A stretch of 59,194 bases of DNA from an uncultured Bacteroidales bacterium (lineage in GTDB: Bacteria; Bacteroidota; Bacteroidia; Bacteroidales; Paludibacteraceae), in NCBI GenBank assembly GCA_900321005.1, contig ONUF01000007.1, positions 1 through 59,194 of the forward strand, given 5' to 3'. This document shows positions 1 through 59,194 of the stretch, one piece after another; position 1 is the first letter of the stretch, and each line of letters opens with the position of its first letter. A model generated the notes under the pieces. The model ran no database searches and was not told the origin of the DNA. It saw only the letters and a program-made list of their open reading frames with translations. The translations under genes were made by a program, and so were the position numbers.

Positions 1-1005
1 CTGCCTGAGGCTCTGGAGATCGTCACCTTCCTCACTGCGCCCGCCGAGGTGGAAGTCTGCGGGTACGGCCGGTTCGCTGCGCCGAAGGGGATGTCGTTCC
101 GGCGATTCGAGCTCAAACCCGGCGCGATATCGGCAACGGTCCGCCGCGCGAATAGAATGATCTGCGGGCTTGTGTGTCCGGAACCGGTTTCAACGAAACG
201 CTGGCGCGAAGATTTCACGGCGGTTGCCCATGGCTCCGATTTCGACCGGAACTGGCGCGAAGATTTCCGGGATGCGAAAAGGCCCGAACTGTCGGAAATG
301 GCAGATTCAGACGGCAACGGTCTGCCGAACTGGTTCGAGGCGGTTTATTTCGGATCGTATCCGGAACTGTCCAGCGGAAAGCCTGTGCCGGCAGACGCCG
401 ATCCCGACGCTGACGGATTTCCCAACATCGAGGAGTATCGCAACAATACGAATCCGCTGGTCGCGGACAAGCCGTACGCCGCGGACTTCCGCTGGAATCT
501 TTCCGACGTGCTTGAATTCTGGCCGTATGCGGGCAATCCGGCGCGCGACAGCAACGGACGTCCCGTATGGCGATTCCTCGGCGGGAGCGGACTTCCTCCG
601 ATTTCGGTCGACGGCGATTCGCTTGCAACCGGCAGCATGGTTGCGGCCCGTAAGGGTGGGCCGTGCGGCGTTGTGTTCCGCAAGGCGGAGCACGGTTCTG
701 TCAAGCTGGTGGCGTCGGGCGGAGAGCCGGTTGCCGTCGAGTGGGTGCCTCCGGTCGACTGTGTCGTCGATGCGTCTGCGTCGGTGCGCCTTGAGAAAGG
801 GGATCGTGCGACGGTCGCGCTCGAGGGCTTGGGATGTTTTTCCGCCGGAGACGAAGCGTCGGTGACCGCAGGCCGGGATGCCCGACTGTCGCTCGCGGCA
901 TTCCGGGCGATCCGCGGCTCGGCGGTCAGGCTCGTGCTGAGGCCCCCGGAACCCAAAGGATCCGCAGTGATGGCGGTGAGGGACTTTAGTCTGCGGGCGG
1001 TCGGT
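1..1005 (+). CDS. Partial secreted protein with Asp/Gly (TSP3-like) repeats, foreign to the rest of the window
   Basis: The frame is open from base 1, so the true start lies outside the window. Two Asp/Gly-rich stretches are visible, [17 protein letters not shown] and then [20 protein letters not shown], which resemble the calcium-binding thrombospondin type 3 style repeats common in surface proteins of Verrucomicrobiota and Kiritimatiellota. The rest is low in recognisable motifs. Base composition is visibly richer in G+C than the neighbouring genes, with cgg/gcg/ccg codons everywhere. At about position 1006 the same frame becomes translation initiation factor IF-2 with no stop between. A real fusion of these two families would make no functional sense, so I read this as DNA from another organism joined to the contig. 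Function of the protein itself is unknown. Confidence 0.6.
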
Positions 1006-2079
1006 GTTTCCGCGAAGAAAGGAACGGGTGTCTATGAGCTGCTTGAGAAAGTGCTGCTCGAGGCTGAGATGCTAGACCTCAAGGCCAACCCCAAACGTCG
1101 TGCCAAAGGTTCGGTCATCGAGTCTTCGCTCGACAAGGGCCGCGGCTATGTAGCTACGCTGCTCGTACAGGACGGAACGCTGCATATGGGCGACATCGTC
1201 CTGGCAGGAACTTTCCACGGCCGTATCAAAGCGATGTTCAACGAACGCGGACAGAAGATCACCGAAGTGCGTCCGGGCGAACCCTGTTCGATTCTCGGCC
1301 TCAACGGTGCGCCGCAGGCCGGTGACGAGTTCAACGTCATCCCGACTGAGCAGGAAGCGCGTGACATCGCCAACAAGCGCGAGCAACTGCAACGCGAGCA
1401 GTCTATCCGTACGAAGAAGCACGTCGGTCTCGAAGAGATCGGCCGTCGTCTGGCTATCGGAGACTTCAAGGAACTCAACATCATCGTCAAAGCCGATGTG
1501 GACGGTTCTGTCGAGGCCATCAAAGACTCGCTCATCAAGCTCTCCACGGAGAATATCCAAGTCAATGTCATCCACGGTGCGGTCGGCGCTATCTCTGATA
1601 GCGACGTCATGCTCGCTGCGGCTTCCGATGCTATCATCGTTGGCTTCAATGTGCGTCCGACGGGCACCGCGCGCAAGATGGCGGAGACCGAAGAGGTCGA
1701 TATCCGCATCTACTCCATCATCTACGACGCCATCAACGAGGTCAAGGCCGCTATGGAAGGTCTCCTCGCGCCGGAGGTGAAGGAAGAAGTGACGGCGACC
1801 CTCGAGGTGCTCCAGACTTTCCATATCTCCAAAGTCGGCACTATCGCCGGTTGTATCGTGCGCGAAGGAAAGATCAAGCGCGGCAACAAAGTCCGTGTCA
1901 TTCGCGACGGTATCGTCATCAAGACCACCGAACTGGCCTCCCTCAAGCATGTCAAGGATGATATCAAGGAGGCGGGTGTCAACACCGAGTGCGGTCTGAG
2001 TCTCAAGGCGTACGACGACCTCAAAGAAGGCGATATCCTCGAGTCCTTCGACGAAATAGAAGTAGCGAAGACATTATGA
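1006..2079 (+). CDS. infB: Translation initiation factor IF-2, C-terminal part
   Basis: IF-2 delivers initiator tRNA to the ribosome in a GTP-dependent way. The translation from [16 protein letters not shown] onwards follows the family to the end: the end of the G domain, then domain II ([20 protein letters not shown]), domain III ([15 protein letters not shown]) and the fMet-tRNA-binding domain IV ending at EVAKTL. The GTPase motifs (GHVDHGKT, NKxD) and the whole N-terminus are missing because the sequence switches to an unrelated GC-rich segment just before position 1006. About 357 residues are present, against roughly 900-1000 for a full Bacteroidales IF-2. A period-7 repeat follows the stop, then a lipoprotein gene on the same strand. 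Confidence 0.93.
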
Positions 2080-2080
2080 T

Positions 2081-2108
2081 GTGTAATGTTTAATGTGTAA
2101 TGTTTAGA
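2081..2108 (+). repeat. Period-7 tandem array between infB and lipoprotein gene
   Basis: Four heptamers alternate between GTGTAAT and GTTTAAT (last unit GTTTAGA). The array starts two bases after the infB stop and ends just before the lipoprotein start codon at 2112. It belongs to the set of short period-7 arrays scattered through the window. Confidence 0.8.
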
Positions 2109-2111
2109 GAA

Positions 2112-3371
2112 ATGAAAAAATTATCTATATTGATGCTTGCGGCGTTGAGTTTGACCGGCTGCTGGACCAGTATCTGGACGGTCGCTCCGACGGATCAGGT
2201 GGTGGTGCCGGTGAAGACCGTCTATTCCACGACCGTCACGACGCCGAAGCCCAAGACCACGACGGTCACTACAGTGACGGTCACCAATTTTAATACCGAC
2301 CTCTCGTTCTATCTCGACCTCAACGCGGTAGCTGCGGCTTTCGCGGAGTCGCGTACGGTAGCCGAGTTTGAGCAACTGCTCAATTCCACCCGGTATATGA
2401 TTAATAACCTCGACCTCAACCGCGACGGGTGGATTGACTACCTGCGCGTAATTGAGACCCACCGGGGCGTGTACCATACCTTCCTCATCCAGGCTTGTCT
2501 GGGGCATTCGCTCTATCAGGATGTAGCGACACTCGTGGCGGAACATCGTCCGAACGCGCTGTATGTGGAGGTGATCGGCGACCGTTGGTTGTATGGCCCG
2601 AACTATATCGTTCGTCCGGTCTTCGTGAAGCGTCCGCCGCTGTGGGATGTGTTCGGTCGTCCTTCGTATGCTGCTTGGTCATCGCCGTATTACTACGACT
2701 ATTGGCCGAGTTACTACCAGAAGCCGAAACCCATCTACTTGAACCACTATCAGGCGTATGTGCGCACCTACATGAACAACCATCATTATTGCCATCAGTG
2801 CGACTACCCGAAGCAGCCGTTCTATAGCGGTTACACCCAGATGACGCAGCCGAACGCGCATGATGACTATGCGGTGCGCTACCCGGATCAGTCTTTCGAA
2901 CGCCGCGTGACATCCCAGAACTCTGTGCGGAACGCAGGCCAACTGCGTGAGCAGACGGAGCGCCAGGCTTCCAAGCCCGAAGCAACGACTTCCACAAGTA
3001 CTTCTGCTGCAAAACCGGAGACCACGACTACTACGCGCCAGCCGTCCACGACTACCACGCGTACGGCTACCGGCACGGCTACTACCCGTACTTCTACGGC
3101 TACCACGTCCACGACGACCACTACCCGTACGGCTACCGGCTCATCTTCGACCCGTACGGTTACGCCTTCGACAATCGTCGAGAGCCGTGTCAACAAATCC
3201 GGTACCACCCGCACGACCATCAAGTCCACCGACGAGACAGGCCGTACCACCACCGTTAAACGCGAATCAACGAATAACACCCGTACTGCCGGCGGCTCGA
3301 GTTCTACCCGCACCTCCTCCGGTTCGAGTTCTACTCGCACTTCATCCGGCAGCAGCAGTACACGCAGATAA
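2112..3371 (+). CDS. Outer-membrane type lipoprotein with Ser/Thr-rich tail, function unknown
   Basis: I chose the ATG at 2112 because MKKLSILMLAALSLTGC is a standard lipoprotein signal peptide with lipobox LTGC; an upstream ATG at 2100 would place four extra residues before it. The middle part carries DLNRDGWIDYLRV, which fits an EF-hand-like calcium loop (DxNxDGxID), followed by a Tyr/Trp/Pro-rich stretch. The last ~130 residues are almost only Ser, Thr, Arg and Gly (TTTTRTATG, GSSSTRTSS), probably an extended surface linker. This architecture recurs in Bacteroidota but I do not recognise a named family. It sits between infB and an MBL-fold gene on the same strand, 5 bp from the latter. Confidence 0.75.
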   Translation: MKKLSILMLAALSLTGCWTSIWTVAPTDQVVVPVKTVYSTTVTTPKPKTTTVTTVTVTNFNTDLSFYLDLNAVAAAFAESRTVAEFEQLLNSTRYMINNLDLNRDGWIDYLRVIETHRGVYHTFLIQACLGHSLYQDVATLVAEHRPNALYVEVIGDRWLYGPNYIVRPVFVKRPPLWDVFGRPSYAAWSSPYYYDYWPSYYQKPKPIYLNHYQAYVRTYMNNHHYCHQCDYPKQPFYSGYTQMTQPNAHDDYAVRYPDQSFERRVTSQNSVRNAGQLREQTERQASKPEATTSTSTSAAKPETTTTTRQPSTTTTRTATGTATTRTSTATTSTTTTTRTATGSSSTRTVTPSTIVESRVNKSGTTRTTIKSTDETGRTTTVKRESTNNTRTAGGSSSTRTSSGSSSTRTSSGSSSTRR

Positions 3372-3376
3372 GTATT

Positions 3377-4210
3377 ATGGAAGAAAACGAACTCATATTC
3401 AGGTGCTTTGCCAGCGGTAGTAGTGGAAACTGCTACTATTTCGGCACGCGTCAGCGGGGTGTCCTCATTGACGCGGGCATCTCTGCGCGCCAGATACAGA
3501 AGTGTCTGCGCGACATGGGGCTCGATTTTCAAAATATCATGGGTGTGCTCATCACGCACGATCATGCCGATCATATCCGCGCGGTAGGCACACTCGGCGA
3601 ACGCGTTCACCTGCCGATCTACACGACGGCCCTCATCCACGAGGGTATAGACCGCAACTACGGCGTGCGCGAGAAACTGCGTACCAGCCGGCGCTATTTC
3701 GAGAAAGGAGTGGAGTGGGAGCTCTTTGGTATGAAGATCAACACTTTCCATATCGAGCATGACTCCACCGACTGCCTCGGATACTGCATCGACTTCCTTG
3801 GCCAGCGTTTCGTGCTCATGACCGACTGCGGCTCCGTCAACGAAGAGATGGAGGCGTATATCCGAACGGCCAACCACCTCGTCATCGAGGCCAACCACGA
3901 CGAGCACATGCTCCTCAACGGTCCGTACCCCACCTACCTCAAAGAGCGCATCCTCAGCCCTACGGGACACCAGTCCAATGACGTCTGCGGTGAACTCATC
4001 GAGCGCAACTGGCACCCGGACCTGCGAAACGTATGGTTGTGCCACCTCTCGCTCGAGAACAACGACCCGCAAGTCGCTTTCGACACCGTCAAGTCTTACC
4101 TCGACGAGATAGAGATAGAACCCGGAAAGGATATCTTCATCAAGGCACTGGAACGTACTTCGCCCAGCCCCATTTATGTATTAAATGATCAAATCATATG
4201 CAACGATTAG
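3377..4210 (+). CDS. MBL-fold metallohydrolase, WalJ/YycJ-like
   Basis: The protein has the metallo-beta-lactamase motif THDHADH (His61, Asp62, His63, Asp65, His66) that binds two metal ions, preceded by the strand FASGSSGNCYYFG typical of the YycJ/WalJ subgroup, and later metal-ligand regions FHIEHDSTD and MTDCG. At 277 residues it is of usual length. Family members are thought to act as nucleases or phosphodiesterases linked to DNA replication, repair or cell-wall regulation; the substrate here cannot be read from sequence. It starts 5 bp after the lipoprotein gene, and its last 13 bases overlap the start of the glycosyltransferase gene, so the two are probably translationally coupled. Confidence 0.88.
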   Translation: MEENELIFRCFASGSSGNCYYFGTRQRGVLIDAGISARQIQKCLRDMGLDFQNIMGVLITHDHADHIRAVGTLGERVHLPIYTTALIHEGIDRNYGVREKLRTSRRYFEKGVEWELFGMKINTFHIEHDSTDCLGYCIDFLGQRFVLMTDCGSVNEEMEAYIRTANHLVIEANHDEHMLLNGPYPTYLKERILSPTGHQSNDVCGELIERNWHPDLRNVWLCHLSLENNDPQVAFDTVKSYLDEIEIEPGKDIFIKALERTSPSPIYVLNDQIICND

Positions 4211-4932
4211 TTATCATCCCTACTTACAACGAGAAAGAGAATATAGAAGCCATCATCACGGCGGTCATGGACCTGCCGCTGGACTTCCACGTGTTGATCA
4301 TCGACGACGGTTCGCCGGACGGCACGGCTGCGATAGTCAAGCGCCTCATGGAGGGTCGCTACAAAGACCGCCTGCACTTGGTGGAGCGCTCCGGCAAACT
4401 GGGCCTCGGCACGGCTTATATCGCCGGTTTCCGCTGGGCTATAGAGCACAAAGCCGACTATATCTTTGAGATGGATGCCGACTTCAGCCACAACCCGCAG
4501 GACCTGCTCAAGCTCCATGACGCCTGTGCCAACGAAGGCGCAGACCTCGCGATTGGTAGCCGCTATGTTACCGGCGTGAATGTCGTCAACTGGCCGATGG
4601 GACGCGTGCTGATGTCCTATTTCGCTTCGAAATATGTGCGCACCGTGCTCGGCGTCGATATCCACGACACCACCGCCGGCTTCGTCTGCTACAAGCGCCA
4701 CCTGCTCGAGACCATCGAACTCGACAAGATCCGCTTCAAAGGCTATGCCTTCCAGATTGAAATGAAGTTCACCGCATCCAAGTGCGGCGCGAAGATCATT
4801 GAAGTGCCGATCGTCTTCGTCAACCGTGTACTCGGCACCTCGAAGATGTCCGGCGGTATCTTCTCTGAAGCCTTGCTTGGCGTCATCCGTCTCAAAATCT
4901 CGTCATGGTTTCGGAACTACCCTAAATTGTAA
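4198..4932 (+). CDS. Polyprenol-phosphate mannosyl/glucosyltransferase (GT2, Dpm1-like)
   Basis: This soluble or peripheral GT2 enzyme should transfer a sugar from a nucleotide donor to a polyprenyl phosphate, giving the lipid-linked sugar used in envelope glycosylation. Seen in the sequence: the N-terminal nucleotide-binding strand VIIPTYNEKENI, the first acidic motif IIDDGSPDGT (Asp36, Asp37), and the catalytic-type MDADFSHNP (Asp93, Asp95). Length (244 residues) matches bacterial Dpm1-like enzymes that lack the C-terminal membrane domain. The start overlaps the end of the MBL gene by 13 bp. Mannose versus glucose specificity is not decidable here. Confidence 0.88.
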   Translation: MQRLVIIPTYNEKENIEAIITAVMDLPLDFHVLIIDDGSPDGTAAIVKRLMEGRYKDRLHLVERSGKLGLGTAYIAGFRWAIEHKADYIFEMDADFSHNPQDLLKLHDACANEGADLAIGSRYVTGVNVVNWPMGRVLMSYFASKYVRTVLGVDIHDTTAGFVCYKRHLLETIELDKIRFKGYAFQIEMKFTASKCGAKIIEVPIVFVNRVLGTSKMSGGIFSEALLGVIRLKISSWFRNYPKL

Positions 4933-4959
4933 ATGGTAAATGACCAAATAGTAAATGGT
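4924..4959 (+). repeat. Degenerate period-7 array before argS
   Basis: Units AAATTGT, AAATGGT, AAATGAC and a later AAATGGT run through the end of the glycosyltransferase gene (its stop TAA is inside) up to the argS start. One unit is eight bases long, so the register shifts once. Confidence 0.6.
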
Positions 4960-4962
4960 TTT

Positions 4963-6759
4963 ATGACTTTAGAACAACAAATAACTTCCCTGGTAAAGGC
5001 GGCGGTGAAAGCTCTCTATGATGTCGATGCCGCCGACAACCAGATCCAATTGCAAAAAACCCGTCCGGAGTTCGAAGGAAACATCACCCTGGTGGTATTT
5101 CCCTTCGTCAAACTCGCCCGCAAAGCCCCGGCACAAGTGGCTGCCGAGATCGGCGAAAAACTGAAGACTGACGGCTCAGGGCTGATAGCTCGTTTCAACG
5201 CTGTACAGGGTTTCCTCAATCTCGTCATCGACGATGCCTTCTGGATCAAGCAGCTCCAGGCGATAGATGCCGAGCCCAATTACGGTCAGCAGCCCGATCG
5301 TCACCAACTGATGATGGTGGAATATAGTTCCCCGAACACCAACAAACCCCTTCACCTCGGTCATGTGCGCAATAACCTGCTCGGTTATTCGATTGCGAAG
5401 ATTCAAGAGGCCAACGGATGGAAAGTGGTCAAGACCAATATCGTCAACGACCGCGGTATCCATATCTGCAAATCCATGCTCGCATGGCTTAAGTTCGGTA
5501 ACGGCGAGACGCCCGAGTCCTCCGGCAAGAAAGGCGACCACCTCATCGGCGACTACTATGTGCGCTTCGACAAGGAGTACAAGGCGCAGATCGCCGAACT
5601 GATGGCGAAAGGCATGGACGAAGAGACCGCCAAGAAGGAAGCGCCGCTCATGCTCGAGGCGCAGGAGATGCTTCGTAAATGGGAAGCCAACGATCCGGAA
5701 GTGCGCGCGCTCTGGGCCAAGATGAACGAGTGGGTCTATGCCGGTTTCGATGAGACCTACAAGCGCATGGGCGTGTCGTTCGATAAGATCTATTACGAGT
5801 CGAACACCTACCTCGAGGGTAAGTCCGAAGTAGAGAAAGGACTCGCCAGCGGTGCGTTCTACCGCCGCGAAGACGGTTCGGTCTGGGCGGACCTCACCAA
5901 GGACGGTCTCGACGAGAAACTGCTGCTCCGTTCCGACGGCACCTCCGTCTATATGACCCAGGATATTGGCACGGCAAAGCTGCGCTTCCAGGACTATCCC
6001 ATCGACAAGATGGTCTATGTGGTTGGCAATGAGCAGGAGTACCACTTCAAGGTGCTTTCTATCTTGTTAGACCGGCTCGGTTTCCCCTTCGGCAAAGAAC
6101 TCGTCCATTTCTCGTACGGCATGGTTGAACTGCCGAACGGTAAGATGAAATCCCGCGAAGGAACGGTAGTCGATGCCGACGACCTGATGGATAAGATGGT
6201 CGAGGATGCCAAGGAGATTTATCTCCAGAAAAATGACCAATCACAAATGAGCAATCACCAATGCGACGAAGTCGCACGAATGGTAGGCTTAGGCGCCCTC
6301 AAATACTTCATCCTGAAGGTCGATCCGCGCAAGAACATGCTCTTCAACCCTGCGGAGTCCATCGACTTCAACGGTAACACGGGTCCCTTCATCCAATACA
6401 CCTTCGCCCGCATCCAATCGGTGCTGCGCAAGGCCACACGCGCTGAAAGCGCATTAAACGGCGAAGCCTCTACACGCGCCGAAGGCGCACTACACCCGAA
6501 GGAGTTGGACCTCATCCAACGCCTGTGCGACTATCCTTCGGCCGTCCGCGCTGCCGGAGAGGAGTTCTCGCCCGCGATCCTATGTAATTACGCGTACGCC
6601 CTCGCGTGCGATTTCAACTCGTTCTATCACGACCTGAGCATCCTCAACGAACCCGACGCGCAAAAGAAAGCCCTGCGCCTTCTGCTTGCCGCTAATGTTG
6701 CGAAGGTACTGGAGAGCGCGATGAGTCTCTTAGGCATCGAGATGCCCGAACGCATGTAA
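4963..6759 (+). CDS. argS: Arginyl-tRNA synthetase
   Basis: Class I synthetase that charges tRNA-Arg. The HIGH-type signature lies in YSSPNTNKPLHLGHVRNN (HLGH at residues 131-134), and the KMSKS region is the ArgS-type GKMKSREG. I chose the ATG at 4963 (MTLEQQITSLVKAAVKAL), which matches the family N-terminus; the ATG at 4933 adds ten residues encoded by repeat DNA. Total 598 residues. Two stretches look inserted: residues about 424-435 (NDQSQMSNHQCD), encoded by a period-7 array, and about 492-511, encoded by a duplicated GC-rich palindrome (RAESA, then RAEGA). Both keep frame and the C-terminal anticodon-binding domain continues normally, so the enzyme is probably active. Confidence 0.96.
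   Translation: MTLEQQITSLVKAAVKALYDVDAADNQIQLQKTRPEFEGNITLVVFPFVKLARKAPAQVAAEIGEKLKTDGSGLIARFNAVQGFLNLVIDDAFWIKQLQAIDAEPNYGQQPDRHQLMMVEYSSPNTNKPLHLGHVRNNLLGYSIAKIQEANGWKVVKTNIVNDRGIHICKSMLAWLKFGNGETPESSGKKGDHLIGDYYVRFDKEYKAQIAELMAKGMDEETAKKEAPLMLEAQEMLRKWEANDPEVRALWAKMNEWVYAGFDETYKRMGVSFDKIYYESNTYLEGKSEVEKGLASGAFYRREDGSVWADLTKDGLDEKLLLRSDGTSVYMTQDIGTAKLRFQDYPIDKMVYVVGNEQEYHFKVLSILLDRLGFPFGKELVHFSYGMVELPNGKMKSREGTVVDADDLMDKMVEDAKEIYLQKNDQSQMSNHQCDEVARMVGLGALKYFILKVDPRKNMLFNPAESIDFNGNTGPFIQYTFARIQSVLRKATRAESALNGEASTRAEGALHPKELDLIQRLCDYPSAVRAAGEEFSPAILCNYAYALACDFNSFYHDLSILNEPDAQKKALRLLLAANVAKVLESAMSLLGIEMPERM
6232..6266 (+). repeat. Period-7 array inside argS
   Basis: Five contiguous heptamers of the form AATnnnn (AATGACC, AATCACA, AATGAGC, AATCACC, AATGCGA) lie in frame inside argS, at about residues 424-435. 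The AATCAxC units match those of the arrays at 15106 and 20787. Confidence 0.88.
6436..6492 (+). repeat. Two copies of a 21-bp palindromic repeat inside argS
   Basis: Copies at 6436-6456 and 6472-6492 are 36 bases apart and differ at four positions. Each contains a small palindrome (GCGC-TGAAA-GCGC in the first, GCGCC-GAA-GGCGC in the second) that could fold in RNA or single-stranded DNA. Both are translated in frame, giving RAESAL and RAEGAL. Confidence 0.8.
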
Positions 6760-6795
6760 AACGCTTTAAATCAATACGATATGAAAATAGTGAAC

Positions 6796-9016
6796 TTATA
6801 AAGTGAGTCTTATCCCGGCGAAGTAAGTACGAGGAATAGTCGGTCCGTAGATGTAGTTCGCATCGCGGAACTCGCCGCGGTCAAGATCGTGCTGGAACTG
6901 ATCCAGCACGTTTTTTATGCCGCAACTGATCTCCATGCAGTAGTGTTTGTACAGGTGGATGTCGTACGCTAAGCGGAAACCGAGATCCCAGAACGACGGG
7001 GTCTTCTCCAAGCGGTCTTGGGGGATATAACCTGCCAGGTGCGGTACAAGCATCGAGCCGGTGGCTTTGCCGTTGATGGAGATGGTGAAGTCCTGTACCG
7101 GCTGGATGTCTATCAGCACATAGCCGTAGTTATCCGGCGTATGGGGCATATGTATGTCTGCCGGCACCTCCTGACTCCAGGCCTGCGGCTCGGTATAGCG
7201 GCTCTGCTGGTAGGTCGCCCACCCATGCCGCGTGCGCATTCGTGCGGGTAAACAGGATATTCCCCGCCGCATCTCTGCCGTCCTCGCGGAGGAAGAAAAC
7301 ATCCTGCAGATAGGTGTAGAATCCTTCCGCCGTCAGGTTGATCTCCCATTTCCCGAAGCTGCGGTACCAGTCGCCACTCAGCGTCGCGCTGTGCGAGTAC
7401 TCGGGACGGAGGTTCGGGTCTAACCGTATCAGCGACACGTTGCCTCCCACCGCCGCGACATGCAGGTCTTCGTCGTAGGCCTGCGGCGCACGGTAGCCGC
7501 TGCTGTAGCCGGCGCGCAGGACGAGTCCTTGGACGGGCGTATAGCGGAAGGTGGCACGCGGGTTGAAGACGACGCTCCGCAGTAGGTTATGTTTCTCTAA
7601 TCGTCCGCCTATCAGCACGGACCATTGCTCCTGTTTCCATTCGTTCTGGGCATATACGCCTGCCACATGGACCTGCTGGTTGAGGTCGCGGTTGTAGCCC
7701 ACCATGCGGTCATGCAGACCGTTGTACGTGTATTCGGCGCCTACGCTCAGGTCGCCTTTGGCGCGCCCGCAAGGGTAGGAGAAGCGGTACTGCAGACCCG
7801 TGATGGACGTCAGGTCGGTACTGCGCCCGTAGGCCGCGGTGTCCCGGCCCGCACCGAAATAACTCTCGCGCCCGATATGCTGGATCGCCGAATAGGCGGA
7901 GACGAAATGACGGTTGTCCTCCGAGAACCAGTCGAATGCCAGTTGCCCGGCGTCGATGTTATGACGCAGCTGCTCGGCGATATCGGCCTGGTGGGGCTCG
8001 AACGCAAAGCGGTTGCCGCCGCGACGGAAGTCCGTCGTATGGTGGTACTCGGCAGTGATCTTACTGTACGTGCTGGTCTTGAAGAACGTACGCGTGCCGG
8101 CGGTCGTGGAGCGCATCTGGGGCACCTCGCTGAACCCGTCCCGGTCGCGGTCATACGCGCTGCGTGTACGGTGGCTGGCGAAGATATAAGCGCCTATCTT
8201 GCGGTTCTCGCTTAGGATAGAGCCGTTGAGGTCGGTGTGGATATCATAGCCGGCATGCTCGTTGACCATGCTCGTGTTGGCGATGTGGAGGAAGTTACGC
8301 ACCGGCTCCTTGGTGATGATGTTCACCACGCCGGCGATAGCGTTCGCGCCGTACATCGCCGAACCGCCGCCGCGGATCACCTCGATGCGGTCGATCATCG
8401 CCGACGGCACTTGCTCCAGACCATAGACCGATGCCATGCTGGAGAAGACCGGACGGCTGTCCATCAGGATCTGCGTGTACTGGCCTTGCAGACCGTTGAT
8501 GCGCAGTTCCGTCTTGCCGCAGTTGGAGCAGGTGTTCTCTACCCGCAGACCCGGTTGGAAGTTCAACGCGTCCGCTACGCAGGCTACTGCGGTCGTCTCG
8601 AATAGACGGGGGGAGAGCACGTTGACGATCGTCGCCGCTTCCTGCCGCTTGGTCTCATAGCGGTTGGCGGTGACGACCACGCTGTTGAGCAACTGCGACA
8701 CCTCGCGGATGGCGGCTTTCAGTTCCACCGTCTTGTTCTCCTCTATCTTCACCGGCAGTTCTAAGTTCTCGTAGCCCACATAGGAGAAGACGATGGTCTG
8801 CTTGCCGAGCGGCAGGTTCTTCAGAAAGAAGTGACCTGACTCATCGGTCACGGTGCCTATGTTCGTTCCTTTCACCTGCACGTTCACGTACGGCAGGTGC
8901 TCGCCGGTCTTCTCGTCTAACACATGCCCGACGAGGTGGGCGTCATACTCCTCCTGCGCCCACAGCGGCAAAACGCACACGAGCGCCAAAACTAATACCT
9001 GTAAATATCTTTTCAT
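6796..9016 (-). pseudogene. TonB-dependent receptor (siderophore/haem type), frameshifted near its 3' end
   Basis: Outer-membrane receptor that should import an iron complex or similar ligand using TonB energy. From the ATG at 9016 (MKRYLQVLVLALVCVLPLWAQ, signal peptide) come a carboxypeptidase-like regulatory domain (GHVLDEKTGEHLPYVNVQV), a plug with MIDRIEVIRGGGSAMYGANA, and the beta-barrel. The reading frame changes at about 7220-7260: the upstream frame reads ILFTRTNAHAAW and then loses similarity, while another frame resumes with GWATYQQSRYTEPQAW and runs to the terminal strand TYFAGIRLTL. About 20 residues expected between these parts are also missing, suggesting a small out-of-frame deletion or an assembly error rather than a single-base slip. 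It is divergent from the porin-imelysin-cytochrome genes. Confidence 0.8.
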
Positions 9017-9039
9017 ACCTCGAATTGTCGAAAATCGCG

Positions 9040-9071
9040 CAAAGATAGTAAAAATAATCGACATAACCAAA
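9040..9071 (-). promoter_or_regulatory. Bacteroidota-type promoter of the TonB receptor
   Basis: On the minus strand, TTTG (9068-9071) and TATCTTTG (9040-9047) are separated by 20 bp, matching the TTTG-N19-21-TAnnTTTG consensus. Transcription would start about 15 bases before the ATG at 9016. Confidence 0.75.
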
Positions 9072-9102
9072 TCCGGAGGTGATTTTTCCCTATTTTTAGG
9101 TA

Positions 9103-9133
9103 TTTGAGGGATGAAGAAAAATGGTTAATTTTG
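9103..9133 (+). promoter_or_regulatory. Bacteroidota-type promoter of the porin-imelysin-cytochrome genes
   Basis: TTTG at 9103-9106 and TAATTTTG at 9126-9133 are separated by 19 bp, and the porin ATG follows at 9163. It is back to back with the TonB receptor promoter, so both could share a regulator such as Fur; I could not identify a convincing operator by eye. Confidence 0.65.
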
Positions 9134-9162
9134 TATTGACTTTGAAAGAAGGATAACAAACA

Positions 9163-10626
9163 ATGATGAAAGGGCGAATAATTGTATTTATCGTATTGAT
9201 TTCGTGTGTGTTAGCAAGTTTTGCGGAGGACAGTATCAAAGTGAGTGCGGCCGATCTGCAGGCACTGATGGAGCGCGTGGAGCGATTGGAGCAAAAAGCA
9301 GACCATCCCAATAAATTGGGAGTGGATGCGGTGTCCGGCGCAACGAGAAAAGTGCCGAAAGACACGGTGAAGCATCACCGCGGCACGTTCACCATCGGCG
9401 GATACGGCGAGGTGACGGCCAAGCATTGCTGGTTCTCCAACAACTACCTGCGCTACGGCAAGAATCCGGAGAAATACGCGAACGACCATTACGGAGAGTT
9501 TGACTTACCGCACGTGGTGTTGTATTTAGGCTATGACTTCGGCAAGGGTTGGAGCGTAGCTACCGAGATTGAGTTTGAGCACGGCGGCACGGAGAGTGCG
9601 GTGGAGATCGAAGAGGAAGAAGGAGGTGAGTACGAGAGTGAGATCGAGCGCGGCGGAGAAGTGGCGTTGGAGCAGTTCTGGCTGCAGAAAGCGTTCAACC
9701 GCTATGCCATCCTGCGCGCAGGTATGCAGGTCATTCCGGTCGGCGGACTGAATGCGCACCATGAGCCGACGGAGTTTTTCGGCGTCTATCGCAACGAAGG
9801 CGAGTTCACCATCATCCCCAGCACCTGGCACGAAGTGGCGTTGACCTTCATGGGTAGCACCCCGAGCGGTTGGCGCTATCAGGCAATGTTCCTGCCCGGT
9901 CTGGACAGCGACCGCTTCAACCGCAAGAACTGGGTCAATCCCGGTGCAGGCAGTCCGTATGAGTTCAAGTTAGCGAACGTGTTTGCCGGGGCGGCGCGGG
10001 TCGATTATACCGGCGTGCAGGGATTGCGACTGAGCCTGAGCGGGTACTGCGGCAACTCGTTCCGCAACACGCTCAGTAAGACCAATGCCGAACTGGACGC
10101 GAGTGCGTATAAGGACGTGAAAGGTACGGTCACGATCGGTTCGTTCGACTTTGCCTACAAGGGACATGGCTTCGTCACCCGCGGCACATTCCTCTACGGT
10201 CATCTGAGCGATGCTGCTCTTATCACACAATATAATATCTCCATGCGCAAGGGTTCGGTCAGCAGCAAACAATGGGTGGCATCCGACGCCTTGGCCGCCG
10301 GTATAGAGGCGGGCTATGATTTCTTTAGCCTAAACCAAAAACTGAAAGCCAAGAATCAGAAGTTCTATCTCTTCTGTCGATACGATTACTACGACTCGAT
10401 GTTTCGCTATGACAACCGGCCGACGGATATGTACGCCTGGTGCGGACGGCATCGGGTAGCCGCCGGCATCAACTATTTCCCTATTCCGCAGATCGCTGTG
10501 AAAGCGGAGTTCTCGTACGGCATTCTAAAACAAGGTACGCGTGCGGACGGAACGCGTGGGAAACTCTACAACGACGAACCGCAGTTGGCGATTGGCATCG
10601 TCTATGCGGGATTATTTGAGATTTGA
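9163..10626 (+). CDS. Outer-membrane porin-like beta-barrel protein of the iron locus
   Basis: A signal peptide (MMKGRIIVFIVLISCVLASFA) is followed by a short heptad-like coiled coil (LQALMERVERLEQKAD) and then alternating aromatic strands beginning FTIGGYGEVTA, ending in the aromatic residue-rich strand AIGIVYAGLFEI. This is the layout of OprO/P-type trimeric porins, here 487 residues. It opens a plus-strand run porin - imelysin - di-haem cytochrome - CcsBA, so I infer a role in moving iron or a small ligand across the outer membrane; specificity is unknown. An acidic loop EIEEEEGGEYESEIE could bind cations. Confidence 0.7.
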   Translation: MMKGRIIVFIVLISCVLASFAEDSIKVSAADLQALMERVERLEQKADHPNKLGVDAVSGATRKVPKDTVKHHRGTFTIGGYGEVTAKHCWFSNNYLRYGKNPEKYANDHYGEFDLPHVVLYLGYDFGKGWSVATEIEFEHGGTESAVEIEEEEGGEYESEIERGGEVALEQFWLQKAFNRYAILRAGMQVIPVGGLNAHHEPTEFFGVYRNEGEFTIIPSTWHEVALTFMGSTPSGWRYQAMFLPGLDSDRFNRKNWVNPGAGSPYEFKLANVFAGAARVDYTGVQGLRLSLSGYCGNSFRNTLSKTNAELDASAYKDVKGTVTIGSFDFAYKGHGFVTRGTFLYGHLSDAALITQYNISMRKGSVSSKQWVASDALAAGIEAGYDFFSLNQKLKAKNQKFYLFCRYDYYDSMFRYDNRPTDMYAWCGRHRVAAGINYFPIPQIAVKAEFSYGILKQGTRADGTRGKLYNDEPQLAIGIVYAGLFEI

Positions 10627-10655
10627 CATTTTTGCTATTTAAAATTTTAGATAAA

Positions 10656-11822
10656 ATGAAAAAGAAATGGTTATGGATGGCATTGGCAGTTATGGGAATG
10701 ACTGCATGCCAATCGGGTGGCACAGAGGTCACCTCGGACAAAGAAGCGGCGTTGCAGCAGGCTGTGGCGCCTTATGTAAACCACACGGTCATTGCGACCT
10801 ATAAAGCGATGGCCGACGCCGGTATCGAGTTGCGGGACCAGACACAGCAGATCCTCGAGCGGGTGGAGCAGGAGCAGGACTACACGCAGCTGATGAAAGA
10901 TGCAGACGCGTCTTGGCGGAAGATGCGTAAGTACTGGGAGCAAAGCGAGGCCTTCCTGTACGGTCCCGCGAGTGCGCATAACATCGACCCGCATATCGAC
11001 TCCTGGCCATTGGATTTCAATGCGATGAACGCGCTGCTGAACGACGCGGCACGCATGGCGCAGATAGAAGAAGAGGGTGGCGCCTATGTGGGCGACCAGT
11101 TAGGTTATGCCCTCAAAGGTTTCCATGCCGCGGAATATCTGCTCTTTGAGTCGGTCTTGGTTGACGGCCGTGCCGTAGGTACCGGTCGTCCGCATGAGAC
11201 CAACCTCACTCACGCGGAGGCAGTGTATCTTCACGCGATCGTAGAAGATCTCACGCAGCAGGCAATCCTGCTCGAATACTGCTGGGCAGGCGAGGTGAGT
11301 GCCGACAAGATGGCCATTCTGGAAGAAGGCGACGTGGAACCCTACGAAGACCATTATGGTACGCAGATGCTCCAGGCCGGTAAAGCGGGGTCGATCTATG
11401 TGAGCTATCAGGAAGCGGCGGAAGATATCATCGCCGGAGCCATCGACATCGCCGGCGAGGTGGCAGACCTGAAGATGGGCAATCCGTATATCAGCAGCAC
11501 ACCGGAGGAACGCGATTATATCGAGAGCCCGTACAGCTGTACCTCCACGATTGATTTTGCCGATAACATCCGCTCTATCCAACATGCCTACTGCGGTGCG
11601 CAAACCGGCAATTATTCCGTATCGAACTACGTCTATCGTCAGAACTCGGAACTGGATGCCAGCGTACGCAAAGCCATCGAAGAGGCTATCAGTGCCATCG
11701 AGGCGATAGAAGACTTCGAGAACACGGCGCAAAACAACCCGCAGGTAAAAGCAGCCATCGACAAAGTGCAAGTGCTCGAAGGCTTGCTGGACGACGAAGT
11801 ATTACCCCTTTTAAGCAAATAA
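10656..11822 (+). CDS. Imelysin-family lipoprotein (peptidase M75 / EfeO-like)
   Basis: Start chosen at ATG 10656 because MKKKWLWMALAVMGMTAC is a lipoprotein signal with lipobox MTAC; the frame is open a further 33 bases upstream without a sensible signal. The helical imelysin domain is recognisable by WPLDFNAMNALL and by GFHAAEYLLF, the equivalent of the GxHxxE motif of iron-regulated imelysins. Imelysins are envelope proteins tied to iron uptake; proteolytic activity is doubtful for most. It lies 29 bp after the porin and 3 bp before the di-haem cytochrome, a neighbourhood that is common for this family. Confidence 0.88.
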   Translation: MKKKWLWMALAVMGMTACQSGGTEVTSDKEAALQQAVAPYVNHTVIATYKAMADAGIELRDQTQQILERVEQEQDYTQLMKDADASWRKMRKYWEQSEAFLYGPASAHNIDPHIDSWPLDFNAMNALLNDAARMAQIEEEGGAYVGDQLGYALKGFHAAEYLLFESVLVDGRAVGTGRPHETNLTHAEAVYLHAIVEDLTQQAILLEYCWAGEVSADKMAILEEGDVEPYEDHYGTQMLQAGKAGSIYVSYQEAAEDIIAGAIDIAGEVADLKMGNPYISSTPEERDYIESPYSCTSTIDFADNIRSIQHAYCGAQTGNYSVSNYVYRQNSELDASVRKAIEEAISAIEAIEDFENTAQNNPQVKAAIDKVQVLEGLLDDEVLPLLSK

Positions 11823-11825
11823 GTT

Positions 11826-13520
11826 ATGAGAAAGAATGTTCTATTTATCGGAGTACTCGCGTTCATCGGAGTATTCGGAACAAGTTGCAACGAACCGACC
11901 GCAGCGGGGCAGGCACCGGAAGATAAGCCTGACTGGTACTACACCGGCGGTAAGTTAGGTACCACTACCAATCTCACGTCCATGACCTTCCGTCAGCCGA
12001 CACCTTCGGTGGATAACGACGGTACAGGCACCAAGTTCGCACAAGGTGACCAAATCGCCGAGAAGGACTTCGTGACCAACACGGAAGGCCGTCAGCATGG
12101 CTTGGGACCGGTCTATGTACGTTCATCCTGCCAGCACTGCCACCCGAACTACTCGCATGGTGCATCCGTTCCGGAAGGTAAATATGATGCAGCGCATGTA
12201 GGTAATGGTACATTATTGGTTCTTTACGATCCGGCTACAGACGCATATGTAAGTTGGGTAGCAGGTATGCCGCAGTTATTTGGCGCAGCGCCGTTCAAGG
12301 CACCTATTGACCCGAATCAGATTACCGTCACTTGGAAGACCGTTCAGGACGAGCACGGGAACAAGTTTGAAGACGGAGAGACCTACGAATTGCGCTACCC
12401 GGATGTGACGATTCCTACTACCGCGCTCTATTCGGCACAAGCTCAGTTCCGCGCTGCTTTGGAAGCACTCCCTGCGAAAGAAGCAGGCTCCGACATCACC
12501 AAAGATATCGCGCTGCTGGACGGCGGCTATGAAGTGCGCCTCGAGAACACGATCGGTGTATATGGTACAGGTCTGTTGGATGCCATCCCCGATCAGGACA
12601 TCATCGACCAGTACGCCAAAGAAGCGGCGGACGGCAAGTTGAAACACGGTCTTAACCCGGCTTTCTGGGACGGGAGTTTCAAAACAGGTGGTTACTACAA
12701 GAACGACCCGCAGTGGGGCCCGAAGCGTTTCACGTATGCCCTCACACGCGGTCCGATCATGGACGCTGCCGGTGCTAATGCCATATGGAACATCACCAAT
12801 GTGACTCGTTCCGACCGCCAATACCACTACTTGGATCTGGACGGCCGTGTCTATGCTACCTGCGCTTCTATCGACCCGGACGTGCAAGCAGGATTTGCAG
12901 ATTTCATCCAACAGCAAGATCCTAACGGAGAGCATCCCGAGTGGAACACAGGGGATGTGCAGAAAGATATATACACCTATCTTACAAGCAAGACGCTTCC
13001 TGCTGAAATGAGTGATGATGAGTTTACACAGGTCATGATTTGGCACCGCGGTCTGGCTGTACCTGCGGCGCGTAATGTGACCGATCCGAAAGTGCTGCGC
13101 GGAAAAGAGCTGTTCACTCAGATAGGTTGTGACTATTGCCACCGACCGACTTGGACGACCGGTCCGGACGAAGTGCGCGACCCGAATAACTTCAAAGGCT
13201 TCACGGCTCAGATGCCACGCTATCAAAATCAGAAGATATGGCCGTACACCGACATGGTACAGCATAAACTCTGCATGGAGAATGACATCCGCACCGGCTG
13301 GTGCCGTACGACGCCGTTGTGGGGCCGCGGCCTGCACCGCAAAGCGACGGGCGATGCCTATGAGGCACGTATGCACGATACCCGCGCGCGGAACGTGATA
13401 GAAGCAATCATGTGGCACGGATATAGTTCGGAGTCCGACGCCTATTATCCGACGCAACAGTTCTATAAACTGAACAAAGAGGACCGAGATGCGATCGTGG
13501 CTTTCATCAATGCTATCTAA
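11826..13520 (+). CDS. Di-haem c-type cytochrome, DHOR family (thiol oxidoreductase-like)
   Basis: An envelope lipoprotein (lipobox ending GTSC21) with two haem c attachment motifs, CQHCH (Cys102, Cys105, His106) and CDYCH (Cys435, Cys438, His439). The C-terminal block LWGRGLHRKATGDAYEARMHDTRARN... with IEAIMWHG is diagnostic of the DHOR family (PF06537), related to di-haem peroxidases. These genes are typically found beside imelysins in iron-uptake loci, where they may oxidise or reduce the metal at the cell surface; the exact reaction is unproven. Haem attachment would be done by the CcsBA protein encoded immediately downstream, whose start overlaps this stop by 8 bp. Confidence 0.9.
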   Translation: MRKNVLFIGVLAFIGVFGTSCNEPTAAGQAPEDKPDWYYTGGKLGTTTNLTSMTFRQPTPSVDNDGTGTKFAQGDQIAEKDFVTNTEGRQHGLGPVYVRSSCQHCHPNYSHGASVPEGKYDAAHVGNGTLLVLYDPATDAYVSWVAGMPQLFGAAPFKAPIDPNQITVTWKTVQDEHGNKFEDGETYELRYPDVTIPTTALYSAQAQFRAALEALPAKEAGSDITKDIALLDGGYEVRLENTIGVYGTGLLDAIPDQDIIDQYAKEAADGKLKHGLNPAFWDGSFKTGGYYKNDPQWGPKRFTYALTRGPIMDAAGANAIWNITNVTRSDRQYHYLDLDGRVYATCASIDPDVQAGFADFIQQQDPNGEHPEWNTGDVQKDIYTYLTSKTLPAEMSDDEFTQVMIWHRGLAVPAARNVTDPKVLRGKELFTQIGCDYCHRPTWTTGPDEVRDPNNFKGFTAQMPRYQNQKIWPYTDMVQHKLCMENDIRTGWCRTTPLWGRGLHRKATGDAYEARMHDTRARNVIEAIMWHGYSSESDAYYPTQQFYKLNKEDRDAIVAFINAI

Positions 13521-14532
13521 GCCGGCTACGTGGCTGTTGCACATTGCCCTGGGGATCATTGTCCTCGGGGCATGTGTGACGCATTTCTTCGGCGAACATG
13601 GCGAGATACACCTGCGCGCCGATCAGGCACAGACTCTAACCGTTCGCCATTCGTCCGTTAGCCTCTTTCTTTGGGATTTTCATATTGTGAGTGATGCGGA
13701 CGGTAACCCCGTGGACTTCATATCCGAACTGCGTCTGTTAGACCGGCGTGCGAAGACACCAGTGGTGGACGAAGGCATCGTACGGATGAACAAGCCGCTT
13801 AAATACCACGGTTTTCGCTTTTGTCAGTCGGACTACGACAGCGACCTGCAAGGCGTGGTGCTGGCGTATAACTACGACCCTTGGGGCATCGTGATCACCT
13901 ATGCCGGTTATGCGTTGCTGCTCGTTGCGATGATTGCCTTTTTCACACAGAAAAACACCGGTTTTCGTGCGGTTCTGAAGAAGTCCGTGCTCTATCAGCG
14001 CCGCGGTTTATACGCCATCAGCGCAGGGGTTCTGATCGTCCTTCTGGCGGTCGTTATGACGCGTGCGGTGACTCCCAAACCGCCTTTGCAACCCGTGCTA
14101 CAGACGCCGCTACTCGGCATCCATGTGAGCGTGATCATGCTGGCATACACGCTTTTTGCGGTCATTATGATCAACGGTATTCTCGGGCTATGTATGCCCA
14201 AGCGCCGCGAACAGATCCTATATGTGTCACACGTGCTGCTGTATCCGGGCTTGTTCAGTCTGACCGCCGGTATCTTCATCGGCGCGGTTTGGGCGAACAT
14301 GTCCTGGGGACGGTATTGGGGATGGGACCCGAAGGAGACCTGGGCGCTTATCACGATGCTTGTCTATGCCGCGCTGCTTCATTTGCCGTGGCTGAAAAAT
14401 AAATGTGCCCTCTCCAAAGACCGGTTTGCTATCGTTTATCACGTCTGTAGCGTGGTCGCTTTCGCCTTCGTGTTATTCACCTATTTTGGCGTGTCTTACC
14501 TGCTCGGAGGACTTCATTCGTACGCAAATTAA
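13513..14532 (+). CDS. Cytochrome c haem-lyase, ResB/CcsB-CcsA fusion
   Basis: Inner-membrane protein that exports haem and attaches it to apocytochromes. I prefer the ATG at 13513 (MLSKPATWLLHIALG), which overlaps the DHOR stop in ATGCTATCTAA; a GTG-type start at 13489 would add eight residues. An N-terminal ResB-like part with one transmembrane helix and periplasmic segment is followed by CcsA-type helices with the haem-handling WWD-like motif WGRYWGWDPKETWALI (about residues 263-278). At 339 residues it is a compact version. A period-7 repeat encodes residues about 42-51 (LTVRHSSVSL), in the periplasmic part. Its position after the di-haem cytochrome suggests a dedicated maturation factor. 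Confidence 0.86.
   Translation, partial: LSKPATWLLHIALGIIVLGACVTHFFGEHGEIHLRADQAQTLTVRHSSVSLFLWDFHIVSDADGNPVDFISELRLLDRRAKTPVVDEGIVRMNKPLKYHGFRFCQSDYDSDLQGVVLAYNYDPWGIVITYAGYALLLVAMIAFFTQKNTGFRAVLKKSVLYQRRGLYAISAGVLIVLLAVVMTRAVTPKPPLQPVLQTPLLGIHVSVIMLAYTLFAVIMINGILGLCMPKRREQILYVSHVLLYPGLFSLTAGIFIGAVWANMSWGRYWGWDPKETWALITMLVYAALLHLPWLKNKCALSKDRFAIVYHVCSVVAFAFVLFTYFGVSYLLGGLHSYAN
13637..13665 (+). repeat. Period-7 array inside the ccsBA-like gene
   Basis: Degenerate heptamers with a recurring CCGTTCG / CCATTCG / CCGTTAG core lie in frame. The same core in the same orientation recurs in the TonB receptor gene at 22183-22215. Confidence 0.6.
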
Positions 14533-14551
14533 CCGAATAAATTCATTCCTA

Positions 14552-14583
14552 TTTGCTTATGTCAAAGAAAAATTGTACCTTTG
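14552..14583 (+). promoter_or_regulatory. Promoter of the hemerythrin-LuxR regulator gene
   Basis: TTTG (14552-14555), 20 bp, TACCTTTG (14576-14583): a perfect match to the Bacteroidota vegetative promoter. Because it lies downstream of the first possible start at 14553, it shows that translation begins later, at ATG 14607. Confidence 0.85.
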
Positions 14584-14606
14584 CACCCGAATTTGATGCA
14601 AGCGCT

Positions 14607-15494
14607 ATGTATAAGTCAACTGATAAGATTTGCGATCTGATGGCGCATGAGGAAGATGCAATCCAGATCATCAGCCGTTTTGGGCTTGAGATGGGAGTGG
14701 GGGAGCAGACGATAGCGGAGGTGTGCGAGGCGCATGACGTGCATACGCCGACCTTCCTGGCCATCGTCAATTACAAGGTCTTCCACCAGCGCGCGATACC
14801 CGAAGATATCGACCTGCCGACGCTCCAACGCTACCTGCGTAATGCCCACACGTATTTCCTCGACTTTCGCCTGCCGCGCCTGCGCCGGGCACTTGTCGAA
14901 GCTATCATCCCTGCCGACCCGACGACGAAGATACCGGGACTGATCCTGCGGTGCTACGACGAGTTCGTGGACGAGATCCGCACGCATATCGAGCATGAGA
15001 ACGAAGGACGCTATGACGAGCACGAACACGACGACCAGCGCATCACCGACAAACTGACGGAGATCAAAAACCTCATCATCAAGTACTACCCGTCGCAAGA
15101 AGAACAATCATCAATCAGCAATCATCAATCACCAATCACCTATCTCCTGATAGGTGTCATGTCCGACCTATGGCACACGGAGCTGGATTTTGCGGACCAT
15201 TGTGCCATCGAGGACGATATCCTGCGCCCGGCCTTAAGCCAAGAGAACGTGCATGGACACCGCCGGCACATCATGCCCCAGACCGAAGAACTGAGTGAGC
15301 GCGAGAAAGATGTGCTGATACAGGTGGTGAAAGGACTGAGTAACAAAGAGATAGCCGATGTGCTCTGTATCTCTATGCACACCGTCATATCGCATCGCAA
15401 GAACATCGCCCGCAAACTGAATATTCACTCTACGGCGGGTCTGACGATCTATGCGATCGTGAATAAACTGGTGGATCTGAACAGCCTGGAATAA
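14607..15494 (+). CDS. Hemerythrin-like (RIC/ScdA-type) sensor fused to a LuxR DNA-binding domain
   Basis: Start at ATG 14607 is set by the promoter just upstream. Residues 1-50 (KICDLMAHEEDAIQIISRFG...) resemble the DUF542 region at the N-terminus of ScdA/YtfE iron-centre repair proteins. Residues about 75-215 form a helical hemerythrin-like part with candidate di-iron ligands His81, the HIEHENE cluster (His127, His130, Glu131) and WHTELDFADHCAIEDD (His190, His198, Glu202). Residues about 225-290 are a LuxR/GerE helix-turn-helix (LSEREKDVLIQVVKGLSN). This suggests a transcription factor that senses iron, O2 or NO through a di-iron site. It follows the iron/cytochrome locus. A period-7 array encodes residues about 167-178, between two hemerythrin helices. 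Confidence 0.85.
   Translation: MYKSTDKICDLMAHEEDAIQIISRFGLEMGVGEQTIAEVCEAHDVHTPTFLAIVNYKVFHQRAIPEDIDLPTLQRYLRNAHTYFLDFRLPRLRRALVEAIIPADPTTKIPGLILRCYDEFVDEIRTHIEHENEGRYDEHEHDDQRITDKLTEIKNLIIKYYPSQEEQSSISNHQSPITYLLIGVMSDLWHTELDFADHCAIEDDILRPALSQENVHGHRRHIMPQTEELSEREKDVLIQVVKGLSNKEIADVLCISMHTVISHRKNIARKLNIHSTAGLTIYAIVNKLVDLNSLE
15106..15140 (+). repeat. Period-7 array inside the hemerythrin-LuxR gene
   Basis: Five contiguous heptamers: AATCATC, AATCAGC, AATCATC, AATCACC, AATCACC. Nearly the same units form the mutS-side array at 20787-20821. Here they are translated (SSISNHQSPIT) in the linker between hemerythrin helices. Confidence 0.92.
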
Positions 15495-15497
15495 GGC

Positions 15498-15965
15498 TTA
15501 CATGTTCGCGTTGTAATACTGCGGTTGGCCGGTCACTTCTTCGCCAATCCAGTCAGGACAGGAGATGGGTTCGTGCTCATCTCCTAATTCTATCTCCGCG
15601 AGGACGGTTCCCGCCATCTTGCCGGTCTGGAATACGTCCACTTCCCACTTGCGCTCCTGGCCCTCGTAGGGCGGGGCAGGGATGATATAGCGCGTCTTGG
15701 AGATGGCGCCCGGCAGACAGAGACGGAGCAGCTCTTTGGCATCAGACGGGTCTATCTCCCGTTCCCACTCGAACTTAGCCAGCCCTTCGCGCAGCACGGA
15801 GGACTTGATAGTAAGGAACGCGCGTGTGTCGCGTATGCGCACGCGGATGGTCTTCTCCGGGTCCTTGCACAAATAACCCTGGACGATCTGATAACTGGTC
15901 TCGGCCTGCGCCTTAAACGCCTCCGAACGCACCAAAAACTTACGCTCTATTTCCGTATTATTCAT
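15498..15965 (-). CDS. CYTH-domain protein (inorganic triphosphatase-like)
   Basis: The N-terminus MNNTEIERKFLV carries the ExExK signature (Glu5, Glu7, Lys9) of the CYTH triphosphate tunnel superfamily, followed by charged tunnel strands KTIRVRIRD, AFLTIKS and FEWEREI, and later KWEVDVF and AEIEL. Bacterial single-domain CYTH proteins usually hydrolyse inorganic triphosphate with Mg2+. Length 155 residues is normal. It converges on the hemerythrin-LuxR gene with only 3 bp between stops. Confidence 0.9.
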   Translation of the reverse strand: MNNTEIERKFLVRSEAFKAQAETSYQIVQGYLCKDPEKTIRVRIRDTRAFLTIKSSVLREGLAKFEWEREIDPSDAKELLRLCLPGAISKTRYIIPAPPYEGQERKWEVDVFQTGKMAGTVLAEIELGDEHEPISCPDWIGEEVTGQPQYYNANM

Positions 15966-16080
15966 ATTATTCTCTATTGTTTGGGATTCGAAAATTGCGT
16001 AGCAATAATCGTGCGAGGCTTGCCGAGCTAAGAACCCACCGACCGAGGAGTGAGAAGGCTCGCCGCCTCTCTAAAAAGAA
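15966..16080. other. Intergenic segment between CYTH gene and terminator
   Basis: No reading frame of note. It contains GC-rich short stretches (GAGGCTTGCCGAGC and GAAGGCTCGCCGCC) reminiscent of small interspersed repeats, but I could not match them elsewhere in the window. Confidence 0.3.
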
Positions 16081-16109
16081 AAAATAGGAGCCTTTGGCGT
16101 TCCTATTTT
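16081..16109. terminator. Bidirectional intrinsic terminator
   Basis: The perfect 9-bp stem AAAATAGGA/TCCTATTTT is flanked by T-rich sequence on both strands, so it can end the minus-strand tRNA-Ser transcript and any plus-strand read-through. Confidence 0.75.
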
Positions 16110-16121
16110 ATTCTTTTTAAG

Positions 16122-16208
<87 letters not shown>

Positions 16209-16236
16209 TAAATGGGTCATTTGCCAAAAAGCGGTG

Positions 16237-16267
16237 CAAAAGTACTGCTTTTTTTTGATATGACCAA
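16237..16267 (-). promoter_or_regulatory. Promoter of tRNA-Ser
   Basis: Minus strand TTTG (16264-16267), 19 bp, TACTTTTG (16237-16244), about 28 bases before the mature tRNA 5' end. The same box sequence recurs before tRNA-Val and before the RNA candidate at 16424. Confidence 0.85.
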
Positions 16268-16284
16268 ATTTTTTGGCAAAAAAA

Positions 16285-16418
16285 GTGCAAAAAAAAAGAA
16301 GCTAGTACTTCTTTTGCTTTTGTAGCCAAGTACGTGGCTACGAAAGAAAAAAAAAGAAGGTTGTCTCACGACAACCAAATCTTTTCATTTAACCTTAAAT
16401 CTAATACCATGAAAAACA
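16285..16418 (-). ncRNA. Candidate small RNA with tandem terminator hairpins and a 14-codon frame
   Basis: It starts about 6 bases after a perfect promoter. A stem GGTTGTC/GACAACC with TCAC (plus strand) loop at 16359-16376 is followed by nine U residues on the minus strand, giving a ~70-nt RNA. Two further stems, GTAGCCA/TGGCTAC (16322-16341) and AAAAGAAG/CTTCTTTT (16294-16315), the last again followed by a U run, would give a ~134-nt form. Near the 5' end is an ATG frame of 14 codons (16366-16410, MVLDLRLNEKIWLS) whose stop lies in the loop of the first hairpin. No protein gene follows before the tRNA-Ser promoter. It could be a stand-alone sRNA or an attenuator-like leader. Confidence 0.55.
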
Positions 16419-16423
16419 CGGTG

Positions 16424-16455
16424 CAAAAGTACTGCTTTTACACCAATTGACCAAA
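16424..16455 (-). promoter_or_regulatory. Promoter of the small RNA candidate
   Basis: Minus strand TTTG (16452-16455), 20 bp, TACTTTTG (16424-16431), matching the Bacteroidota consensus exactly. Confidence 0.8.
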
Positions 16456-16518
16456 TATTTTTACAAAAAAATGCTTAAAAACTAAATTTTGTAAGATTTG
16501 GTTAGCAAAATGCCCATA

Positions 16519-17079
16519 TTAATCGCAAAGTGTAAACAAATCTTCCCTTGGATTGATCAACATGACAGGAACAAGGGCGTGACGGATGGCGTGTAACTCC
16601 TGCGGACCGAACAAAATGTCATCGAGCCCGTAATCACGGCTCGCAGTGAGGATAAGCAGGTCATGCCGGAAGTCCCGCTGCCGTTCTGCTGCCTCGCGCA
16701 TCAGTTTGAATGAGTCTTTCTTCGCAATCGCCACTTCATAGCTGATCGGCTCGCCCGTCTTCTCCGCTATCGCCTTGATATGCGTGACGATGCGGTTGAC
16801 GTTCTGCCGCGCGTGTGAACCGTAGTCATTGGCCTGCAACAGGATGATATGGGCGCCTGTCTTGCGCGCCAGGTAGGTGCAAATCTCAGCCTTGTAGGTC
16901 TCCTCTTCGAGCATCGAGACCGGCACGAGTAGTCGTCTGAGCGGTTTAACCGTCATCGTATTGGTCACAAACACGTACGGACGCCGCTCCTCGCGGCATT
17001 CGTTGAGGTGGCGCTGTATCGCGCGGCGGTTGTTCTCGCACTCAACCAGCTTGATATCGTCATTATTGTCCCAGATCAT
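16519..17079 (-). CDS. Universal stress protein-like (UspA fold)
   Basis: I place the start at 17079 (MIWDNNDDIKLVEC), which overlaps the mltG stop as ATGA; further upstream the frame only repeats mltG DNA in another register. The 186-residue protein has a first Usp-like strand RRLLVPVSM, an internal segment ILLQANDYGSHARQNVNRIV, and the end block DLLILTASRDYGLDDILFGPQEL...ALVPVMLIN, typical of Usp C-termini (HALVPVLxI). The nucleotide-binding Gx2Gx9G(S/T) motif is not clear. It would be cytosolic, role unknown, translationally coupled to mltG at the end of a five-gene operon. Confidence 0.65.
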   Translation of the reverse strand: MIWDNNDDIKLVECENNRRAIQRHLNECREERRPYVFVTNTMTVKPLRRLLVPVSMLEEETYKAEICTYLARKTGAHIILLQANDYGSHARQNVNRIVTHIKAIAEKTGEPISYEVAIAKKDSFKLMREAAERQRDFRHDLLILTASRDYGLDDILFGPQELHAIRHALVPVMLINPREDLFTLCD

Positions 17080-18158
17080 TCCAAAGGCATCGGTTCTTGC
17101 GGCGCCTCGAGGCGGTCCCAGTTGATGGTGTCCATCGTGTAGCGGTATTGTCTGGCCGCCGCGGCATGCGCGCCGTAAGAGGACGAGAAGATGTGCGTGT
17201 TGTTCAGTTCCGGACTGGCGCACATGTACAGGTAGTCGGTTCGTGGCGCATTGAGCACCATGTCGAGTGTCTCGGGCGACGGACAGCGGATCGGGCCGGG
17301 CGGCAGTCCCGGGTTCTTATAGGTGTTATACGGCGAATCGACCGCGAGATGGCGGTACAGCACGCGCTTGAGTTTGAAATCGCCTACGGCGTACTTGACG
17401 GTCGGGCAAGCCTGCAGCAGCATACCTTTGTGCACGCGGTTGATATAGAGGCTCGCGATGAGCGGCATCTCACGTTTGTTATGACTCTCGCCCTCCACGA
17501 TGGACGCCACGATAGCGACCTCGATAGGCGTGAGACCGAGCGAGTCGGCTTTCGCGCGGCGCTCGTCGTTCCAGAAGATGTTATACTCGCGCTGCATGCG
17601 GTGGAAGAGCTGCTCCATCGTGATGTTCCAATATACCTCGTAGGTGTTCGGGATAAACAGGCACCGGCTGGTCTCTTTGTTGAAGCCGTAGGGTGCAAGG
17701 AAAGCCTCGTCCTCGAGCGCCGCCAGCAACTCCACGCTATCCATCATCAGGTGGTTCGTCACCTTGCCCGCCAAGTCCTCACGGGTGCGGACGAAGTTAT
17801 TCCACGTGATACGCACCGGCGTCTGGTAACCGTATTTGAGCCGCTCGATGAGTTCGCGGTTGCCCAGTTGCGCGTTGAAGGTGTAGTAACCCGGTTCGGG
17901 GTAGTTGAACACCATCGCGCGGGCATGCATGGCGAAGTCCCGCCGGCTGCCGATCTCGTAGTCCGCCTCGATGAGGTTCAGCACCGAGTCGATGGTCGCT
18001 CCCGGATAGATCTTGTAACTGTGCTCCAGTCCGTCGAACGAGCGGAAATTGCTCACATGCAGACGGTAGTACTGCTCCGCGACAAAAGCGATGCCGAGAA
18101 AGACGATGAGGCATGAGACACCTAAGGCTGTGCGCCATATATAACGTTTCTTGATCAT
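17076..18158 (-). CDS. mltG: Endolytic murein transglycosylase MltG
   Basis: Inner-membrane enzyme that cuts nascent glycan strands, setting their length. It has one N-terminal transmembrane helix (LGVSCLIVFLGIAFVAEQYY) and a YceG/MltG domain with LysM-like region before IFIPNTYEVYW-type sequence (LFIPNTYEVYWN). The catalytic Glu222 is in ASIVEGES, and the closing motif YNTYKNPGLPPGPI is intact. Length 360 residues matches the family. It begins 1 bp after the mutS stop and overlaps the Usp-like gene, in the run engB - TonB receptor - mutS - mltG - usp. Confidence 0.94.
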   Translation of the reverse strand: MIKKRYIWRTALGVSCLIVFLGIAFVAEQYYRLHVSNFRSFDGLEHSYKIYPGATIDSVLNLIEADYEIGSRRDFAMHARAMVFNYPEPGYYTFNAQLGNRELIERLKYGYQTPVRITWNNFVRTREDLAGKVTNHLMMDSVELLAALEDEAFLAPYGFNKETSRCLFIPNTYEVYWNITMEQLFHRMQREYNIFWNDERRAKADSLGLTPIEVAIVASIVEGESHNKREMPLIASLYINRVHKGMLLQACPTVKYAVGDFKLKRVLYRHLAVDSPYNTYKNPGLPPGPIRCPSPETLDMVLNAPRTDYLYMCASPELNNTHIFSSSYGAHAAAARQYRYTMDTINWDRLEAPQEPMPLE

Positions 18159-18159
18159 A

Positions 18160-20775
18160 TTATTTCCCTCCTACCAAGCGTTTTATTTCCGATAGTTTGT
18201 TAAGCGCCTCAAGCGGCGTTAAATTATTGATATCCAGCGACTTGACCTCGTCGCGTATCTGCTCGAGCACGGGGTCGTCGAGTTGGAAGAAACTCAGTTG
18301 CATGCCCTCGCGCGTCTCTCCGATATGGTCGGTCGGCTTCGCCAAATCGCCGTTCTTGGCCGCCCGCTCGAGGTCCGCGAGGATCTGGTTGGCACGCTCG
18401 ACGATGGACGCCGGCATACCCGCTAACTTTGCTACGTGGATACCGAAACTGTGTTCCGATCCGCCGCGTACCAGTTTGCGCAGGAAGATGATCTTGCCGT
18501 TCACCTCGCGCACGGAGACGTTATAGTTCCGAATACGCTCGAAGGTTTTCTCCATCTCGTTGAGTTCGTGATAGTGGGTGGCGAAGAGCGTCTTGGCATG
18601 TCCGCGGTGCTCATGGATATATTCGACGATTGCCCATGCGATAGAGATACCGTCATAGGTGCTGGTGCCTCGTCCGAGCTCGTCAAACAGCACGAGACTG
18701 CGCTCGCTCAGGTTATTCAATATCGACGCCGCTTCGTTCATCTCGACCATGAACGTCGATTCGCCCATCGAGATGTTATCGCTCGCGCCGACGCGCGTGA
18801 AGATCTTATCGACAATACCGATAGACGCGCTCTCGGCGGGCACGAATGAACCCATCTGGGCGAGCAGCACGATGAGTGCTGTTTGGCGCAGCAGCGCCGA
18901 TTTACCGGCCATGTTCGGTCCGGTGATGATGATGATCTGCTGGCTGTTGTTGTCCAGCAGCACATCATTCGCTATATACTGTTCGCCGACCGGCAACTGT
19001 TGCTCGATGACGGGGTGACGGCCCTGGCGGATGTCGATGACGAGGCTGTCGTTGACATCCGGGCATACATAGCGGTGCTCGGCGGCCACCGTCGCGAAAC
19101 TCAACAAGCAATCCAACTGCGCCAGCACGTTTGCGTCGAGTTGCATCTGAGGCACCCATTCGCTGAGCGCGAGCATCAGTTCCTGATAGAGCCGGTTCTC
19201 AATGATTTGGATGCGCTCCTCGGCGGAGTTGATCTTCTCCTCGTAGGTCTTGAGTTCGTCGGTAATATAGCGCTCGGCGTTGACGAGTGTCTGCTTGCGG
19301 ATCCACTCCGCCGGCACTTGTTCTTTATAGGTGTTGCGCACCTCGAGGTAATAGCCGAAGACGTTGTTATAGCCGATCTTGAGGCTGCTGATACCCGTGC
19401 GTTCACTCTCGCGCTGCTGGATCTGCAGCAGGTAGTTCTTGCCGTCCGACTGGATGGCGCGCAGTTCATCGAGTTCGACATCCACGCCTCGGGCGATGAT
19501 GTTCGGTCGTCCCTGTGCCAAAGGCGGGTCGGGGTTGATCTCTCGTTCGATACGCATCCGCATCTCGGAGCAGGCGTCGAGTTCTTCGCCCAGCAGCGAC
19601 AGGTACGCATTGTCCCGCGCCTGTTCGCATACGCGCTTGATAGGCACGATAGCCCGCAAGGCGCGCGCCAGTTGTACCATCTCGCGCGGACCGATACGAC
19701 CCGTGGAGATCTTGCTGACAATACGCTCGAGGTCGCCCATTTGCTCGAGCGATTCACGGATCGTCTCGCGTGCCTCGGGTTGGCGGAAGAGATGTTCGAC
19801 TACCGTCTGGCGGTTGCGTATCGGTCGTACTTCCTTGAGCGGGAAAGCCATCCAGCGGTGCAGCATACGTCCGCCCATAGGGGTGATAGTGCGGTCGATG
19901 ATGTCGAACAGCGTACGGCTGTCCTCGCGCTGCCCGCCCGTCAGCTCCAGGTTGCGCACGGTGAAGCGGTCGAGCCACACATATTTGTCCTCTTCGATAC
20001 GGCTCAGGTGCTGGATATGTCCCGTCTGGAGGTGCTGCGTCATATCAAGATACATGAGGATACCTCCTGCGGCCGTTACACCTGCCGGCATCTTGTCTAG
20101 ACCGAAACCTTTGAGGGAACTTACGCCCCATAGTTTCTGCAAGCGCTCTTTGGCGGTGGACTCGACAAGCATCCAGTCCTCGAGTTCGAAAGTGAAGTAT
20201 TTGGAGCCGAACAGGTTCTCTACATCGGCCTTGCGTCCGCGCAGGTGCAGCACTTCTTTCGGTCCGAAGTTCGTGAGCAGTTTGTCGATATAGTCGCTGT
20301 CTCCCTGGCCGGCGAGGAACTCACCCGTAGAGATATCGAGGAAGGCGACGCCGATGACATGCTTGTCGAAATGCAGGCACGCCACCCAGTTGTTCTCCTT
20401 CTGCGTGAGCGTCGTGTCCGAATAACTGACGCCCGGCGTGACGAGCTCCGTGACACCGCGTTTGACGAGTTTCTTCGTCAGTTTGGGATCCTCCAGCTGG
20501 TCGCATATCGCCACGCGCAAACCCGCCCGCACGAGTTTGGGCAGGTAGGTGTCGAGGGCGTGGAAAGGAAAGCCCGCCATCTCCAAAGCCTGCATAGCAC
20601 TACTGCCGCCGTTCGAACGATGTGTCAGCGTGATATTCAGGATCTTCGACGCCTTGACAGCATCCTCCGCGTAGGTCTCGTAGAAGTCGCCGCAACGGAA
20701 GAGCAACATCGCGTCCGGATATTGCGCTTTGATGTCGCGAAACTGCTTCATCATCGGTGTTTCCTCAGTTTTCAT
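18160..20775 (-). CDS. mutS: DNA mismatch repair protein MutS
   Basis: MutS binds mismatched DNA and recruits MutL. The mismatch-reading Phe-x-Glu motif is in [12 protein letters not shown] near the N-terminus; the ATPase has Walker [16 protein letters not shown], the DELGRGTST block and the FATHYHEL switch. I chose ATG 20775 ([12 protein letters not shown]), which fits the family N-terminus; an in-frame upstream ATG at 20802 lies inside a period-7 array. Total 871 residues, normal. Intact MutS means that the many short tandem repeats here are not simply explained by loss of mismatch repair. Confidence 0.97.
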
Positions 20776-20786
20776 TATATCTTTTA

Positions 20787-20821
20787 AATCATCAATTATC
20801 AATCATCAATCATCAATCACC
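20787..20821 (+). repeat. Period-7 array between TonB receptor and mutS
   Basis: Five heptamers: AATCATC, AATTATC, AATCATC, AATCATC, AATCACC. The stop codon of the TonB receptor gene (TGA, 20817-20819 on the minus strand) is inside the last unit. Confidence 0.92.
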
Positions 20822-23327
20822 TAAGGTCCACTGTGACCTTTAGGTTAAACCGTCTGCCGGTCAGGTAGTTCGGACTGGCCCACTGTCTGCCGAAGGCGTC
20901 TGCCACCCAGAAATAGGAGTTGACATTCCGCCATCCGACGAGGTTGAACACCTCGAACTGGATCGCCCACTGCTTGACGTGCTTCGCGCTCGGCGCGCGC
21001 ATGAATTTGGCCGTCTGGGCATTGAAGACATAGGTCGCGCCCAGGTCGATACGCTTGTACATCGGCATGCGTCCCCAACTGAGGTTATTGCGCGGCGCGT
21101 AGAACGGCTGGCCTTCGGCAAACTGCATCTTTAGATGGAACTTGAGTTGCGGCAGTTGGGGGATATAATCCTGGAAGAGCATGGAGAAGTTCCACCGCTG
21201 TTCGGTAGGACTGGGTATCCACGGACCTCCGGTGATAAACCGTTGCCGCGCCATCATCGTGGAGAACGATATCCAGGAGTCCGCGCCGGGCACTAACTCG
21301 CCGTACAGCTTGAGGTCCAGTCCCGTGGCATAGCCTTGCGAATCGTTCTTGCCCGAGTAGCGCACGCGCACATTATCCACCGTATAACTCTCCATCCGGT
21401 CGATATGCTTGTAATAGCCCTCCATCGTGAATTTGAAGGGGCGGCCCCATGCGCGGAAATAATAGTCGCCGCCGAGCACAAGATGCACGGAGCGCTGCGC
21501 CTTGAGGTCTTTGTTGAGATGAATACGCGTCACGCCGAGTGCGTCGGTGATCGTGTCGCGCAACTCCTTATAGAACGGCGCCTGGTAGTACAGACCCGTC
21601 GCGAGACGGAAACAGAAATCGCGCTTCCAACCCGGTATCCACTCGATGGACGCGCGGGGCGAGGGCAGTACTTCGTTGTTCCAACTCCACCACTGGAGCC
21701 GGCCGCCGACGGTCAGTATCCACTGGCCCGAAGTTGTGTTCCATTTATGCTCGTTCTGCAGGTAGGCTTGTATGCGCCCGGTCGTCATGTCGGAGCGCCC
21801 GCGCAGGGTGTAGAACAACTCCATCGAGTGGCCGTCGTCGGGCATCGAATAACCCGCCGAGTCGCGCCATTCCCACTCGCTGATATAGTCGCGAATCAGT
21901 TCCGCCTGACCGCTCACGCCCCAGGACAAGGTATTCTGTCCGCGCTTCCATGCGCCGTGATGCGCGAGCGTGATGACACTCGCCTCGAGGACGTTCCGCG
22001 CGTGCAGGTGATAGATACCTGTGCCGAGCATGTCCGTCTGAGCGGAGGCATCGATTTGGTCTTCACGCGAATAGGACGACGAGGAACTGCCGGAAGGACC
22101 GTTGGACAGTACATATTCACCGGTGATGTCGAAGTTCTCTCGCTCGTTGGAGTAATAGCCCGAGAGGTCAATATTGAACATTAGCCGTTCGCCCTCAGCC
22201 ATTAGCCTTTCATTCTTTGCGCTCAGCGCCGCAAAAGCCGTGAGGAAGCGGTCTTTCTCCTGACCCTCGTAATAGATATTGAGCGTCTTGGCGTTCTGTC
22301 CGCCGAAAGACTCGCTCAGACTGTCCGGCGTGAAGCGGTAGTCGTTCTGACTGACATTGCCGAGAAACGACATCGACCAGTTACTCTTTGTACTTTCATC
22401 TAGACGGCTTCTTTCAACTTTCAACTTTCTACTTTTCAACTTCCACGTGATATAGGTCTGGTAGTCCAGGTAGGTCGGTTGGTAATTGCCGGTCGTGGCG
22501 AGTCCGCCGAGCATGTACTTGCTGGTCTTGTAGCGCAGGCCGTGCATCATGGAGTAGGTGCTGTCGCCGTGTCCTACATAGAGCTGTGCGCCTAAGAGAC
22601 TCGCGCTGAGACTCGCCTCGAAGGCCGTCGGACGCTTGTACGTGATATCGAGCACAGACGCCATCTTGTCGCCGTATTGGGCTCCGTAACCGCCTGCCGA
22701 GAAATGTACGTTCTCCACCATCTCGGGGTTCACGAAACTCAATCCCTCCTGTTGTCCGGAGCGGATGAGCAGCGGGCGGTGTACCTCGATGCCGTTGACA
22801 TAGACCGAGTTCTCGTCGAACGACCCGCCGCGGACATTATACTGGCTGCTCAGTTCGTTCGTCTGACTCACGCCGGCGAAGGTGATGAGCAGCGACTCGA
22901 TGGAACCGCCCGTAGCGTCCGGCATGACGCGTGTCGTGGACGCGTCGATATGGTCCATCGTGCCTTGCGTATGCTTGATACCGCGCACCTCTATCTCCGT
23001 CAACACCTGTTCGTCTGTCAGCATTTGTACGTTGATATTGATCACATCGCGCACATCGAAGATACGTTGCTGCACGGTCGTATAACCGATCATAGAGTAG
23101 GCGAGTACCACCGTGTCCGCTTCGTCGAGCAGCAGTTCGTAATAGCCGTTTTTGTTGGTCGCAGTACCGATAGGCCGGTCGGCGTTCAGTACTGCTACGT
23201 TCGCCAATTCGATACCGATATTGTCCTGATCCACCACATACCCGTATATACGCGCCGTGCGCGCGTACGAAAAAAGACTGCAGGAACACAGCAACAAAAA
23301 GTTTACTATTTTTAAAATTTTACGCAT
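20817..23327 (-). CDS. TonB-dependent outer-membrane receptor with carboxypeptidase-like N-domain
   Basis: 836 residues. The signal peptide (MRKILKIVNFLLLCSCSLFSYA) is followed by a CarboxypepD_reg-like domain (RIYGYVVDQDNIGIELANVAV), a plug (VSQTNELSSQYNVRGGSFDENSVYVNGIEV) and a barrel ending FNLKVTVDL. No SusD partner is adjacent, so it is probably not a glycan importer; the ligand is unknown. Two stretches are encoded by period-7 arrays: residues about 294-314 (including KLKVERS) and about 371-381 (NERLMAEGERLM). The gene lies between engB and mutS, with its stop inside another array. Confidence 0.9.
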   Translation of the reverse strand: MRKILKIVNFLLLCSCSLFSYARTARIYGYVVDQDNIGIELANVAVLNADRPIGTATNKNGYYELLLDEADTVVLAYSMIGYTTVQQRIFDVRDVININVQMLTDEQVLTEIEVRGIKHTQGTMDHIDASTTRVMPDATGGSIESLLITFAGVSQTNELSSQYNVRGGSFDENSVYVNGIEVHRPLLIRSGQQEGLSFVNPEMVENVHFSAGGYGAQYGDKMASVLDITYKRPTAFEASLSASLLGAQLYVGHGDSTYSMMHGLRYKTSKYMLGGLATTGNYQPTYLDYQTYITWKLKSRKLKVERSRLDESTKSNWSMSFLGNVSQNDYRFTPDSLSESFGGQNAKTLNIYYEGQEKDRFLTAFAALSAKNERLMAEGERLMFNIDLSGYYSNERENFDITGEYVLSNGPSGSSSSSYSREDQIDASAQTDMLGTGIYHLHARNVLEASVITLAHHGAWKRGQNTLSWGVSGQAELIRDYISEWEWRDSAGYSMPDDGHSMELFYTLRGRSDMTTGRIQAYLQNEHKWNTTSGQWILTVGGRLQWWSWNNEVLPSPRASIEWIPGWKRDFCFRLATGLYYQAPFYKELRDTITDALGVTRIHLNKDLKAQRSVHLVLGGDYYFRAWGRPFKFTMEGYYKHIDRMESYTVDNVRVRYSGKNDSQGYATGLDLKLYGELVPGADSWISFSTMMARQRFITGGPWIPSPTEQRWNFSMLFQDYIPQLPQLKFHLKMQFAEGQPFYAPRNNLSWGRMPMYKRIDLGATYVFNAQTAKFMRAPSAKHVKQWAIQFEVFNLVGWRNVNSYFWVADAFGRQWASPNYLTGRRFNLKVTVDLR
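22183..22215 (+). repeat. Period-7 array inside the TonB receptor gene (first)
   Basis: Degenerate heptamers AGCCGTT, CGCCCTC, AGCCATT, AGCCTTT. Translated on the minus strand as NERLMAEGERLM in a barrel segment. The units resemble those in the ccsBA-like gene at 13637. Confidence 0.65.
22386..22446 (+). repeat. Period-7 array inside the TonB receptor gene (second)
   Basis: Heptamers CTTTGTA, CTTTCAT, then after a short break CTTTCAA, CTTTCAA, CTTTCTA and an 8-base unit. The minus-strand translation includes LKVERS, also produced by the engB array at 23831. Confidence 0.85.
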
Positions 23328-23370
23328 GTATAGCTGTACGGGTTAATCTCAGGGTCTTATCGGGGTCAAA

Positions 23371-23437
23371 CTTTCAACTTTCAACTCTCCACTTTCCTAC
23401 TTCTTTCAACTCTCAACTCTCAACTCTCAACTTCCAT
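23371..23437 (+). repeat. Long period-7 array between engB and TonB receptor
   Basis: At least eight heptamers of the CTTTCAA / CTCTCAA type with two slipped units. It ends exactly at the engB stop codon (23437-23439). Confidence 0.92.
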
Positions 23438-24072
23438 TATACCGATTCATTCAACTCTTCGATGTAATTGGTAAGTTCCTCTCCGCCCATGCCGGTCTCG
23501 GACGAGGTGACGAAGATCGGCGGCAGTTCTTCCCATTCCTCTAAAAGGCGGTTCTTGTATGCCTCCACGTTCTCTTTGAGCCGCACTTTGCCTAACTTGT
23601 CGCCCTTGGTGAAGACGATCGCAAACGGCACGCCGTTCTCGCCGAGCCATGCCATGAACTCGAGGTCGATCTTCTGCGGTTCATGCCGGCAATCCACCAG
23701 CACGAACAGACATACCATCTCCTCGCGCAGCAGGCAATACCGCTCGATCATTCGTCTCAGCGCTTCGCGTTGCTTCAATCCCGTCTGCGCAAATCCGTAC
23801 CCCGGCAGATCCACCAAGAACCACTGCCTACTTTCTACTTTTCCACTTCTTTCAACTTTCAACTCTCCACTTTCAACTAAAAAATGGTTGATGAGCAAGG
23901 TCTTGCCGGGTTTCTGACTCGTCTTCGCCAACTTCGGGTTATGGCATAGCATATTGATGAGGCTGGACTTGCCTACATTACTGCGCCCGATAAATGCGTA
24001 CTCGGGTTTTCCCGTCTTCGGACAATCCTTGACGTCCGGACTGGAGATGATATATGTGGCGTTTCGTATCAT
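23437..24072 (-). CDS. engB: Ribosome biogenesis GTP-binding protein EngB/YsxC with a repeat-encoded insertion
   Basis: Essential GTPase in large-subunit assembly. Start at ATG 24072 ([20 protein letters not shown]), a typical N-terminus; the frame is open upstream but only through the promoter. G1 is GRSNVGKS (residues 29-36), G3 is DLPG (88-91) and G4 is TKGD. Between INHFLV and WFLVDLPG, where other EngB proteins have two or three residues, there is an extra ~16-residue segment (about 67-83, including [14 protein letters not shown]) encoded by a period-7 array. It lies in the turn just before the Walker B strand. The total of 211 residues exceeds the usual ~195-200. Confidence 0.95.
23831..23876 (+). 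repeat. Period-7 array inside engB
   Basis: Heptamers CTTTCTA, CTTTCAA, CTTTCAA, CTCTCCA, CTTTCAA with two slipped units. The order of units around CTCTCCA matches the intergenic array 400 bp away at 23371, so the two appear related by copying. Confidence 0.9.
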
Positions 24073-24090
24073 TTCACATAATTCGCGGCG

Positions 24091-24121
24091 CAAAATTACT
24101 AAAATATTTTCATTTACGCAA
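24091..24121 (-). promoter_or_regulatory. Promoter of the engB operon
   Basis: Minus strand TTG (24119-24121), 20 bp, TAATTTTG (24091-24098), 19 bases before the engB ATG. Confidence 0.7.
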
Positions 24122-24164
24122 GAAAATAGACCGAAAAGTGACGAGAAAGTGAAATTATACAAAA

Positions 24165-24194
24165 ACAGCTGCAACCCGTATGGATTGCAGCTGT
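24165..24194 (-). terminator. Intrinsic terminator of the MBG protein / small peptide transcript
   Basis: A perfect 10-bp stem ACAGCTGCAA/TTGCAGCTGT followed on the minus strand by five T residues, 25 bases after the small peptide stop. Confidence 0.85.
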
Positions 24195-24218
24195 TGATTT
24201 TAACCTGATGGCTATGAC

Positions 24219-24350
24219 TTACCACTGGTCATCGGTGGGGATATCGTTGATACCCATGTCACCTGACGGAGCAGGACTACCTGCCAAAACCATCGACTCC
24301 AATGCAATAGGTGCTACAAGCACTTGAGGTTGAATATAATTCTTTGTCAT
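24219..24350 (-). CDS. 43-residue peptide, unknown function
   Basis: An ATG frame of 43 codons starts [16 protein letters not shown] and contains [12 protein letters not shown] before ending TDDQW. It is preceded by GGAGGGAGGA about 8 bases from the ATG, an unusually strong Shine-Dalgarno for this phylum, and lies 17 bp after the stop of the large MBG-domain protein and before a strong terminator, so it is almost certainly co-transcribed. Short peptides with a Lys/Tyr/Pro start, a hydrophobic middle and a LAGS-like turn are seen often in Bacteroidales genomes, but I know of no assigned function. It has no signal peptide or membrane helix of normal length. Confidence 0.7.
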
Positions 24351-24367
24351 AGTAGTGTCCTCCCTCC

Positions 24368-26863
24368 TTATTTTACGATTTGACCCGCAGCATTGTAGCG
24401 TACATCATTGCGGATAATGATAAGTTGTCCGTTCTCGATAAGTTTCTGACTTCTGACAGCTGAACTCTGAACGCTCTCCACGCCTTGCGCACTATCGAAG
24501 ATGAAGTGCATCTTTCGCGGAGGAGCGCCAGCACCGCCGTAGATGGTATATGCCTTGTGGGCTTTGAGCGTACCTGTGTACTGATAGAAACCGACACCTT
24601 GTACGGAATTGTCGGACGAGTGACCGCTGATGACAAAGCAGTTATCCGGAGCGGACATGGCTACGTCGGTACCCAGCAGGCAGTTCTGGTAAGAAACCGT
24701 CACCGGTGCATCGTCTGACTCCGTGAGGGATATAGAACTACTTGGAGCTTTGAGGATAACGGCTGTATTTGACGGAATAACCTCAGAGCCGGATGCTATC
24801 TCATGCAAGAACAAATCCGTGCCGCTCAATTCTGCCACATAAGCTTCTGTACCATCGTTCGGCAATGCATATTTGACCGAACTGTCATAGAAGGTGCTGT
24901 AGAATACACCTGCATGTTGCGGATCTTCGTTCGCTGTGATGACAATAAATGTCGGAACCGGAGCCGGAGCAGCAATCGATACGTTCAATGAAGCCGAAGA
25001 AATGCTGTAATGGTTCACATCGCCTACCACCCTATAATATACCGTGTAGGTATCAGCATCGGTAGCCGTTGGCAGATCCGTACTCCAATTGAAGTTATCA
25101 AGCGAGTACTTCATCGTACCGCCTGTTGCCTCACCGGCATTGATGAGCACTTGTGCGTTACCGTTAGCAACGAGACCGTCGATAGCCGTCGGAGTGGTCG
25201 TGATGACCGCATACACTTTATTGACATGCAATATGCCCGATACATAGGAAATTTCATAGTTCGCCGCGCCTGCGCCATACGGTGTGATGGTATAGGTTCC
25301 GGCATTGTCACCCTGCGTATAGTCGCTTGAGAACTTCACCGCCGGTTGCACGTAACCGGGTCCCTCTCCGTTCACGAAGCCGGTATAGATCGCTCCCATG
25401 TATTGCAGAGGATCACCATATTCAATCCACTTCTCACTCGCCGTGATCGTCAGTGGCGCTTTGGTGATGGTAGCCGCTACGATATTAGGTGCCGGCGTAT
25501 AGTCCGCATGCGTTTCGTCACCGATAACTTTGTAATAAACGGTATAGTCGCCTGCGTTCTTAGCCGTTGGGATATCCTCGCTCCATGCGCTGTTATCCAG
25601 CGAGTAGTACATTGTACCGCCTATTGCCGTACCGGCATTCACCAAGGTTTGTGCAACGCCCGTGTAGGTCGGATTGATAGCAGTCGGGGCGGCAGAGACA
25701 GACGCGGACGTACATAGTTTTGCTTCACCGTTACTATGCAGCGCAACAGAGTACAAAGCAATGTCGCTACTGAAATGCGTTGCATCGCCGTTGCCGGAAA
25801 GACCTGAAGTGAATATGCCTGTACCAACACTTTTGGTGATCCCGATCGGCTCCGTGTTGGTCAGTTCGCCATTGATATGCAGGACATTGGTGCTATGCAG
25901 TTGGATATTCCGCTGCACCGTTCCGCTTAAGTTATCCTTGATAACCGGATTGCCGGACAGATAAACGGTTGCATTGGCATGCTCCACGAACATTCCTGCT
26001 GCGTTCACACCGATAGGCACATGATTGTTGATAATTGAACCGCCTGTGATATAAACCGTCTCCGCACAGGTGTAAGCATTGACATGCACACCACCGGAGT
26101 TTCCGGTTGAGTGGTTATAAGAAATTTCACCGCCGTGAATCTCCAGCGTAGAGGGTGCCTGTTCCGCTATATCGGCTGTTAGTCGTCCTCCATAAAGAGA
26201 TATACCTCCGCCGTACTTGGCTCTGTTTCGGGTAATCGTTCCACCGTTCAGAATGAAATGACTGTTTCGTGCGATAAATACCGCACCTCCGGTTCGGTCA
26301 TTAGCTGCTTCGCCGTTACCGATCAGCGTACCGCCGTTCATCGTTACCGTAGAGCCGTTATAGATAAAGAGTGCTCCGCCGTCATGGTAAGAAGTGGTTC
26401 TTGTATAGGTGTTGCTTCCTATTCCGCCGGTGATGTAACCTCCGTTGATAGTAACCGTACCGTTCTCTTCATCCAAGGTAGCAAAACCGTTCTCGTCCAC
26501 GGAGAACTTATGAGTTGTGGTCGGATCACTGTCATTGAGCGTCATACGGGCACCGTTCGCTATACAAAACACACCTTGTTCGCCCGTATATTTGATACCG
26601 TGACCATTAAGGTCAAGCGTACGCAAACCGCTGGTAAAGTGGAAATAGTCGCTAATCGTAATATCCTCCTGAAGCGTCAGTGTGGCACCGTCTACCCATG
26701 CAGCACGAGCACTCGCAAAATCTGTGTAGTAAACAGTGTTGCCGGACGTGGTGACAGATGCCACCGGATCCGAGGTGGTAAATGTACATACAATGTTTGC
26801 CGCATGCAGGCTCATTGCACACACCAGCGCAAAAAGCATTGTAAGTAGTTTGAAATTTTTCAT
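24368..26863 (-). CDS. Secreted protein with parallel beta-helix and MBG-like domains, C-terminal tag
   Basis: Start at ATG 26863 (MKNFKLLTMLFALVCAMSLHA, signal peptide); longer frames upstream lie over the promoter. Residues about 60-400 repeat short glycine-asparagine turns (INGGYITGG, MNGGTLIGN, LNGGTITRN, IHGGEISYN), typical of right-handed parallel beta-helices. Then come two copies of a domain with TYTGVAQTLVNAG...GGTMYYSLDN and GNAQVLINAG...GGTMKYSLDN flanking an MBG-like (YGDPLQYMGAIYTGFVNGEG) domain. The end is SQKLIENGQLIIIRNDVRY followed by NAAGQIVK, the short C-terminal motif shared with other secreted proteins here. 831 residues. Probably surface-anchored or secreted; ligand unknown. 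Confidence 0.82.
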   Translation of the reverse strand: MKNFKLLTMLFALVCAMSLHAANIVCTFTTSDPVASVTTSGNTVYYTDFASARAAWVDGATLTLQEDITISDYFHFTSGLRTLDLNGHGIKYTGEQGVFCIANGARMTLNDSDPTTTHKFSVDENGFATLDEENGTVTINGGYITGGIGSNTYTRTTSYHDGGALFIYNGSTVTMNGGTLIGNGEAANDRTGGAVFIARNSHFILNGGTITRNRAKYGGGISLYGGRLTADIAEQAPSTLEIHGGEISYNHSTGNSGGVHVNAYTCAETVYITGGSIINNHVPIGVNAAGMFVEHANATVYLSGNPVIKDNLSGTVQRNIQLHSTNVLHINGELTNTEPIGITKSVGTGIFTSGLSGNGDATHFSSDIALYSVALHSNGEAKLCTSASVSAAPTAINPTYTGVAQTLVNAGTAIGGTMYYSLDNSAWSEDIPTAKNAGDYTVYYKVIGDETHADYTPAPNIVAATITKAPLTITASEKWIEYGDPLQYMGAIYTGFVNGEGPGYVQPAVKFSSDYTQGDNAGTYTITPYGAGAANYEISYVSGILHVNKVYAVITTTPTAIDGLVANGNAQVLINAGEATGGTMKYSLDNFNWSTDLPTATDADTYTVYYRVVGDVNHYSISSASLNVSIAAPAPVPTFIVITANEDPQHAGVFYSTFYDSSVKYALPNDGTEAYVAELSGTDLFLHEIASGSEVIPSNTAVILKAPSSSISLTESDDAPVTVSYQNCLLGTDVAMSAPDNCFVISGHSSDNSVQGVGFYQYTGTLKAHKAYTIYGGAGAPPRKMHFIFDSAQGVESVQSSAVRSQKLIENGQLIIIRNDVRYNAAGQIVK

Positions 26864-26904
26864 AAATATATGTTGTTTCATTGTTTGCACGCGAAAAATG
26901 GCTG

Positions 26905-26935
26905 CAAAGTTACAACAATTTTTGCACATATGCAA
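26905..26935 (-). promoter_or_regulatory. Promoter of the MBG-domain protein gene
   Basis: Minus strand TTG (26933-26935), 20 bp, TAACTTTG (26905-26912), 41 bases before the ATG. Confidence 0.75.
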
Positions 26936-27153
26936 GAGTTAGGTATTATTTTTCTGTTTCTCGCGGATGATAGCTTGGATGAAGTTGTCCAATTTGGAGA
27001 TTTCTTTTACTGGGGCATAATGTCAGTTCTTGGCAATTTTTGGCGGTTTCTTGTGCAAACCTCGGGTTCATCCGGGCTGAATATCATCCTAATCACGCAG
27101 TAACGACCCTGTAATCACCCCGTAATCACCCCCTTTACACTTCTTTAAATGTT
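26936..27153. other. Intergenic region without protein gene
   Basis: Between the MBG promoter and the small RNA terminator. It contains three imperfect copies of GTAATCACCCC at about 27095-27135; otherwise I see nothing in it. Confidence 0.4.
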
Positions 27154-27258
27154 AATAAAAACTCGATGCGTAATCGAGTTTTTTTCGTTGTGTCCGAGAA
27201 GGGCGGTTGAATGTCTGCAATATGTCCATTGAGAAGAAGGAAGTTTACTTCTCAATTT
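27154..27258 (-). ncRNA. Candidate ~105-nt small RNA with own promoter and terminator
   Basis: A perfect promoter (27264-27295) is followed by a 5' hairpin TTGAGAAG/CTTCTCAA (27229-27255), a ~45-nt unstructured part, and a 9-bp terminator stem AAACTCGAT/ATCGAGTTT (27159-27181) with a U run. No start codon opens a frame of useful length. The promoter-to-terminator layout is that of described Bacteroidales small RNAs such as the Bacteroidales-1 motif, but I cannot assign it to a family by eye. Confidence 0.6.
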
Positions 27259-27263
27259 GGGTG

Positions 27264-27295
27264 CAAAGGTACGAAAAAAATCCCACATATGCAAA
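27264..27295 (-). promoter_or_regulatory. Small RNA promoter nested in a gene terminator
   Basis: Minus strand TTTG (27292-27295), 20 bp, TACCTTTG (27264-27271), an exact consensus match. The -33 box and most of the spacer lie within the terminator hairpin at 27275-27312. Confidence 0.8.
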
Positions 27296-27312
27296 TTTAT
27301 GCGGGATTTTTT
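27275..27312 (-). terminator. Terminator of the SusD-like protein gene
   Basis: Outer stem AAAAAATCCC/GGGATTTTTT with inner CATA/TATG pairs, ending in a T run on the minus strand, 17 bases after the stop at 27330. Confidence 0.75.
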
Positions 27313-27329
27313 CGGAATCATTTATGAGA

Positions 27330-30300
27330 TTACTTAGTCATTTTTTGAAATTCCTTGTTGCTGTTTAATAGGCGGATATTCTTTTTAACGAGCTCCTTTG
27401 CCGGACGCTTAACAGTTGCCTCGCGTGCCGGAATCGACTGTTTGCCGTTGCGTTTAGCAATCTTAGCAGGAGCACCTGCTGCCTCACTCGGCACGAAGCC
27501 CAACTGATCCCAAGCCATTGCGATGTCATAGTCCTCTTCGTCATCCGGATTCTCATACATAACGGCGAAACCGATTCCATCGCTATTTGCAGAGAGTACA
27601 AGCGTACCGTCCTCTGCCGGCTCAAAATCAATCGTGATCGAACCAGATATGCTATAGCCCGAGTTCAGCGGATAGAACGTAGTGTTGTACGTTACGCCAC
27701 CTTCCTCTACCGGAGTACCACGGGTTGAAATGATGTTGAGTCTGTGGTCTTTCTCGTTGAAGACGCCGTAAACAACCGGAACATCCGGGTGAATACCGGC
27801 GATGGTATAGTATTGACCATCCTCATCTACGTTTGTAGCAATAACTACTTTAGCCTCTGCTCCAGCAATGGAGAAGAGATCTCGACCTTGGAGTTTCCAG
27901 TTGCCTACGTAGGTATTTACGTCAGCGTCTACCGGCTCTTCCTCTACCTCTACCTGGTCTGCCAAGTAAGCAGCCTTGCTCAGATAGAATACGAAGTTCG
28001 CTTGAATGCTATAGATCTCACTTCCGGTACCGAAGAGCATGGAATTATCCTGTGCATCGAAGACGATCTTACCATTTTCTTTCTCGTAGCGGCCATAGGT
28101 ACCTGCGGCGCCCGTACCGGCGGCGTAGTCAACGAAGCACTGTTCGGTATAGTCACCCCATCCTATACCAAGATAGGTACGGAGGTCCGGGAAGCGAACT
28201 TCACCGTCCGGCGAGATATTGAGGACGAAGTTATAATCCTTCGACGTATCTACATCGCCTTCCTCAGTCCATGGGTTACCGTCATAGATACCGTCGGCAT
28301 CTGCCGGGCCGCTAGCATAGCTTGCATAGGGGTTAAGCATACGGAGTCTCCAAGAACCATCAGGATTCTCAACCGTCTGGAACTCTACATACCATGCATT
28401 AACACCTATACCGAATGCCGGGCCGACGGTCTGGTCAACAAATATACCGGTGCGGATCTCCGCTTCGTCCCACTCATCGGGTTCGTTTACGATAATTTGA
28501 TAGGTGAAGGTTTGACTGCCGTAAGGCAGCGTTCCTTGGCAATACTCATCGGGAACGGCAATCGTGAACTGATACGTTCCTACCGGTAGTTCTTTCACGT
28601 TCACTACAAACGAGGTGTCGATGGCGGCTATGCCATAGGAATAATCACGTCCTCCTTCGAACGATATGGACTTCGGGAAGGCTGTTCCTGCGAAGACCGG
28701 ATCGGCTTCGATGATAAGCGGAACGTCAAGTGGATTAATGATGTTATGACTACGGCTAAACCGCAATTTCAGTGTGTCGCTGAGTTCGCCCATATGCCCT
28801 TCTTTAAACGAACGTGTGAAGATAAAACCACTACTACTATAACTTTTGTTGATTCCAAAATCATATATCCGCACGTCGTCTATCTCTCTGGCCTCACCCA
28901 AAGTAATACTATCTACATTACTTAATGTTGTATAGTAGGACTTGTACAGATTATTCACTCCGTTTTGCCAAACCGCCAATACTTTATATTTCGGGTCTTT
29001 CTCCGGTAGCGCGAGCGGGAAACGTTCGTCACCTGCAGGTACGTCTTGTGCCCAAGCATCTGGCCAGTTCGTTGACGTGGTACGTACCACACCTTTATGC
29101 AAACGCATCAGGTCGCCGAAGGCAAAACCTTCTCCCCAGAGTTCTACACGGCGTTGCCACCAGATCTCGTCCGCTACCGACAAACCGTGAGCGTCGATAT
29201 CATAACTCGGGTCGCGGTAGGTCTTCATGAAGTCCTTCAGCACCGCTGCGCCATTCTTTCCGGCACGAGCCAGTGCCTCTGCGCGAAGGAGAATCAGTTC
29301 TTCTGCGCGCATCACAATCCAATCACCTGCAGCAGCTGCTCTACCACTTGTCGTTCCGTCTCCTGTACCGAACTTGACATTCACATAAACATTCTCGGCC
29401 TTACTCTGAATGGCGGCTTTTGCTGCATTATAACCTGGAGCGTCAAGCAGCGGAGATTCGAGATTCTCATTTAACCACCATCCCTTACGGACGTCGGAGG
29501 CAGGAATCTCATTATAGAGCGCACTGGCAATAGAGCGGGTAGCACCTACTACACCTGAATAACCTTGTTGGTATAAGGTGGACATGTGAGATACCCAGTT
29601 GATAATAGCATCATCACCTGCTTGTATAACAGCGTCTTCCTCGTTAATGATGTTTGCCCAGAGCACATTATGTGCGCTTGCGTCTGCAAAGCCGGGTTGG
29701 TTCGCTTCTGCGATAGAGAGGGGGGTAGCACCGGACAATAGCAATGCTTGCTCCGCGTCAGAAGCGGCCTGCTCGTAGTGATGGGTCCACAAGTTATAGC
29801 GCGCACGCAAACCGAAGGCCACCGCGCGGTTGATCGCGCTCTTGTCGGCGCGCACGAAACCTTGCAAACCGCTTATGGCGTCATCCAGATCCTTCTTAAT
29901 CTGAGCATATACCTGCGCCACAGTAGCTACCGGCTGTGCGAGCACCATATATTGCAGGAGTGGCTCCGTCACTAATGGTACGCACGGCAAGGATAGACTG
30001 TTATCACTATAGGCTGCCTGATAAGCTTGCGCTAACTGCATATACTCAAACGCACGCATCGCTTTCGCTTGCGCCACCTCGTATTGGTCTGCTTCGCTGC
30101 CGCTCGTATGCGTAGCAATCACGTAGTTGCACGCACCGATGGTCTTGTAACAGGTATTCCATATCTGATAGTCAGCCAATCCGGCAGTCGTCCGCGTGGA
30201 GGTTGGTGTCCATGTGTCCCTCCAATGGGCAGGATCTCCCCAGACACTAAACCAGTTATATACGTCGTCAGGACCGATAAAATCCTGTCCGCGACTGTCG

Positions 30301-30680
30301 AGAAACATGCAGACGGACGCAAAACCGAAGTCACTATGACGGGAGTATGATGTATATTCTCCTATGCCGACGCGTAGTGATCCTCCCAATCCGACGTATA
30401 GTTTCTTCTGGTAGTCATAGGCGGCTTGTACGGATAAATGAGCAGGTTCGTCCGTTATATCATAAAAATCATTGGAAAAATACTCAATCCCATAATAATC
30501 GATATACTCGTCATAATAACGGTTATACTCGTCATAAGGATCAGCCATAGTAAGCGTGATACTGTCTAACGTCGCTTTATCAAATTGCGACAAGTAGCCA
30601 TTCCGACGCCACAGATTCACTTGCGCGAAGGCTCCGATAGCCAGCACAAGGGCTAAACCGATAGTATATATTCTTTTCAT
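27330..30680 (-). CDS. Giant SusD/RagB-like secreted protein (1116 residues), no SusC partner
   Basis: The signal peptide MKRIYTIGLALVLAIGAFAQ lacks a lipobox cysteine, unlike normal SusD. After it comes NLWRRNGYLSQFDKATLDSITL, an N-terminal motif shared with the protein at 56178. Residues about 75-620 look SusD-like: the N-terminal helical part with TCYKTIGACNYVI, TPR-like AKAMRAFEYMQLAQAYQAAY, and the C-terminal DWIVMRAEELILLRAEALARAGKNGAAVL and RRVELWGEGFAFGDLMRL blocks. The remaining ~500 residues hold beta-rich domains (LPVGTYQFTIAVPDEYCQGT resembles domains that follow SusD in other proteins). Normal SusD is 500-650 residues and follows a SusC gene; neither holds here. The gene is 5 bp after a small sorted protein. 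Confidence 0.82.
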   Translation of the reverse strand: MKRIYTIGLALVLAIGAFAQVNLWRRNGYLSQFDKATLDSITLTMADPYDEYNRYYDEYIDYYGIEYFSNDFYDITDEPAHLSVQAAYDYQKKLYVGLGGSLRVGIGEYTSYSRHSDFGFASVCMFLDSRGQDFIGPDDVYNWFSVWGDPAHWRDTWTPTSTRTTAGLADYQIWNTCYKTIGACNYVIATHTSGSEADQYEVAQAKAMRAFEYMQLAQAYQAAYSDNSLSLPCVPLVTEPLLQYMVLAQPVATVAQVYAQIKKDLDDAISGLQGFVRADKSAINRAVAFGLRARYNLWTHHYEQAASDAEQALLLSGATPLSIAEANQPGFADASAHNVLWANIINEEDAVIQAGDDAIINWVSHMSTLYQQGYSGVVGATRSIASALYNEIPASDVRKGWWLNENLESPLLDAPGYNAAKAAIQSKAENVYVNVKFGTGDGTTSGRAAAAGDWIVMRAEELILLRAEALARAGKNGAAVLKDFMKTYRDPSYDIDAHGLSVADEIWWQRRVELWGEGFAFGDLMRLHKGVVRTTSTNWPDAWAQDVPAGDERFPLALPEKDPKYKVLAVWQNGVNNLYKSYYTTLSNVDSITLGEAREIDDVRIYDFGINKSYSSSGFIFTRSFKEGHMGELSDTLKLRFSRSHNIINPLDVPLIIEADPVFAGTAFPKSISFEGGRDYSYGIAAIDTSFVVNVKELPVGTYQFTIAVPDEYCQGTLPYGSQTFTYQIIVNEPDEWDEAEIRTGIFVDQTVGPAFGIGVNAWYVEFQTVENPDGSWRLRMLNPYASYASGPADADGIYDGNPWTEEGDVDTSKDYNFVLNISPDGEVRFPDLRTYLGIGWGDYTEQCFVDYAAGTGAAGTYGRYEKENGKIVFDAQDNSMLFGTGSEIYSIQANFVFYLSKAAYLADQVEVEEEPVDADVNTYVGNWKLQGRDLFSIAGAEAKVVIATNVDEDGQYYTIAGIHPDVPVVYGVFNEKDHRLNIISTRGTPVEEGGVTYNTTFYPLNSGYSISGSITIDFEPAEDGTLVLSANSDGIGFAVMYENPDDEEDYDIAMAWDQLGFVPSEAAGAPAKIAKRNGKQSIPAREATVKRPAKELVKKNIRLLNSNKEFQKMTK

Positions 30681-30685
30681 AGTGC

Positions 30686-31138
30686 TTATTGTTTTACAAA
30701 TTTAACAATTCCTAATTTACATTGGAGCAGATATACGCCCGTCGGCAAGGACGACACGCCTATCGACACACCTTTCTGCGTCAGCAGCACTTTGCCGCTC
30801 GCGTCAATCACGCGCAGCATAATCGGTTCCTCCAAATCCTTGACAATCAGTTCGTTATCTCTCACATCGATAGCCAAACCGCCATTCACATTAGTGATGT
30901 CCTGTGTCTCGTCGGCGAAGAAAATCCTGCGCACCTCATCGATACTGTAGGTCTCAGCCACCGAGCCGTCTTTAAGGATGAGCAACATCTGTTGCTGACT
31001 GTGATCAAACTCCAGGCGTCCGAAAGACTCCAGCGCCTGCCTTTTCTCCTGTTGACTCATGGTCTGAATAATCAGATTCTCAGCATAGACGCTCAAACCG
31101 AACATCAAAGCTACCAAAAGTAGTAATTTTTGTTTCAT
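30686..31138 (-). CDS. Small secreted protein with type IX secretion (T9SS) type C-terminal domain
   Basis: 150 residues: signal peptide MKQKLLLLVALMFGLSVYA, a short body ending MLLILKDGSVAETYSIDEVR-RIFF, and a C-terminal beta-sandwich end (MLRVIDASGKVLLTQKG, then LPTGVYLLQCKLGIVKFVKQ) that fits the T9SS type A sorting domain. The whole protein is visibly homologous to that at 57641 (both end LQ-K--IVK--KQ). Each sits directly upstream of a larger protein with an NG...DS[IV]T N-terminus: here the giant SusD-like gene, 5 bp away. Probably exported and attached at the cell surface; function unknown. Confidence 0.82.
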   Translation of the reverse strand: MKQKLLLLVALMFGLSVYAENLIIQTMSQQEKRQALESFGRLEFDHSQQQMLLILKDGSVAETYSIDEVRRIFFADETQDITNVNGGLAIDVRDNELIVKDLEEPIMLRVIDASGKVLLTQKGVSIGVSSLPTGVYLLQCKLGIVKFVKQ

Positions 31139-31219
31139 ATGAAAAAGCCCTTTTTCGTGTCGGGCGCAACTTATAATAGTTAGTATTTGTTTGTTTTATA
31201 ACTCTCAATCTTTGCGCTG

Positions 31220-31251
31220 CAAAGGTACTGCTTTTTTTTGACATACGCAAA
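31220..31251 (-). promoter_or_regulatory. Promoter of the small sorted protein / SusD-like operon
   Basis: Minus strand TTTG (31248-31251), 20 bp, TACCTTTG (31220-31227). It diverges from the plus-strand promoter at 31268 with only 16 bp between the two -33 boxes. Confidence 0.82.
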
Positions 31252-31267
31252 AAATTGCTCTAAAAAC

Positions 31268-31298
31268 TTGCATGTGTGCAATTTTTGTAGTACCTTTG
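31268..31298 (+). promoter_or_regulatory. Promoter of the 71-residue secreted protein
   Basis: TTG (31268-31270), 20 bp, TACCTTTG (31291-31298), 24 bases before the ATG at 31323. Confidence 0.82.
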
Positions 31299-31322
31299 CA
31301 TCGCAAATTAATATTGAGTACC

Positions 31323-31538
31323 ATGAGAAAATACTTTTGTGGCATCGTTGCCGTCTTGTTCGCAGCAACCACGGAGATTACTGCGATATGCGAGACGAAT
31401 GACTTTCCTTCCCTCCAGGGAGAGACCGACGGAAAGCCCGTCAAAGTGTTGAAGGATAACCAACTGTATATCCGTGTGGGCGACAAGCTCTACGACGCTA
31501 CAGGAAGACTTATTTCCTCCTGTACGCCCACGCGATAA
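31323..31538 (+). CDS. 71-residue secreted protein consisting of a signal peptide and the C-terminal tag motif
   Basis: ATG 31323 follows a strong promoter. Residues 1-24 (MRKYFCGIVAVLFAATTEITA) form a signal peptide; about 20 linker residues follow; then VKVLKDNQLYIRVGDKLYD with ATGRLI matches the short motif found at the very C-termini of five larger secreted proteins in this window (for example VSVDGQLFIIRDNKVFN with AIGTRVR at 53202). Here eight residues (SSCTPTR region) follow the motif, so it is not exactly terminal. The last 29 bp overlap the 3' end of cstA on the other strand. Possibly a decoy substrate, a remnant of a truncated larger protein, or a free-standing surface peptide. Confidence 0.65.
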   Translation: MRKYFCGIVAVLFAATTEITAICETNDFPSLQGETDGKPVKVLKDNQLYIRVGDKLYDATGRLISSCTPTR

Positions 31539-33009
31539 ACCCTCCGAGGGCACACAGGGTAATGCACCCGGCGATGAGATAACCAATCCATCGGTATTCC
31601 TCCGGCAGGTGCAGTCCTTCCGGCGCGATGAGGATGTAACTGCTGCATACCATCGTCATGAACAGCGCAGGGATGAGCGCAATCAGGTATCCGAAACGAT
31701 AGGGGTTGTCATGGATCTTCGCTTCATGCCGGTAGAGCCACACGGTGCCCGTCCAGAGCGTGAAGACCGCCAGTGTCTGGTTGGTCCATGCGAAATAGCG
31801 CCATACCACGTTGAAATCCACAAAAACCATTCCGAAGACGCAGAAGAAAAGCGGCAAAGCAATCAGCAATCGCTTGCGCGGCGGTTTCTGGTCCATATTC
31901 AGATAGTCCGCTACGATGAGTCGCGCGGAACGGAGGGCAGTGTCTCCGCTGGTGATCGGCGCGGCTATGACACCTATGATCGCCAATACACCACCTACTA
32001 TGCCCAGCCAGGAACGACTCACTTTATCTATGACGAGCGCTGCGATATTCTCTCCCGGGTGCTGTGCCGCAAAGGATTGCAGGCCGTCAATGCCATACAG
32101 ACCCTTTTCCGGATCCGCGAAGAAAGTACCTGCGGCTGCTGCCCAGATAAGCGCTAAGATACCTTCAGCAACCATCGCGCCGTAGAAGATCCAGCGACCC
32201 TGACGCTCGTTGGTCACACAACGCGCCATGATCGGACTCTGCGTGCCGTGAAAACCCGATATGGCACCGCAAGCAATAGAGACGAACATCATCGGGAAGA
32301 GCGGCAGGCCATTCGTCTGTCTGTTATGTAATCCGTCGAACACTTCCGGCATCTCGGCGCTATGCCATCCCAGCATCACTACCATGATTCCGATGCCCAT
32401 GAAAAGCAACATCGCACCGAAAATAGGGTAGAAACGACCGATCAGCTTATCGACAGGCAGTACCGTCGCTAATGCATAATAACCGAAGATAATCAGTACC
32501 CACGAGATAGGAATAGTGGATAGATGAAAGTGGATGGAGGAAAGGGGACAAAGACCTTGCAGCAACGTAGCAGGGCCGCTCAGGAAAGTGGTGGTGAGTA
32601 GGATCAGCAAGACCAGACTCAGCGCACGCATAAGCGTCTTCACGGCATGACCCATCTCATCACCGATGATATCCGGCAACGAATAGCCTAACTTGCGGAT
32701 AGAGAGCATGCCGCTTAAGTAATCATGTACACCGCCGGCGAAAATCGTTCCGAAGACAATCCACAGGAAGGCGGCGGGACCGTAGAAGATACCCATGATT
32801 GCTCCGAAAATCGGACCGAGTCCTGCGATGTTCAGGAATTGTACGAGGAAGATACGCCACGGCGCCATCGGTACAAAATCCACTCCGTCCGTCTTTGTCA
32901 ATGCCGGCGTCTTGCGCTCCGGATCAATGACGAAAATCTTCTCCACCAAAGTGCCGTAGGTAAAGAACCCTACAATCAGGAGCAATAATGCAATAATAAA
33001 GGTTACCAT
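31510..33009 (-). CDS. cstA: Carbon starvation protein CstA family peptide/pyruvate transporter
   Basis: Multi-helix inner-membrane transporter of the CstA family, which takes up peptides or pyruvate. Diagnostic stretches are LNIAGLGPIFGAIMG, FAGGVHDYLSGMLSIR, SGFHGTQSPIMARCV and ITSGDTALRSARLI. 499 residues, typical of the short Bacteroidota form (E. coli CstA is ~700). Residues about 156-164 (SSIHFHLSTIPI) fall between two helices where the family has little sequence, and are encoded by a period-7/14 repeat. Its 3' end overlaps the 71-residue protein gene on the opposite strand. Confidence 0.92.
   Translation of the reverse strand: MVTFIIALLLLIVGFFTYGTLVEKIFVIDPERKTPALTKTDGVDFVPMAPWRIFLVQFLNIAGLGPIFGAIMGIFYGPAAFLWIVFGTIFAGGVHDYLSGMLSIRKLGYSLPDIIGDEMGHAVKTLMRALSLVLLILLTTTFLSGPATLLQGLCPLSSIHFHLSTIPISWVLIIFGYYALATVLPVDKLIGRFYPIFGAMLLFMGIGIMVVMLGWHSAEMPEVFDGLHNRQTNGLPLFPMMFVSIACGAISGFHGTQSPIMARCVTNERQGRWIFYGAMVAEGILALIWAAAAGTFFADPEKGLYGIDGLQSFAAQHPGENIAALVIDKVSRSWLGIVGGVLAIIGVIAAPITSGDTALRSARLIVADYLNMDQKPPRKRLLIALPLFFCVFGMVFVDFNVVWRYFAWTNQTLAVFTLWTGTVWLYRHEAKIHDNPYRFGYLIALIPALFMTMVCSSYILIAPEGLHLPEEYRWIGYLIAGCITLCALGGFIAWAYRRK
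32516..32543 (+). repeat. Period-7/14 repeat inside cstA
   Basis: Two 14-base units, GTGGATAGATGAAA then GTGGATGGAGGAAA, each readable as two heptamers. Translated on the minus strand as SSIHFHLST. Confidence 0.75.
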
Positions 33010-33033
33010 ACTTCCTTTCGTTTTAATGAAAAA

Positions 33034-33053
33034 AGGAGACCTTGCGGTCTCCT
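33034..33053 (-). terminator. Terminator after tRNA-Val
   Basis: 8-bp stem AGGAGACC/GGTCTCCT with TTGC loop, followed on the minus strand by six T residues, just 3' of the tRNA. Confidence 0.88.
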
Positions 33054-33055
33054 CG

Positions 33056-33130
33056 TGGGCGTTTACGGATTCGAACCGCAGACCCTCTGCTTGTAAGGCA
33101 GATGCTCTAAACCAGCTGAGCTAAACGCCC
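33056..33130 (-). tRNA. tRNA-Val (anticodon UAC)
   Basis: On the minus strand the acceptor GGGCGUU pairs with AACGCCC and discriminator A follows. The D arm is GCUCAGCUGGUUUAGAGC, the anticodon arm UCUGC-CUUACAA-GCAGA gives UAC, and the T arm contains UUCGAAU. About 75 nt; CCA not encoded. Confidence 0.96.
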
Positions 33131-33150
33131 TTGCTTCTCAAAAGCGGGTG

Positions 33151-33182
33151 CAAAAGTACTGCTTTTTTTTGAATTGACCAAA
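33151..33182 (-). promoter_or_regulatory. Promoter of tRNA-Val
   Basis: Minus strand TTTG (33179-33182), 20 bp, TACTTTTG (33151-33158); nearly the same 35-base sequence as the tRNA-Ser promoter. Confidence 0.85.
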
Positions 33183-33211
33183 TTTTTTTGCAAAAAAATG
33201 CACTTTAGGGG

Positions 33212-33886
33212 TCATTTTTTTGTAAAAACACGGTAATTGTACCATTTTCTGTCCTCAAAGCGGCTAAAAATGGCATAGCACACGATTGTGATGAGACATC
33301 CGACGAGCATGCCGCCAAATACATCCGCCGTGAAATGTTGGCTTAGATAAATACGGCTGTACCCGCCCACCGCGGCGGCAAAAAAGAGCAGGAATTGGAT
33401 CAAATCTCTAGACAATCTAGAGAGTCTAGAGTCTCTAGTTAACAAAACACACACCGCAAAGGTCAACGCGAAGAAACTCGTCGTATGCCCGGAGGGGAAG
33501 GATAGCCAGTAGTTCATCCTCACTCCTTCGGCTAAGGGAAGTTGTACGTCCGGCATGTGCTCCGCAAACCATGTGAGAGGGCGGGGGGCCACCAGAATAT
33601 GCTTGATGATCTGTGTGGTAAGTGCCGCGAATGCCTGGCAGGCTGACGCAAACAGTCCGTCGCCGAGTCGTCCGAAAAGCAGGATGGCGACGCACACTAC
33701 GTACGGGAACCATTCGGCTACCTGCGTATAATACCTATAGAATATATCGCGCGCGGGCGTGTGATGGTCGCATAGCAGCAAGTGCAACTCTCCCTTCGGA
33801 ACGCATAAAAGGGCTAAGCCCAATGCTATCAAAAGCATCAGGCTTAGCGATATAAAAACGGCATTTTGTCGAAAGAGGTTTCTCAT
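33212..33886 (-). CDS. PAP2-family membrane phosphatase
   Basis: Integral membrane lipid phosphatase with the three PAP2 motifs: KHILVAPRP (KX6RP), FPSGHTTSF (PSGH) and SRIYLSQHFTADV (SRX5HX3D). Likely substrates are undecaprenyl pyrophosphate or phosphatidylglycerol phosphate type lipids. 224 residues with about five or six helices. Residues about 150-160 (TRDSRLSRLSRD), at the turn between the PSGH helix and the next one, are encoded by a CTAG-rich repeat. The start overlaps the upstream IgGFc-like gene by 4 bp (ATGA). Confidence 0.9.
   Translation of the reverse strand: MRNLFRQNAVFISLSLMLLIALGLALLCVPKGELHLLLCDHHTPARDIFYRYYTQVAEWFPYVVCVAILLFGRLGDGLFASACQAFAALTTQIIKHILVAPRPLTWFAEHMPDVQLPLAEGVRMNYWLSFPSGHTTSFFALTFAVCVLLTRDSRLSRLSRDLIQFLLFFAAAVGGYSRIYLSQHFTADVFGGMLVGCLITIVCYAIFSRFEDRKWYNYRVFTKK
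33405..33439 (+). repeat. CTAG-rich short tandem repeat inside the PAP2 gene
   Basis: Four CTAGA / CTAG units at 7-10 base spacing. The CTAG core also forms the intergenic array at 49922. In frame, encoding SRLSRLSRD on the minus strand. Confidence 0.7.
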
Positions 33887-36711
33887 TTTATGCGTTGACC
33901 GTACATGTCGTAGGTTCGTCCGTCGAACTCAACACACATCCGATTGTTGATGAGCTTCTTCGTTGCCGCAGGAGCATCCTTCTTCGTAGTGTAGTCGTCC
34001 AGATCTTCCTGTTTTGGAACGAAGAACGAGCAAGAAGCCAATGCATCTTTGCCTTTCTCCGTAAGCATTACGAAGTACTCGTCGCCCGGAGTGAAGATTT
34101 CTTCCGTATGGAAGACGGAAGTGACTGCAGACGGATTCTTGAGCGGATCAATCTTCTCGCCGTTCAGATACCACTGGTATGTTACGAAGTCATAACCCTT
34201 GTTTTGCAGCACGGCAAGCACGTTGTTGAACTTGAATACCAACAACTCCTCCGGATACTTCACCATGATATCCAAAGCCGGAGAAGGAATTGTATCAGGT
34301 ATTGAGATGCCGCCTTCTGTCTTTGTACAGTTCGCATCTACCATAAGGACGCAGCCTGTATAGTGACCCGGAGCCCATGACTTAATCGGCAAGATTAACG
34401 TAGCGAGTTTGCGGTCTCCTTCTTCACCTTTGTCTTCAAATTGTTCAATAGGAATCCTGCCAACCAATCGGTAACCCCATTCTGCCGTAGGATCGTGCTT
34501 TACGATGCTTAGATACGCTTTTTCATACCCACCGTCACGATTATAAGAGAATGGAATCTCCAAGTTCTCTCCGGCACAAACCTTTTGCTCTTCCGGTTTG
34601 TTTTCCATCTCTAAACCGAGGCATTTTACGATGTTTAGCTGGTATGTAATGGCTGAGTCGCATCCTACGAAGTTGGGGATGGTATCATAGATTACCGTTG
34701 AGGTGGTATAGGTTGAATCTTTGAAGGTCCATGCATCCTCAACAGAAATTGGTATCGTAGCGGAAGATTTACGATGGAGGAAGAACAAACCAACCACTAC
34801 AGAGTCGCAGCCGTAAGGGATGGTGTCTAATACTGTTAAATCGCCTGTGTAGTCCTCTGCTACGCAAGAATCTCTGACATGCCAAACCGTATCTGGACGC
34901 GATACATAGAAGCGCAAACCGAGCGTGTCATTAAATGCTTTTCTGGTACACGGGTTGATATATTCGGCTAACACTCGCAAATCGTACCATCCCGGCGAAG
35001 TATAAGTGTGGCTTGTTTCCCTCATTTCTTTGCTCGATGCATTCGGATCGGACTCATACGTCACGCCGTCTCCGTAGTCCCAAAATACGCGTTGGTAGTC
35101 GTTGTTACCAATATTAAGCTTCATCTCAATCGCATTATTCACGCAGAAGGTCGTATCGCAGACACTGTCAATCTCGAATGGCAGGCCATTGAAGGTAATA
35201 CTGCGCTGAACGGTCGAAGAACCGCAAGAGTAGGCGTACGACTCACGTTCTCCATATCCATATACGTGCGCAAGGAATCCGGTCTTGCCTTTCAGGTTAT
35301 GACCACCATGCTGAATCTCTATACGTGCAAACGAATACTCATTATCAGTACCTCGAACAGGGTGGAAATGCTCCGCAATATTATGCTTATCTCCATTTTG
35401 ATCCGTCCAAACCATGTCGTTAATGTCGGCAGTCGGAGTGACGATATTCATATAGTGGAACTTCGCCATTTTTGTCTGATAGGTAGCGAAGTTAATCTGT
35501 TTAATCACCTGCTCAATTGGACTGATCCACAACATCGCCGGGTCATCTACCAGGGTGTCACTACTTACTTTGGGAACGACATTATCGTATCGGTTGGATA
35601 CCATGAAAAGGTGTACACCGGCAGGACAAGAGGTCGTGATATAACAGGACGAATCTACAATCAATGGAGGAGGAAGTTGACCATGCGATGGTGATTGACC
35701 CTCATTGTCTGCGCAATAAGCCAAATACTCACCGATCTCAAAAGTCCAATATTGCTTTTTGTCCTTGGTAAAGTCGAAGGTATGCACTAACTGCGGTTCG
35801 CCGTCTTCACTGTTGATATACACCTCCGTACCATCGTTGATAGCCATCACGGCTACGATGTCGCGACGGTGTCTGCGCGAAGAGGTGATAGCAAACTCCG
35901 ATCCCCAGTATGCCGTAGGCATAGCCTGAGAGAAAAGGTGGTCACGGTCACGTACCCGGTCCGGAACGTTGGTATGCGGACAACCCTGGAAGACAGCAAT
36001 CTTTTTACCATTACGTGCTTTGACGGTGGTGCCGGACAAGTCCGCAGCGTCATCTTTGTTTTTTCCCGTCCAGACATACCATACTTGTCCTTTCTTCAGC
36101 GTCACCGATTGTGTGCCTGTTTTGCCACCGGCAGTCTTTGCTGTCAGATTATAATCCACAGTTGTTTCTCCATCTTCGACCGCAATGATGGCAAAGTGAC
36201 TACCTTGAGGGCTATCCTCGTGATCCGAAGGAGGATAGGTTTGGATCAAGTAGTCGTCCAAGAGGGCCGGAGTAGGAAGCACATTGGCAGCGTCGAACGA
36301 TTTGTTGAGGTAGTTACCGGCAAAGAGGGAAATGGTTTTGGTTGAAGTGACATGCAGCGCCCTGTATAGGTTGGCTGTTTCATTCTCCATAATATAACAA
36401 CTCTTTTCATTGTTTTCATTACCGTAACCTCTACTGATAACTTCTTCTACACTGCTGTTAGCCGGGACATGGACAGCGCGACTGAAACCGGTAGTGGGGT
36501 TTACAATATGTACGTCGCACTCTTCCACTGCAGAAATAGTAAGTTTTAGCTCACGATTCCTCTTATCCTCGTCTTTATCGACGTCCTGGTTCCATTGCAG
36601 GAACGTTACCCAGAAGTCTTTGCCTTCCGTGGAGGGTGCTTGCGCCCGGGAGGGGATGCAGTAACTCGCGAACAACGCTACTAATGTTAGCGATTTGATG
36701 AATCGTTTCAT
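33883..36711 (-). CDS. Large secreted protein: IgGFc-binding-like N-terminus, PKD domain, C-terminal tag
   Basis: 942 residues. The signal peptide (MKRFIKSLTLVALFASYCIPSRAQ) is followed by TEGKDFWVTFLQWNQ, the start of an IgGFc-binding-protein-like domain (about residues 28-500) that also carries SPQGSHFAIIAVEDGETTV, KKGQVWYVWTG and FLAHVYGYGERESYAYSCG. A PKD-like domain follows (RVFWDYGDGVTYESD...SHTYTSPGWYDL), then DTIPYGCDSVV and DTIPNFVGCDSAI repeats, and the end motif CVEFDGRTYDMYGQRIK. It is a paralogue of the protein at 39143, with an OmpA-family gene between them. Probably a cell-surface adhesin-like or matrix protein. Confidence 0.82.
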   Translation of the reverse strand: MKRFIKSLTLVALFASYCIPSRAQAPSTEGKDFWVTFLQWNQDVDKDEDKRNRELKLTISAVEECDVHIVNPTTGFSRAVHVPANSSVEEVISRGYGNENNEKSCYIMENETANLYRALHVTSTKTISLFAGNYLNKSFDAANVLPTPALLDDYLIQTYPPSDHEDSPQGSHFAIIAVEDGETTVDYNLTAKTAGGKTGTQSVTLKKGQVWYVWTGKNKDDAADLSGTTVKARNGKKIAVFQGCPHTNVPDRVRDRDHLFSQAMPTAYWGSEFAITSSRRHRRDIVAVMAINDGTEVYINSEDGEPQLVHTFDFTKDKKQYWTFEIGEYLAYCADNEGQSPSHGQLPPPLIVDSSCYITTSCPAGVHLFMVSNRYDNVVPKVSSDTLVDDPAMLWISPIEQVIKQINFATYQTKMAKFHYMNIVTPTADINDMVWTDQNGDKHNIAEHFHPVRGTDNEYSFARIEIQHGGHNLKGKTGFLAHVYGYGERESYAYSCGSSTVQRSITFNGLPFEIDSVCDTTFCVNNAIEMKLNIGNNDYQRVFWDYGDGVTYESDPNASSKEMRETSHTYTSPGWYDLRVLAEYINPCTRKAFNDTLGLRFYVSRPDTVWHVRDSCVAEDYTGDLTVLDTIPYGCDSVVVGLFFLHRKSSATIPISVEDAWTFKDSTYTTSTVIYDTIPNFVGCDSAITYQLNIVKCLGLEMENKPEEQKVCAGENLEIPFSYNRDGGYEKAYLSIVKHDPTAEWGYRLVGRIPIEQFEDKGEEGDRKLATLILPIKSWAPGHYTGCVLMVDANCTKTEGGISIPDTIPSPALDIMVKYPEELLVFKFNNVLAVLQNKGYDFVTYQWYLNGEKIDPLKNPSAVTSVFHTEEIFTPGDEYFVMLTEKGKDALASCSFFVPKQEDLDDYTTKKDAPAATKKLINNRMCVEFDGRTYDMYGQRIK

Positions 36712-36767
36712 ATCTCAGATGATTATATTTTACAGGATTTCGATTTGCATAAATGCGGTTCTAAATC

Positions 36768-39122
36768 CTAGAGGATTTCGATCTCTACACGACGGTTGTT
36801 CTGACGACCTTCTTCGGTGTCGTTGGTGTCGATCGGTTGGCTCTCGCCGCGACCTTCCGCCTCGATGCGCTCCGGTGCTATACCGCGCTCGATGAGGTCT
36901 TTCATTACCTCGTTGGCACGACCGTCGGACAACTTCTGGTTAGCGGCATCCTTACCTACGTTATCGGTGTGACCGACAATCTTGATACGTACTTGCGGAT
37001 TGCGCGCGAGGTACATGTAGAGGGCTTGGAGTGCCTCTTCCGAACGACTGAGGATACGCGTCTTGTTCGTAGCGAAATACAGGTTCTTCACGATGAATAC
37101 CTCGCCTTTCTTAACCGGCGACAACGCGATGTTCATCGAATCGCCGATATTTGCGATTGGCATATCGAGCGTGTCATAACCGATTTGCGCGATATGGATC
37201 GAGTACTGCGGTCCTTCCTCTAACATCTTGCTGGTAGTACCGGTTGTCGAATCGGTTGCCAGACTGTAAGCGGGCTCAGCGACATTCGGCTTAAGAATCT
37301 GTACCGTAGCCGGAACAGCCAATCCTGTCTCCTTATTATATACGCGTACGCGCAGGACAGGCAGGTGCTTGAGGGCGATGGTCACATATTGGGTCGAACC
37401 CACCTCGTCCACTGTAAACTGCTGCGAAGCAGGGTAGTAGTTCTCTGCTTTTGCGTTCACCGTGAAGTTGCCCAACGCATGTTTCTGGCGTAAGCCCTTC
37501 GGACCGATTTGTTTCTCGCGCAGCGCAATCTTTCCGGACTCGGCCTGCGTCTCGATAAAGGCAACCGGCAGCGGCTCGTTCGTGCTCTCGTCCACTACGC
37601 TGTAGATAGCGTATGCGGGAGGCGGCGGAACAGGACGGGCTTTCTTACCCGGAACCTCAAACTGTACGGTGAATTTCGCACCTACAAAGAGGGAGTTCAG
37701 TTTGCTGTCTCCGTTCATGGCGAGCAGGGTGTTGCTGCGCTGAACGGGCACTTTATTGTCCGCGAACTCTACAGGGTTAGCCTTCGGCGTTCCGTTGATG
37801 TTCAGCACGCCGTATTCTGCGAACAGCGCCACGCGGTAGTGTATATGCTCGCGGCCGAACGGCAGGCGCTGGCCGGCTTTCACCTGCTGGCGTTTCTTCT
37901 TCGCGTCCTTATCGTTGCTCGGCTGGGCTTGCAACCACTCGTCAAGGTCAATACCAAATTCCGCCGCGAGGCTCAGGTCCGGTTGCTTGAACTGAATCTT
38001 CTGGTTCGTCTGTCCGTTCAAGTCATGAATACCCATACCATAAGGCTCTACATACATCGGATCGTTCACCACGATGTCGTAGCGACCGCTCTGTTTGTAG
38101 GAGTTCCACATCGAGTAATATACCTTCGCACCTACGAGGAAATAATAGCGGCTGAACTGCGCACCGAACATGATCGGTAAGCCGATTTGCATCATATTAC
38201 GTTGCTCCTTGAGGTTGTCGAACAGGTAGTCGTATCGCGCGCCGTAAGTCAAGTCCGTACGCGATGCGGAAAAACCGTAGTTGGACGTCGAGTTGAGGAA
38301 GCGGAAGTCTAAACCGGTCTCGAACAGGAAGTGCTCGTACTCGAGATTATACGTGAGGTTCAAACCGACACCTCCGCCGCCCTTGAGTTGCTGCAACGCA
38401 TTGCTGCGGTTGAGTGTTCCGGCACCCCAGAGCGAGCCGTCTGCCGACGGTTGGATCTTATCCATGAGGGCGGAGTAACCGGCGCGGATACCGAGGTTGA
38501 AGAGCGAGATAACCTCCGGTTTGGGGTTCTCTAAACTCTCCTGGTATTTCTCGTAGTCGCGAATAGCTTTCTCTTCTTTAGCTTTCATTTCAGCCTCTTT
38601 CTTGAGCTTAGCCTCTTCGCGTTGTGCGGCTACTTTCGCGCGCTCAGCAGCTTCCTTATCGCGTTGTGCCTGTGCCTTGGCAGCAGCCTTGGCGGCTTCT
38701 TCGCGTTTCTGCTCATTGGCCTTGGCGGCAGCAGCACGTTGTTTCTCTGCTTCTGCTTTTTTCTGCTCAGCCGCTTTGGCTGCAGCGGCTTTCTTTTGCT
38801 CATTGGCCTTAGCGGCAGCAGCTTTCGCTTTCTCGCTATCACGTTGGCGTTGCTCTGCTTCGCGTTGTTTGGCGGCAGCAGCTTTCGCTTTTTCTTTCTC
38901 CTTGGCAGCAGCCGCTTTGGCTTTCTCTTTTTCCTTGGCTGCTTTGGCTTTCTCGGCCTCTTTCTTCTTTTTCTCTGCTTCTTTCTTCTTCTGCTCAGCC
39001 GCTTTCTGTTGTGCCGTTTGTGCCGCAGGTGCCGGTTCCGGCATTGCATAAACGGCAGCAGGAGCGCAGGTTAAACTAAGAGCAACACTGGCAATCAATA
39101 TGTATTGAAAAATGTTCTTCAT
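36768..39122 (-). CDS. OmpA-family outer-membrane protein with long Lys/Ala-rich coiled coil
   Basis: 784 residues. After the signal peptide, about residues 30-200 are almost only Ala, Lys, Glu and Gln (AAEQKKKEAEKKKKEAEKAK), a long charged helix or coiled coil. Then a beta-barrel-like part (GIRAGYSALMDKIQPS, YNLEYEHFLFETGLDFRF), a carboxypeptidase-regulatory-like module (AIYSVVDESTNEPLPVAFIET), and a C-terminal OmpA peptidoglycan-binding domain (KIVGHTDNVGKDAANQKLSDGRANEV). The ATG is preceded by AAGGAGG at the right distance. It lies between two IgGFc-like paralogues and probably anchors or organises them at the envelope, recalling PorE/PG-linked assemblies; that role is inferred. Confidence 0.86.
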   Translation of the reverse strand: MKNIFQYILIASVALSLTCAPAAVYAMPEPAPAAQTAQQKAAEQKKKEAEKKKKEAEKAKAAKEKEKAKAAAAKEKEKAKAAAAKQREAEQRQRDSEKAKAAAAKANEQKKAAAAKAAEQKKAEAEKQRAAAAKANEQKREEAAKAAAKAQAQRDKEAAERAKVAAQREEAKLKKEAEMKAKEEKAIRDYEKYQESLENPKPEVISLFNLGIRAGYSALMDKIQPSADGSLWGAGTLNRSNALQQLKGGGGVGLNLTYNLEYEHFLFETGLDFRFLNSTSNYGFSASRTDLTYGARYDYLFDNLKEQRNMMQIGLPIMFGAQFSRYYFLVGAKVYYSMWNSYKQSGRYDIVVNDPMYVEPYGMGIHDLNGQTNQKIQFKQPDLSLAAEFGIDLDEWLQAQPSNDKDAKKKRQQVKAGQRLPFGREHIHYRVALFAEYGVLNINGTPKANPVEFADNKVPVQRSNTLLAMNGDSKLNSLFVGAKFTVQFEVPGKKARPVPPPPAYAIYSVVDESTNEPLPVAFIETQAESGKIALREKQIGPKGLRQKHALGNFTVNAKAENYYPASQQFTVDEVGSTQYVTIALKHLPVLRVRVYNKETGLAVPATVQILKPNVAEPAYSLATDSTTGTTSKMLEEGPQYSIHIAQIGYDTLDMPIANIGDSMNIALSPVKKGEVFIVKNLYFATNKTRILSRSEEALQALYMYLARNPQVRIKIVGHTDNVGKDAANQKLSDGRANEVMKDLIERGIAPERIEAEGRGESQPIDTNDTEEGRQNNRRVEIEIL

Positions 39123-39142
39123 AACTGTGTCCTCCTTGATGA

Positions 39143-41812
39143 TTAATGGTTAATATAGATTTTGAAACTACGACCGGCGCCGTCTGTTACCACGCGCAGG
39201 ATATAGAATCCGTTTTCTGTCGGAGTAGGAATAGCGCGTCCGCCGTCCGGGAGATCGTATCTCTCACTGGTCGCACCGCTCACGCTGATCCATTGTGCGT
39301 AGCACTCGATATCGGTCTTTCCTTGCCAATCGGCATTGACGAAGGCCGTGTTGCCTTTGATAGCCACCGAACCGGAGACGGTCAGGTTGTCCACATCCGG
39401 ATCAAAGGAATGACCCTTGCCGTTCGGATCGAAGGTCACCGGACAGGTACATTCTCTGAACTCCTCTTTGCCAGCTTCCTTCACGGTGTAGCATACGAAG
39501 TAATCGCCGCTCGTCTGAGGATCGTTCTCGTCCAAGTAGAGCACGCTCGATTGTTGGTTTTGCAAAGTATCGACTGCATTGTGGATCCAAACAAAGTCGC
39601 TCAGCGTCTTGCCTACGTATTTCGAAGCAATCAGACCTAACACATTGTTGTAGCGCTGCTCTAACTGCTTGATTGCATATTCCATATGGAACTCGATATC
39701 TTTGTCGAAGACGGTAGACTCACATTGTGAACCGATGTGAATATGCATGTTGTACGGCGTGCGGTCAGGCGTGTCAGCCGGTACATGCACGATGATCATC
39801 GAGTCTCCCTGAATCTGTATATCTTCGTCCTTGAATCCGGCAAGGATAGCCTTTTGCTCTAAGGTGATCTGTACGCTGTCGCTTGTCAGGTCCACTTTTG
39901 CAGGGTTGTCCAAGACGATCTGGATATCCGTTGCTGTGCCCAGCGGAATACAACGCGGGATCTCAATACGCTTCACTTCGATGGTTGGCATGCCGACATT
40001 CACGTGGAAGTGAATGCTGTCGTACTCGTAATTGGTCCATTCATAGCAATCATCGTCATGTGTGCCGACCTCGCGGAAGATTTTTACATAAGCTTCGAAT
40101 GTCACATTGCCACGCTGGCCTATATCATAGAAGTGGCGGATGGAATCCACGCCAATCAGCAAGGTGTCTGCGCCATCGCCGAAGTACCAATAGATACTAT
40201 CGGGTTTATAATCCAAGCGGCATTCGAAGAGTACACTCTTGTCGCCACAGAGGAGGTTGTCTCCCTCTGAGGAATAAGGAGTGCCATCAATATACAGCGC
40301 AGCTGACAAGTTACGTGTGTTACCTCCGGCGGGGTAGCCATAACTTTCCTCATCTCCAAAACCATATACGTGAGCAATAAAACCACTATCTGCTGTCAAT
40401 GAGTGCGTACCATGAATAATCTTTTTACGTGCGAAAACATAATCAGGGTTGCCAATCATTGTTTTCCATTCCGCATCAATAGGTCCATTATCATACTTGA
40501 CGCTATTCAAATTGTTCGGCTCATTGAGCGTTACAATATTTAAGAAGTGGTCCTTTACCTGATTGGTTTCAAATGTTCCAAATGTCAAGGTGTCGATACG
40601 TTGCTCAATCGGATTGATCCAAATGAGGGACGGGTCTCCGTTACAATACTTTTTATTGCCATCCATCTTATCATGATCGTAACGATTACTTGTCAAGAAC
40701 AAGTGTACGGCGCACGGACAACTGGTCTCGATATAGCAGTTGTCTGTGGTGTCGCGTTTGATATTCGGACGCTCCGGGTCTTTTTGCCAGTTGCTTTTGC
40801 TATCCAAGGCTCCAAACTCAAACTCAAAGAAATGTTTTTTATCATCCGCATCACCGTCTTCAAAACTGAAAACGTGCAAAGTGTCGCCATTTACCTTCAC
40901 AACCGTAGAATCTTTTAAAGCAATTATGCGCACTTTGTCCAGACGCTCCCAAGTAGAGCCGGCAGGTGTCTCTTTTATGGTTGTTAAGGAGGATGTCAAG
41001 GCAAAGTTTCTACCCCAATAGTCAATTGGCATAGCTTGCGAGAATACGTGGTCACGCGAATTGATTTTATACGGAATATTGGTATGTGGGTTGCCATTAA
41101 AGACGGCAATTTTCTTTCGATCCCGCGCTTTAATCCAGGTGCCGGTGAAGTCATAATCACTCTTTTCGCCTTCTCCGGTCCATACATAATATACTTGACC
41201 TTTGTTCAGCACGGGAGTGGTGATAGTGTCTCCTATACCTTCGGATATTTCGCCTTTATACATTTTCCATGTCTTAACGGTAGGAACGAAATCCACCACA
41301 ACATTATCTTCTGCAGCAACGATAGCGAAGTGTGAACCTTGAGAAGGGTCGTCCGAACCATGCGAAGATGGAGAATAACACTGAACGTAATATTCACTTA
41401 ACAGGGCTTTAGTCGGCATGATGGCAGCCACATCAAAAGTCTTGCGCCCATAGTTGGATGCAATGACAGAGATGACTTTGTCCGAAGAGATGTGGAGCGC
41501 ATTGTCGCTCACCTTTTCCTCTTCATCGTCGCCCACATAGCAATCGGATTTGTTGAGATTTTCCAAAGAAAATGTTTCTCCGCCATTCACCACAATAGTA
41601 GAGTCGAAGCCGGTTTTAAGGTTCTCGACATGCACCTTGGCGGTTTGTTTAGCTGCAAACACAAGAGAAAGGTTGTGCTGATCAGGACCATTGTTGTTGG
41701 CACGCAGAAAAGTAACCCAGAAATCCGTACCCTCGGTGGATTGCGCAAAGAGCGTATTCGGCATCACGAGCATCGCCGCCAGAATCACTCCGAAGAATAG
41801 TTGTTTTTTCAT
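39143..41812 (-). CDS. Large secreted protein with IgGFc-binding-like N-terminus and T9SS-like C-terminal end
   Basis: Start at ATG 41812 (MKKQLFFGVILAAMLVMPNTLFAQ, signal peptide). The N-terminal ~500 residues parallel the protein at 33883: STEGTDFWVTFLRANNN, DPSQGSHFAIVAAEDNVVVD, LNKGQVYYVWTGEGE and FIAHVYGFGDEESYGYPAGG. A PKD-like segment (SIYWYFGDGADTLLIG) follows. The end (TENGFYILRVVTDGAGRSFKIYIN) resembles a canonical T9SS type A sorting strand pair, unlike its paralogue, which ends in the other tag. First gene of an apparent operon with the OmpA protein (20 bp gap), the second paralogue and PAP2. Confidence 0.82.
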   Translation of the reverse strand: MKKQLFFGVILAAMLVMPNTLFAQSTEGTDFWVTFLRANNNGPDQHNLSLVFAAKQTAKVHVENLKTGFDSTIVVNGGETFSLENLNKSDCYVGDDEEEKVSDNALHISSDKVISVIASNYGRKTFDVAAIMPTKALLSEYYVQCYSPSSHGSDDPSQGSHFAIVAAEDNVVVDFVPTVKTWKMYKGEISEGIGDTITTPVLNKGQVYYVWTGEGEKSDYDFTGTWIKARDRKKIAVFNGNPHTNIPYKINSRDHVFSQAMPIDYWGRNFALTSSLTTIKETPAGSTWERLDKVRIIALKDSTVVKVNGDTLHVFSFEDGDADDKKHFFEFEFGALDSKSNWQKDPERPNIKRDTTDNCYIETSCPCAVHLFLTSNRYDHDKMDGNKKYCNGDPSLIWINPIEQRIDTLTFGTFETNQVKDHFLNIVTLNEPNNLNSVKYDNGPIDAEWKTMIGNPDYVFARKKIIHGTHSLTADSGFIAHVYGFGDEESYGYPAGGNTRNLSAALYIDGTPYSSEGDNLLCGDKSVLFECRLDYKPDSIYWYFGDGADTLLIGVDSIRHFYDIGQRGNVTFEAYVKIFREVGTHDDDCYEWTNYEYDSIHFHVNVGMPTIEVKRIEIPRCIPLGTATDIQIVLDNPAKVDLTSDSVQITLEQKAILAGFKDEDIQIQGDSMIIVHVPADTPDRTPYNMHIHIGSQCESTVFDKDIEFHMEYAIKQLEQRYNNVLGLIASKYVGKTLSDFVWIHNAVDTLQNQQSSVLYLDENDPQTSGDYFVCYTVKEAGKEEFRECTCPVTFDPNGKGHSFDPDVDNLTVSGSVAIKGNTAFVNADWQGKTDIECYAQWISVSGATSERYDLPDGGRAIPTPTENGFYILRVVTDGAGRSFKIYINH

Positions 41813-41852
41813 ATTGTTAAAAGTGTTAAATGTATGCATCCAAATTCGGGTG

Positions 41853-41860
41853 CAAAATTA
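41853..41860 (-). promoter_or_regulatory. Possible -7 box of the IgGFc/OmpA operon
   Basis: TAATTTTG on the minus strand, 40 bases before the ATG at 41812. No matching TTTG is present at the usual distance, so this is weaker than the other promoters. Confidence 0.4.
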
Positions 41861-41920
41861 CACAATTTTCTCCACGCGCGCGTGCAGATATTCGCGATAA
41901 ATGTGTAAAAATTGACACAC

Positions 41921-43396
41921 TTATCGGATTTGTTGGCCTAAAATGGAGTAGAAACTATTGTCTCTGACAATAACTATCTTCCCTTCGCGTATTTCTTTAC
42001 GCGTAGTTTGCTTCTCTTCGCCGGTATTACAGACGCCTTGTCCTGCCTTAGGTGCAAGTAGATACAACTCCTGCATACACGCCCGTTTCTCGGTACCGCC
42101 GCCTACGGAGACAATCCGTATAGTTTGCGTATTGGCCGGAATAGTGATGCGATAACGAACCTCGTTGCGCGTCTCTTGTTCTACTGTCTCGCTGATCGTG
42201 TAGAAAGGTGTATTACCATCATTGAGATAGATATCAAGTTGCATACTCTTGGCCGTGTTATAGGGCGAGGCACGGAAAGCCAATACGGCTGTGTCTGTCA
42301 GCTGAATGCCTGTGAAGGATATCTCGCCGTCTGTTGAACTGGCACCCATCGTAATGGATTGTGTTCCATTACTCTGAATTTTATCGCTCTCTGCACCTTG
42401 AATAGTGCCGTTGGTGTAGTTCTTCACGGTGTTCTTGGCGATGCCGGGCAAGTTGATAATCGTATCATACTTTTGCGGATCGGGCGTCGGTGTAATAGGA
42501 TCGGGGCAAACACCTGTTTGGAAAGCGCATGTGAGGGCATTGAGGTTCACAGTTTGTCCTTTTTTGTTTCCCCAGATATACTCTACGAGTTCCGGATAGT
42601 CGATATACGGGTTGCGGTTATGCTGGATATCGGAGATACGATCTGCACGGCAACATTCTTTTTCGCTTACCGGATCGGAGCGATGCCAATCCAGCAACAC
42701 TTGAATAATCGCATCGGAGAACATAAGATACGAATTATTGCTGATGTAATCCGCATATGCCGTCCATTCCAAGTACTCGTAGGCCGTAGCCATGAAGAAA
42801 TAGGTACGGGCAAAATCACCGCGGTACTGTGCTTCCGGTTCCCAGCATATATAGTTGTACTGCGATTTGCTCTTCGAATCCATGCGGAAAGAACCGTTGT
42901 CGAACTTATCGCCCTTCGTGACATGCCCCGGTGCAGAGTTGCTCTTCTGCTGATTAGCACGGGCATCCGAGGGGTTGAGATTGAAAAGATCCTTATAAGC
43001 TTCGTTGTTCTCACCGCCCCACCAACTCTTCGGCAGACAGTGCTCGATATTAAGCGAACAGCCCGACTCACCGAGTTTGTTCGGGTAGTACCGCACACAG
43101 TTGGAATACATGTCCCAAATGATTCCGTCCGGGTGCATATCCGTTAAGGGCAAAGCCTGCCACGTGCCATAGGCCTTCAAGTCGCCCTTTTCCCAAGCAG
43201 GCGGGTTGGAAGAAGTATGGTATTGATTCGCCCCATACTCATAACGCTCACCGCCGCGAACAAGCAGACTGAGCGTGGATTTTAATACGGAGTCCTGTGT
43301 GCCGTTGATGGCATCATAGAAACCGGCAGGGATGTCTTCTGCCATCATTCCGACGGAGAAGAGGACGGTTATAACCAAGAAGAGATGTTTTTTCAT
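41921..43396 (-). CDS. Secreted endonuclease I (His-Me finger) with C-terminal tag
   Basis: 491 residues. The signal peptide (MKKHLFLVITVLFSVGMMA) is followed by an endonuclease I / NucM-type domain: SLNIEHCLPKSWWGGENNEA holds the catalytic His, and DLFNLNPSDARANQQKSN and the later HRSDPVSEKE...NRNPYIDYPELVEYIWG are hallmark blocks. It should cut DNA non-specifically outside the cell or in the periplasm, possibly for nutrient DNA. A C-terminal beta domain (residues ~310-455) and the end motif IREGKIVIVRDNSFYSILG with QQIR suggest surface sorting. Last gene of a run OB-lipoprotein - PpiD - MFS - pssA - endonuclease. Confidence 0.88.
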   Translation of the reverse strand: MKKHLFLVITVLFSVGMMAEDIPAGFYDAINGTQDSVLKSTLSLLVRGGERYEYGANQYHTSSNPPAWEKGDLKAYGTWQALPLTDMHPDGIIWDMYSNCVRYYPNKLGESGCSLNIEHCLPKSWWGGENNEAYKDLFNLNPSDARANQQKSNSAPGHVTKGDKFDNGSFRMDSKSKSQYNYICWEPEAQYRGDFARTYFFMATAYEYLEWTAYADYISNNSYLMFSDAIIQVLLDWHRSDPVSEKECCRADRISDIQHNRNPYIDYPELVEYIWGNKKGQTVNLNALTCAFQTGVCPDPITPTPDPQKYDTIINLPGIAKNTVKNYTNGTIQGAESDKIQSNGTQSITMGASSTDGEISFTGIQLTDTAVLAFRASPYNTAKSMQLDIYLNDGNTPFYTISETVEQETRNEVRYRITIPANTQTIRIVSVGGGTEKRACMQELYLLAPKAGQGVCNTGEEKQTTRKEIREGKIVIVRDNSFYSILGQQIR

Positions 43397-43422
43397 AGTA
43401 CTACTAAATAGGGGTTTTATAC

Positions 43423-44154
43423 TTATTTTGTACTAGTTTTGTGCTGTTCAGAATTTTTTTTTTTGGCGAACACCAGCAACAGGTTCAAGACCACGTACCA
43501 AAGGATACAAGCCGTGCCGCTGAAGAGCGCAAACTCAATATGTTTGGCCGCGATCGCCTTGGCGATGCAAAAACCGATTAAAATCATACAACCGATCACA
43601 AAGCCGATCACTACCACCTTGTCCTTGCGGAAGGATTTGAAACTGAAGAACGGTATCTCCGCATTCATCAGGTAGCAGCTCACGAGCGACAGACCGAGCA
43701 ACACCCATGCCATCCAGTCGTATGCAATCACCGAAATCGGCATGCAGCACAGCGCGCCCCAGAAGATGGCATTCGCCGGTGTCGCCAGACCAATAAACGA
43801 AGCATGCTGACGTTCGTCTACATTGAATTTTGCCAGACGCAGCGCCGAGAAAGCAGCCATCAACAAGGCCAACAATGCCCACCAGCCCAATATCGGACGC
43901 AGGTAACTGAATAGCATCATCGCCGGCGCCAGACCGAAGGTGATATCGTCAGCCAGCGAGTCCAACTGAATACCTATCGGACTCGGTACTTTCAACAATC
44001 GGGAACTCAGTCCGTCGAAGAAATCGAAGAACGCACCCGCAAGGATGAACACAAAAGCCCAGATGAATGCTCCTTGTGTAGCAAGGAAAACCGCTATACT
44101 GCCGCAAAGCAGGTTGCAACTCGTGATAGCATCAGGAATGATTCGTTTATTCAT
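43423..44154 (-). CDS. pssA: CDP-diacylglycerol-serine O-phosphatidyltransferase
   Basis: Membrane enzyme making phosphatidylserine from CDP-diacylglycerol and serine, the first step to phosphatidylethanolamine. The CDP-alcohol phosphotransferase motif DGx2(A/S)Rx8Gx3Dx3D is complete: Asp47-Gly48, Ser51-Arg52, Gly61, Asp65, Asp69. About eight helices; 243 residues is normal for Bacteroidota. Its start overlaps the MFS gene stop by 8 bp. Confidence 0.93.
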   Translation of the reverse strand: MNKRIIPDAITSCNLLCGSIAVFLATQGAFIWAFVFILAGAFFDFFDGLSSRLLKVPSPIGIQLDSLADDITFGLAPAMMLFSYLRPILGWWALLALLMAAFSALRLAKFNVDERQHASFIGLATPANAIFWGALCCMPISVIAYDWMAWVLLGLSLVSCYLMNAEIPFFSFKSFRKDKVVVIGFVIGCMILIGFCIAKAIAAKHIEFALFSGTACILWYVVLNLLLVFAKKKNSEQHKTSTK

Positions 44155-45457
44155 TTTTCAATTGTTTATATACAAAATAGGTAATTGCAAAGGTCGTCAC
44201 GCTACAGGCATTCGCAATCCAGAAAAACGCCGTATAGCCCACCGCCATCTCGATCGCGCCGGCCACAAACCCGGGGATCATCATACTCAGCGCCATGAAA
44301 GCCGTGCAAATAGCGTAGTGCGAGGTCTTATAGCGCCCTTCCGAGAAGTGCATCATGTACATCATGTAGGCCGTGAAACCGAAGCCGTAGCCGAACTGCT
44401 CGAAACTGACCGCTGTGCCGATAATCCATAGCGACTCGGGCTGCGCCATACTCAGGTAGCAATAGACGAAAGAGGGTAGGGTCAGTGCGGCCGCCATGAT
44501 CCAGATAGAGCGTCTCAAGCCCTTGCGCGAGATATAAATACCGCCTAAAATGCCGCCGAGCAGCAGGCATGCGACGCCTATCGTGCCGTACAATATTCCC
44601 ACCGTGTCGGTGCTCAGTCCCAGACCTCCGCCGAGGATCTGTCCTTCGCGGGTAAACGCCTCTTTGCTATCCACCAAAAATGGCTGGCATAACTTCACCA
44701 AAAAGCCTTCGCTCAAGCGGTACAATAACATAAATGTTATTGCGAGTGCCACGCCGGGCTTGGTAAAGAAGGTAACAAATGACTCTTTGAGTTCCGCCCA
44801 TACCTGTTTTCCGTGTACGCCTTCACGCGGTTGGTCTTCCGCTGCGCGGGGCAGGAAAAACGAGTGATACAGCGTCACGAGTAACATCAGCACACTTGTC
44901 ACACCCAGCGTCACTTGCCACGAGAACGGGATATTGCCCGTCTTGTTCTCTATATAGCCGGCGATATACACCAACACGCCTTGCGAGAACACCGCCGCGA
45001 TGCGGTAGAAGGTCGATCGGATGCCTACAAAAGCCGCCTGACTCTGTGTGTCATGCGCCAGCATGTAATAGCCGTCCGCGGCGATGTCGTGTGTCGCAGA
45101 CGCAAAAGCGGCGATGATAAACAGGACTAGAGTGAAGCGGAAAGTGCCGGCAGTGGTAGCCTTGGCGGCAATCGTCTCAGCCGCAGGGTGCGGCAGACTG
45201 ACAGTCAGCACGATACACAGTATCGTAAGCAGGGCCTGCATCGCGATGATCCACCAGCGCTTGGTCCGTAAGATATCCACGAACGGACTCCAGAGACCCT
45301 TCAGGAACCACGGGAAATAGAGCAGCGTTGTGAAGAACGCCAACTGGTCATTAGGCACTCCCATTTTGGTAAACAGCATCACGGAGATGCTGTTTACCAA
45401 GAAATATGGGATACCTTCTGTGAAGTACAACGTCGGTACCCACACCCATGGTGATAT
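44147..45457 (-). CDS. MFS transporter, AmpG-like; probable AUA start
   Basis: Twelve-helix major facilitator related to the AmpG/muropeptide permease group: SPWVWVPTLYFTEGIPYFLV, PWFLKGLWSPFVDI and SATHDIAADGYYML are typical. Homologues begin with a conserved N-P-W-x-W-V/I-P-T-L-Y-F. The only standard start codon downstream of the preceding stop is GTG at 45445, which would cut off SPW. An AUA codon at 45457 with AGGA 11 bases upstream would give MSPWVWVPTLYF. I therefore annotate the AUA start, with GTG as the alternative. It starts 39 bp after the PpiD stop. Confidence 0.72.
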   Translation of the reverse strand: MSPWVWVPTLYFTEGIPYFLVNSISVMLFTKMGVPNDQLAFFTTLLYFPWFLKGLWSPFVDILRTKRWWIIAMQALLTILCIVLTVSLPHPAAETIAAKATTAGTFRFTLVLFIIAAFASATHDIAADGYYMLAHDTQSQAAFVGIRSTFYRIAAVFSQGVLVYIAGYIENKTGNIPFSWQVTLGVTSVLMLLVTLYHSFFLPRAAEDQPREGVHGKQVWAELKESFVTFFTKPGVALAITFMLLYRLSEGFLVKLCQPFLVDSKEAFTREGQILGGGLGLSTDTVGILYGTIGVACLLLGGILGGIYISRKGLRRSIWIMAAALTLPSFVYCYLSMAQPESLWIIGTAVSFEQFGYGFGFTAYMMYMMHFSEGRYKTSHYAICTAFMALSMMIPGFVAGAIEMAVGYTAFFWIANACSVTTFAITYFVYKQLKNE

Positions 45458-45496
45458 GTTGCTTTTATTCCTTATATATAATACGCGTGCGCGCGA

Positions 45497-47497
45497 TTAT
45501 TGGAAGTTAGCGCGGTTATCGGTTACCTCGGCCTTCTCCTCTATGAGTTGCATAGCCTGGTACGGCAGGTAAGCGAAGCGTGCAGCCAGTTGTGCTTTCT
45601 CTGCTTCTGCGTTGAAAGCGTCTGCTGCATTGTTGGCTGCGCCCGTGCGAACAACGAACACACCCGTGTTGCCTTGGATAGGCTCGCTCAGCGCGTTCTC
45701 GCCGATAGCGAGTGCCTTACCGATCACAGCGGGCTCCATGCCGGCATTGCCGAAACGGCTGTCAGCCAACGACACGCGCTCTACGCTCTGAACCGGTTGA
45801 CCCAGTACCTCAGCGGCTTTCTCCAGCGACTCAACCTTCTTCAACTGCTTCTTGATATACGCAGCCTTCGCGTTGTTGGTCGCCTCGAATGCCAGTTCCG
45901 GACGAACGGACTCCAACGAGCGGTACTCGCCGTCGTTGACCTCCGTCAGTGCAGCTACGATGAACTGCTGGCCGCACTCGAATACATCCGATACCTTGCC
46001 TTCTTTGGCCTCGAATGCCCAGCGAACGATCGGACGGCTGTTCTTGAGTTGACCGATCTTGTCGGTGTTGGCCGTCAGGTTATATTGCGGAACCACAGCG
46101 ATGCCTGCCTCTTGTGCAGCAGCCTCCAATGCTTCTGCGTTGGGGTTGTTGACGATGAACTGCTTCGCGTTGTTATAGATGATCGAGTAGGTCTTGCTCG
46201 ACGGAGTCACCTCGCGTGCGAGGATAGCCAACTTCACTTTCGGAGTCGGTTTGCCTTGCTCCATGATCTCAAAAGTCTGCTCACCCATGCCCTGTGCTAC
46301 GGTGAAGCGCGTGCCGCGTTTGCCTGCGAAAGCGGGCTCTGCGATGTTCTTCGGCAGATCGGCAGCCTTGAACCAACCAAGCTCCTGGTCCTCGCCGTCC
46401 TCTACGATAGCCTTCAACTCTACGGAGTCAGGCAGCGAGTAACCGGCCTGCATGATACGAGCCATCGAGTAGGTGTTGTTCTCAAACAGGATCTCCGTGC
46501 AGTCGCCTGCCTTTGCTCCCTTAGCGAACGCAAAGTCCTTGAACTGAGCCGGAACGGTCTCTTCCGAATAGTCACGACCGTCGTACATGATATCCGAGTT
46601 GGTGTTAACCACCAGACTGATGTCATCCGTCGTGCGGAACTCATCCTTCAGGTTCGTCAGCAACTCTTGAGCTGCTCGGAAGTCATCCTCCGACGGAACG
46701 ATGTCGAATGCGATATACTTGATCGCGCGGTTCGGGGTTTGTTTGTATTGCTCTTTGTGTTGCTTGTAGAGCTTCTTGATGTCGCTCTCGCTGTACTTCA
46801 CCAGACTGTCAGCTACAGCAAAATACGGTTGAGCAACAAACTCTGCGCTCACACCCTTCTCGCGTGCGTCGAACGCAAACTGTGCGTCCAGCGAGTTGGC
46901 CTTCAACAGGTGTTGAAGCAGCGCGTTGTATTTCTCTTGCAGGTGACTGATACGAACCACTTTCTCCCAGTACAACCAATAGGTCTTAGCCTGCTGCAGA
47001 TTTGCGTTCTGCTCAGCATCTTCGCTGCCGTCGTTGATAGCAGAGATGAGGTTCTTCACTGCGTCGCGACTGAACTGACCGTTCTCGTCATAGAAAGCGC
47101 GACGGCCGCGGATGATCTGGTGAGGATTCTCGCCGATGCATAGTTCGCTCAACTCGTCAACGGTCACGTCCATGCCGATTTTCTTTGCCTGCGCACGCAG
47201 CGTGTAATCCATCATCAGCATGTTCCACACCTGATTGCGGATCTGTGCGCTCATGTCTTCGTCAAAATCCGTGCGGCCGCTCTCAATCTTGTAAACCTCC
47301 GTCAGTTGGTCTTTTGCCGCTTCATACTCCGTGTAGTGAATCTTCTGACCCTCGATCACACCGACATTCTCACGACTGCGGTTGAAGAAACTGCTACCGG
47401 AGTTCAAAAAGTCTCCGAGGATAAATGCTAACATGGCCAGACCCACGATCGCTATCAGCAGGGCGCCATGATTTCTAATTCTTTGTAAACTTGCCAT
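45497..47497 (-). CDS. PpiD/SurA-like membrane-anchored periplasmic chaperone with reduced parvulin domain
   Basis: 666 residues. A single N-terminal transmembrane helix (ALLIAIVGLAMLAFILGDF) follows the usual MASLQRIRNHG start; SurA_N-type helical region and C-terminal domains match Bacteroidota PpiD homologues. In the parvulin position the sequence runs LPDSVELKAIVEDGEDQELGWF, where homologues have HILV/I followed by about 45 residues before GGDLGWF. The catalytic core therefore seems deleted, and the protein is probably a chaperone without prolyl isomerase activity. It lies between an OB-fold lipoprotein gene and the MFS gene. Confidence 0.82.
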   Translation of the reverse strand: MASLQRIRNHGALLIAIVGLAMLAFILGDFLNSGSSFFNRSRENVGVIEGQKIHYTEYEAAKDQLTEVYKIESGRTDFDEDMSAQIRNQVWNMLMMDYTLRAQAKKIGMDVTVDELSELCIGENPHQIIRGRRAFYDENGQFSRDAVKNLISAINDGSEDAEQNANLQQAKTYWLYWEKVVRISHLQEKYNALLQHLLKANSLDAQFAFDAREKGVSAEFVAQPYFAVADSLVKYSESDIKKLYKQHKEQYKQTPNRAIKYIAFDIVPSEDDFRAAQELLTNLKDEFRTTDDISLVVNTNSDIMYDGRDYSEETVPAQFKDFAFAKGAKAGDCTEILFENNTYSMARIMQAGYSLPDSVELKAIVEDGEDQELGWFKAADLPKNIAEPAFAGKRGTRFTVAQGMGEQTFEIMEQGKPTPKVKLAILAREVTPSSKTYSIIYNNAKQFIVNNPNAEALEAAAQEAGIAVVPQYNLTANTDKIGQLKNSRPIVRWAFEAKEGKVSDVFECGQQFIVAALTEVNDGEYRSLESVRPELAFEATNNAKAAYIKKQLKKVESLEKAAEVLGQPVQSVERVSLADSRFGNAGMEPAVIGKALAIGENALSEPIQGNTGVFVVRTGAANNAADAFNAEAEKAQLAARFAYLPYQAMQLIEEKAEVTDNRANFQ

Positions 47498-47517
47498 TTT
47501 TTAATACTATAATTTTT

Positions 47518-47545
47518 AATTATCAATTATCAATCATCAATTAAA
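47518..47545 (+). repeat. Period-7 array between OB-fold lipoprotein and PpiD genes
   Basis: Heptamers AATTATC, AATTATC, AATCATC, AATTAAA. The stop codon of the lipoprotein gene (TGA, 47537-47539 minus) lies in the third unit, as in the array at 20787. Confidence 0.88.
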
Positions 47546-48433
47546 ATTGGGATTCGTCGTGCTTACGAGCGGCGCGTTGTCGTTCGTCTCCGGCGTGCCC
47601 TTGAAGTTCTTGAGCTTGCAATGAACCACTACCGTGTCGTTCGGCAGGATATACTCTTTGTCCGGGAACGGCGCATTGTTCATGCCGTAGCCGCGATAAA
47701 TCTCGAAGAACTGCTTGCCGTCGCTCGAGATGATGTACGTTGCTTTGCCGTCCGTGAACTCCAATACTTCCGTTACCACACCGAGCACGTCATAGGTCTC
47801 GGTAGAAGTACTGCCGTCAACCAATGCCAAGGCTTTCGTAGCCGCATCGCTTGCGCTGATCTGGCCCTCTGCCGGATCCGGGCAACCCGGGAACGGAGGA
47901 GGTGCTACCATCGAGTCGATACGAACAAAGTAACCGTCGGTCAACTCCGGCGTAGGAGCATAGGTCGAACCGGTCTTCTGATAATACGTCAGCACACCGA
48001 TCACCGTCACCTTCGAACCTACACGCGGCACATCCGTATTCTTACGGAAAGGTTTGTTAAGCAGGTTGTTGATATAGTAGCAGGAAATCGTTCCTGTGCT
48101 ATCCGTCAAATCGAAGTTGATGTTCGTGTACGAGGGCACGTTCATCGGGTTCGTCGTATTCTTGGCAATCACACCCGACAACTTGTACAACTCGCCCGTC
48201 TTCGCGTTGACCGACAGGCTCTTGCAAATCTTGAGCGCACTGTCCACCGAAATCACGATACCTTCGGTATCCGGGATAAGAATAGGGATCGAATCGTTGT
48301 TAAACGAGTTGTCGCCGGGCTTGTTGATATACGAAGGCTCCCCGCAACTTATCATCGCCAATGCAACGAGCACGGTCGTGATAAAAATGTACTTTTTCTT
48401 AGCCGTAAAGGCACGATTACCTGCAGTTTTCAT
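47537..48433 (-). CDS. Lipoprotein with two OB-fold-like domains
   Basis: Start at ATG 48433 (MKTAGNRAFTAKKKYIFITT), giving a signal with lipobox MISC; upstream ATGs lie over the promoter. Two similar halves follow: LYKLSGVIAKNTTNPMN...DSTGTISCYYINNLLNK...GSKVTVIGVLTYY, then TYDVLGVVTEVLEFTDGKATYIISSDGKQFFEIYRGYG...NDTVVVHCKLKNF. Both have the strand pattern of the OB folds common in Bacteroidota surface lipoproteins (DUF6359/BOF-like). 298 residues. First gene of the long minus operon; function unknown. Confidence 0.78.
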   Translation of the reverse strand: MKTAGNRAFTAKKKYIFITTVLVALAMISCGEPSYINKPGDNSFNNDSIPILIPDTEGIVISVDSALKICKSLSVNAKTGELYKLSGVIAKNTTNPMNVPSYTNINFDLTDSTGTISCYYINNLLNKPFRKNTDVPRVGSKVTVIGVLTYYQKTGSTYAPTPELTDGYFVRIDSMVAPPPFPGCPDPAEGQISASDAATKALALVDGSTSTETYDVLGVVTEVLEFTDGKATYIISSDGKQFFEIYRGYGMNNAPFPDKEYILPNDTVVVHCKLKNFKGTPETNDNAPLVSTTNPNFN

Positions 48434-48489
48434 ATATGTAGTATTTAAGATTTTCATGCGGATATCCATAAAACTCTCAAAATAGCGCA

Positions 48490-48521
48490 CAAAATTACAA
48501 AAAATATTTCACGCGCGCAAA
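48490..48521 (-). promoter_or_regulatory. Promoter of the OB-lipoprotein operon
   Basis: Minus strand TTTG (48518-48521), 20 bp, TAATTTTG (48490-48497). Confidence 0.75.
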
Positions 48522-48557
48522 TAAATAGGAAAAAAAGTGAAAAAAAAATCAATTTTC

Positions 48558-48588
48558 TTGCATGTTCCAAAAAAATGTCGTACCTTTG
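48558..48588 (+). promoter_or_regulatory. Promoter of the infC-rpmI-rplT operon
   Basis: TTG (48558-48560), 20 bp, TACCTTTG (48581-48588), leaving a ~70-nt leader before the infC start. The leader may hold a control structure, but none is obvious by eye. Confidence 0.82.
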
Positions 48589-48652
48589 TGCGCTTTTTCG
48601 TGGGTAGGGCGTATTGTGTCCGCGCGAGAAACGGTATTTAATAACTATTTAT

Positions 48653-48669
48653 AGGAGGAAAAAACTATA
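48653..48669 (+). promoter_or_regulatory. Perfect Shine-Dalgarno AGGAGG before an AUA start codon
   Basis: AGGAGG at 48653-48658 is 8 bases from ATA at 48667. An in-frame TAG at 48652-48654 closes the frame upstream. Strong SD sites are unusual in this phylum. Confidence 0.85.
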
Positions 48670-49227
48670 GCAACAACCCCTAACAGACCGCGCGGCGGTC
48701 GAGTTATCAAAGAGGATCCGCATCGTATTAACGATAAAATTCGCGGTGTCCAGGAAGTGCGCCTCGTCGGCGACAATGTAGAGCAAGGTATCTATACCTT
48801 CCAGCAAGCAATGCGCATTGCGGATGACCTCAACCTCGACTTGGTCGAGATAGCTCCGACGGCGACTCCGCCCGTGTGCCGCGTAGTGGACTACCAGAAG
48901 TTCCTCTATGCTGCTAAGAAAAAGCAAAAAGAGGCCAAAGCCAATGCTAAGAAGCAGGAAGTCAAGGAAATCCGCTTCGGACCGCAAACGGACGATCATG
49001 ACTATAACTTCAAGCTCAAGCACGCCATCGAGTTCCTCAAAGAAGGCAATAAAGTGAAGTCTTATGTCTTCTTCCGCGGACGATCCATCGTCTTCAAGGA
49101 GCAGGGCGAACTCCTCCTCGCGCGCTTCGCGGCTGACCTCGCCGAGTACGGCAAACCCGATAATGTACCCAACCTCGAGGGCAAACGAATGATTATGTTC
49201 GTCAGCCCCAGAAGTAATAAAGGATAA
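48667..49227 (+). CDS. infC: Translation initiation factor IF-3, AUA start
   Basis: IF-3 checks the start codon and keeps subunits apart. Family similarity runs from [20 protein letters not shown] through [23 protein letters not shown] and [20 protein letters not shown] to [15 protein letters not shown]. Between the in-frame stop at 48652 and GTG 48757 there is no ATG, GTG or TTG, yet the conserved N-domain (INDKIR...) lies there, so GTG 48757 is too late. ATA at 48667, 8 bases after AGGAGG, is the only well-placed start, giving 186 residues. E. coli infC uses AUU, which IF-3 itself rejects, as feedback control; the same logic is expected here. First gene of infC-rpmI-rplT. Confidence 0.9.
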
Positions 49228-49324
49228 GCAAACCGCAAGTCGTAGGGCTTACCTTGGAACTCCCATGAACTGTGAGCGGCTGCCTGAGACTGCGTATTTA
49301 TTAACAAACTAAATTATTTTTAAA
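49228..49324 (+). other. infC-rpmI intercistronic region
   Basis: 97 bases with some G/C-rich potential pairing (AGTCGTAGGGCTTACC region). In other bacteria L20 binds near this place to repress rpmI-rplT; I cannot show that structure here. Confidence 0.35.
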
Positions 49325-49522
49325 ATGCCAAAGGTAAAAACGAACTCCGGTGCAAAAAAGCGTTTCACGCTTACCGGAACCGGTAAAATCAAGCGTAAGC
49401 ACGCTTACAAGAGTCACATTCTGACGAAGAAGACTAAAAAGCAAAAACGCAACTTGACTCATGTTGCTATCGTAGATCATTCGAACACACGCTCCATCCG
49501 CGAGATGTTGTTGCTTCGTTAA
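49325..49522 (+). CDS. rpmI: Ribosomal protein bL35
   Basis: 65 residues with the bL35 core [40 protein letters not shown] and the end SIREMLLLR. Very basic, as expected for a protein buried in the large subunit. Second gene of the infC operon. Confidence 0.97.
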
Positions 49523-49552
49523 GTGTAACCATTAAAGTGAAAGGACAAGAAC

Positions 49553-49921
49553 ATGCCAAGATCAGTTAATCACGTTGCTTCGCGCAACCGTCGTAAAAAG
49601 ATCATGAGCCTTACCCGTGGTAACTTTGGTGGCCGCGCTAATGTATGGACCGTAGCAAAGAACACATGGGAGAAAGGTTTGCAGTACGCTTACCGCGATC
49701 GTAAGAACAAAAAACGTACCTTCCGTGCCCTCTGGATCCAGCGTATCAACGCTGCTGCACGCCTCGAGGGACTGAGCTACAGCCAACTCATGGGCTGCCT
49801 CAAGAAAGCAGGTATCGTCATCAACCGCAAGGCTCTCGCTGACCTCGCTATGAATCAACCCGCTGCCTTCAAAGCAGTCGTTGACCAAGCAAAGAAAAAA
49901 GCAGAGAAAGCTGCGAAGTAA
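49553..49921 (+). CDS. rplT: Ribosomal protein bL20
   Basis: 122 residues. The N-terminal helix [20 protein letters not shown] and the central [20 protein letters not shown] and [20 protein letters not shown] are conserved. A short Lys/Ala tail ([11 protein letters not shown]) makes it slightly longer than usual. It ends the operon and is followed by a repeat and a terminator. In several bacteria bL20 also represses its own operon. Confidence 0.97.
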
Positions 49922-49960
49922 CCTAGTATCCTAGTTTCCTAGAATTCTAGTATTCTGGTT
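49922..49960 (+). repeat. CTAG-type period-8 array after rplT
   Basis: Near-octamers CCTAGTAT, CCTAGTTT, CCTAGAATT, CTAGTATT, CTGGTTCT. The CTAG core is shared with the repeat inside the PAP2 gene. Confidence 0.8.
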
Positions 49961-49974
49961 CTTACAAGAAAAAG

Positions 49975-49991
49975 GCTCGCAAATTGCGAGC
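49975..49991 (+). terminator. Terminator of the infC-rpmI-rplT operon
   Basis: GCTCGC/GCGAGC stem with AAATT loop followed by TCTTTTTTTT; it could also serve the minus strand galactanase gene. Confidence 0.88.
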
Positions 49992-49999
49992 TCTTTTTT

Positions 50000-51337
50000 T
50001 TATTCCACCCGTGCGCCGGTAACATCAAATAATTGCCCGTTGCGCTCGATCACCAGCTGCCCATCCCGTACAAACTTGCGAGTGGACGACGGGCGACCGG
50101 CAACATCCTCCATGCCCGTGGTACTGTGATAGAAATTCCGCATGTAATACGGCGCGCAGACATCCGCTGCTGTCTTGGTCGCCGACACAGAACCGGTCTT
50201 GTTGATGGCATGTCCGCTACTGGTGGTATTCTCATTCCAGAAACCGCGGTTGGACCACGTCTCTTCTACCAGTCCTTTTTTGGTGCTCCAATCCACATTA
50301 TCGCCGTTGCCGGCATCTTCCGGGAACCAATAGTTAATACCGTCCACGTTCTCCAACGGCTTGAGATTATCTACCAGATCCTTGACGAAGTTATACTGCC
50401 CGGATACGGAGCACGGCCATGCGTCGCGGGTGTCGTAGTTCACGCCCTCGGACGGCCAGTACTGGAAGTTATACGCGCACTCGACGATATGCACGCGTTT
50501 GGTAGGGAAGAGTGCCTTGAGGTTATTGATGGTATTGACGAGATAGTTCTTTTCGGTTTTCGAGGCTACTTGATCTACAGTGAGATAGCCGTGCCAGAAA
50601 GGATAATAACTCAGTCCGATGATATCGAAATCGACATGGTTGTCCTTCAACTTTTTGTAATAATAGGAGTTGTAAGTGGTGTTGGTCGGGCGGTCGGTAT
50701 GGATGATGATCTGTGCGTTCGGGCACTCTTCGCGCACCGCGTTGCAGCCGGCATGCAGCAAACCCAGATAGCCGGTCCAGTTGTCGCCGCTATAGTTATA
50801 CGGGTGCACTTTGATGCCGCAAAGACCGTACATGATCTCATTGCCCACCTGCACCAGATCCGGCTCTGCTCCTGCCGCCTTGAGGGCCTGCAGTACGCGG
50901 TGGGTGTATTGTCCGAGACTATCCGCCATCAGCTCGTCGGAGAGCCCTTTCCAGGCTGCCGGCGGCTGGATATGTCCGGCATCGACCCACGAGTCGGAAT
51001 AATGGAAGTCCAGCATGAAATACCCGCCGGCATCCTTGATGCGTTTGCCGAGCGCCGTGACATACGCCAAGTCCTGCACGATCGCATAGTCGGTCTTCGT
51101 ATAATCCGGGGCTTTCTGTTGGGGATTCACGAAAATACGTACGCGGAACGTGTTCCATCCGCAATCGGAGATAAGCCAAGTAATCAGGTTGCTGATCTTC
51201 TTGTTGCTCACGTCTTTGTATCCCGAACTGTATTGCTCGTACTGTGTGAGCATAGATATATCGCCGCCTACATAGCGGGTCTGTGCCTGCGCGCATACAC
51301 ATAGGAGCGCGATTATCAATAAGGAGTATTTACGCAT
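50000..51337 (-). CDS. Secreted endo-beta-1,4-galactanase, GH53, with C-terminal tag
   Basis: Glycoside hydrolase 53, which cuts beta-1,4-galactan side chains of pectin. Visible: signal peptide MRKYSLLIIALLCVCAQAQ, the (beta/alpha)8 barrel start YVGGDISMLTQYE, FRVRIFVNP, LDFHYSDSWVDAGHI, acid/base Glu167 in LVQVGNEIMYG and nucleophile Glu286 in HIVECAY. The domain ends at about residue 390. The last residues KFVRDGQLVIERNGQLFD with VTGARVE form the shared C-terminal motif, so the enzyme is probably surface-displayed. No SusC/D pair is adjacent, so this is a lone pectin-side-chain enzyme rather than a full polysaccharide utilisation locus. Confidence 0.9.
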   Translation of the reverse strand: MRKYSLLIIALLCVCAQAQTRYVGGDISMLTQYEQYSSGYKDVSNKKISNLITWLISDCGWNTFRVRIFVNPQQKAPDYTKTDYAIVQDLAYVTALGKRIKDAGGYFMLDFHYSDSWVDAGHIQPPAAWKGLSDELMADSLGQYTHRVLQALKAAGAEPDLVQVGNEIMYGLCGIKVHPYNYSGDNWTGYLGLLHAGCNAVREECPNAQIIIHTDRPTNTTYNSYYYKKLKDNHVDFDIIGLSYYPFWHGYLTVDQVASKTEKNYLVNTINNLKALFPTKRVHIVECAYNFQYWPSEGVNYDTRDAWPCSVSGQYNFVKDLVDNLKPLENVDGINYWFPEDAGNGDNVDWSTKKGLVEETWSNRGFWNENTTSSGHAINKTGSVSATKTAADVCAPYYMRNFYHSTTGMEDVAGRPSSTRKFVRDGQLVIERNGQLFDVTGARVE

Positions 51338-51365
51338 AAAAAGCTGTTGTTTTCAATTGACGGTG

Positions 51366-51397
51366 CAAAATTACTACATTTTTTCGACATACGCAAA
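51366..51397 (-). promoter_or_regulatory. Promoter of the GH53 galactanase gene
   Basis: Minus strand TTTG (51394-51397), 20 bp, TAATTTTG (51366-51373). Confidence 0.75.
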
Positions 51398-51466
51398 TAA
51401 AAGGGGTATAAAATGCAAAGTACAGTTTGCAAAATAAAGAAATATAAACAATTTGTTTGAATTTTC

Positions 51467-51497
51467 TTGCAGTAATGAACATTTTGTATTAATTTTG
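51467..51497 (+). promoter_or_regulatory. Promoter of the repeat-containing secreted protein gene
   Basis: TTG (51467-51469), 20 bp, TAATTTTG (51490-51497); 70-base leader before the ATG at 51568. Confidence 0.72.
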
Positions 51498-51567
51498 CGC
51501 CGTTTTATTGCTTTTAGGGAATAAACAGCAATGATTAACTAACATAATGAACTAAAACATTTAAGGT

Positions 51568-53202
51568 ATGAGAAAATTTTACTCTCTTTTGTGCGCTCTC
51601 GCAATCGTACTGAGCGCAAGTGCAGCGCCGATGAATCTGCGTCCCATCGGCAAGAAACAATTAACTAAGGATGCGATTGTTAACCATGTTCGCAAAGCAG
51701 CTCCAAAAGCTCCTGCTCAACTCAATGGCGAGGTAATCAACATTGAGGCGAATAACCTCAGTATAGACGATTCTTACCTTCAGTTGTATCTCCAGTATTT
51801 TGGTTATGGCTATGTTGGTATCTCTGGCAGTAATGACGAGTGGGCTGTAGAGGCCGCTCTTTTCCCGATGAGTGAGGAGTATTTTACTACCTATTCTTCT
51901 GATGATGAGGATATCGAATTGACTGTTTATGATGCAGACGATAATGAAATCGCACTCACGGTTACGTCTGCAGAGCTCAATCAGCTGGCAAAAGGACAGC
52001 AGTTTTTAGCTTCTGCTGTAGATGAAGACGGTAATACCTACAACATCAACCTCACTTTCTTTGCTCCGGATGAGCCGAAAGCAGAAATCAATCTTGACTT
52101 CGGCGAGGGTACCGGTAAGTACTATGCAGAAGACGCAGATTGGTATTTCACAGGTGAGCGTGCGGATTACTTGGTAACATTGGATATCGTTACCACCCCG
52201 GAGATTGAAGGTTCGTATACCAAAGAAGACTTCCTGTTGAACTATACCGGCCTTTATACGGTAGACGGCGAGGACACGACGAAAATTGAAGGTATCTTTG
52301 ATGCCAATGCTACTATCGTGCTGAAAGACGGTGTGTACAACATCGCTGCAGACCTGTTCTTGGGCGATGAGAACTTGTACCATGTTAAACTGCAGTATGT
52401 CAAGCCGGTGGCAACAGACACCGTTCGTTATACCTTCGAAGAGCCGGTGTCGATTGATGACTTTGGTGGAGATTTCTATTTTGTCGCAAAGAGTGACAAA
52501 TACTTGCTTTATATGGACTACTATAGTACAACGATAGCCGGTGAGTTCGCATTGGCTGATCTCTATACGGATTATGTAGGCTTGTACACTATCAATGGAA
52601 CCGATACAGCTTCGGTCGCATATGAGGATGTATCCTTGAAGGTGGTAGAGGATGAGGCCGGTTATGATGTGACGGTAAATTATCTGGCTACTGATTTGAC
52701 TTGCTACATCTTTACGCTCCGCAGCAACAAGGCAGTAGTTGATGAAGTTGTACAAATCAATCTCGACAACGCAGATCATCAGGATATAAGTGCTTCTTCT
52801 TGGTACTATGGCTTCAGCCATTATGTGTTGGCTGCTAATGCGGACTCTTCGTTTGTTGCGGCCTTGGCTATTGCTAATGACGAATTCATAGGTTCCTTTA
52901 CGGAGGCCGATCTTAACCAGTCGTATACTGGAGTATTCGTTAACGAAGTTCGCTTTGCTATTGCATCGGCTGAGTTTAGCGTAGCAGCCGGTCAGAACGG
53001 CAGTTTTGTACTTACCGGTTGGATGCTGGCTAAGAACAACGTGAAGTACGAGTTCGTTATCAAGACGGCTGAGGAAGGTCAAACGGAAGGTATCGAGAAT
53101 ATCGAGTTGACCGAGCAAGTACAGAAAGTGTCTGTGGACGGTCAGTTGTTCATCATCCGCGACAATAAGGTATTCAACGCTATCGGCACCCGCGTTCGTT
53201 AA
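51568..53202 (+). CDS. Acidic secreted protein with tandem ~110-residue repeats and C-terminal tag
   Basis: 544 residues. The signal peptide MRKFYSLLCALAIVLSASAAP leads into at least three related repeats, each with an aromatic strand (DWYFTGERADYLVTLDI; DFYFVAKSDKYLLYMDY; SSWYYGFSHYVLAANAD), then I-x-G-x-(Y/F) and the signature YTGLYTVDGEDT / YVGLYTINGTDT / YTGVFVNEV. A fourth, more divergent copy probably precedes them. The pattern suggests repeated beta-sandwich or lipocalin-like domains rich in Asp and Glu. The end VSVDGQLFIIRDNKVFN with AIGTRVR is the clearest example of the shared C-terminal motif. Function unknown; probably displayed on the surface. Confidence 0.78.
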   Translation: MRKFYSLLCALAIVLSASAAPMNLRPIGKKQLTKDAIVNHVRKAAPKAPAQLNGEVINIEANNLSIDDSYLQLYLQYFGYGYVGISGSNDEWAVEAALFPMSEEYFTTYSSDDEDIELTVYDADDNEIALTVTSAELNQLAKGQQFLASAVDEDGNTYNINLTFFAPDEPKAEINLDFGEGTGKYYAEDADWYFTGERADYLVTLDIVTTPEIEGSYTKEDFLLNYTGLYTVDGEDTTKIEGIFDANATIVLKDGVYNIAADLFLGDENLYHVKLQYVKPVATDTVRYTFEEPVSIDDFGGDFYFVAKSDKYLLYMDYYSTTIAGEFALADLYTDYVGLYTINGTDTASVAYEDVSLKVVEDEAGYDVTVNYLATDLTCYIFTLRSNKAVVDEVVQINLDNADHQDISASSWYYGFSHYVLAANADSSFVAALAIANDEFIGSFTEADLNQSYTGVFVNEVRFAIASAEFSVAAGQNGSFVLTGWMLAKNNVKYEFVIKTAEEGQTEGIENIELTEQVQKVSVDGQLFIIRDNKVFNAIGTRVR

Positions 53203-53231
53203 TCGAACCCGCTCCGATAAACAAAAACGAG

Positions 53232-53250
53232 GGCTGCGCACCGCGCAGCC
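53232..53250. terminator. Bidirectional terminator between convergent genes
   Basis: 8-bp GC-rich stem GGCTGCGC/GCGCAGCC with ACC loop, T run on the plus side and A run on the other. Confidence 0.88.
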
Positions 53251-53258
53251 TTCTTTTT

Positions 53259-54131
53259 TTAGTAGCGATAGGTGGTATCGTTGAGCAGATTAAACTGGTA
53301 AATAGTACTACCGAATCCGGAGAAGAAACCGATACCGCCAACCACATTCGTAGGCATGTTTTTGTAGATTGGCACAAAGAGTACGCCTCGCGAAAGAATA
53401 TTCTCGTTATACTCCTTCCAGAAGCAGTACGTAGGATAGTCCACGCGCGCTACGCGCAATTGATAATCGGCGGAGTCTCCTACGGCGAAATAACTTGCCA
53501 AAGCCTCGTAGTCTTTTCCTTGAGAGATCGGATTATAGACCTTCATCTTGAACGGCCCGTCTTTCGCATCGCGGCTGTCGAACACGCCAAACGGACACAA
53601 CTGGAATTGCTTCGTGCCTTTCTTGCGTGCGAAGAGTGTATAGTAGTTCTCTTCGAAAGGATTCTCCAATGTCATGTATCCCGTCACATCCACCATGCCC
53701 ATCGAACTGGCTTGAACGGATAGCGAGTCGAGCGTAGCAATCGGCGGAATAGTTGTCGTGGCGGTAGCGTATAAGTCGTTGTATTTGGCAGTCACCGTGT
53801 ATCGCTTTCCGGGCTCGCCTATGATGTCGATAGTCGTATATGTATAGGGCGGCATATACATCGTGTCCAGTCGCCCGGTCATGACTACTTCCTGCTCGCC
53901 ATCCGAGAAGGTCACTTTGCCGAAGGGAATAAGTTGTTCTTCAATAATCTTCTCTAAGGTTCGCACAGAATCCGGTGCGTTTGCCACTACATAACTCTTG
54001 TGAATCATCACAACGGGATGACCGTTGGCGTCTATCCATGCCTCCAACACCATGGAAGAGTCTTGCGGCGGGTTGTAGGAACAACCGGCTAACAAAAGCA
54101 GACAAGTTACTATGTATAAGATGCGTTTCAT
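53259..54131 (-). CDS. DUF4249-family lipoprotein
   Basis: 290 residues: lipoprotein signal MKRILYIVTCLLLLAGC, then the family pattern VLEAWIDANGHPVVMIHKS, FSDGEQEVVMTG and GEPGKRYTVTAKYND. DUF4249 proteins are outer-membrane lipoproteins encoded right after a TonB-dependent receptor, as here (TAATG overlap), and probably cap or assist that receptor. Ligand unknown. Last gene of a four-gene operon. Confidence 0.87.
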   Translation of the reverse strand: MKRILYIVTCLLLLAGCSYNPPQDSSMVLEAWIDANGHPVVMIHKSYVVANAPDSVRTLEKIIEEQLIPFGKVTFSDGEQEVVMTGRLDTMYMPPYTYTTIDIIGEPGKRYTVTAKYNDLYATATTTIPPIATLDSLSVQASSMGMVDVTGYMTLENPFEENYYTLFARKKGTKQFQLCPFGVFDSRDAKDGPFKMKVYNPISQGKDYEALASYFAVGDSADYQLRVARVDYPTYCFWKEYNENILSRGVLFVPIYKNMPTNVVGGIGFFSGFGSTIYQFNLLNDTTYRY

Positions 54132-56176
54132 TAGAATTTTCCGTATATACTGATGGAAGGAATAATCGTCATTAAGGCATTGCCGTAGATAGGCTTGAGA
54201 TCGTCGCGGTACATCACAAATTGCGCGTTCTTATGTGCATAGACGTTGTACAACGACAGATTGATACCTAATTCATGCTCTGCCGTCTTGATGATGTCGC
54301 ACGAGCAACTGAGGTCCAGGCGGTGGTAGAGCGGCAGGTGGGCACCGTTGAAAGTCGAATAGACCCCCATCAGTCTGCCGTTGAACATATATGCTTCGCG
54401 TGTCTCGGTATAGGGAACACCGGTCGCGAGTACGAACATCGCGCCTATGTGCCAGCGTTTCGCGAAATGCGAATTGATGACCACTTTCAAGTCGTGTCTT
54501 CGTTCACTCGAGGCAGCATAGCGATAATCGGTATATCCCTCTAATCCGGGCAGACAGCGCCGCGCCCATCCCAAGGTATAACTCACATAACCGGTTACGA
54601 TACCGCTATTGCGCAGGAACATCAGGTTGAGTCCATAATTGCGCCCGCTTCCCGTTGTCACATATTTGTCATACGAGAATTGCTTATTGAGTACCTGCAG
54701 CACACTACCGGTGGATTCCACCACATTATAGAGTTGCTTGAAATACACCTCGGCCGACACGCTGTATTGCTGATGATAGAAGGAGCCCACATATTTTACG
54801 CTTGCCGAATGCGCCAATTCCGGTTGAAACTGCTCGGTAGCCACAAAGAAATAATCCGTAGGCAGTCCGCCGCCTGTTACGCCGGACTTATGGAAATACT
54901 GATGATACATGCCGTAATGCACGGAGATATCATGGTTGATTTTCGGGCAGAAATGCAGCGAAACGCGCGGGTCTATGCCCCACCAGAAGTGATGGTCATG
55001 GATGTAGCCGGATAAACGCACGCCGGCGTTGTACGCGAACCATTCATTTACCTCATGCCGCATATCAAGGGCTCCTGAAACCTCGTCTGCGTGAGCCAAA
55101 CCGGGTTGCGGCGCATCCGTCTCGAACATCTCTATGCCGCGGATCGTAAAGGCTAACGGCAGGTTCATATAATGTTCGTAGTCCAGCGCTGCACGCAAGG
55201 TGATATCGGCCGGCAAGGCATAATTCAATTCATTCTTTATACCCGCTACTGCGATACATTCCGTGGAGCGCGCACGCGCAGAGTCCGCCAATACATCCAA
55301 CTGGTTGTCAAAGGACGAGTAGTAGACCGTCGTTCGCCAATAGCCTTGATCTAAGCGATGATGCCAATAGGCGGAGCCTACGATATTCTGCCAGGGGAAC
55401 GAGATCTGTGTGTTTCCCGTGTTGGAGAAAAGCCCCATCTTATCGCGGTTGTAGAAACCCGTCACCACCAGTCGGTCGCGTTCGCTCACTTGCCCTGCAT
55501 AGGTGAGGTTAAAATCCATGAAATGGTAGCGGATATTATACTGTTCCATTTTCAAGAAACGTCCGTAGAGAGCGTTGATGTACGACGAACGTGCAGATAT
55601 CCACAGGGCGTGCTTGCTGCCGATAGGAATAGTAAAAGTGAGGTCGGAATTGATGATGCCGATATTTCCTTCCACCGAAAAGCGCTTGGGAATATCGGAG
55701 AAGGTGCGGAAGTTCACCCAACCGCCGATTCGGTTTGCCATCATCGCAGTGTGCTCGGACTGCTCCATCTCGATGGTCTTGAAATGTGCACCGATGAACG
55801 TGGAATACAAACCCATCAGGTGGTTCGGGTAGAACACAGGCGCCCCGTTGATAGAAACCAAGGTCTGATAGTCGTCGCAACCATGGATATGCAAACCTGC
55901 TGCCGTCTCGTTATTCGTTTGTACACCCGCCAGACTTTGCAGATAGCGGATAGGATCGGACGTGCCGAGGAATTTAGGCATGTGTTGCAATTGCGCTACG
56001 TCCACCTCCATGCGTTCGGCAGTCTGATGAACGATAGAACGGGTGCGTTGCTGCACGACGTCGATATCTTCCAACTGCTTGACGATAGTCACACTGCTAC
56101 TATCCGCAGCAGTCTGCCCGAAAACGGACAGACTGCCACCAAATAATAGTATTAGCGCTATCAGCCAATAAAGCAT
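54131..56176 (-). CDS. TonB-dependent receptor paired with DUF4249
   Basis: 681 residues. Signal peptide MLYWLIALILLFGGSLSVFGQ, then directly the plug (DPIRYLQSLAGVQTNNETAAGLHIHGCDDYQTLVSINGAPV) without the N-terminal carboxypeptidase-like domain that usually precedes it in DUF4249-linked receptors. The barrel ends NALMTIIPSISIYGKF. The gene follows the secreted protein at 56178 by 1 bp and overlaps the DUF4249 gene by 1 bp, so the four products are likely made together. Confidence 0.86.
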   Translation of the reverse strand: MLYWLIALILLFGGSLSVFGQTAADSSSVTIVKQLEDIDVVQQRTRSIVHQTAERMEVDVAQLQHMPKFLGTSDPIRYLQSLAGVQTNNETAAGLHIHGCDDYQTLVSINGAPVFYPNHLMGLYSTFIGAHFKTIEMEQSEHTAMMANRIGGWVNFRTFSDIPKRFSVEGNIGIINSDLTFTIPIGSKHALWISARSSYINALYGRFLKMEQYNIRYHFMDFNLTYAGQVSERDRLVVTGFYNRDKMGLFSNTGNTQISFPWQNIVGSAYWHHRLDQGYWRTTVYYSSFDNQLDVLADSARARSTECIAVAGIKNELNYALPADITLRAALDYEHYMNLPLAFTIRGIEMFETDAPQPGLAHADEVSGALDMRHEVNEWFAYNAGVRLSGYIHDHHFWWGIDPRVSLHFCPKINHDISVHYGMYHQYFHKSGVTGGGLPTDYFFVATEQFQPELAHSASVKYVGSFYHQQYSVSAEVYFKQLYNVVESTGSVLQVLNKQFSYDKYVTTGSGRNYGLNLMFLRNSGIVTGYVSYTLGWARRCLPGLEGYTDYRYAASSERRHDLKVVINSHFAKRWHIGAMFVLATGVPYTETREAYMFNGRLMGVYSTFNGAHLPLYHRLDLSCSCDIIKTAEHELGINLSLYNVYAHKNAQFVMYRDDLKPIYGNALMTIIPSISIYGKF

Positions 56177-56177
56177 G

Positions 56178-57635
56178 TTAGTGCGTAGGATGATTATCCA
56201 TGTCGTCGAAGGATATAGTTCCTACTTCGCCAAACAAGTTTTGCGACAACCGGATGTATTTGTTGATCAAATCCTCTACCATGTATTGCAGGTCTGTAAA
56301 CGGCTTGCGAACGAAATACTCTTCAAAGCCGTAGGACGTTCCGTCTGCGGGGAAGTAGAGTACTCCCTCCGGCTCATACTGATTGTACGACTCGTTATAC
56401 ATGGGTTGTAACCGAACTTCGGCTTGCTTCACGTCGCTGTTGAAATAAATACCATTCGAGTTGTTGTCATTGAAACAGCTGCAGAAAGCACGTACACTCT
56501 CGCGGGTGGAGGACGAATGTGAATAATTCTTATCCCAGTTCATGAAATCGCGATACGCATAGCCCACGTTGTTGCTTTTTACCTTAATCTGCATCTGACC
56601 GAGGATGTCCACGAGACCGTCTGCTGCGCCGATTTTCTTAATCAACTCATCGTAGCGGTCAGCGTATTGCTCTGCCCAGTCTTCATAACTCTGGTCATCG
56701 CGCTTGCCGATCAGTTCATACAACGGCAGATTAACGGCTGCACTCAGGTACGGCTGGTCGCCGTATTTCATCTCGAATGCACACGAACCGTGTGTGGAGT
56801 TGATCTTCATGTCGATGTTCCATGCCAGGTTAATGAGGTTCACACCAAAGGTGAGATAGGCGTGATCGTTCTTCTGCAACTCTTGCGTGAACGCGAGTTG
56901 TGCACGCTGTACACCGGCGCAGGTGAGGCGCACATACACCTTTTCGGGCAATACGGCACCGATGGTATGCTGCTGGCCGTCTTCTACCCACGTATATTTA
57001 TAGGTCTTGGAAGACCCCTCACGCCAAGCTTTCAGTTCGCACGCGCGCCCTTGCGCGTCCTTGAAACGGACAATAACGGAGTTGTCGCTCGATTTACCAA
57101 GGTAATTCCATTTTTTGTTGGCATCGTCTGCTTCGAAGACGAAGTTATCCTGCTCAAAGCTGAAGATATAATTGATGTTCGTCGGAGCCGCTTTGCCTTC
57201 TGCCACGCGAGCTACGCGATATAGCATGCCTACGTACGGAGCAACAGGATTAGGTCTTTCGGACGCATAGTTTCTTCCGTCATCGAAGACCGGGTCATAG
57301 GTGCTCACGAAATAATCCTCAAAGCCTTCCCAACTATAGTTTTCGTACTTGGTATAACAAGCGTCTGCAATCTCGATAAAATCGCGCTGGTCGTTGGTCT
57401 GGAAGGTGTTCACCATCTTCTTCGCGATCTCCATCAGTTTTTCTTTGGTGCCTTCCGGGCTCAGTACATCACCTTCGCCCTCTCCTCCTTCATGGTGAGG
57501 CAGTGCGAACGTGACACTGTCGATCATTTTGTAATCGCGCTCATAAACGATAGCGCCGTTGTACCAAATTTGCATCTGGGCCATCATAGTGGTTGCCGCC
57601 ATGGCAATCCATAAGGTAGTAAATAAACGTTTCAT
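56178..57635 (-). CDS. Secreted protein with NG...DSVTF N-terminal motif, function unknown
   Basis: 485 residues. Signal peptide MKRLFTTLWIAMAATTMMAQ, followed at once by MQIWYNGAIVYERDYKMIDS-VTFALP, matching the N-terminus of the giant SusD-like protein at 27330 (NLWRRNGYLSQFD...LDSITL). The rest (about residues 60-485) is a mixed alpha/beta domain with PNPVAPYVGMLYRVARVAEG and SFEQDNFVFEADDANKKWNY that I do not recognise. It has no terminal tag. The gene is 5 bp after a small sorted protein and 1 bp before a TonB receptor, hinting at a receptor-linked surface complex. Confidence 0.72.
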   Translation of the reverse strand: MKRLFTTLWIAMAATTMMAQMQIWYNGAIVYERDYKMIDSVTFALPHHEGGEGEGDVLSPEGTKEKLMEIAKKMVNTFQTNDQRDFIEIADACYTKYENYSWEGFEDYFVSTYDPVFDDGRNYASERPNPVAPYVGMLYRVARVAEGKAAPTNINYIFSFEQDNFVFEADDANKKWNYLGKSSDNSVIVRFKDAQGRACELKAWREGSSKTYKYTWVEDGQQHTIGAVLPEKVYVRLTCAGVQRAQLAFTQELQKNDHAYLTFGVNLINLAWNIDMKINSTHGSCAFEMKYGDQPYLSAAVNLPLYELIGKRDDQSYEDWAEQYADRYDELIKKIGAADGLVDILGQMQIKVKSNNVGYAYRDFMNWDKNYSHSSSTRESVRAFCSCFNDNNSNGIYFNSDVKQAEVRLQPMYNESYNQYEPEGVLYFPADGTSYGFEEYFVRKPFTDLQYMVEDLINKYIRLSQNLFGEVGTISFDDMDNHPTH

Positions 57636-57640
57636 AGGTA

Positions 57641-58093
57641 TTACTGTTTGATAATTTTCACAATATTGGTTTTAAACTGGAGGAAATATTGCCCTGCCGG
57701 CACTCCATCCATATGCATTTCTGTGCCCTCCTCGCTTTTGACGAGGCTTCCTTCCAACGAGTATAGACGTAACATCGTCGGTTCACTCAAACCTTTAATC
57801 AAAACGAGGGAACTTGTCGGGTTGGGATAAACCACATAACGCGGATCATTCACTTGGAAGAGACCAACCTTCTCTTCGGTAAAAGTCATGGCTTTCATGG
57901 AACCCAGCGGCACCTCTTCCAACACATTGCCTTCGCGGTCATAGAAAACAACCGTCTCTCCCACAAAGACCATTTTGCCGATTTTGTACACCGCCAACTC
58001 AAAGTCGGAGGCGTTCAATTGCTCCACATGCAAAGTAATAGCGGACGCACTCAGGCACACGAAGCAAAGTAGAGTTAAAAGAATTTTTCTCAT
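57641..58093 (-). CDS. Small secreted protein with T9SS type A sorting domain
   Basis: Start at ATG 58093 (MRKILLTLLCFVCLSASA, signal peptide); a longer frame upstream crosses the promoter. 150 residues: body with VVFYDREGNVLEEVPLGSMK-AMTF, then a canonical sorting domain starting YVVYPNPTSSLVLIKG and ending VPAGQYFLQFKTNIVKIIKQ. It is a paralogue of the protein at 30686, in the same genetic position: 5 bp before a larger secreted protein with the NG...DS[IV]T motif. Likely exported by the type IX system. Confidence 0.85.
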   Translation of the reverse strand: MRKILLTLLCFVCLSASAITLHVEQLNASDFELAVYKIGKMVFVGETVVFYDREGNVLEEVPLGSMKAMTFTEEKVGLFQVNDPRYVVYPNPTSSLVLIKGLSEPTMLRLYSLEGSLVKSEEGTEMHMDGVPAGQYFLQFKTNIVKIIKQ

Positions 58094-58122
58094 TGTATTT
58101 GGTATTAAATTGTTTTCGGGCG

Positions 58123-58153
58123 CAAAGATATACAAAAAAAATGATATACGCAA
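58123..58153 (-). promoter_or_regulatory. Promoter of the small sorted protein - TonB - DUF4249 operon
   Basis: Minus strand TTG (58151-58153), 20 bp, TATCTTTG (58123-58130), 30 bases before the ATG. Confidence 0.78.
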
Positions 58154-58390
58154 GAAAAATGTAACTTTTATCGTTTTTTGTTTAATATTTTGTGTTAAAT
58201 GTAATGTTTTCCACTCATGATCTAAACAGATGATAAATCTTCCATAAATAGAAGCCGCAAGTTGTTAACAAATTTTCGTTTTGGACAACTTTTTCTGTTG
58301 ATAAAAAACGTAAAATGCTGAAAATAAGCAATATAACGAAAAGTTTTGGAAAACTTTGTGAATTTTTTTTAAAAAAAACTTGTCAAAAAA
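58154..58390. other. AT-rich intergenic region
   Basis: About 240 bases of strongly AT-rich sequence between divergent promoters, with no gene, no clear hairpin and no recognisable operator. Near-palindrome TTGTTAACAA at about 58262-58271 is the only symmetric site I noticed. Confidence 0.4.
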
Positions 58391-58422
58391 TTTGCACAAT
58401 TCAAAAATTTGTACTACTTTTG
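58391..58422 (+). promoter_or_regulatory. Promoter of the ribonucleotide reductase gene
   Basis: TTTG (58391-58394), 20 bp, TACTTTTG (58415-58422). The ~80-nt leader contains a GGCTCC/GGAGCC hairpin at 58435-58453. Confidence 0.82.
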
Positions 58423-58507
58423 CAACGTTTTTTCGGCTCCACGATTAGGAGCCTATGCCATGAGGCCTTGATATAACAAGCAAGAGACGAATTTTATACG
58501 CTTATAT

Positions 58508-59194
58508 ATGGAAACATACATTATCAAACGTGATGGTAAGAAAGAATTATTCACCATCGACAAAATCAAAAATGCCATTTCGAAGGCATTCTTAGCGGTA
58601 GGTGCGTTTGCTACAGAGGAGACGCTGGGAGCTATCCTCTCGCACTTACGAGTACATAACGAAGCAACCGTAGAGGAGATTCAGAACCAAGTAGAGGTAG
58701 CTTTGATGGCCGAGGGTTATTTCCAAGTAGCCAAAGCGTTCATCCTCTATCGTCAGGGTCACACGGAGGACCGCGAGACGCAGCGTCGTCTGGACTTTAT
58801 GATGAACTATGTGCAGGCGTCCAACGCGGCAGAGGGTTCAAAATTCGACGCCAACGCCAACGTGGAGCACAAGAACATCGCGACGCTCATCGGCGAGTTG
58901 CCCAAGCAGGGCTTCATCCGTCTCAACCGCCGTCTGTTGACCGAGCGTATCAAGACCATGTACGGCAAGGAGTTGTCAGACCGCTACATGAATCTGCTTA
59001 ACCAGCACTTCATCTACAAAAACGACGAGACAAACCTCGCAAACTATTGCGCGTCTATCACGATGTATCCTTGGCTCATCGGCGGCACGAAGTCTATCGG
59101 CGGTAATGCGACACCTCCGCATAACCTTAAGTCTTTCTGCGGTGGTTTCATCAACATGGTCTTCATGGTATCCTCCATGCTCTCAGGCGCGTGC
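58508..59194 (+). CDS. nrdD: Anaerobic ribonucleoside-triphosphate reductase, N-terminal part
   Basis: The frame is open to the window end (229 residues seen). Residues 1-95 form an ATP-cone (METYIIKRDGKKELFTIDKI...EIQNQVEVALMAEGYFQVAKAFILYRQ), the allosteric dATP/ATP site of reductases. The following DANANVEHKNIATLIGELPK, RLNRRLLTERI and NYCASITMYPWLIGGTKSIGGN, FCGGFINMVFMVSSMLSGAC closely follow the class III enzymes annotated in anaerobic Bacteroidales. This oxygen-sensitive glycyl-radical enzyme makes dNTPs in anaerobes. The glycyl-radical motif would be beyond the window, so the class assignment rests on the N-terminal half only. Confidence 0.78.
   Translation, partial: METYIIKRDGKKELFTIDKIKNAISKAFLAVGAFATEETLGAILSHLRVHNEATVEEIQNQVEVALMAEGYFQVAKAFILYRQGHTEDRETQRRLDFMMNYVQASNAAEGSKFDANANVEHKNIATLIGELPKQGFIRLNRRLLTERIKTMYGKELSDRYMNLLNQHFIYKNDETNLANYCASITMYPWLIGGTKSIGGNATPPHNLKSFCGGFINMVFMVSSMLSGAC

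What the first reader, a model, noticed from the sequence alone, without database searches (positions are those of the whole stretch)
2081..49960. Fourteen short tandem arrays, mostly period 7, both between genes and in frame inside conserved genes
Arrays at 2081, 4924, 6232, 13637, 15106, 20787, 22183, 22386, 23371, 23831, 32516, 33405, 47518 and 49922 consist of degenerate units, nearly always of seven bases. They fall into families by unit: AATCATC/AATCACC, CTTTCAA/CTCTCAA, CCGTTCG-like, CTAG-like and others. Eight lie inside coding sequences without breaking frame, although seven is not a multiple of three. The same unit families occur between and inside genes, so they look like products of a spreading or slippage process rather than chance. 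MutS is intact in this window. I know of no named element with this behaviour. It could be a templated repair or duplication signature, a source of protein loop variation, or binding sites for a nucleoid protein.
Basis: partly seen in the sequence, partly recalled or inferred. Interest (0 to 1): 0.82.

Follow-up and report, generated by a model that had tools for sequence, protein, structure and literature searches.

The report
Seven-base repeats that swap their sequence
The genome of this gut bacterium is sprinkled with short seven-base repeat tracts, between genes and inside working genes, and related species often carry tracts of different seven-base words at the same spots, so the rhythm and the place last while the letters change.

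Summary
The window lies in a genome whose named relatives are Paludibacteraceae MAGs (rumen and hindgut). In 459 kb of it, lag-7 arrays number 78 against 1 in a Markov simulation; lags 1-6 are nearly absent, 8, 9 and 11 minor. In 245 genes, 32 lag-7 arrays stand against a mean of 0.6 with synonymous codons exchanged. Eighty argS-centred loci of named relatives show 248 against 2; eleven genomes of other families of the order show 2 in 181 kb; within the family it is patchy.

Main features: (1) unit families belong to a genome (AATCATC twice: 141 places here, 0-20 in 11 congeners; CCTTTCG twice: 42 in G014, 0-8 in 18 others); (2) orthologous loops in sisters often carry heptamer arrays of other units (26 of 60 loops against 6 of 297 control stretches); (3) survivors sit in spacers and permissive loops, in frame.

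Best reading: heptanucleotide arrays of the known STRR/LSSR type, made and rewritten by 7-base template misalignment and filtered by reading-frame selection. Copying between arrays is plausible, not proven. New variant of a known kind.

The parts
2079..2106 (+). Array ATGTGTA/ATGTTTA between the gene read by eye as infB (ORF end 2079) and the next gene
   Evidence: of 80 relatives' loci only 5 reach this gene end: L179, L180, L181 have an array with shifted units, the nearest relatives L176 and L177 none
4922..4959 (+). Array TAAATGG-like across the end of the gene before argS and up to the probable argS start at 4963
   Evidence: relatives have other spacers
6231..6263 (+). In-frame array AATGACC/AATCACC in argS, between two predicted helices (codons 423-434)
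   Evidence: TRF period 14, p 0.002; L178 has AATGTCC and L183 AATGACC units at the same loop and same length
13637..13665 (+). Weak CCGTTCG-like stretch in the cytochrome c assembly gene
   Evidence: lag 7 11/21, p 0.035; not in TRF at score 30
15103..15148 (+). In-frame array AATCATC/AATCACC in a LuxR-type regulator gene
   Evidence: of 4 sister loops one (L124, G006) is periodic, unit ACCTATC, 6 of 7 letters alike
20787..20823 (+). Array AATCATC/AATTATC at the spacer between mutS and the TonB-dependent receptor gene
   Evidence: 32 bases identical to an array in L016:7985 on another contig
22183..22215 (-). Degenerate CATTAGC-like stretch in the TonB-dependent receptor gene
   Evidence: lag 7 14/21, p 0.0075
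22386..22445 (-). In-frame array CTTTCAA in the TonB-dependent receptor gene
23366..23436 (-). Array CTTTCAA/CTCTCAA in the spacer upstream of the TonB-dependent receptor gene
   Evidence: shares 26 bases with the array in the EngB-like gene about 480 bases away
23831..23878 (-). In-frame array CTTTCAA in the EngB-like GTPase gene
   Evidence: loop length and sequence vary in congeners
32509..32548 (-). Degenerate period-14 stretch in cstA
   Evidence: TRF, p 0.0025; same-length, non-identical segment in L091 of G015
33406..33438 (-). Period-9 CTCTAGAGA stretch in the PAP2 gene; not a heptamer array
47510..47543 (+). Array AATTATC/AATCATC between two genes
49917..49953 (+). Period-8 AGTATCCT array just after a stop codon; not a heptamer array

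Best explanation
These are degenerate heptanucleotide tandem arrays of the STRR/LSSR kind, unusually abundant in this lineage and unusual in sitting in frame inside conserved genes. Shown: period 7 dominates, unit families are characteristic of a genome, and the same spacer or protein loop often keeps a 7-base rhythm while its unit differs between species. Inferred: during DNA synthesis the growing strand misaligns by one 7-base unit; returning to register rewrites a unit to match its neighbour without changing length, and not returning adds or drops units. Loops of 7 bases escape mismatch repair, so periods 1-6 are nearly missing. Misalignment onto other arrays in the genome probably spreads a unit, which would give each genome its own families. 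Selection removes events that break a frame or a fold, so survivors lie in spacers and permissive protein loops. Why 7 is preferred over 8 or 9 is not explained.
For: Lag spectrum: at 13 of 14 matches, lag 7 47, lag 8 6, lag 9 5, lag 11 7, lags 1-6 together 3, one simulation 0 for lags 1-12. Codon controls. 80 relatives' loci: 248 against 2. Orthologous loops of 19 genes: 26 of 60 sister loops periodic at lag 7, 0 after shuffling, 6 of 297 control stretches, 0 of 60 at lags 5, 6, 8-11; 15 of the 26 share at most 4 of 7 letters with the unit of this genome. ArgS in 81 species: four loops hold 12, 6, 2 and 14 arrays of differing units, shuffled 0 at that cut-off; loop I is exactly 75 bases in 48 of 81. 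Genome-specific families; unit similarity within genomes above all 500 label permutations and highest within 500 bases (5 of 11 pairs share at least 6 letters). Close pairs: in argS loop II, L204 has 36 array bases where L188 has 21 ordinary bases; between L222 and L227 one array (39 bases) faces an array of another unit (36 bases) between identical flanks. MutS and MutL present.
Against: 34 of 60 sister loops are not periodic at lag 7 and 3 of 19 genes have no periodic sister. Exchange of whole arrays between close relatives looks like replacement by another allele, so recombination between species may explain part of the turnover. Copying between unlinked arrays is not established: shared blocks of at least 22 bases exceed a unit-order shuffle (27 against 3-17 in ten shuffles), but with clumping kept the excess is small (24 against 15.4; across contigs 16 against 11.4). 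Sites that differ between species keep the 7-base match in both (35-42% in ArgS loops I, II and IV; other lags below 14 give 4.5-29%), but that cannot tell in-place rewriting from wholesale swaps. No mutation was observed directly.
Confidence: 0.6

Rival explanations
1. Each species' arrays are independent insertions of a spreading short repeat (a mobile or selfish element like the Rickettsia palindromic elements) into tolerant loops.
For: Genome-specific families; probable gains in loops that lack arrays in the sisters compared: a GH105-like gene (0 of 2 sisters periodic) and a RodA/FtsW-like gene (0 of 4); other repeats occupy the same loops in G002 and G006.
Against: No fixed element, ends or length seen; units and copy numbers vary; array versions differ from array-free ones by amounts such as +15 that are not multiples of 7 and with host bases lost; 20 of 60 loops have equal length in the sister.
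Confidence: 0.15
2. Interspecies recombination: loops and spacers are exchanged as alleles among coexisting rumen species, and arrays ride along.
For: L212 and L227 share a loop-I array while L222, closest to L227, has a non-periodic version of the same length; the YLQK-like version of the argS site occurs in scattered species (L195, L196, L229, L252 besides L176, L177, L178, L183).
Against: Does not create period 7 or genome-specific families over unlinked sites; several units in ArgS loops II and IV appear in a single species among the rows listed.
Confidence: 0.15
3. Binding sites for a single-strand or nucleoid protein, or translation signals upstream of starts, as proposed for TAACTGA repeats.
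For: Density is six times higher outside genes (56.8 against 9.3 per 100 kb) and many arrays fill short spacers up to a start codon; heptamer-spaced binding by cold-shock proteins is cited in PMC4679880.
Against: Units often differ between congeners at the same site; nearly half of the arrays lie inside genes (36 of 78).
Confidence: 0.05
4. Assembly or binning artefact.
For: The named relatives appear to be MAGs by their titles; repeats are error-prone.
Against: Same pattern in 80 records of several independent projects (RUG, RGIG, UBA, metaWRAP, SUG); argS as read has no stop or frame break in 81 of 81 species.
Confidence: 0.02

Closest known systems
Heptanucleotide STRR of cyanobacteria (recalled) and long simple sequence repeats, LSSR (Mrazek et al. 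2007, seen only as quoted in PMC4679880)
   Same: 7-base tandem units, several families in a genome, heptamers the commonest class in most LSSR-rich genomes, slippage proposed
   Different: Here nearly half lie in frame in genes, and the unit often changes between congeners at the same place
TAACTGA direct repeats of Beggiatoaceae, cyanobacteria and five Bacteroidetes including Paludibacter (PMC4679880, passages read)
   Same: Heptamer repeats, often just upstream of starts; some relatives have shorter spacers without repeats
   Different: One fixed unit there, related heptamers rarely repeated; here many units, with a TAACTGA consensus (listed as its rotation AACTGAT) in 1 of 78 arrays
P6b stem-loop of the Nostoc trnL intron, Class I TDNGATT and Class II NNTGAGT repeats (PMC4476775 and PMC3488679, passages read)
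   Same: Same site, period 7, repeated replacement of one heptamer class by another
   Different: One RNA stem-loop with two classes; here protein loops and spacers genome-wide with many units
Rickettsia palindromic elements (recalled; one search gave listings only)
   Same: Repeats in frame within conserved protein genes
   Different: Those are longer palindromic elements with a consensus of their own; no such element was seen here
Tandem repeats of Borg elements (PMC9879509, abstract and passages read)
   Same: Rapidly evolving repeats between and inside genes, adding flexible protein segments
   Different: Those give perfect amino-acid repeats; here degenerate units of 7, not a multiple of 3, on bacterial contigs

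Membership tests
Heptanucleotide STRR/LSSR | Tandem 7-base units in clear excess over chance | tested here: met
Heptanucleotide STRR/LSSR | Several degenerate unit families dispersed over the genome | tested here: met
Heptanucleotide STRR/LSSR | Mainly outside genes | tested here: inconclusive
   six-fold denser outside genes, but 36 of 78 arrays inside genes
TAACTGA repeats | Unit TAACTGA | tested here: not met
   1 of 78 arrays has that consensus; AATCATC (11), AATCAGT (7), AATTATC (7) lead
Rickettsia-type palindromic element | Element of defined length and consensus with palindromic structure | tested here: not met
   no common length or unit at orthologous sites
Phase-variable simple repeat | Copy-number change switches a gene between states within a population | not testable with these tools
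   no population reads; coding arrays kept in frame in conserved genes
Borg-type amino-acid tandem repeat | Perfect repeats encoding whole amino-acid units | tested here: not met
   units degenerate and 7 bases long, so three successive units are read in three frames

The most novel reading that the evidence does not exclude
A dedicated copying activity of this lineage (a polymerase with a 7-base step, or a trans-acting template) keeps overwriting unconstrained DNA with the heptamers current in that genome, so that spacers and protein loops are rewritten genome-wide each time the current unit changes.
Probability: 0.12. Interest if true: 0.88.

Novelty: new variant of a known kind. Interest (0 to 1): 0.62.

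Why it matters
It gives a natural experiment on why heptamers are the favoured long simple repeat of bacteria: some 80 species, the same loops, many units, conserved proteins as a built-in filter. It points to a mutational source of protein loop variation that is neither point mutation nor transposition, and it warns that tree-building and annotation across such loops compares unrelated letters.

Tried and rejected
Pure insertion: rejected; array versions stand in place of host bases (L188/L204, 21 against 36 bases). My first reading, that the argS array of this genome itself replaced 48 conserved bases, was too strong: the altered YLQK version is shared with L176, L177, L178 and L183, so it is older than the present unit. 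Copying of whole blocks between unlinked arrays: excess against a unit-order shuffle shrank with clumping kept; left open. A concerted-substitution test proved unable to separate in-place rewriting from swaps. A palindromic repeat in argS loop IV (6436-6489) as a second genome-wide family: 6 places against 2 for the reversed control, only the two in argS exact, and the window count is within chance; rejected. The ArgS model (18 sequences, mean pLDDT 66.4) is mediocre; it places the loops between predicted helices and strands (residues 70-74, 104-114, 424-430, 496-511) and supports no more. Papers: (Paludibacteraceae with tandem repeat) found 0 papers; some searches were broader and I read only listings and, for four papers, passages; none of the listed titles reports this for Paludibacteraceae. 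The library is open-access only.

Choices and dropped rows: 19 of the 38 coding arrays were chosen by eye (recognisable conserved genes) for sister comparison; their gene names (M20-type peptidase, RodA/FtsW-like, GH105-like and the like), and infB, are my reading of the sequence, not a call. Of the 115 matches reported only part were fetched (30 loci there, 20 stretches); tblastn hits under 60% of the best score and beyond six per gene were left out; one duplicate row (L145 for one gene) was dropped. Gene calling was greedy longest-ORF, and two rules gave 38/40 and 36/42 inside/outside genes. Sister stretches were picked around orthologues of array genes, which biases their array density upward; the 80 loci are centred on argS, itself an array gene here. 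G027 was left out of the order comparison (3.2 kb). In one search seven genomes of other families had 1-11 AATCATC places each. Of 25 closest pairs listed, five were aligned; one of these (L189/L190) has no array.
Full report
OBSERVATION. The window is contig C21 of a 2.12-Mb, 54-contig genome whose nearest named relatives are Paludibacteraceae or Bacteroidales MAGs, many from rumen and hindgut. Eight of the 14 listed places pass a strict lag-7 criterion. Three more are degenerate period-7 or period-14 arrays (6232, 22183, 32516), one is weak (13637), and two have period 9 (33405) and 8 (49922). Eight lie in genes, as stated.

EXCESS. In 459 kb (20 stretches plus the window) lag-7 runs number 78, against 1 in one simulation of order 3; lags 14 and 21 follow as multiples, lags 8, 9 and 11 are minor. 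With a stricter cut-off lag 7 has 47 and lags 1-6 together 3. In 245 genes of at least 600 bases the 32 arrays compare with a mean of 0.6 (maximum 2 of 20 replicates) when synonymous codons are exchanged within a gene. Density is 9.3 per 100 kb in genes and 56.8 outside. Of 36 coding arrays the consensus unit is free of stop codons in all frames on the sense strand in 24 and on the antisense strand in 13.

EXTENT. Eighty argS-centred loci of named relatives (1.23 Mb) hold 248 lag-7 runs against 2 simulated; lag 8 gives 73 against 4 and lag 11 53 against 2. Eleven genomes of other families of the order hold 2 in 181 kb. Twenty other genera of the family hold 46 in 369 kb, of which 21 in one 20-kb stretch (G060) and 12 in another (G061), and none in ten: the trait is patchy in the family.

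UNITS BELONG TO GENOMES. AATCATCAATCATC with at most one mismatch occurs 141 times in this genome (reversed control 2), 0-20 times in 11 congeners and 1-11 times in seven genomes of other families. CCTTTCGCCTTTCG occurs 42 times in G014 (control 0) and 0-8 times in the 18 other genus members searched. Over 257 arrays, unit similarity within genomes (4.43 of 7) exceeds every one of 500 label permutations (mean 4.16, maximum 4.29); the effect is clear but moderate, because each genome has many families. In this genome 15% of pairs on different contigs share at least 6 of 7 letters, and 5 of 11 pairs at 50-500 bases; between the 80 genomes it is 6.6%.

PLACES LAST, UNITS CHANGE. For 19 coding arrays of this genome, chosen by eye from 38, I compared orthologues in up to five close congeners (one row comes from G014). 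26 of 60 sister loops are periodic at lag 7, against 6 of 297 control stretches of the same genes and 0 of 60 at lags 5, 6, 8, 9, 10 and 11; 16 of 19 genes have at least one such sister, and 34 of 60 loops are not periodic. Only 2 of the 26 have the same consensus unit; 15 share at most 4 letters (random heptamers of the same composition average 3.96 with both strands allowed). A gene read by eye as an M20-type peptidase shows five species with five units: AATCAGY here, AATTCTC, GCCAACA, ATACACC, GATACCC. In argS of 81 species, four loops hold 12, 6, 2 and 14 arrays; loop I is 75 bases long in 48 species although its units range over GGCTAAT, GGTGAAT, GGACATT and others. In a mediocre ArgS model these stretches lie between helices and strands.

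GAINS AND SWAPS. Against L188 (94% identical outside the loops), L204 has 36 array bases in place of 21 ordinary bases in argS loop II. L227 and L222 (96% outside the loops) have different 99-base versions of argS loop I, only that of L227 periodic; elsewhere in the same two loci an array of one unit (39 bases) faces an array of another (36 bases) between identical flanks. L177 carries an array that L176 lacks, net 21 bases (coding status not checked). In a RodA/FtsW-like gene (0 of 4 sisters periodic) and a GH105-like gene (0 of 2) the array here is a probable gain. Net changes are multiples of 3 by the way the codons were aligned, mostly not of 7 or 21; 20 of 60 are zero and 7 are +21.

MECHANISM. 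The simplest account is 7-base template misalignment. Returning misalignment rewrites a unit without length change, which fits constant length with changing letters in reading frames. Non-returning misalignment adds or removes units and survives in frame or in spacers. Mismatch repair is present (MutS; MutL) and, by general knowledge, removes short loops but not loops of 7; the near-absence of periods 1-6 agrees. Genome-specific families at unlinked sites need something more: misalignment onto other arrays, or a genome-wide bias. Block sharing hints at the former (for example 32 identical bases in the mutS spacer and on contig C28) but does not stand out clearly under the stricter control. Exchange with other species probably adds to it. 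The preference for 7 itself is unexplained.

KNOWN KINDS. Heptanucleotide repeats are known from cyanobacteria (STRR, recalled), from a survey that found heptamers the most abundant class in most repeat-rich genomes (Mrazek 2007, as quoted in PMC4679880), from Beggiatoaceae and five Bacteroidetes (TAACTGA, PMC4679880, passages), and from the Nostoc trnL intron, where one heptamer class has repeatedly replaced another at one site (PMC4476775, passages). The finding extends that last behaviour to a whole genome and to protein genes. I file it as a new variant of heptanucleotide arrays. One search, the one search that named the family together with tandem repeats, found no paper; some searches were broader.

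LIMITS. The named relatives appear to be MAGs, no population reads were seen, gene calls are rough, array genes for the sister comparison were chosen by eye, most gene names outside the window come from no call, and the permutation and shuffle controls do not model phylogeny.

Noticed in passing
L131, L151, L156 (G002), L118 (G006), L200 argS loop IV: Loops that carry heptamers here hold another repeat in other species (GTCAGCGAAGCGGTCT-like, encoding SEAVCQRSGLS or similar), so tolerant loops collect several repeat classes.
   Followed up: partly
window 6436-6489: Two copies of ACACGCGCYGAARGCGCA, 36 bases apart, in argS loop IV; not a genome-wide family.
   Followed up: yes
G002, G015, G007, G016 stretches: Some congeners favour period 8 (G002 12 lag-8 against 9 lag-7 runs; G015 6 and G007 3 also raised) and one period 9 (G016, 6 in 20 kb); lag 11 is also raised across the genus.
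   Followed up: no
argS codons about 420-440 in L195, L196, L229, L252 and in L176, L177, L178, L183: A divergent YLQK-like version of a conserved ArgS stretch occurs in scattered species, which suggests exchange of gene segments between species.
   Followed up: partly
L298 (G060, another genus of the family): 21 lag-7 arrays in 20 kb, the densest of the 20 stretches of other genera.
   Followed up: no
window 27090-27132 and 30491-30537: An 11-base (TAATCACCCCG, 3.9 copies) and a 21-base tandem repeat.
   Followed up: no
L222 argS loop I, L233 argS loop IV: Palindromic CCTCCC...GGGAGG-like inserts in the same loops that carry heptamers in relatives.
   Followed up: no
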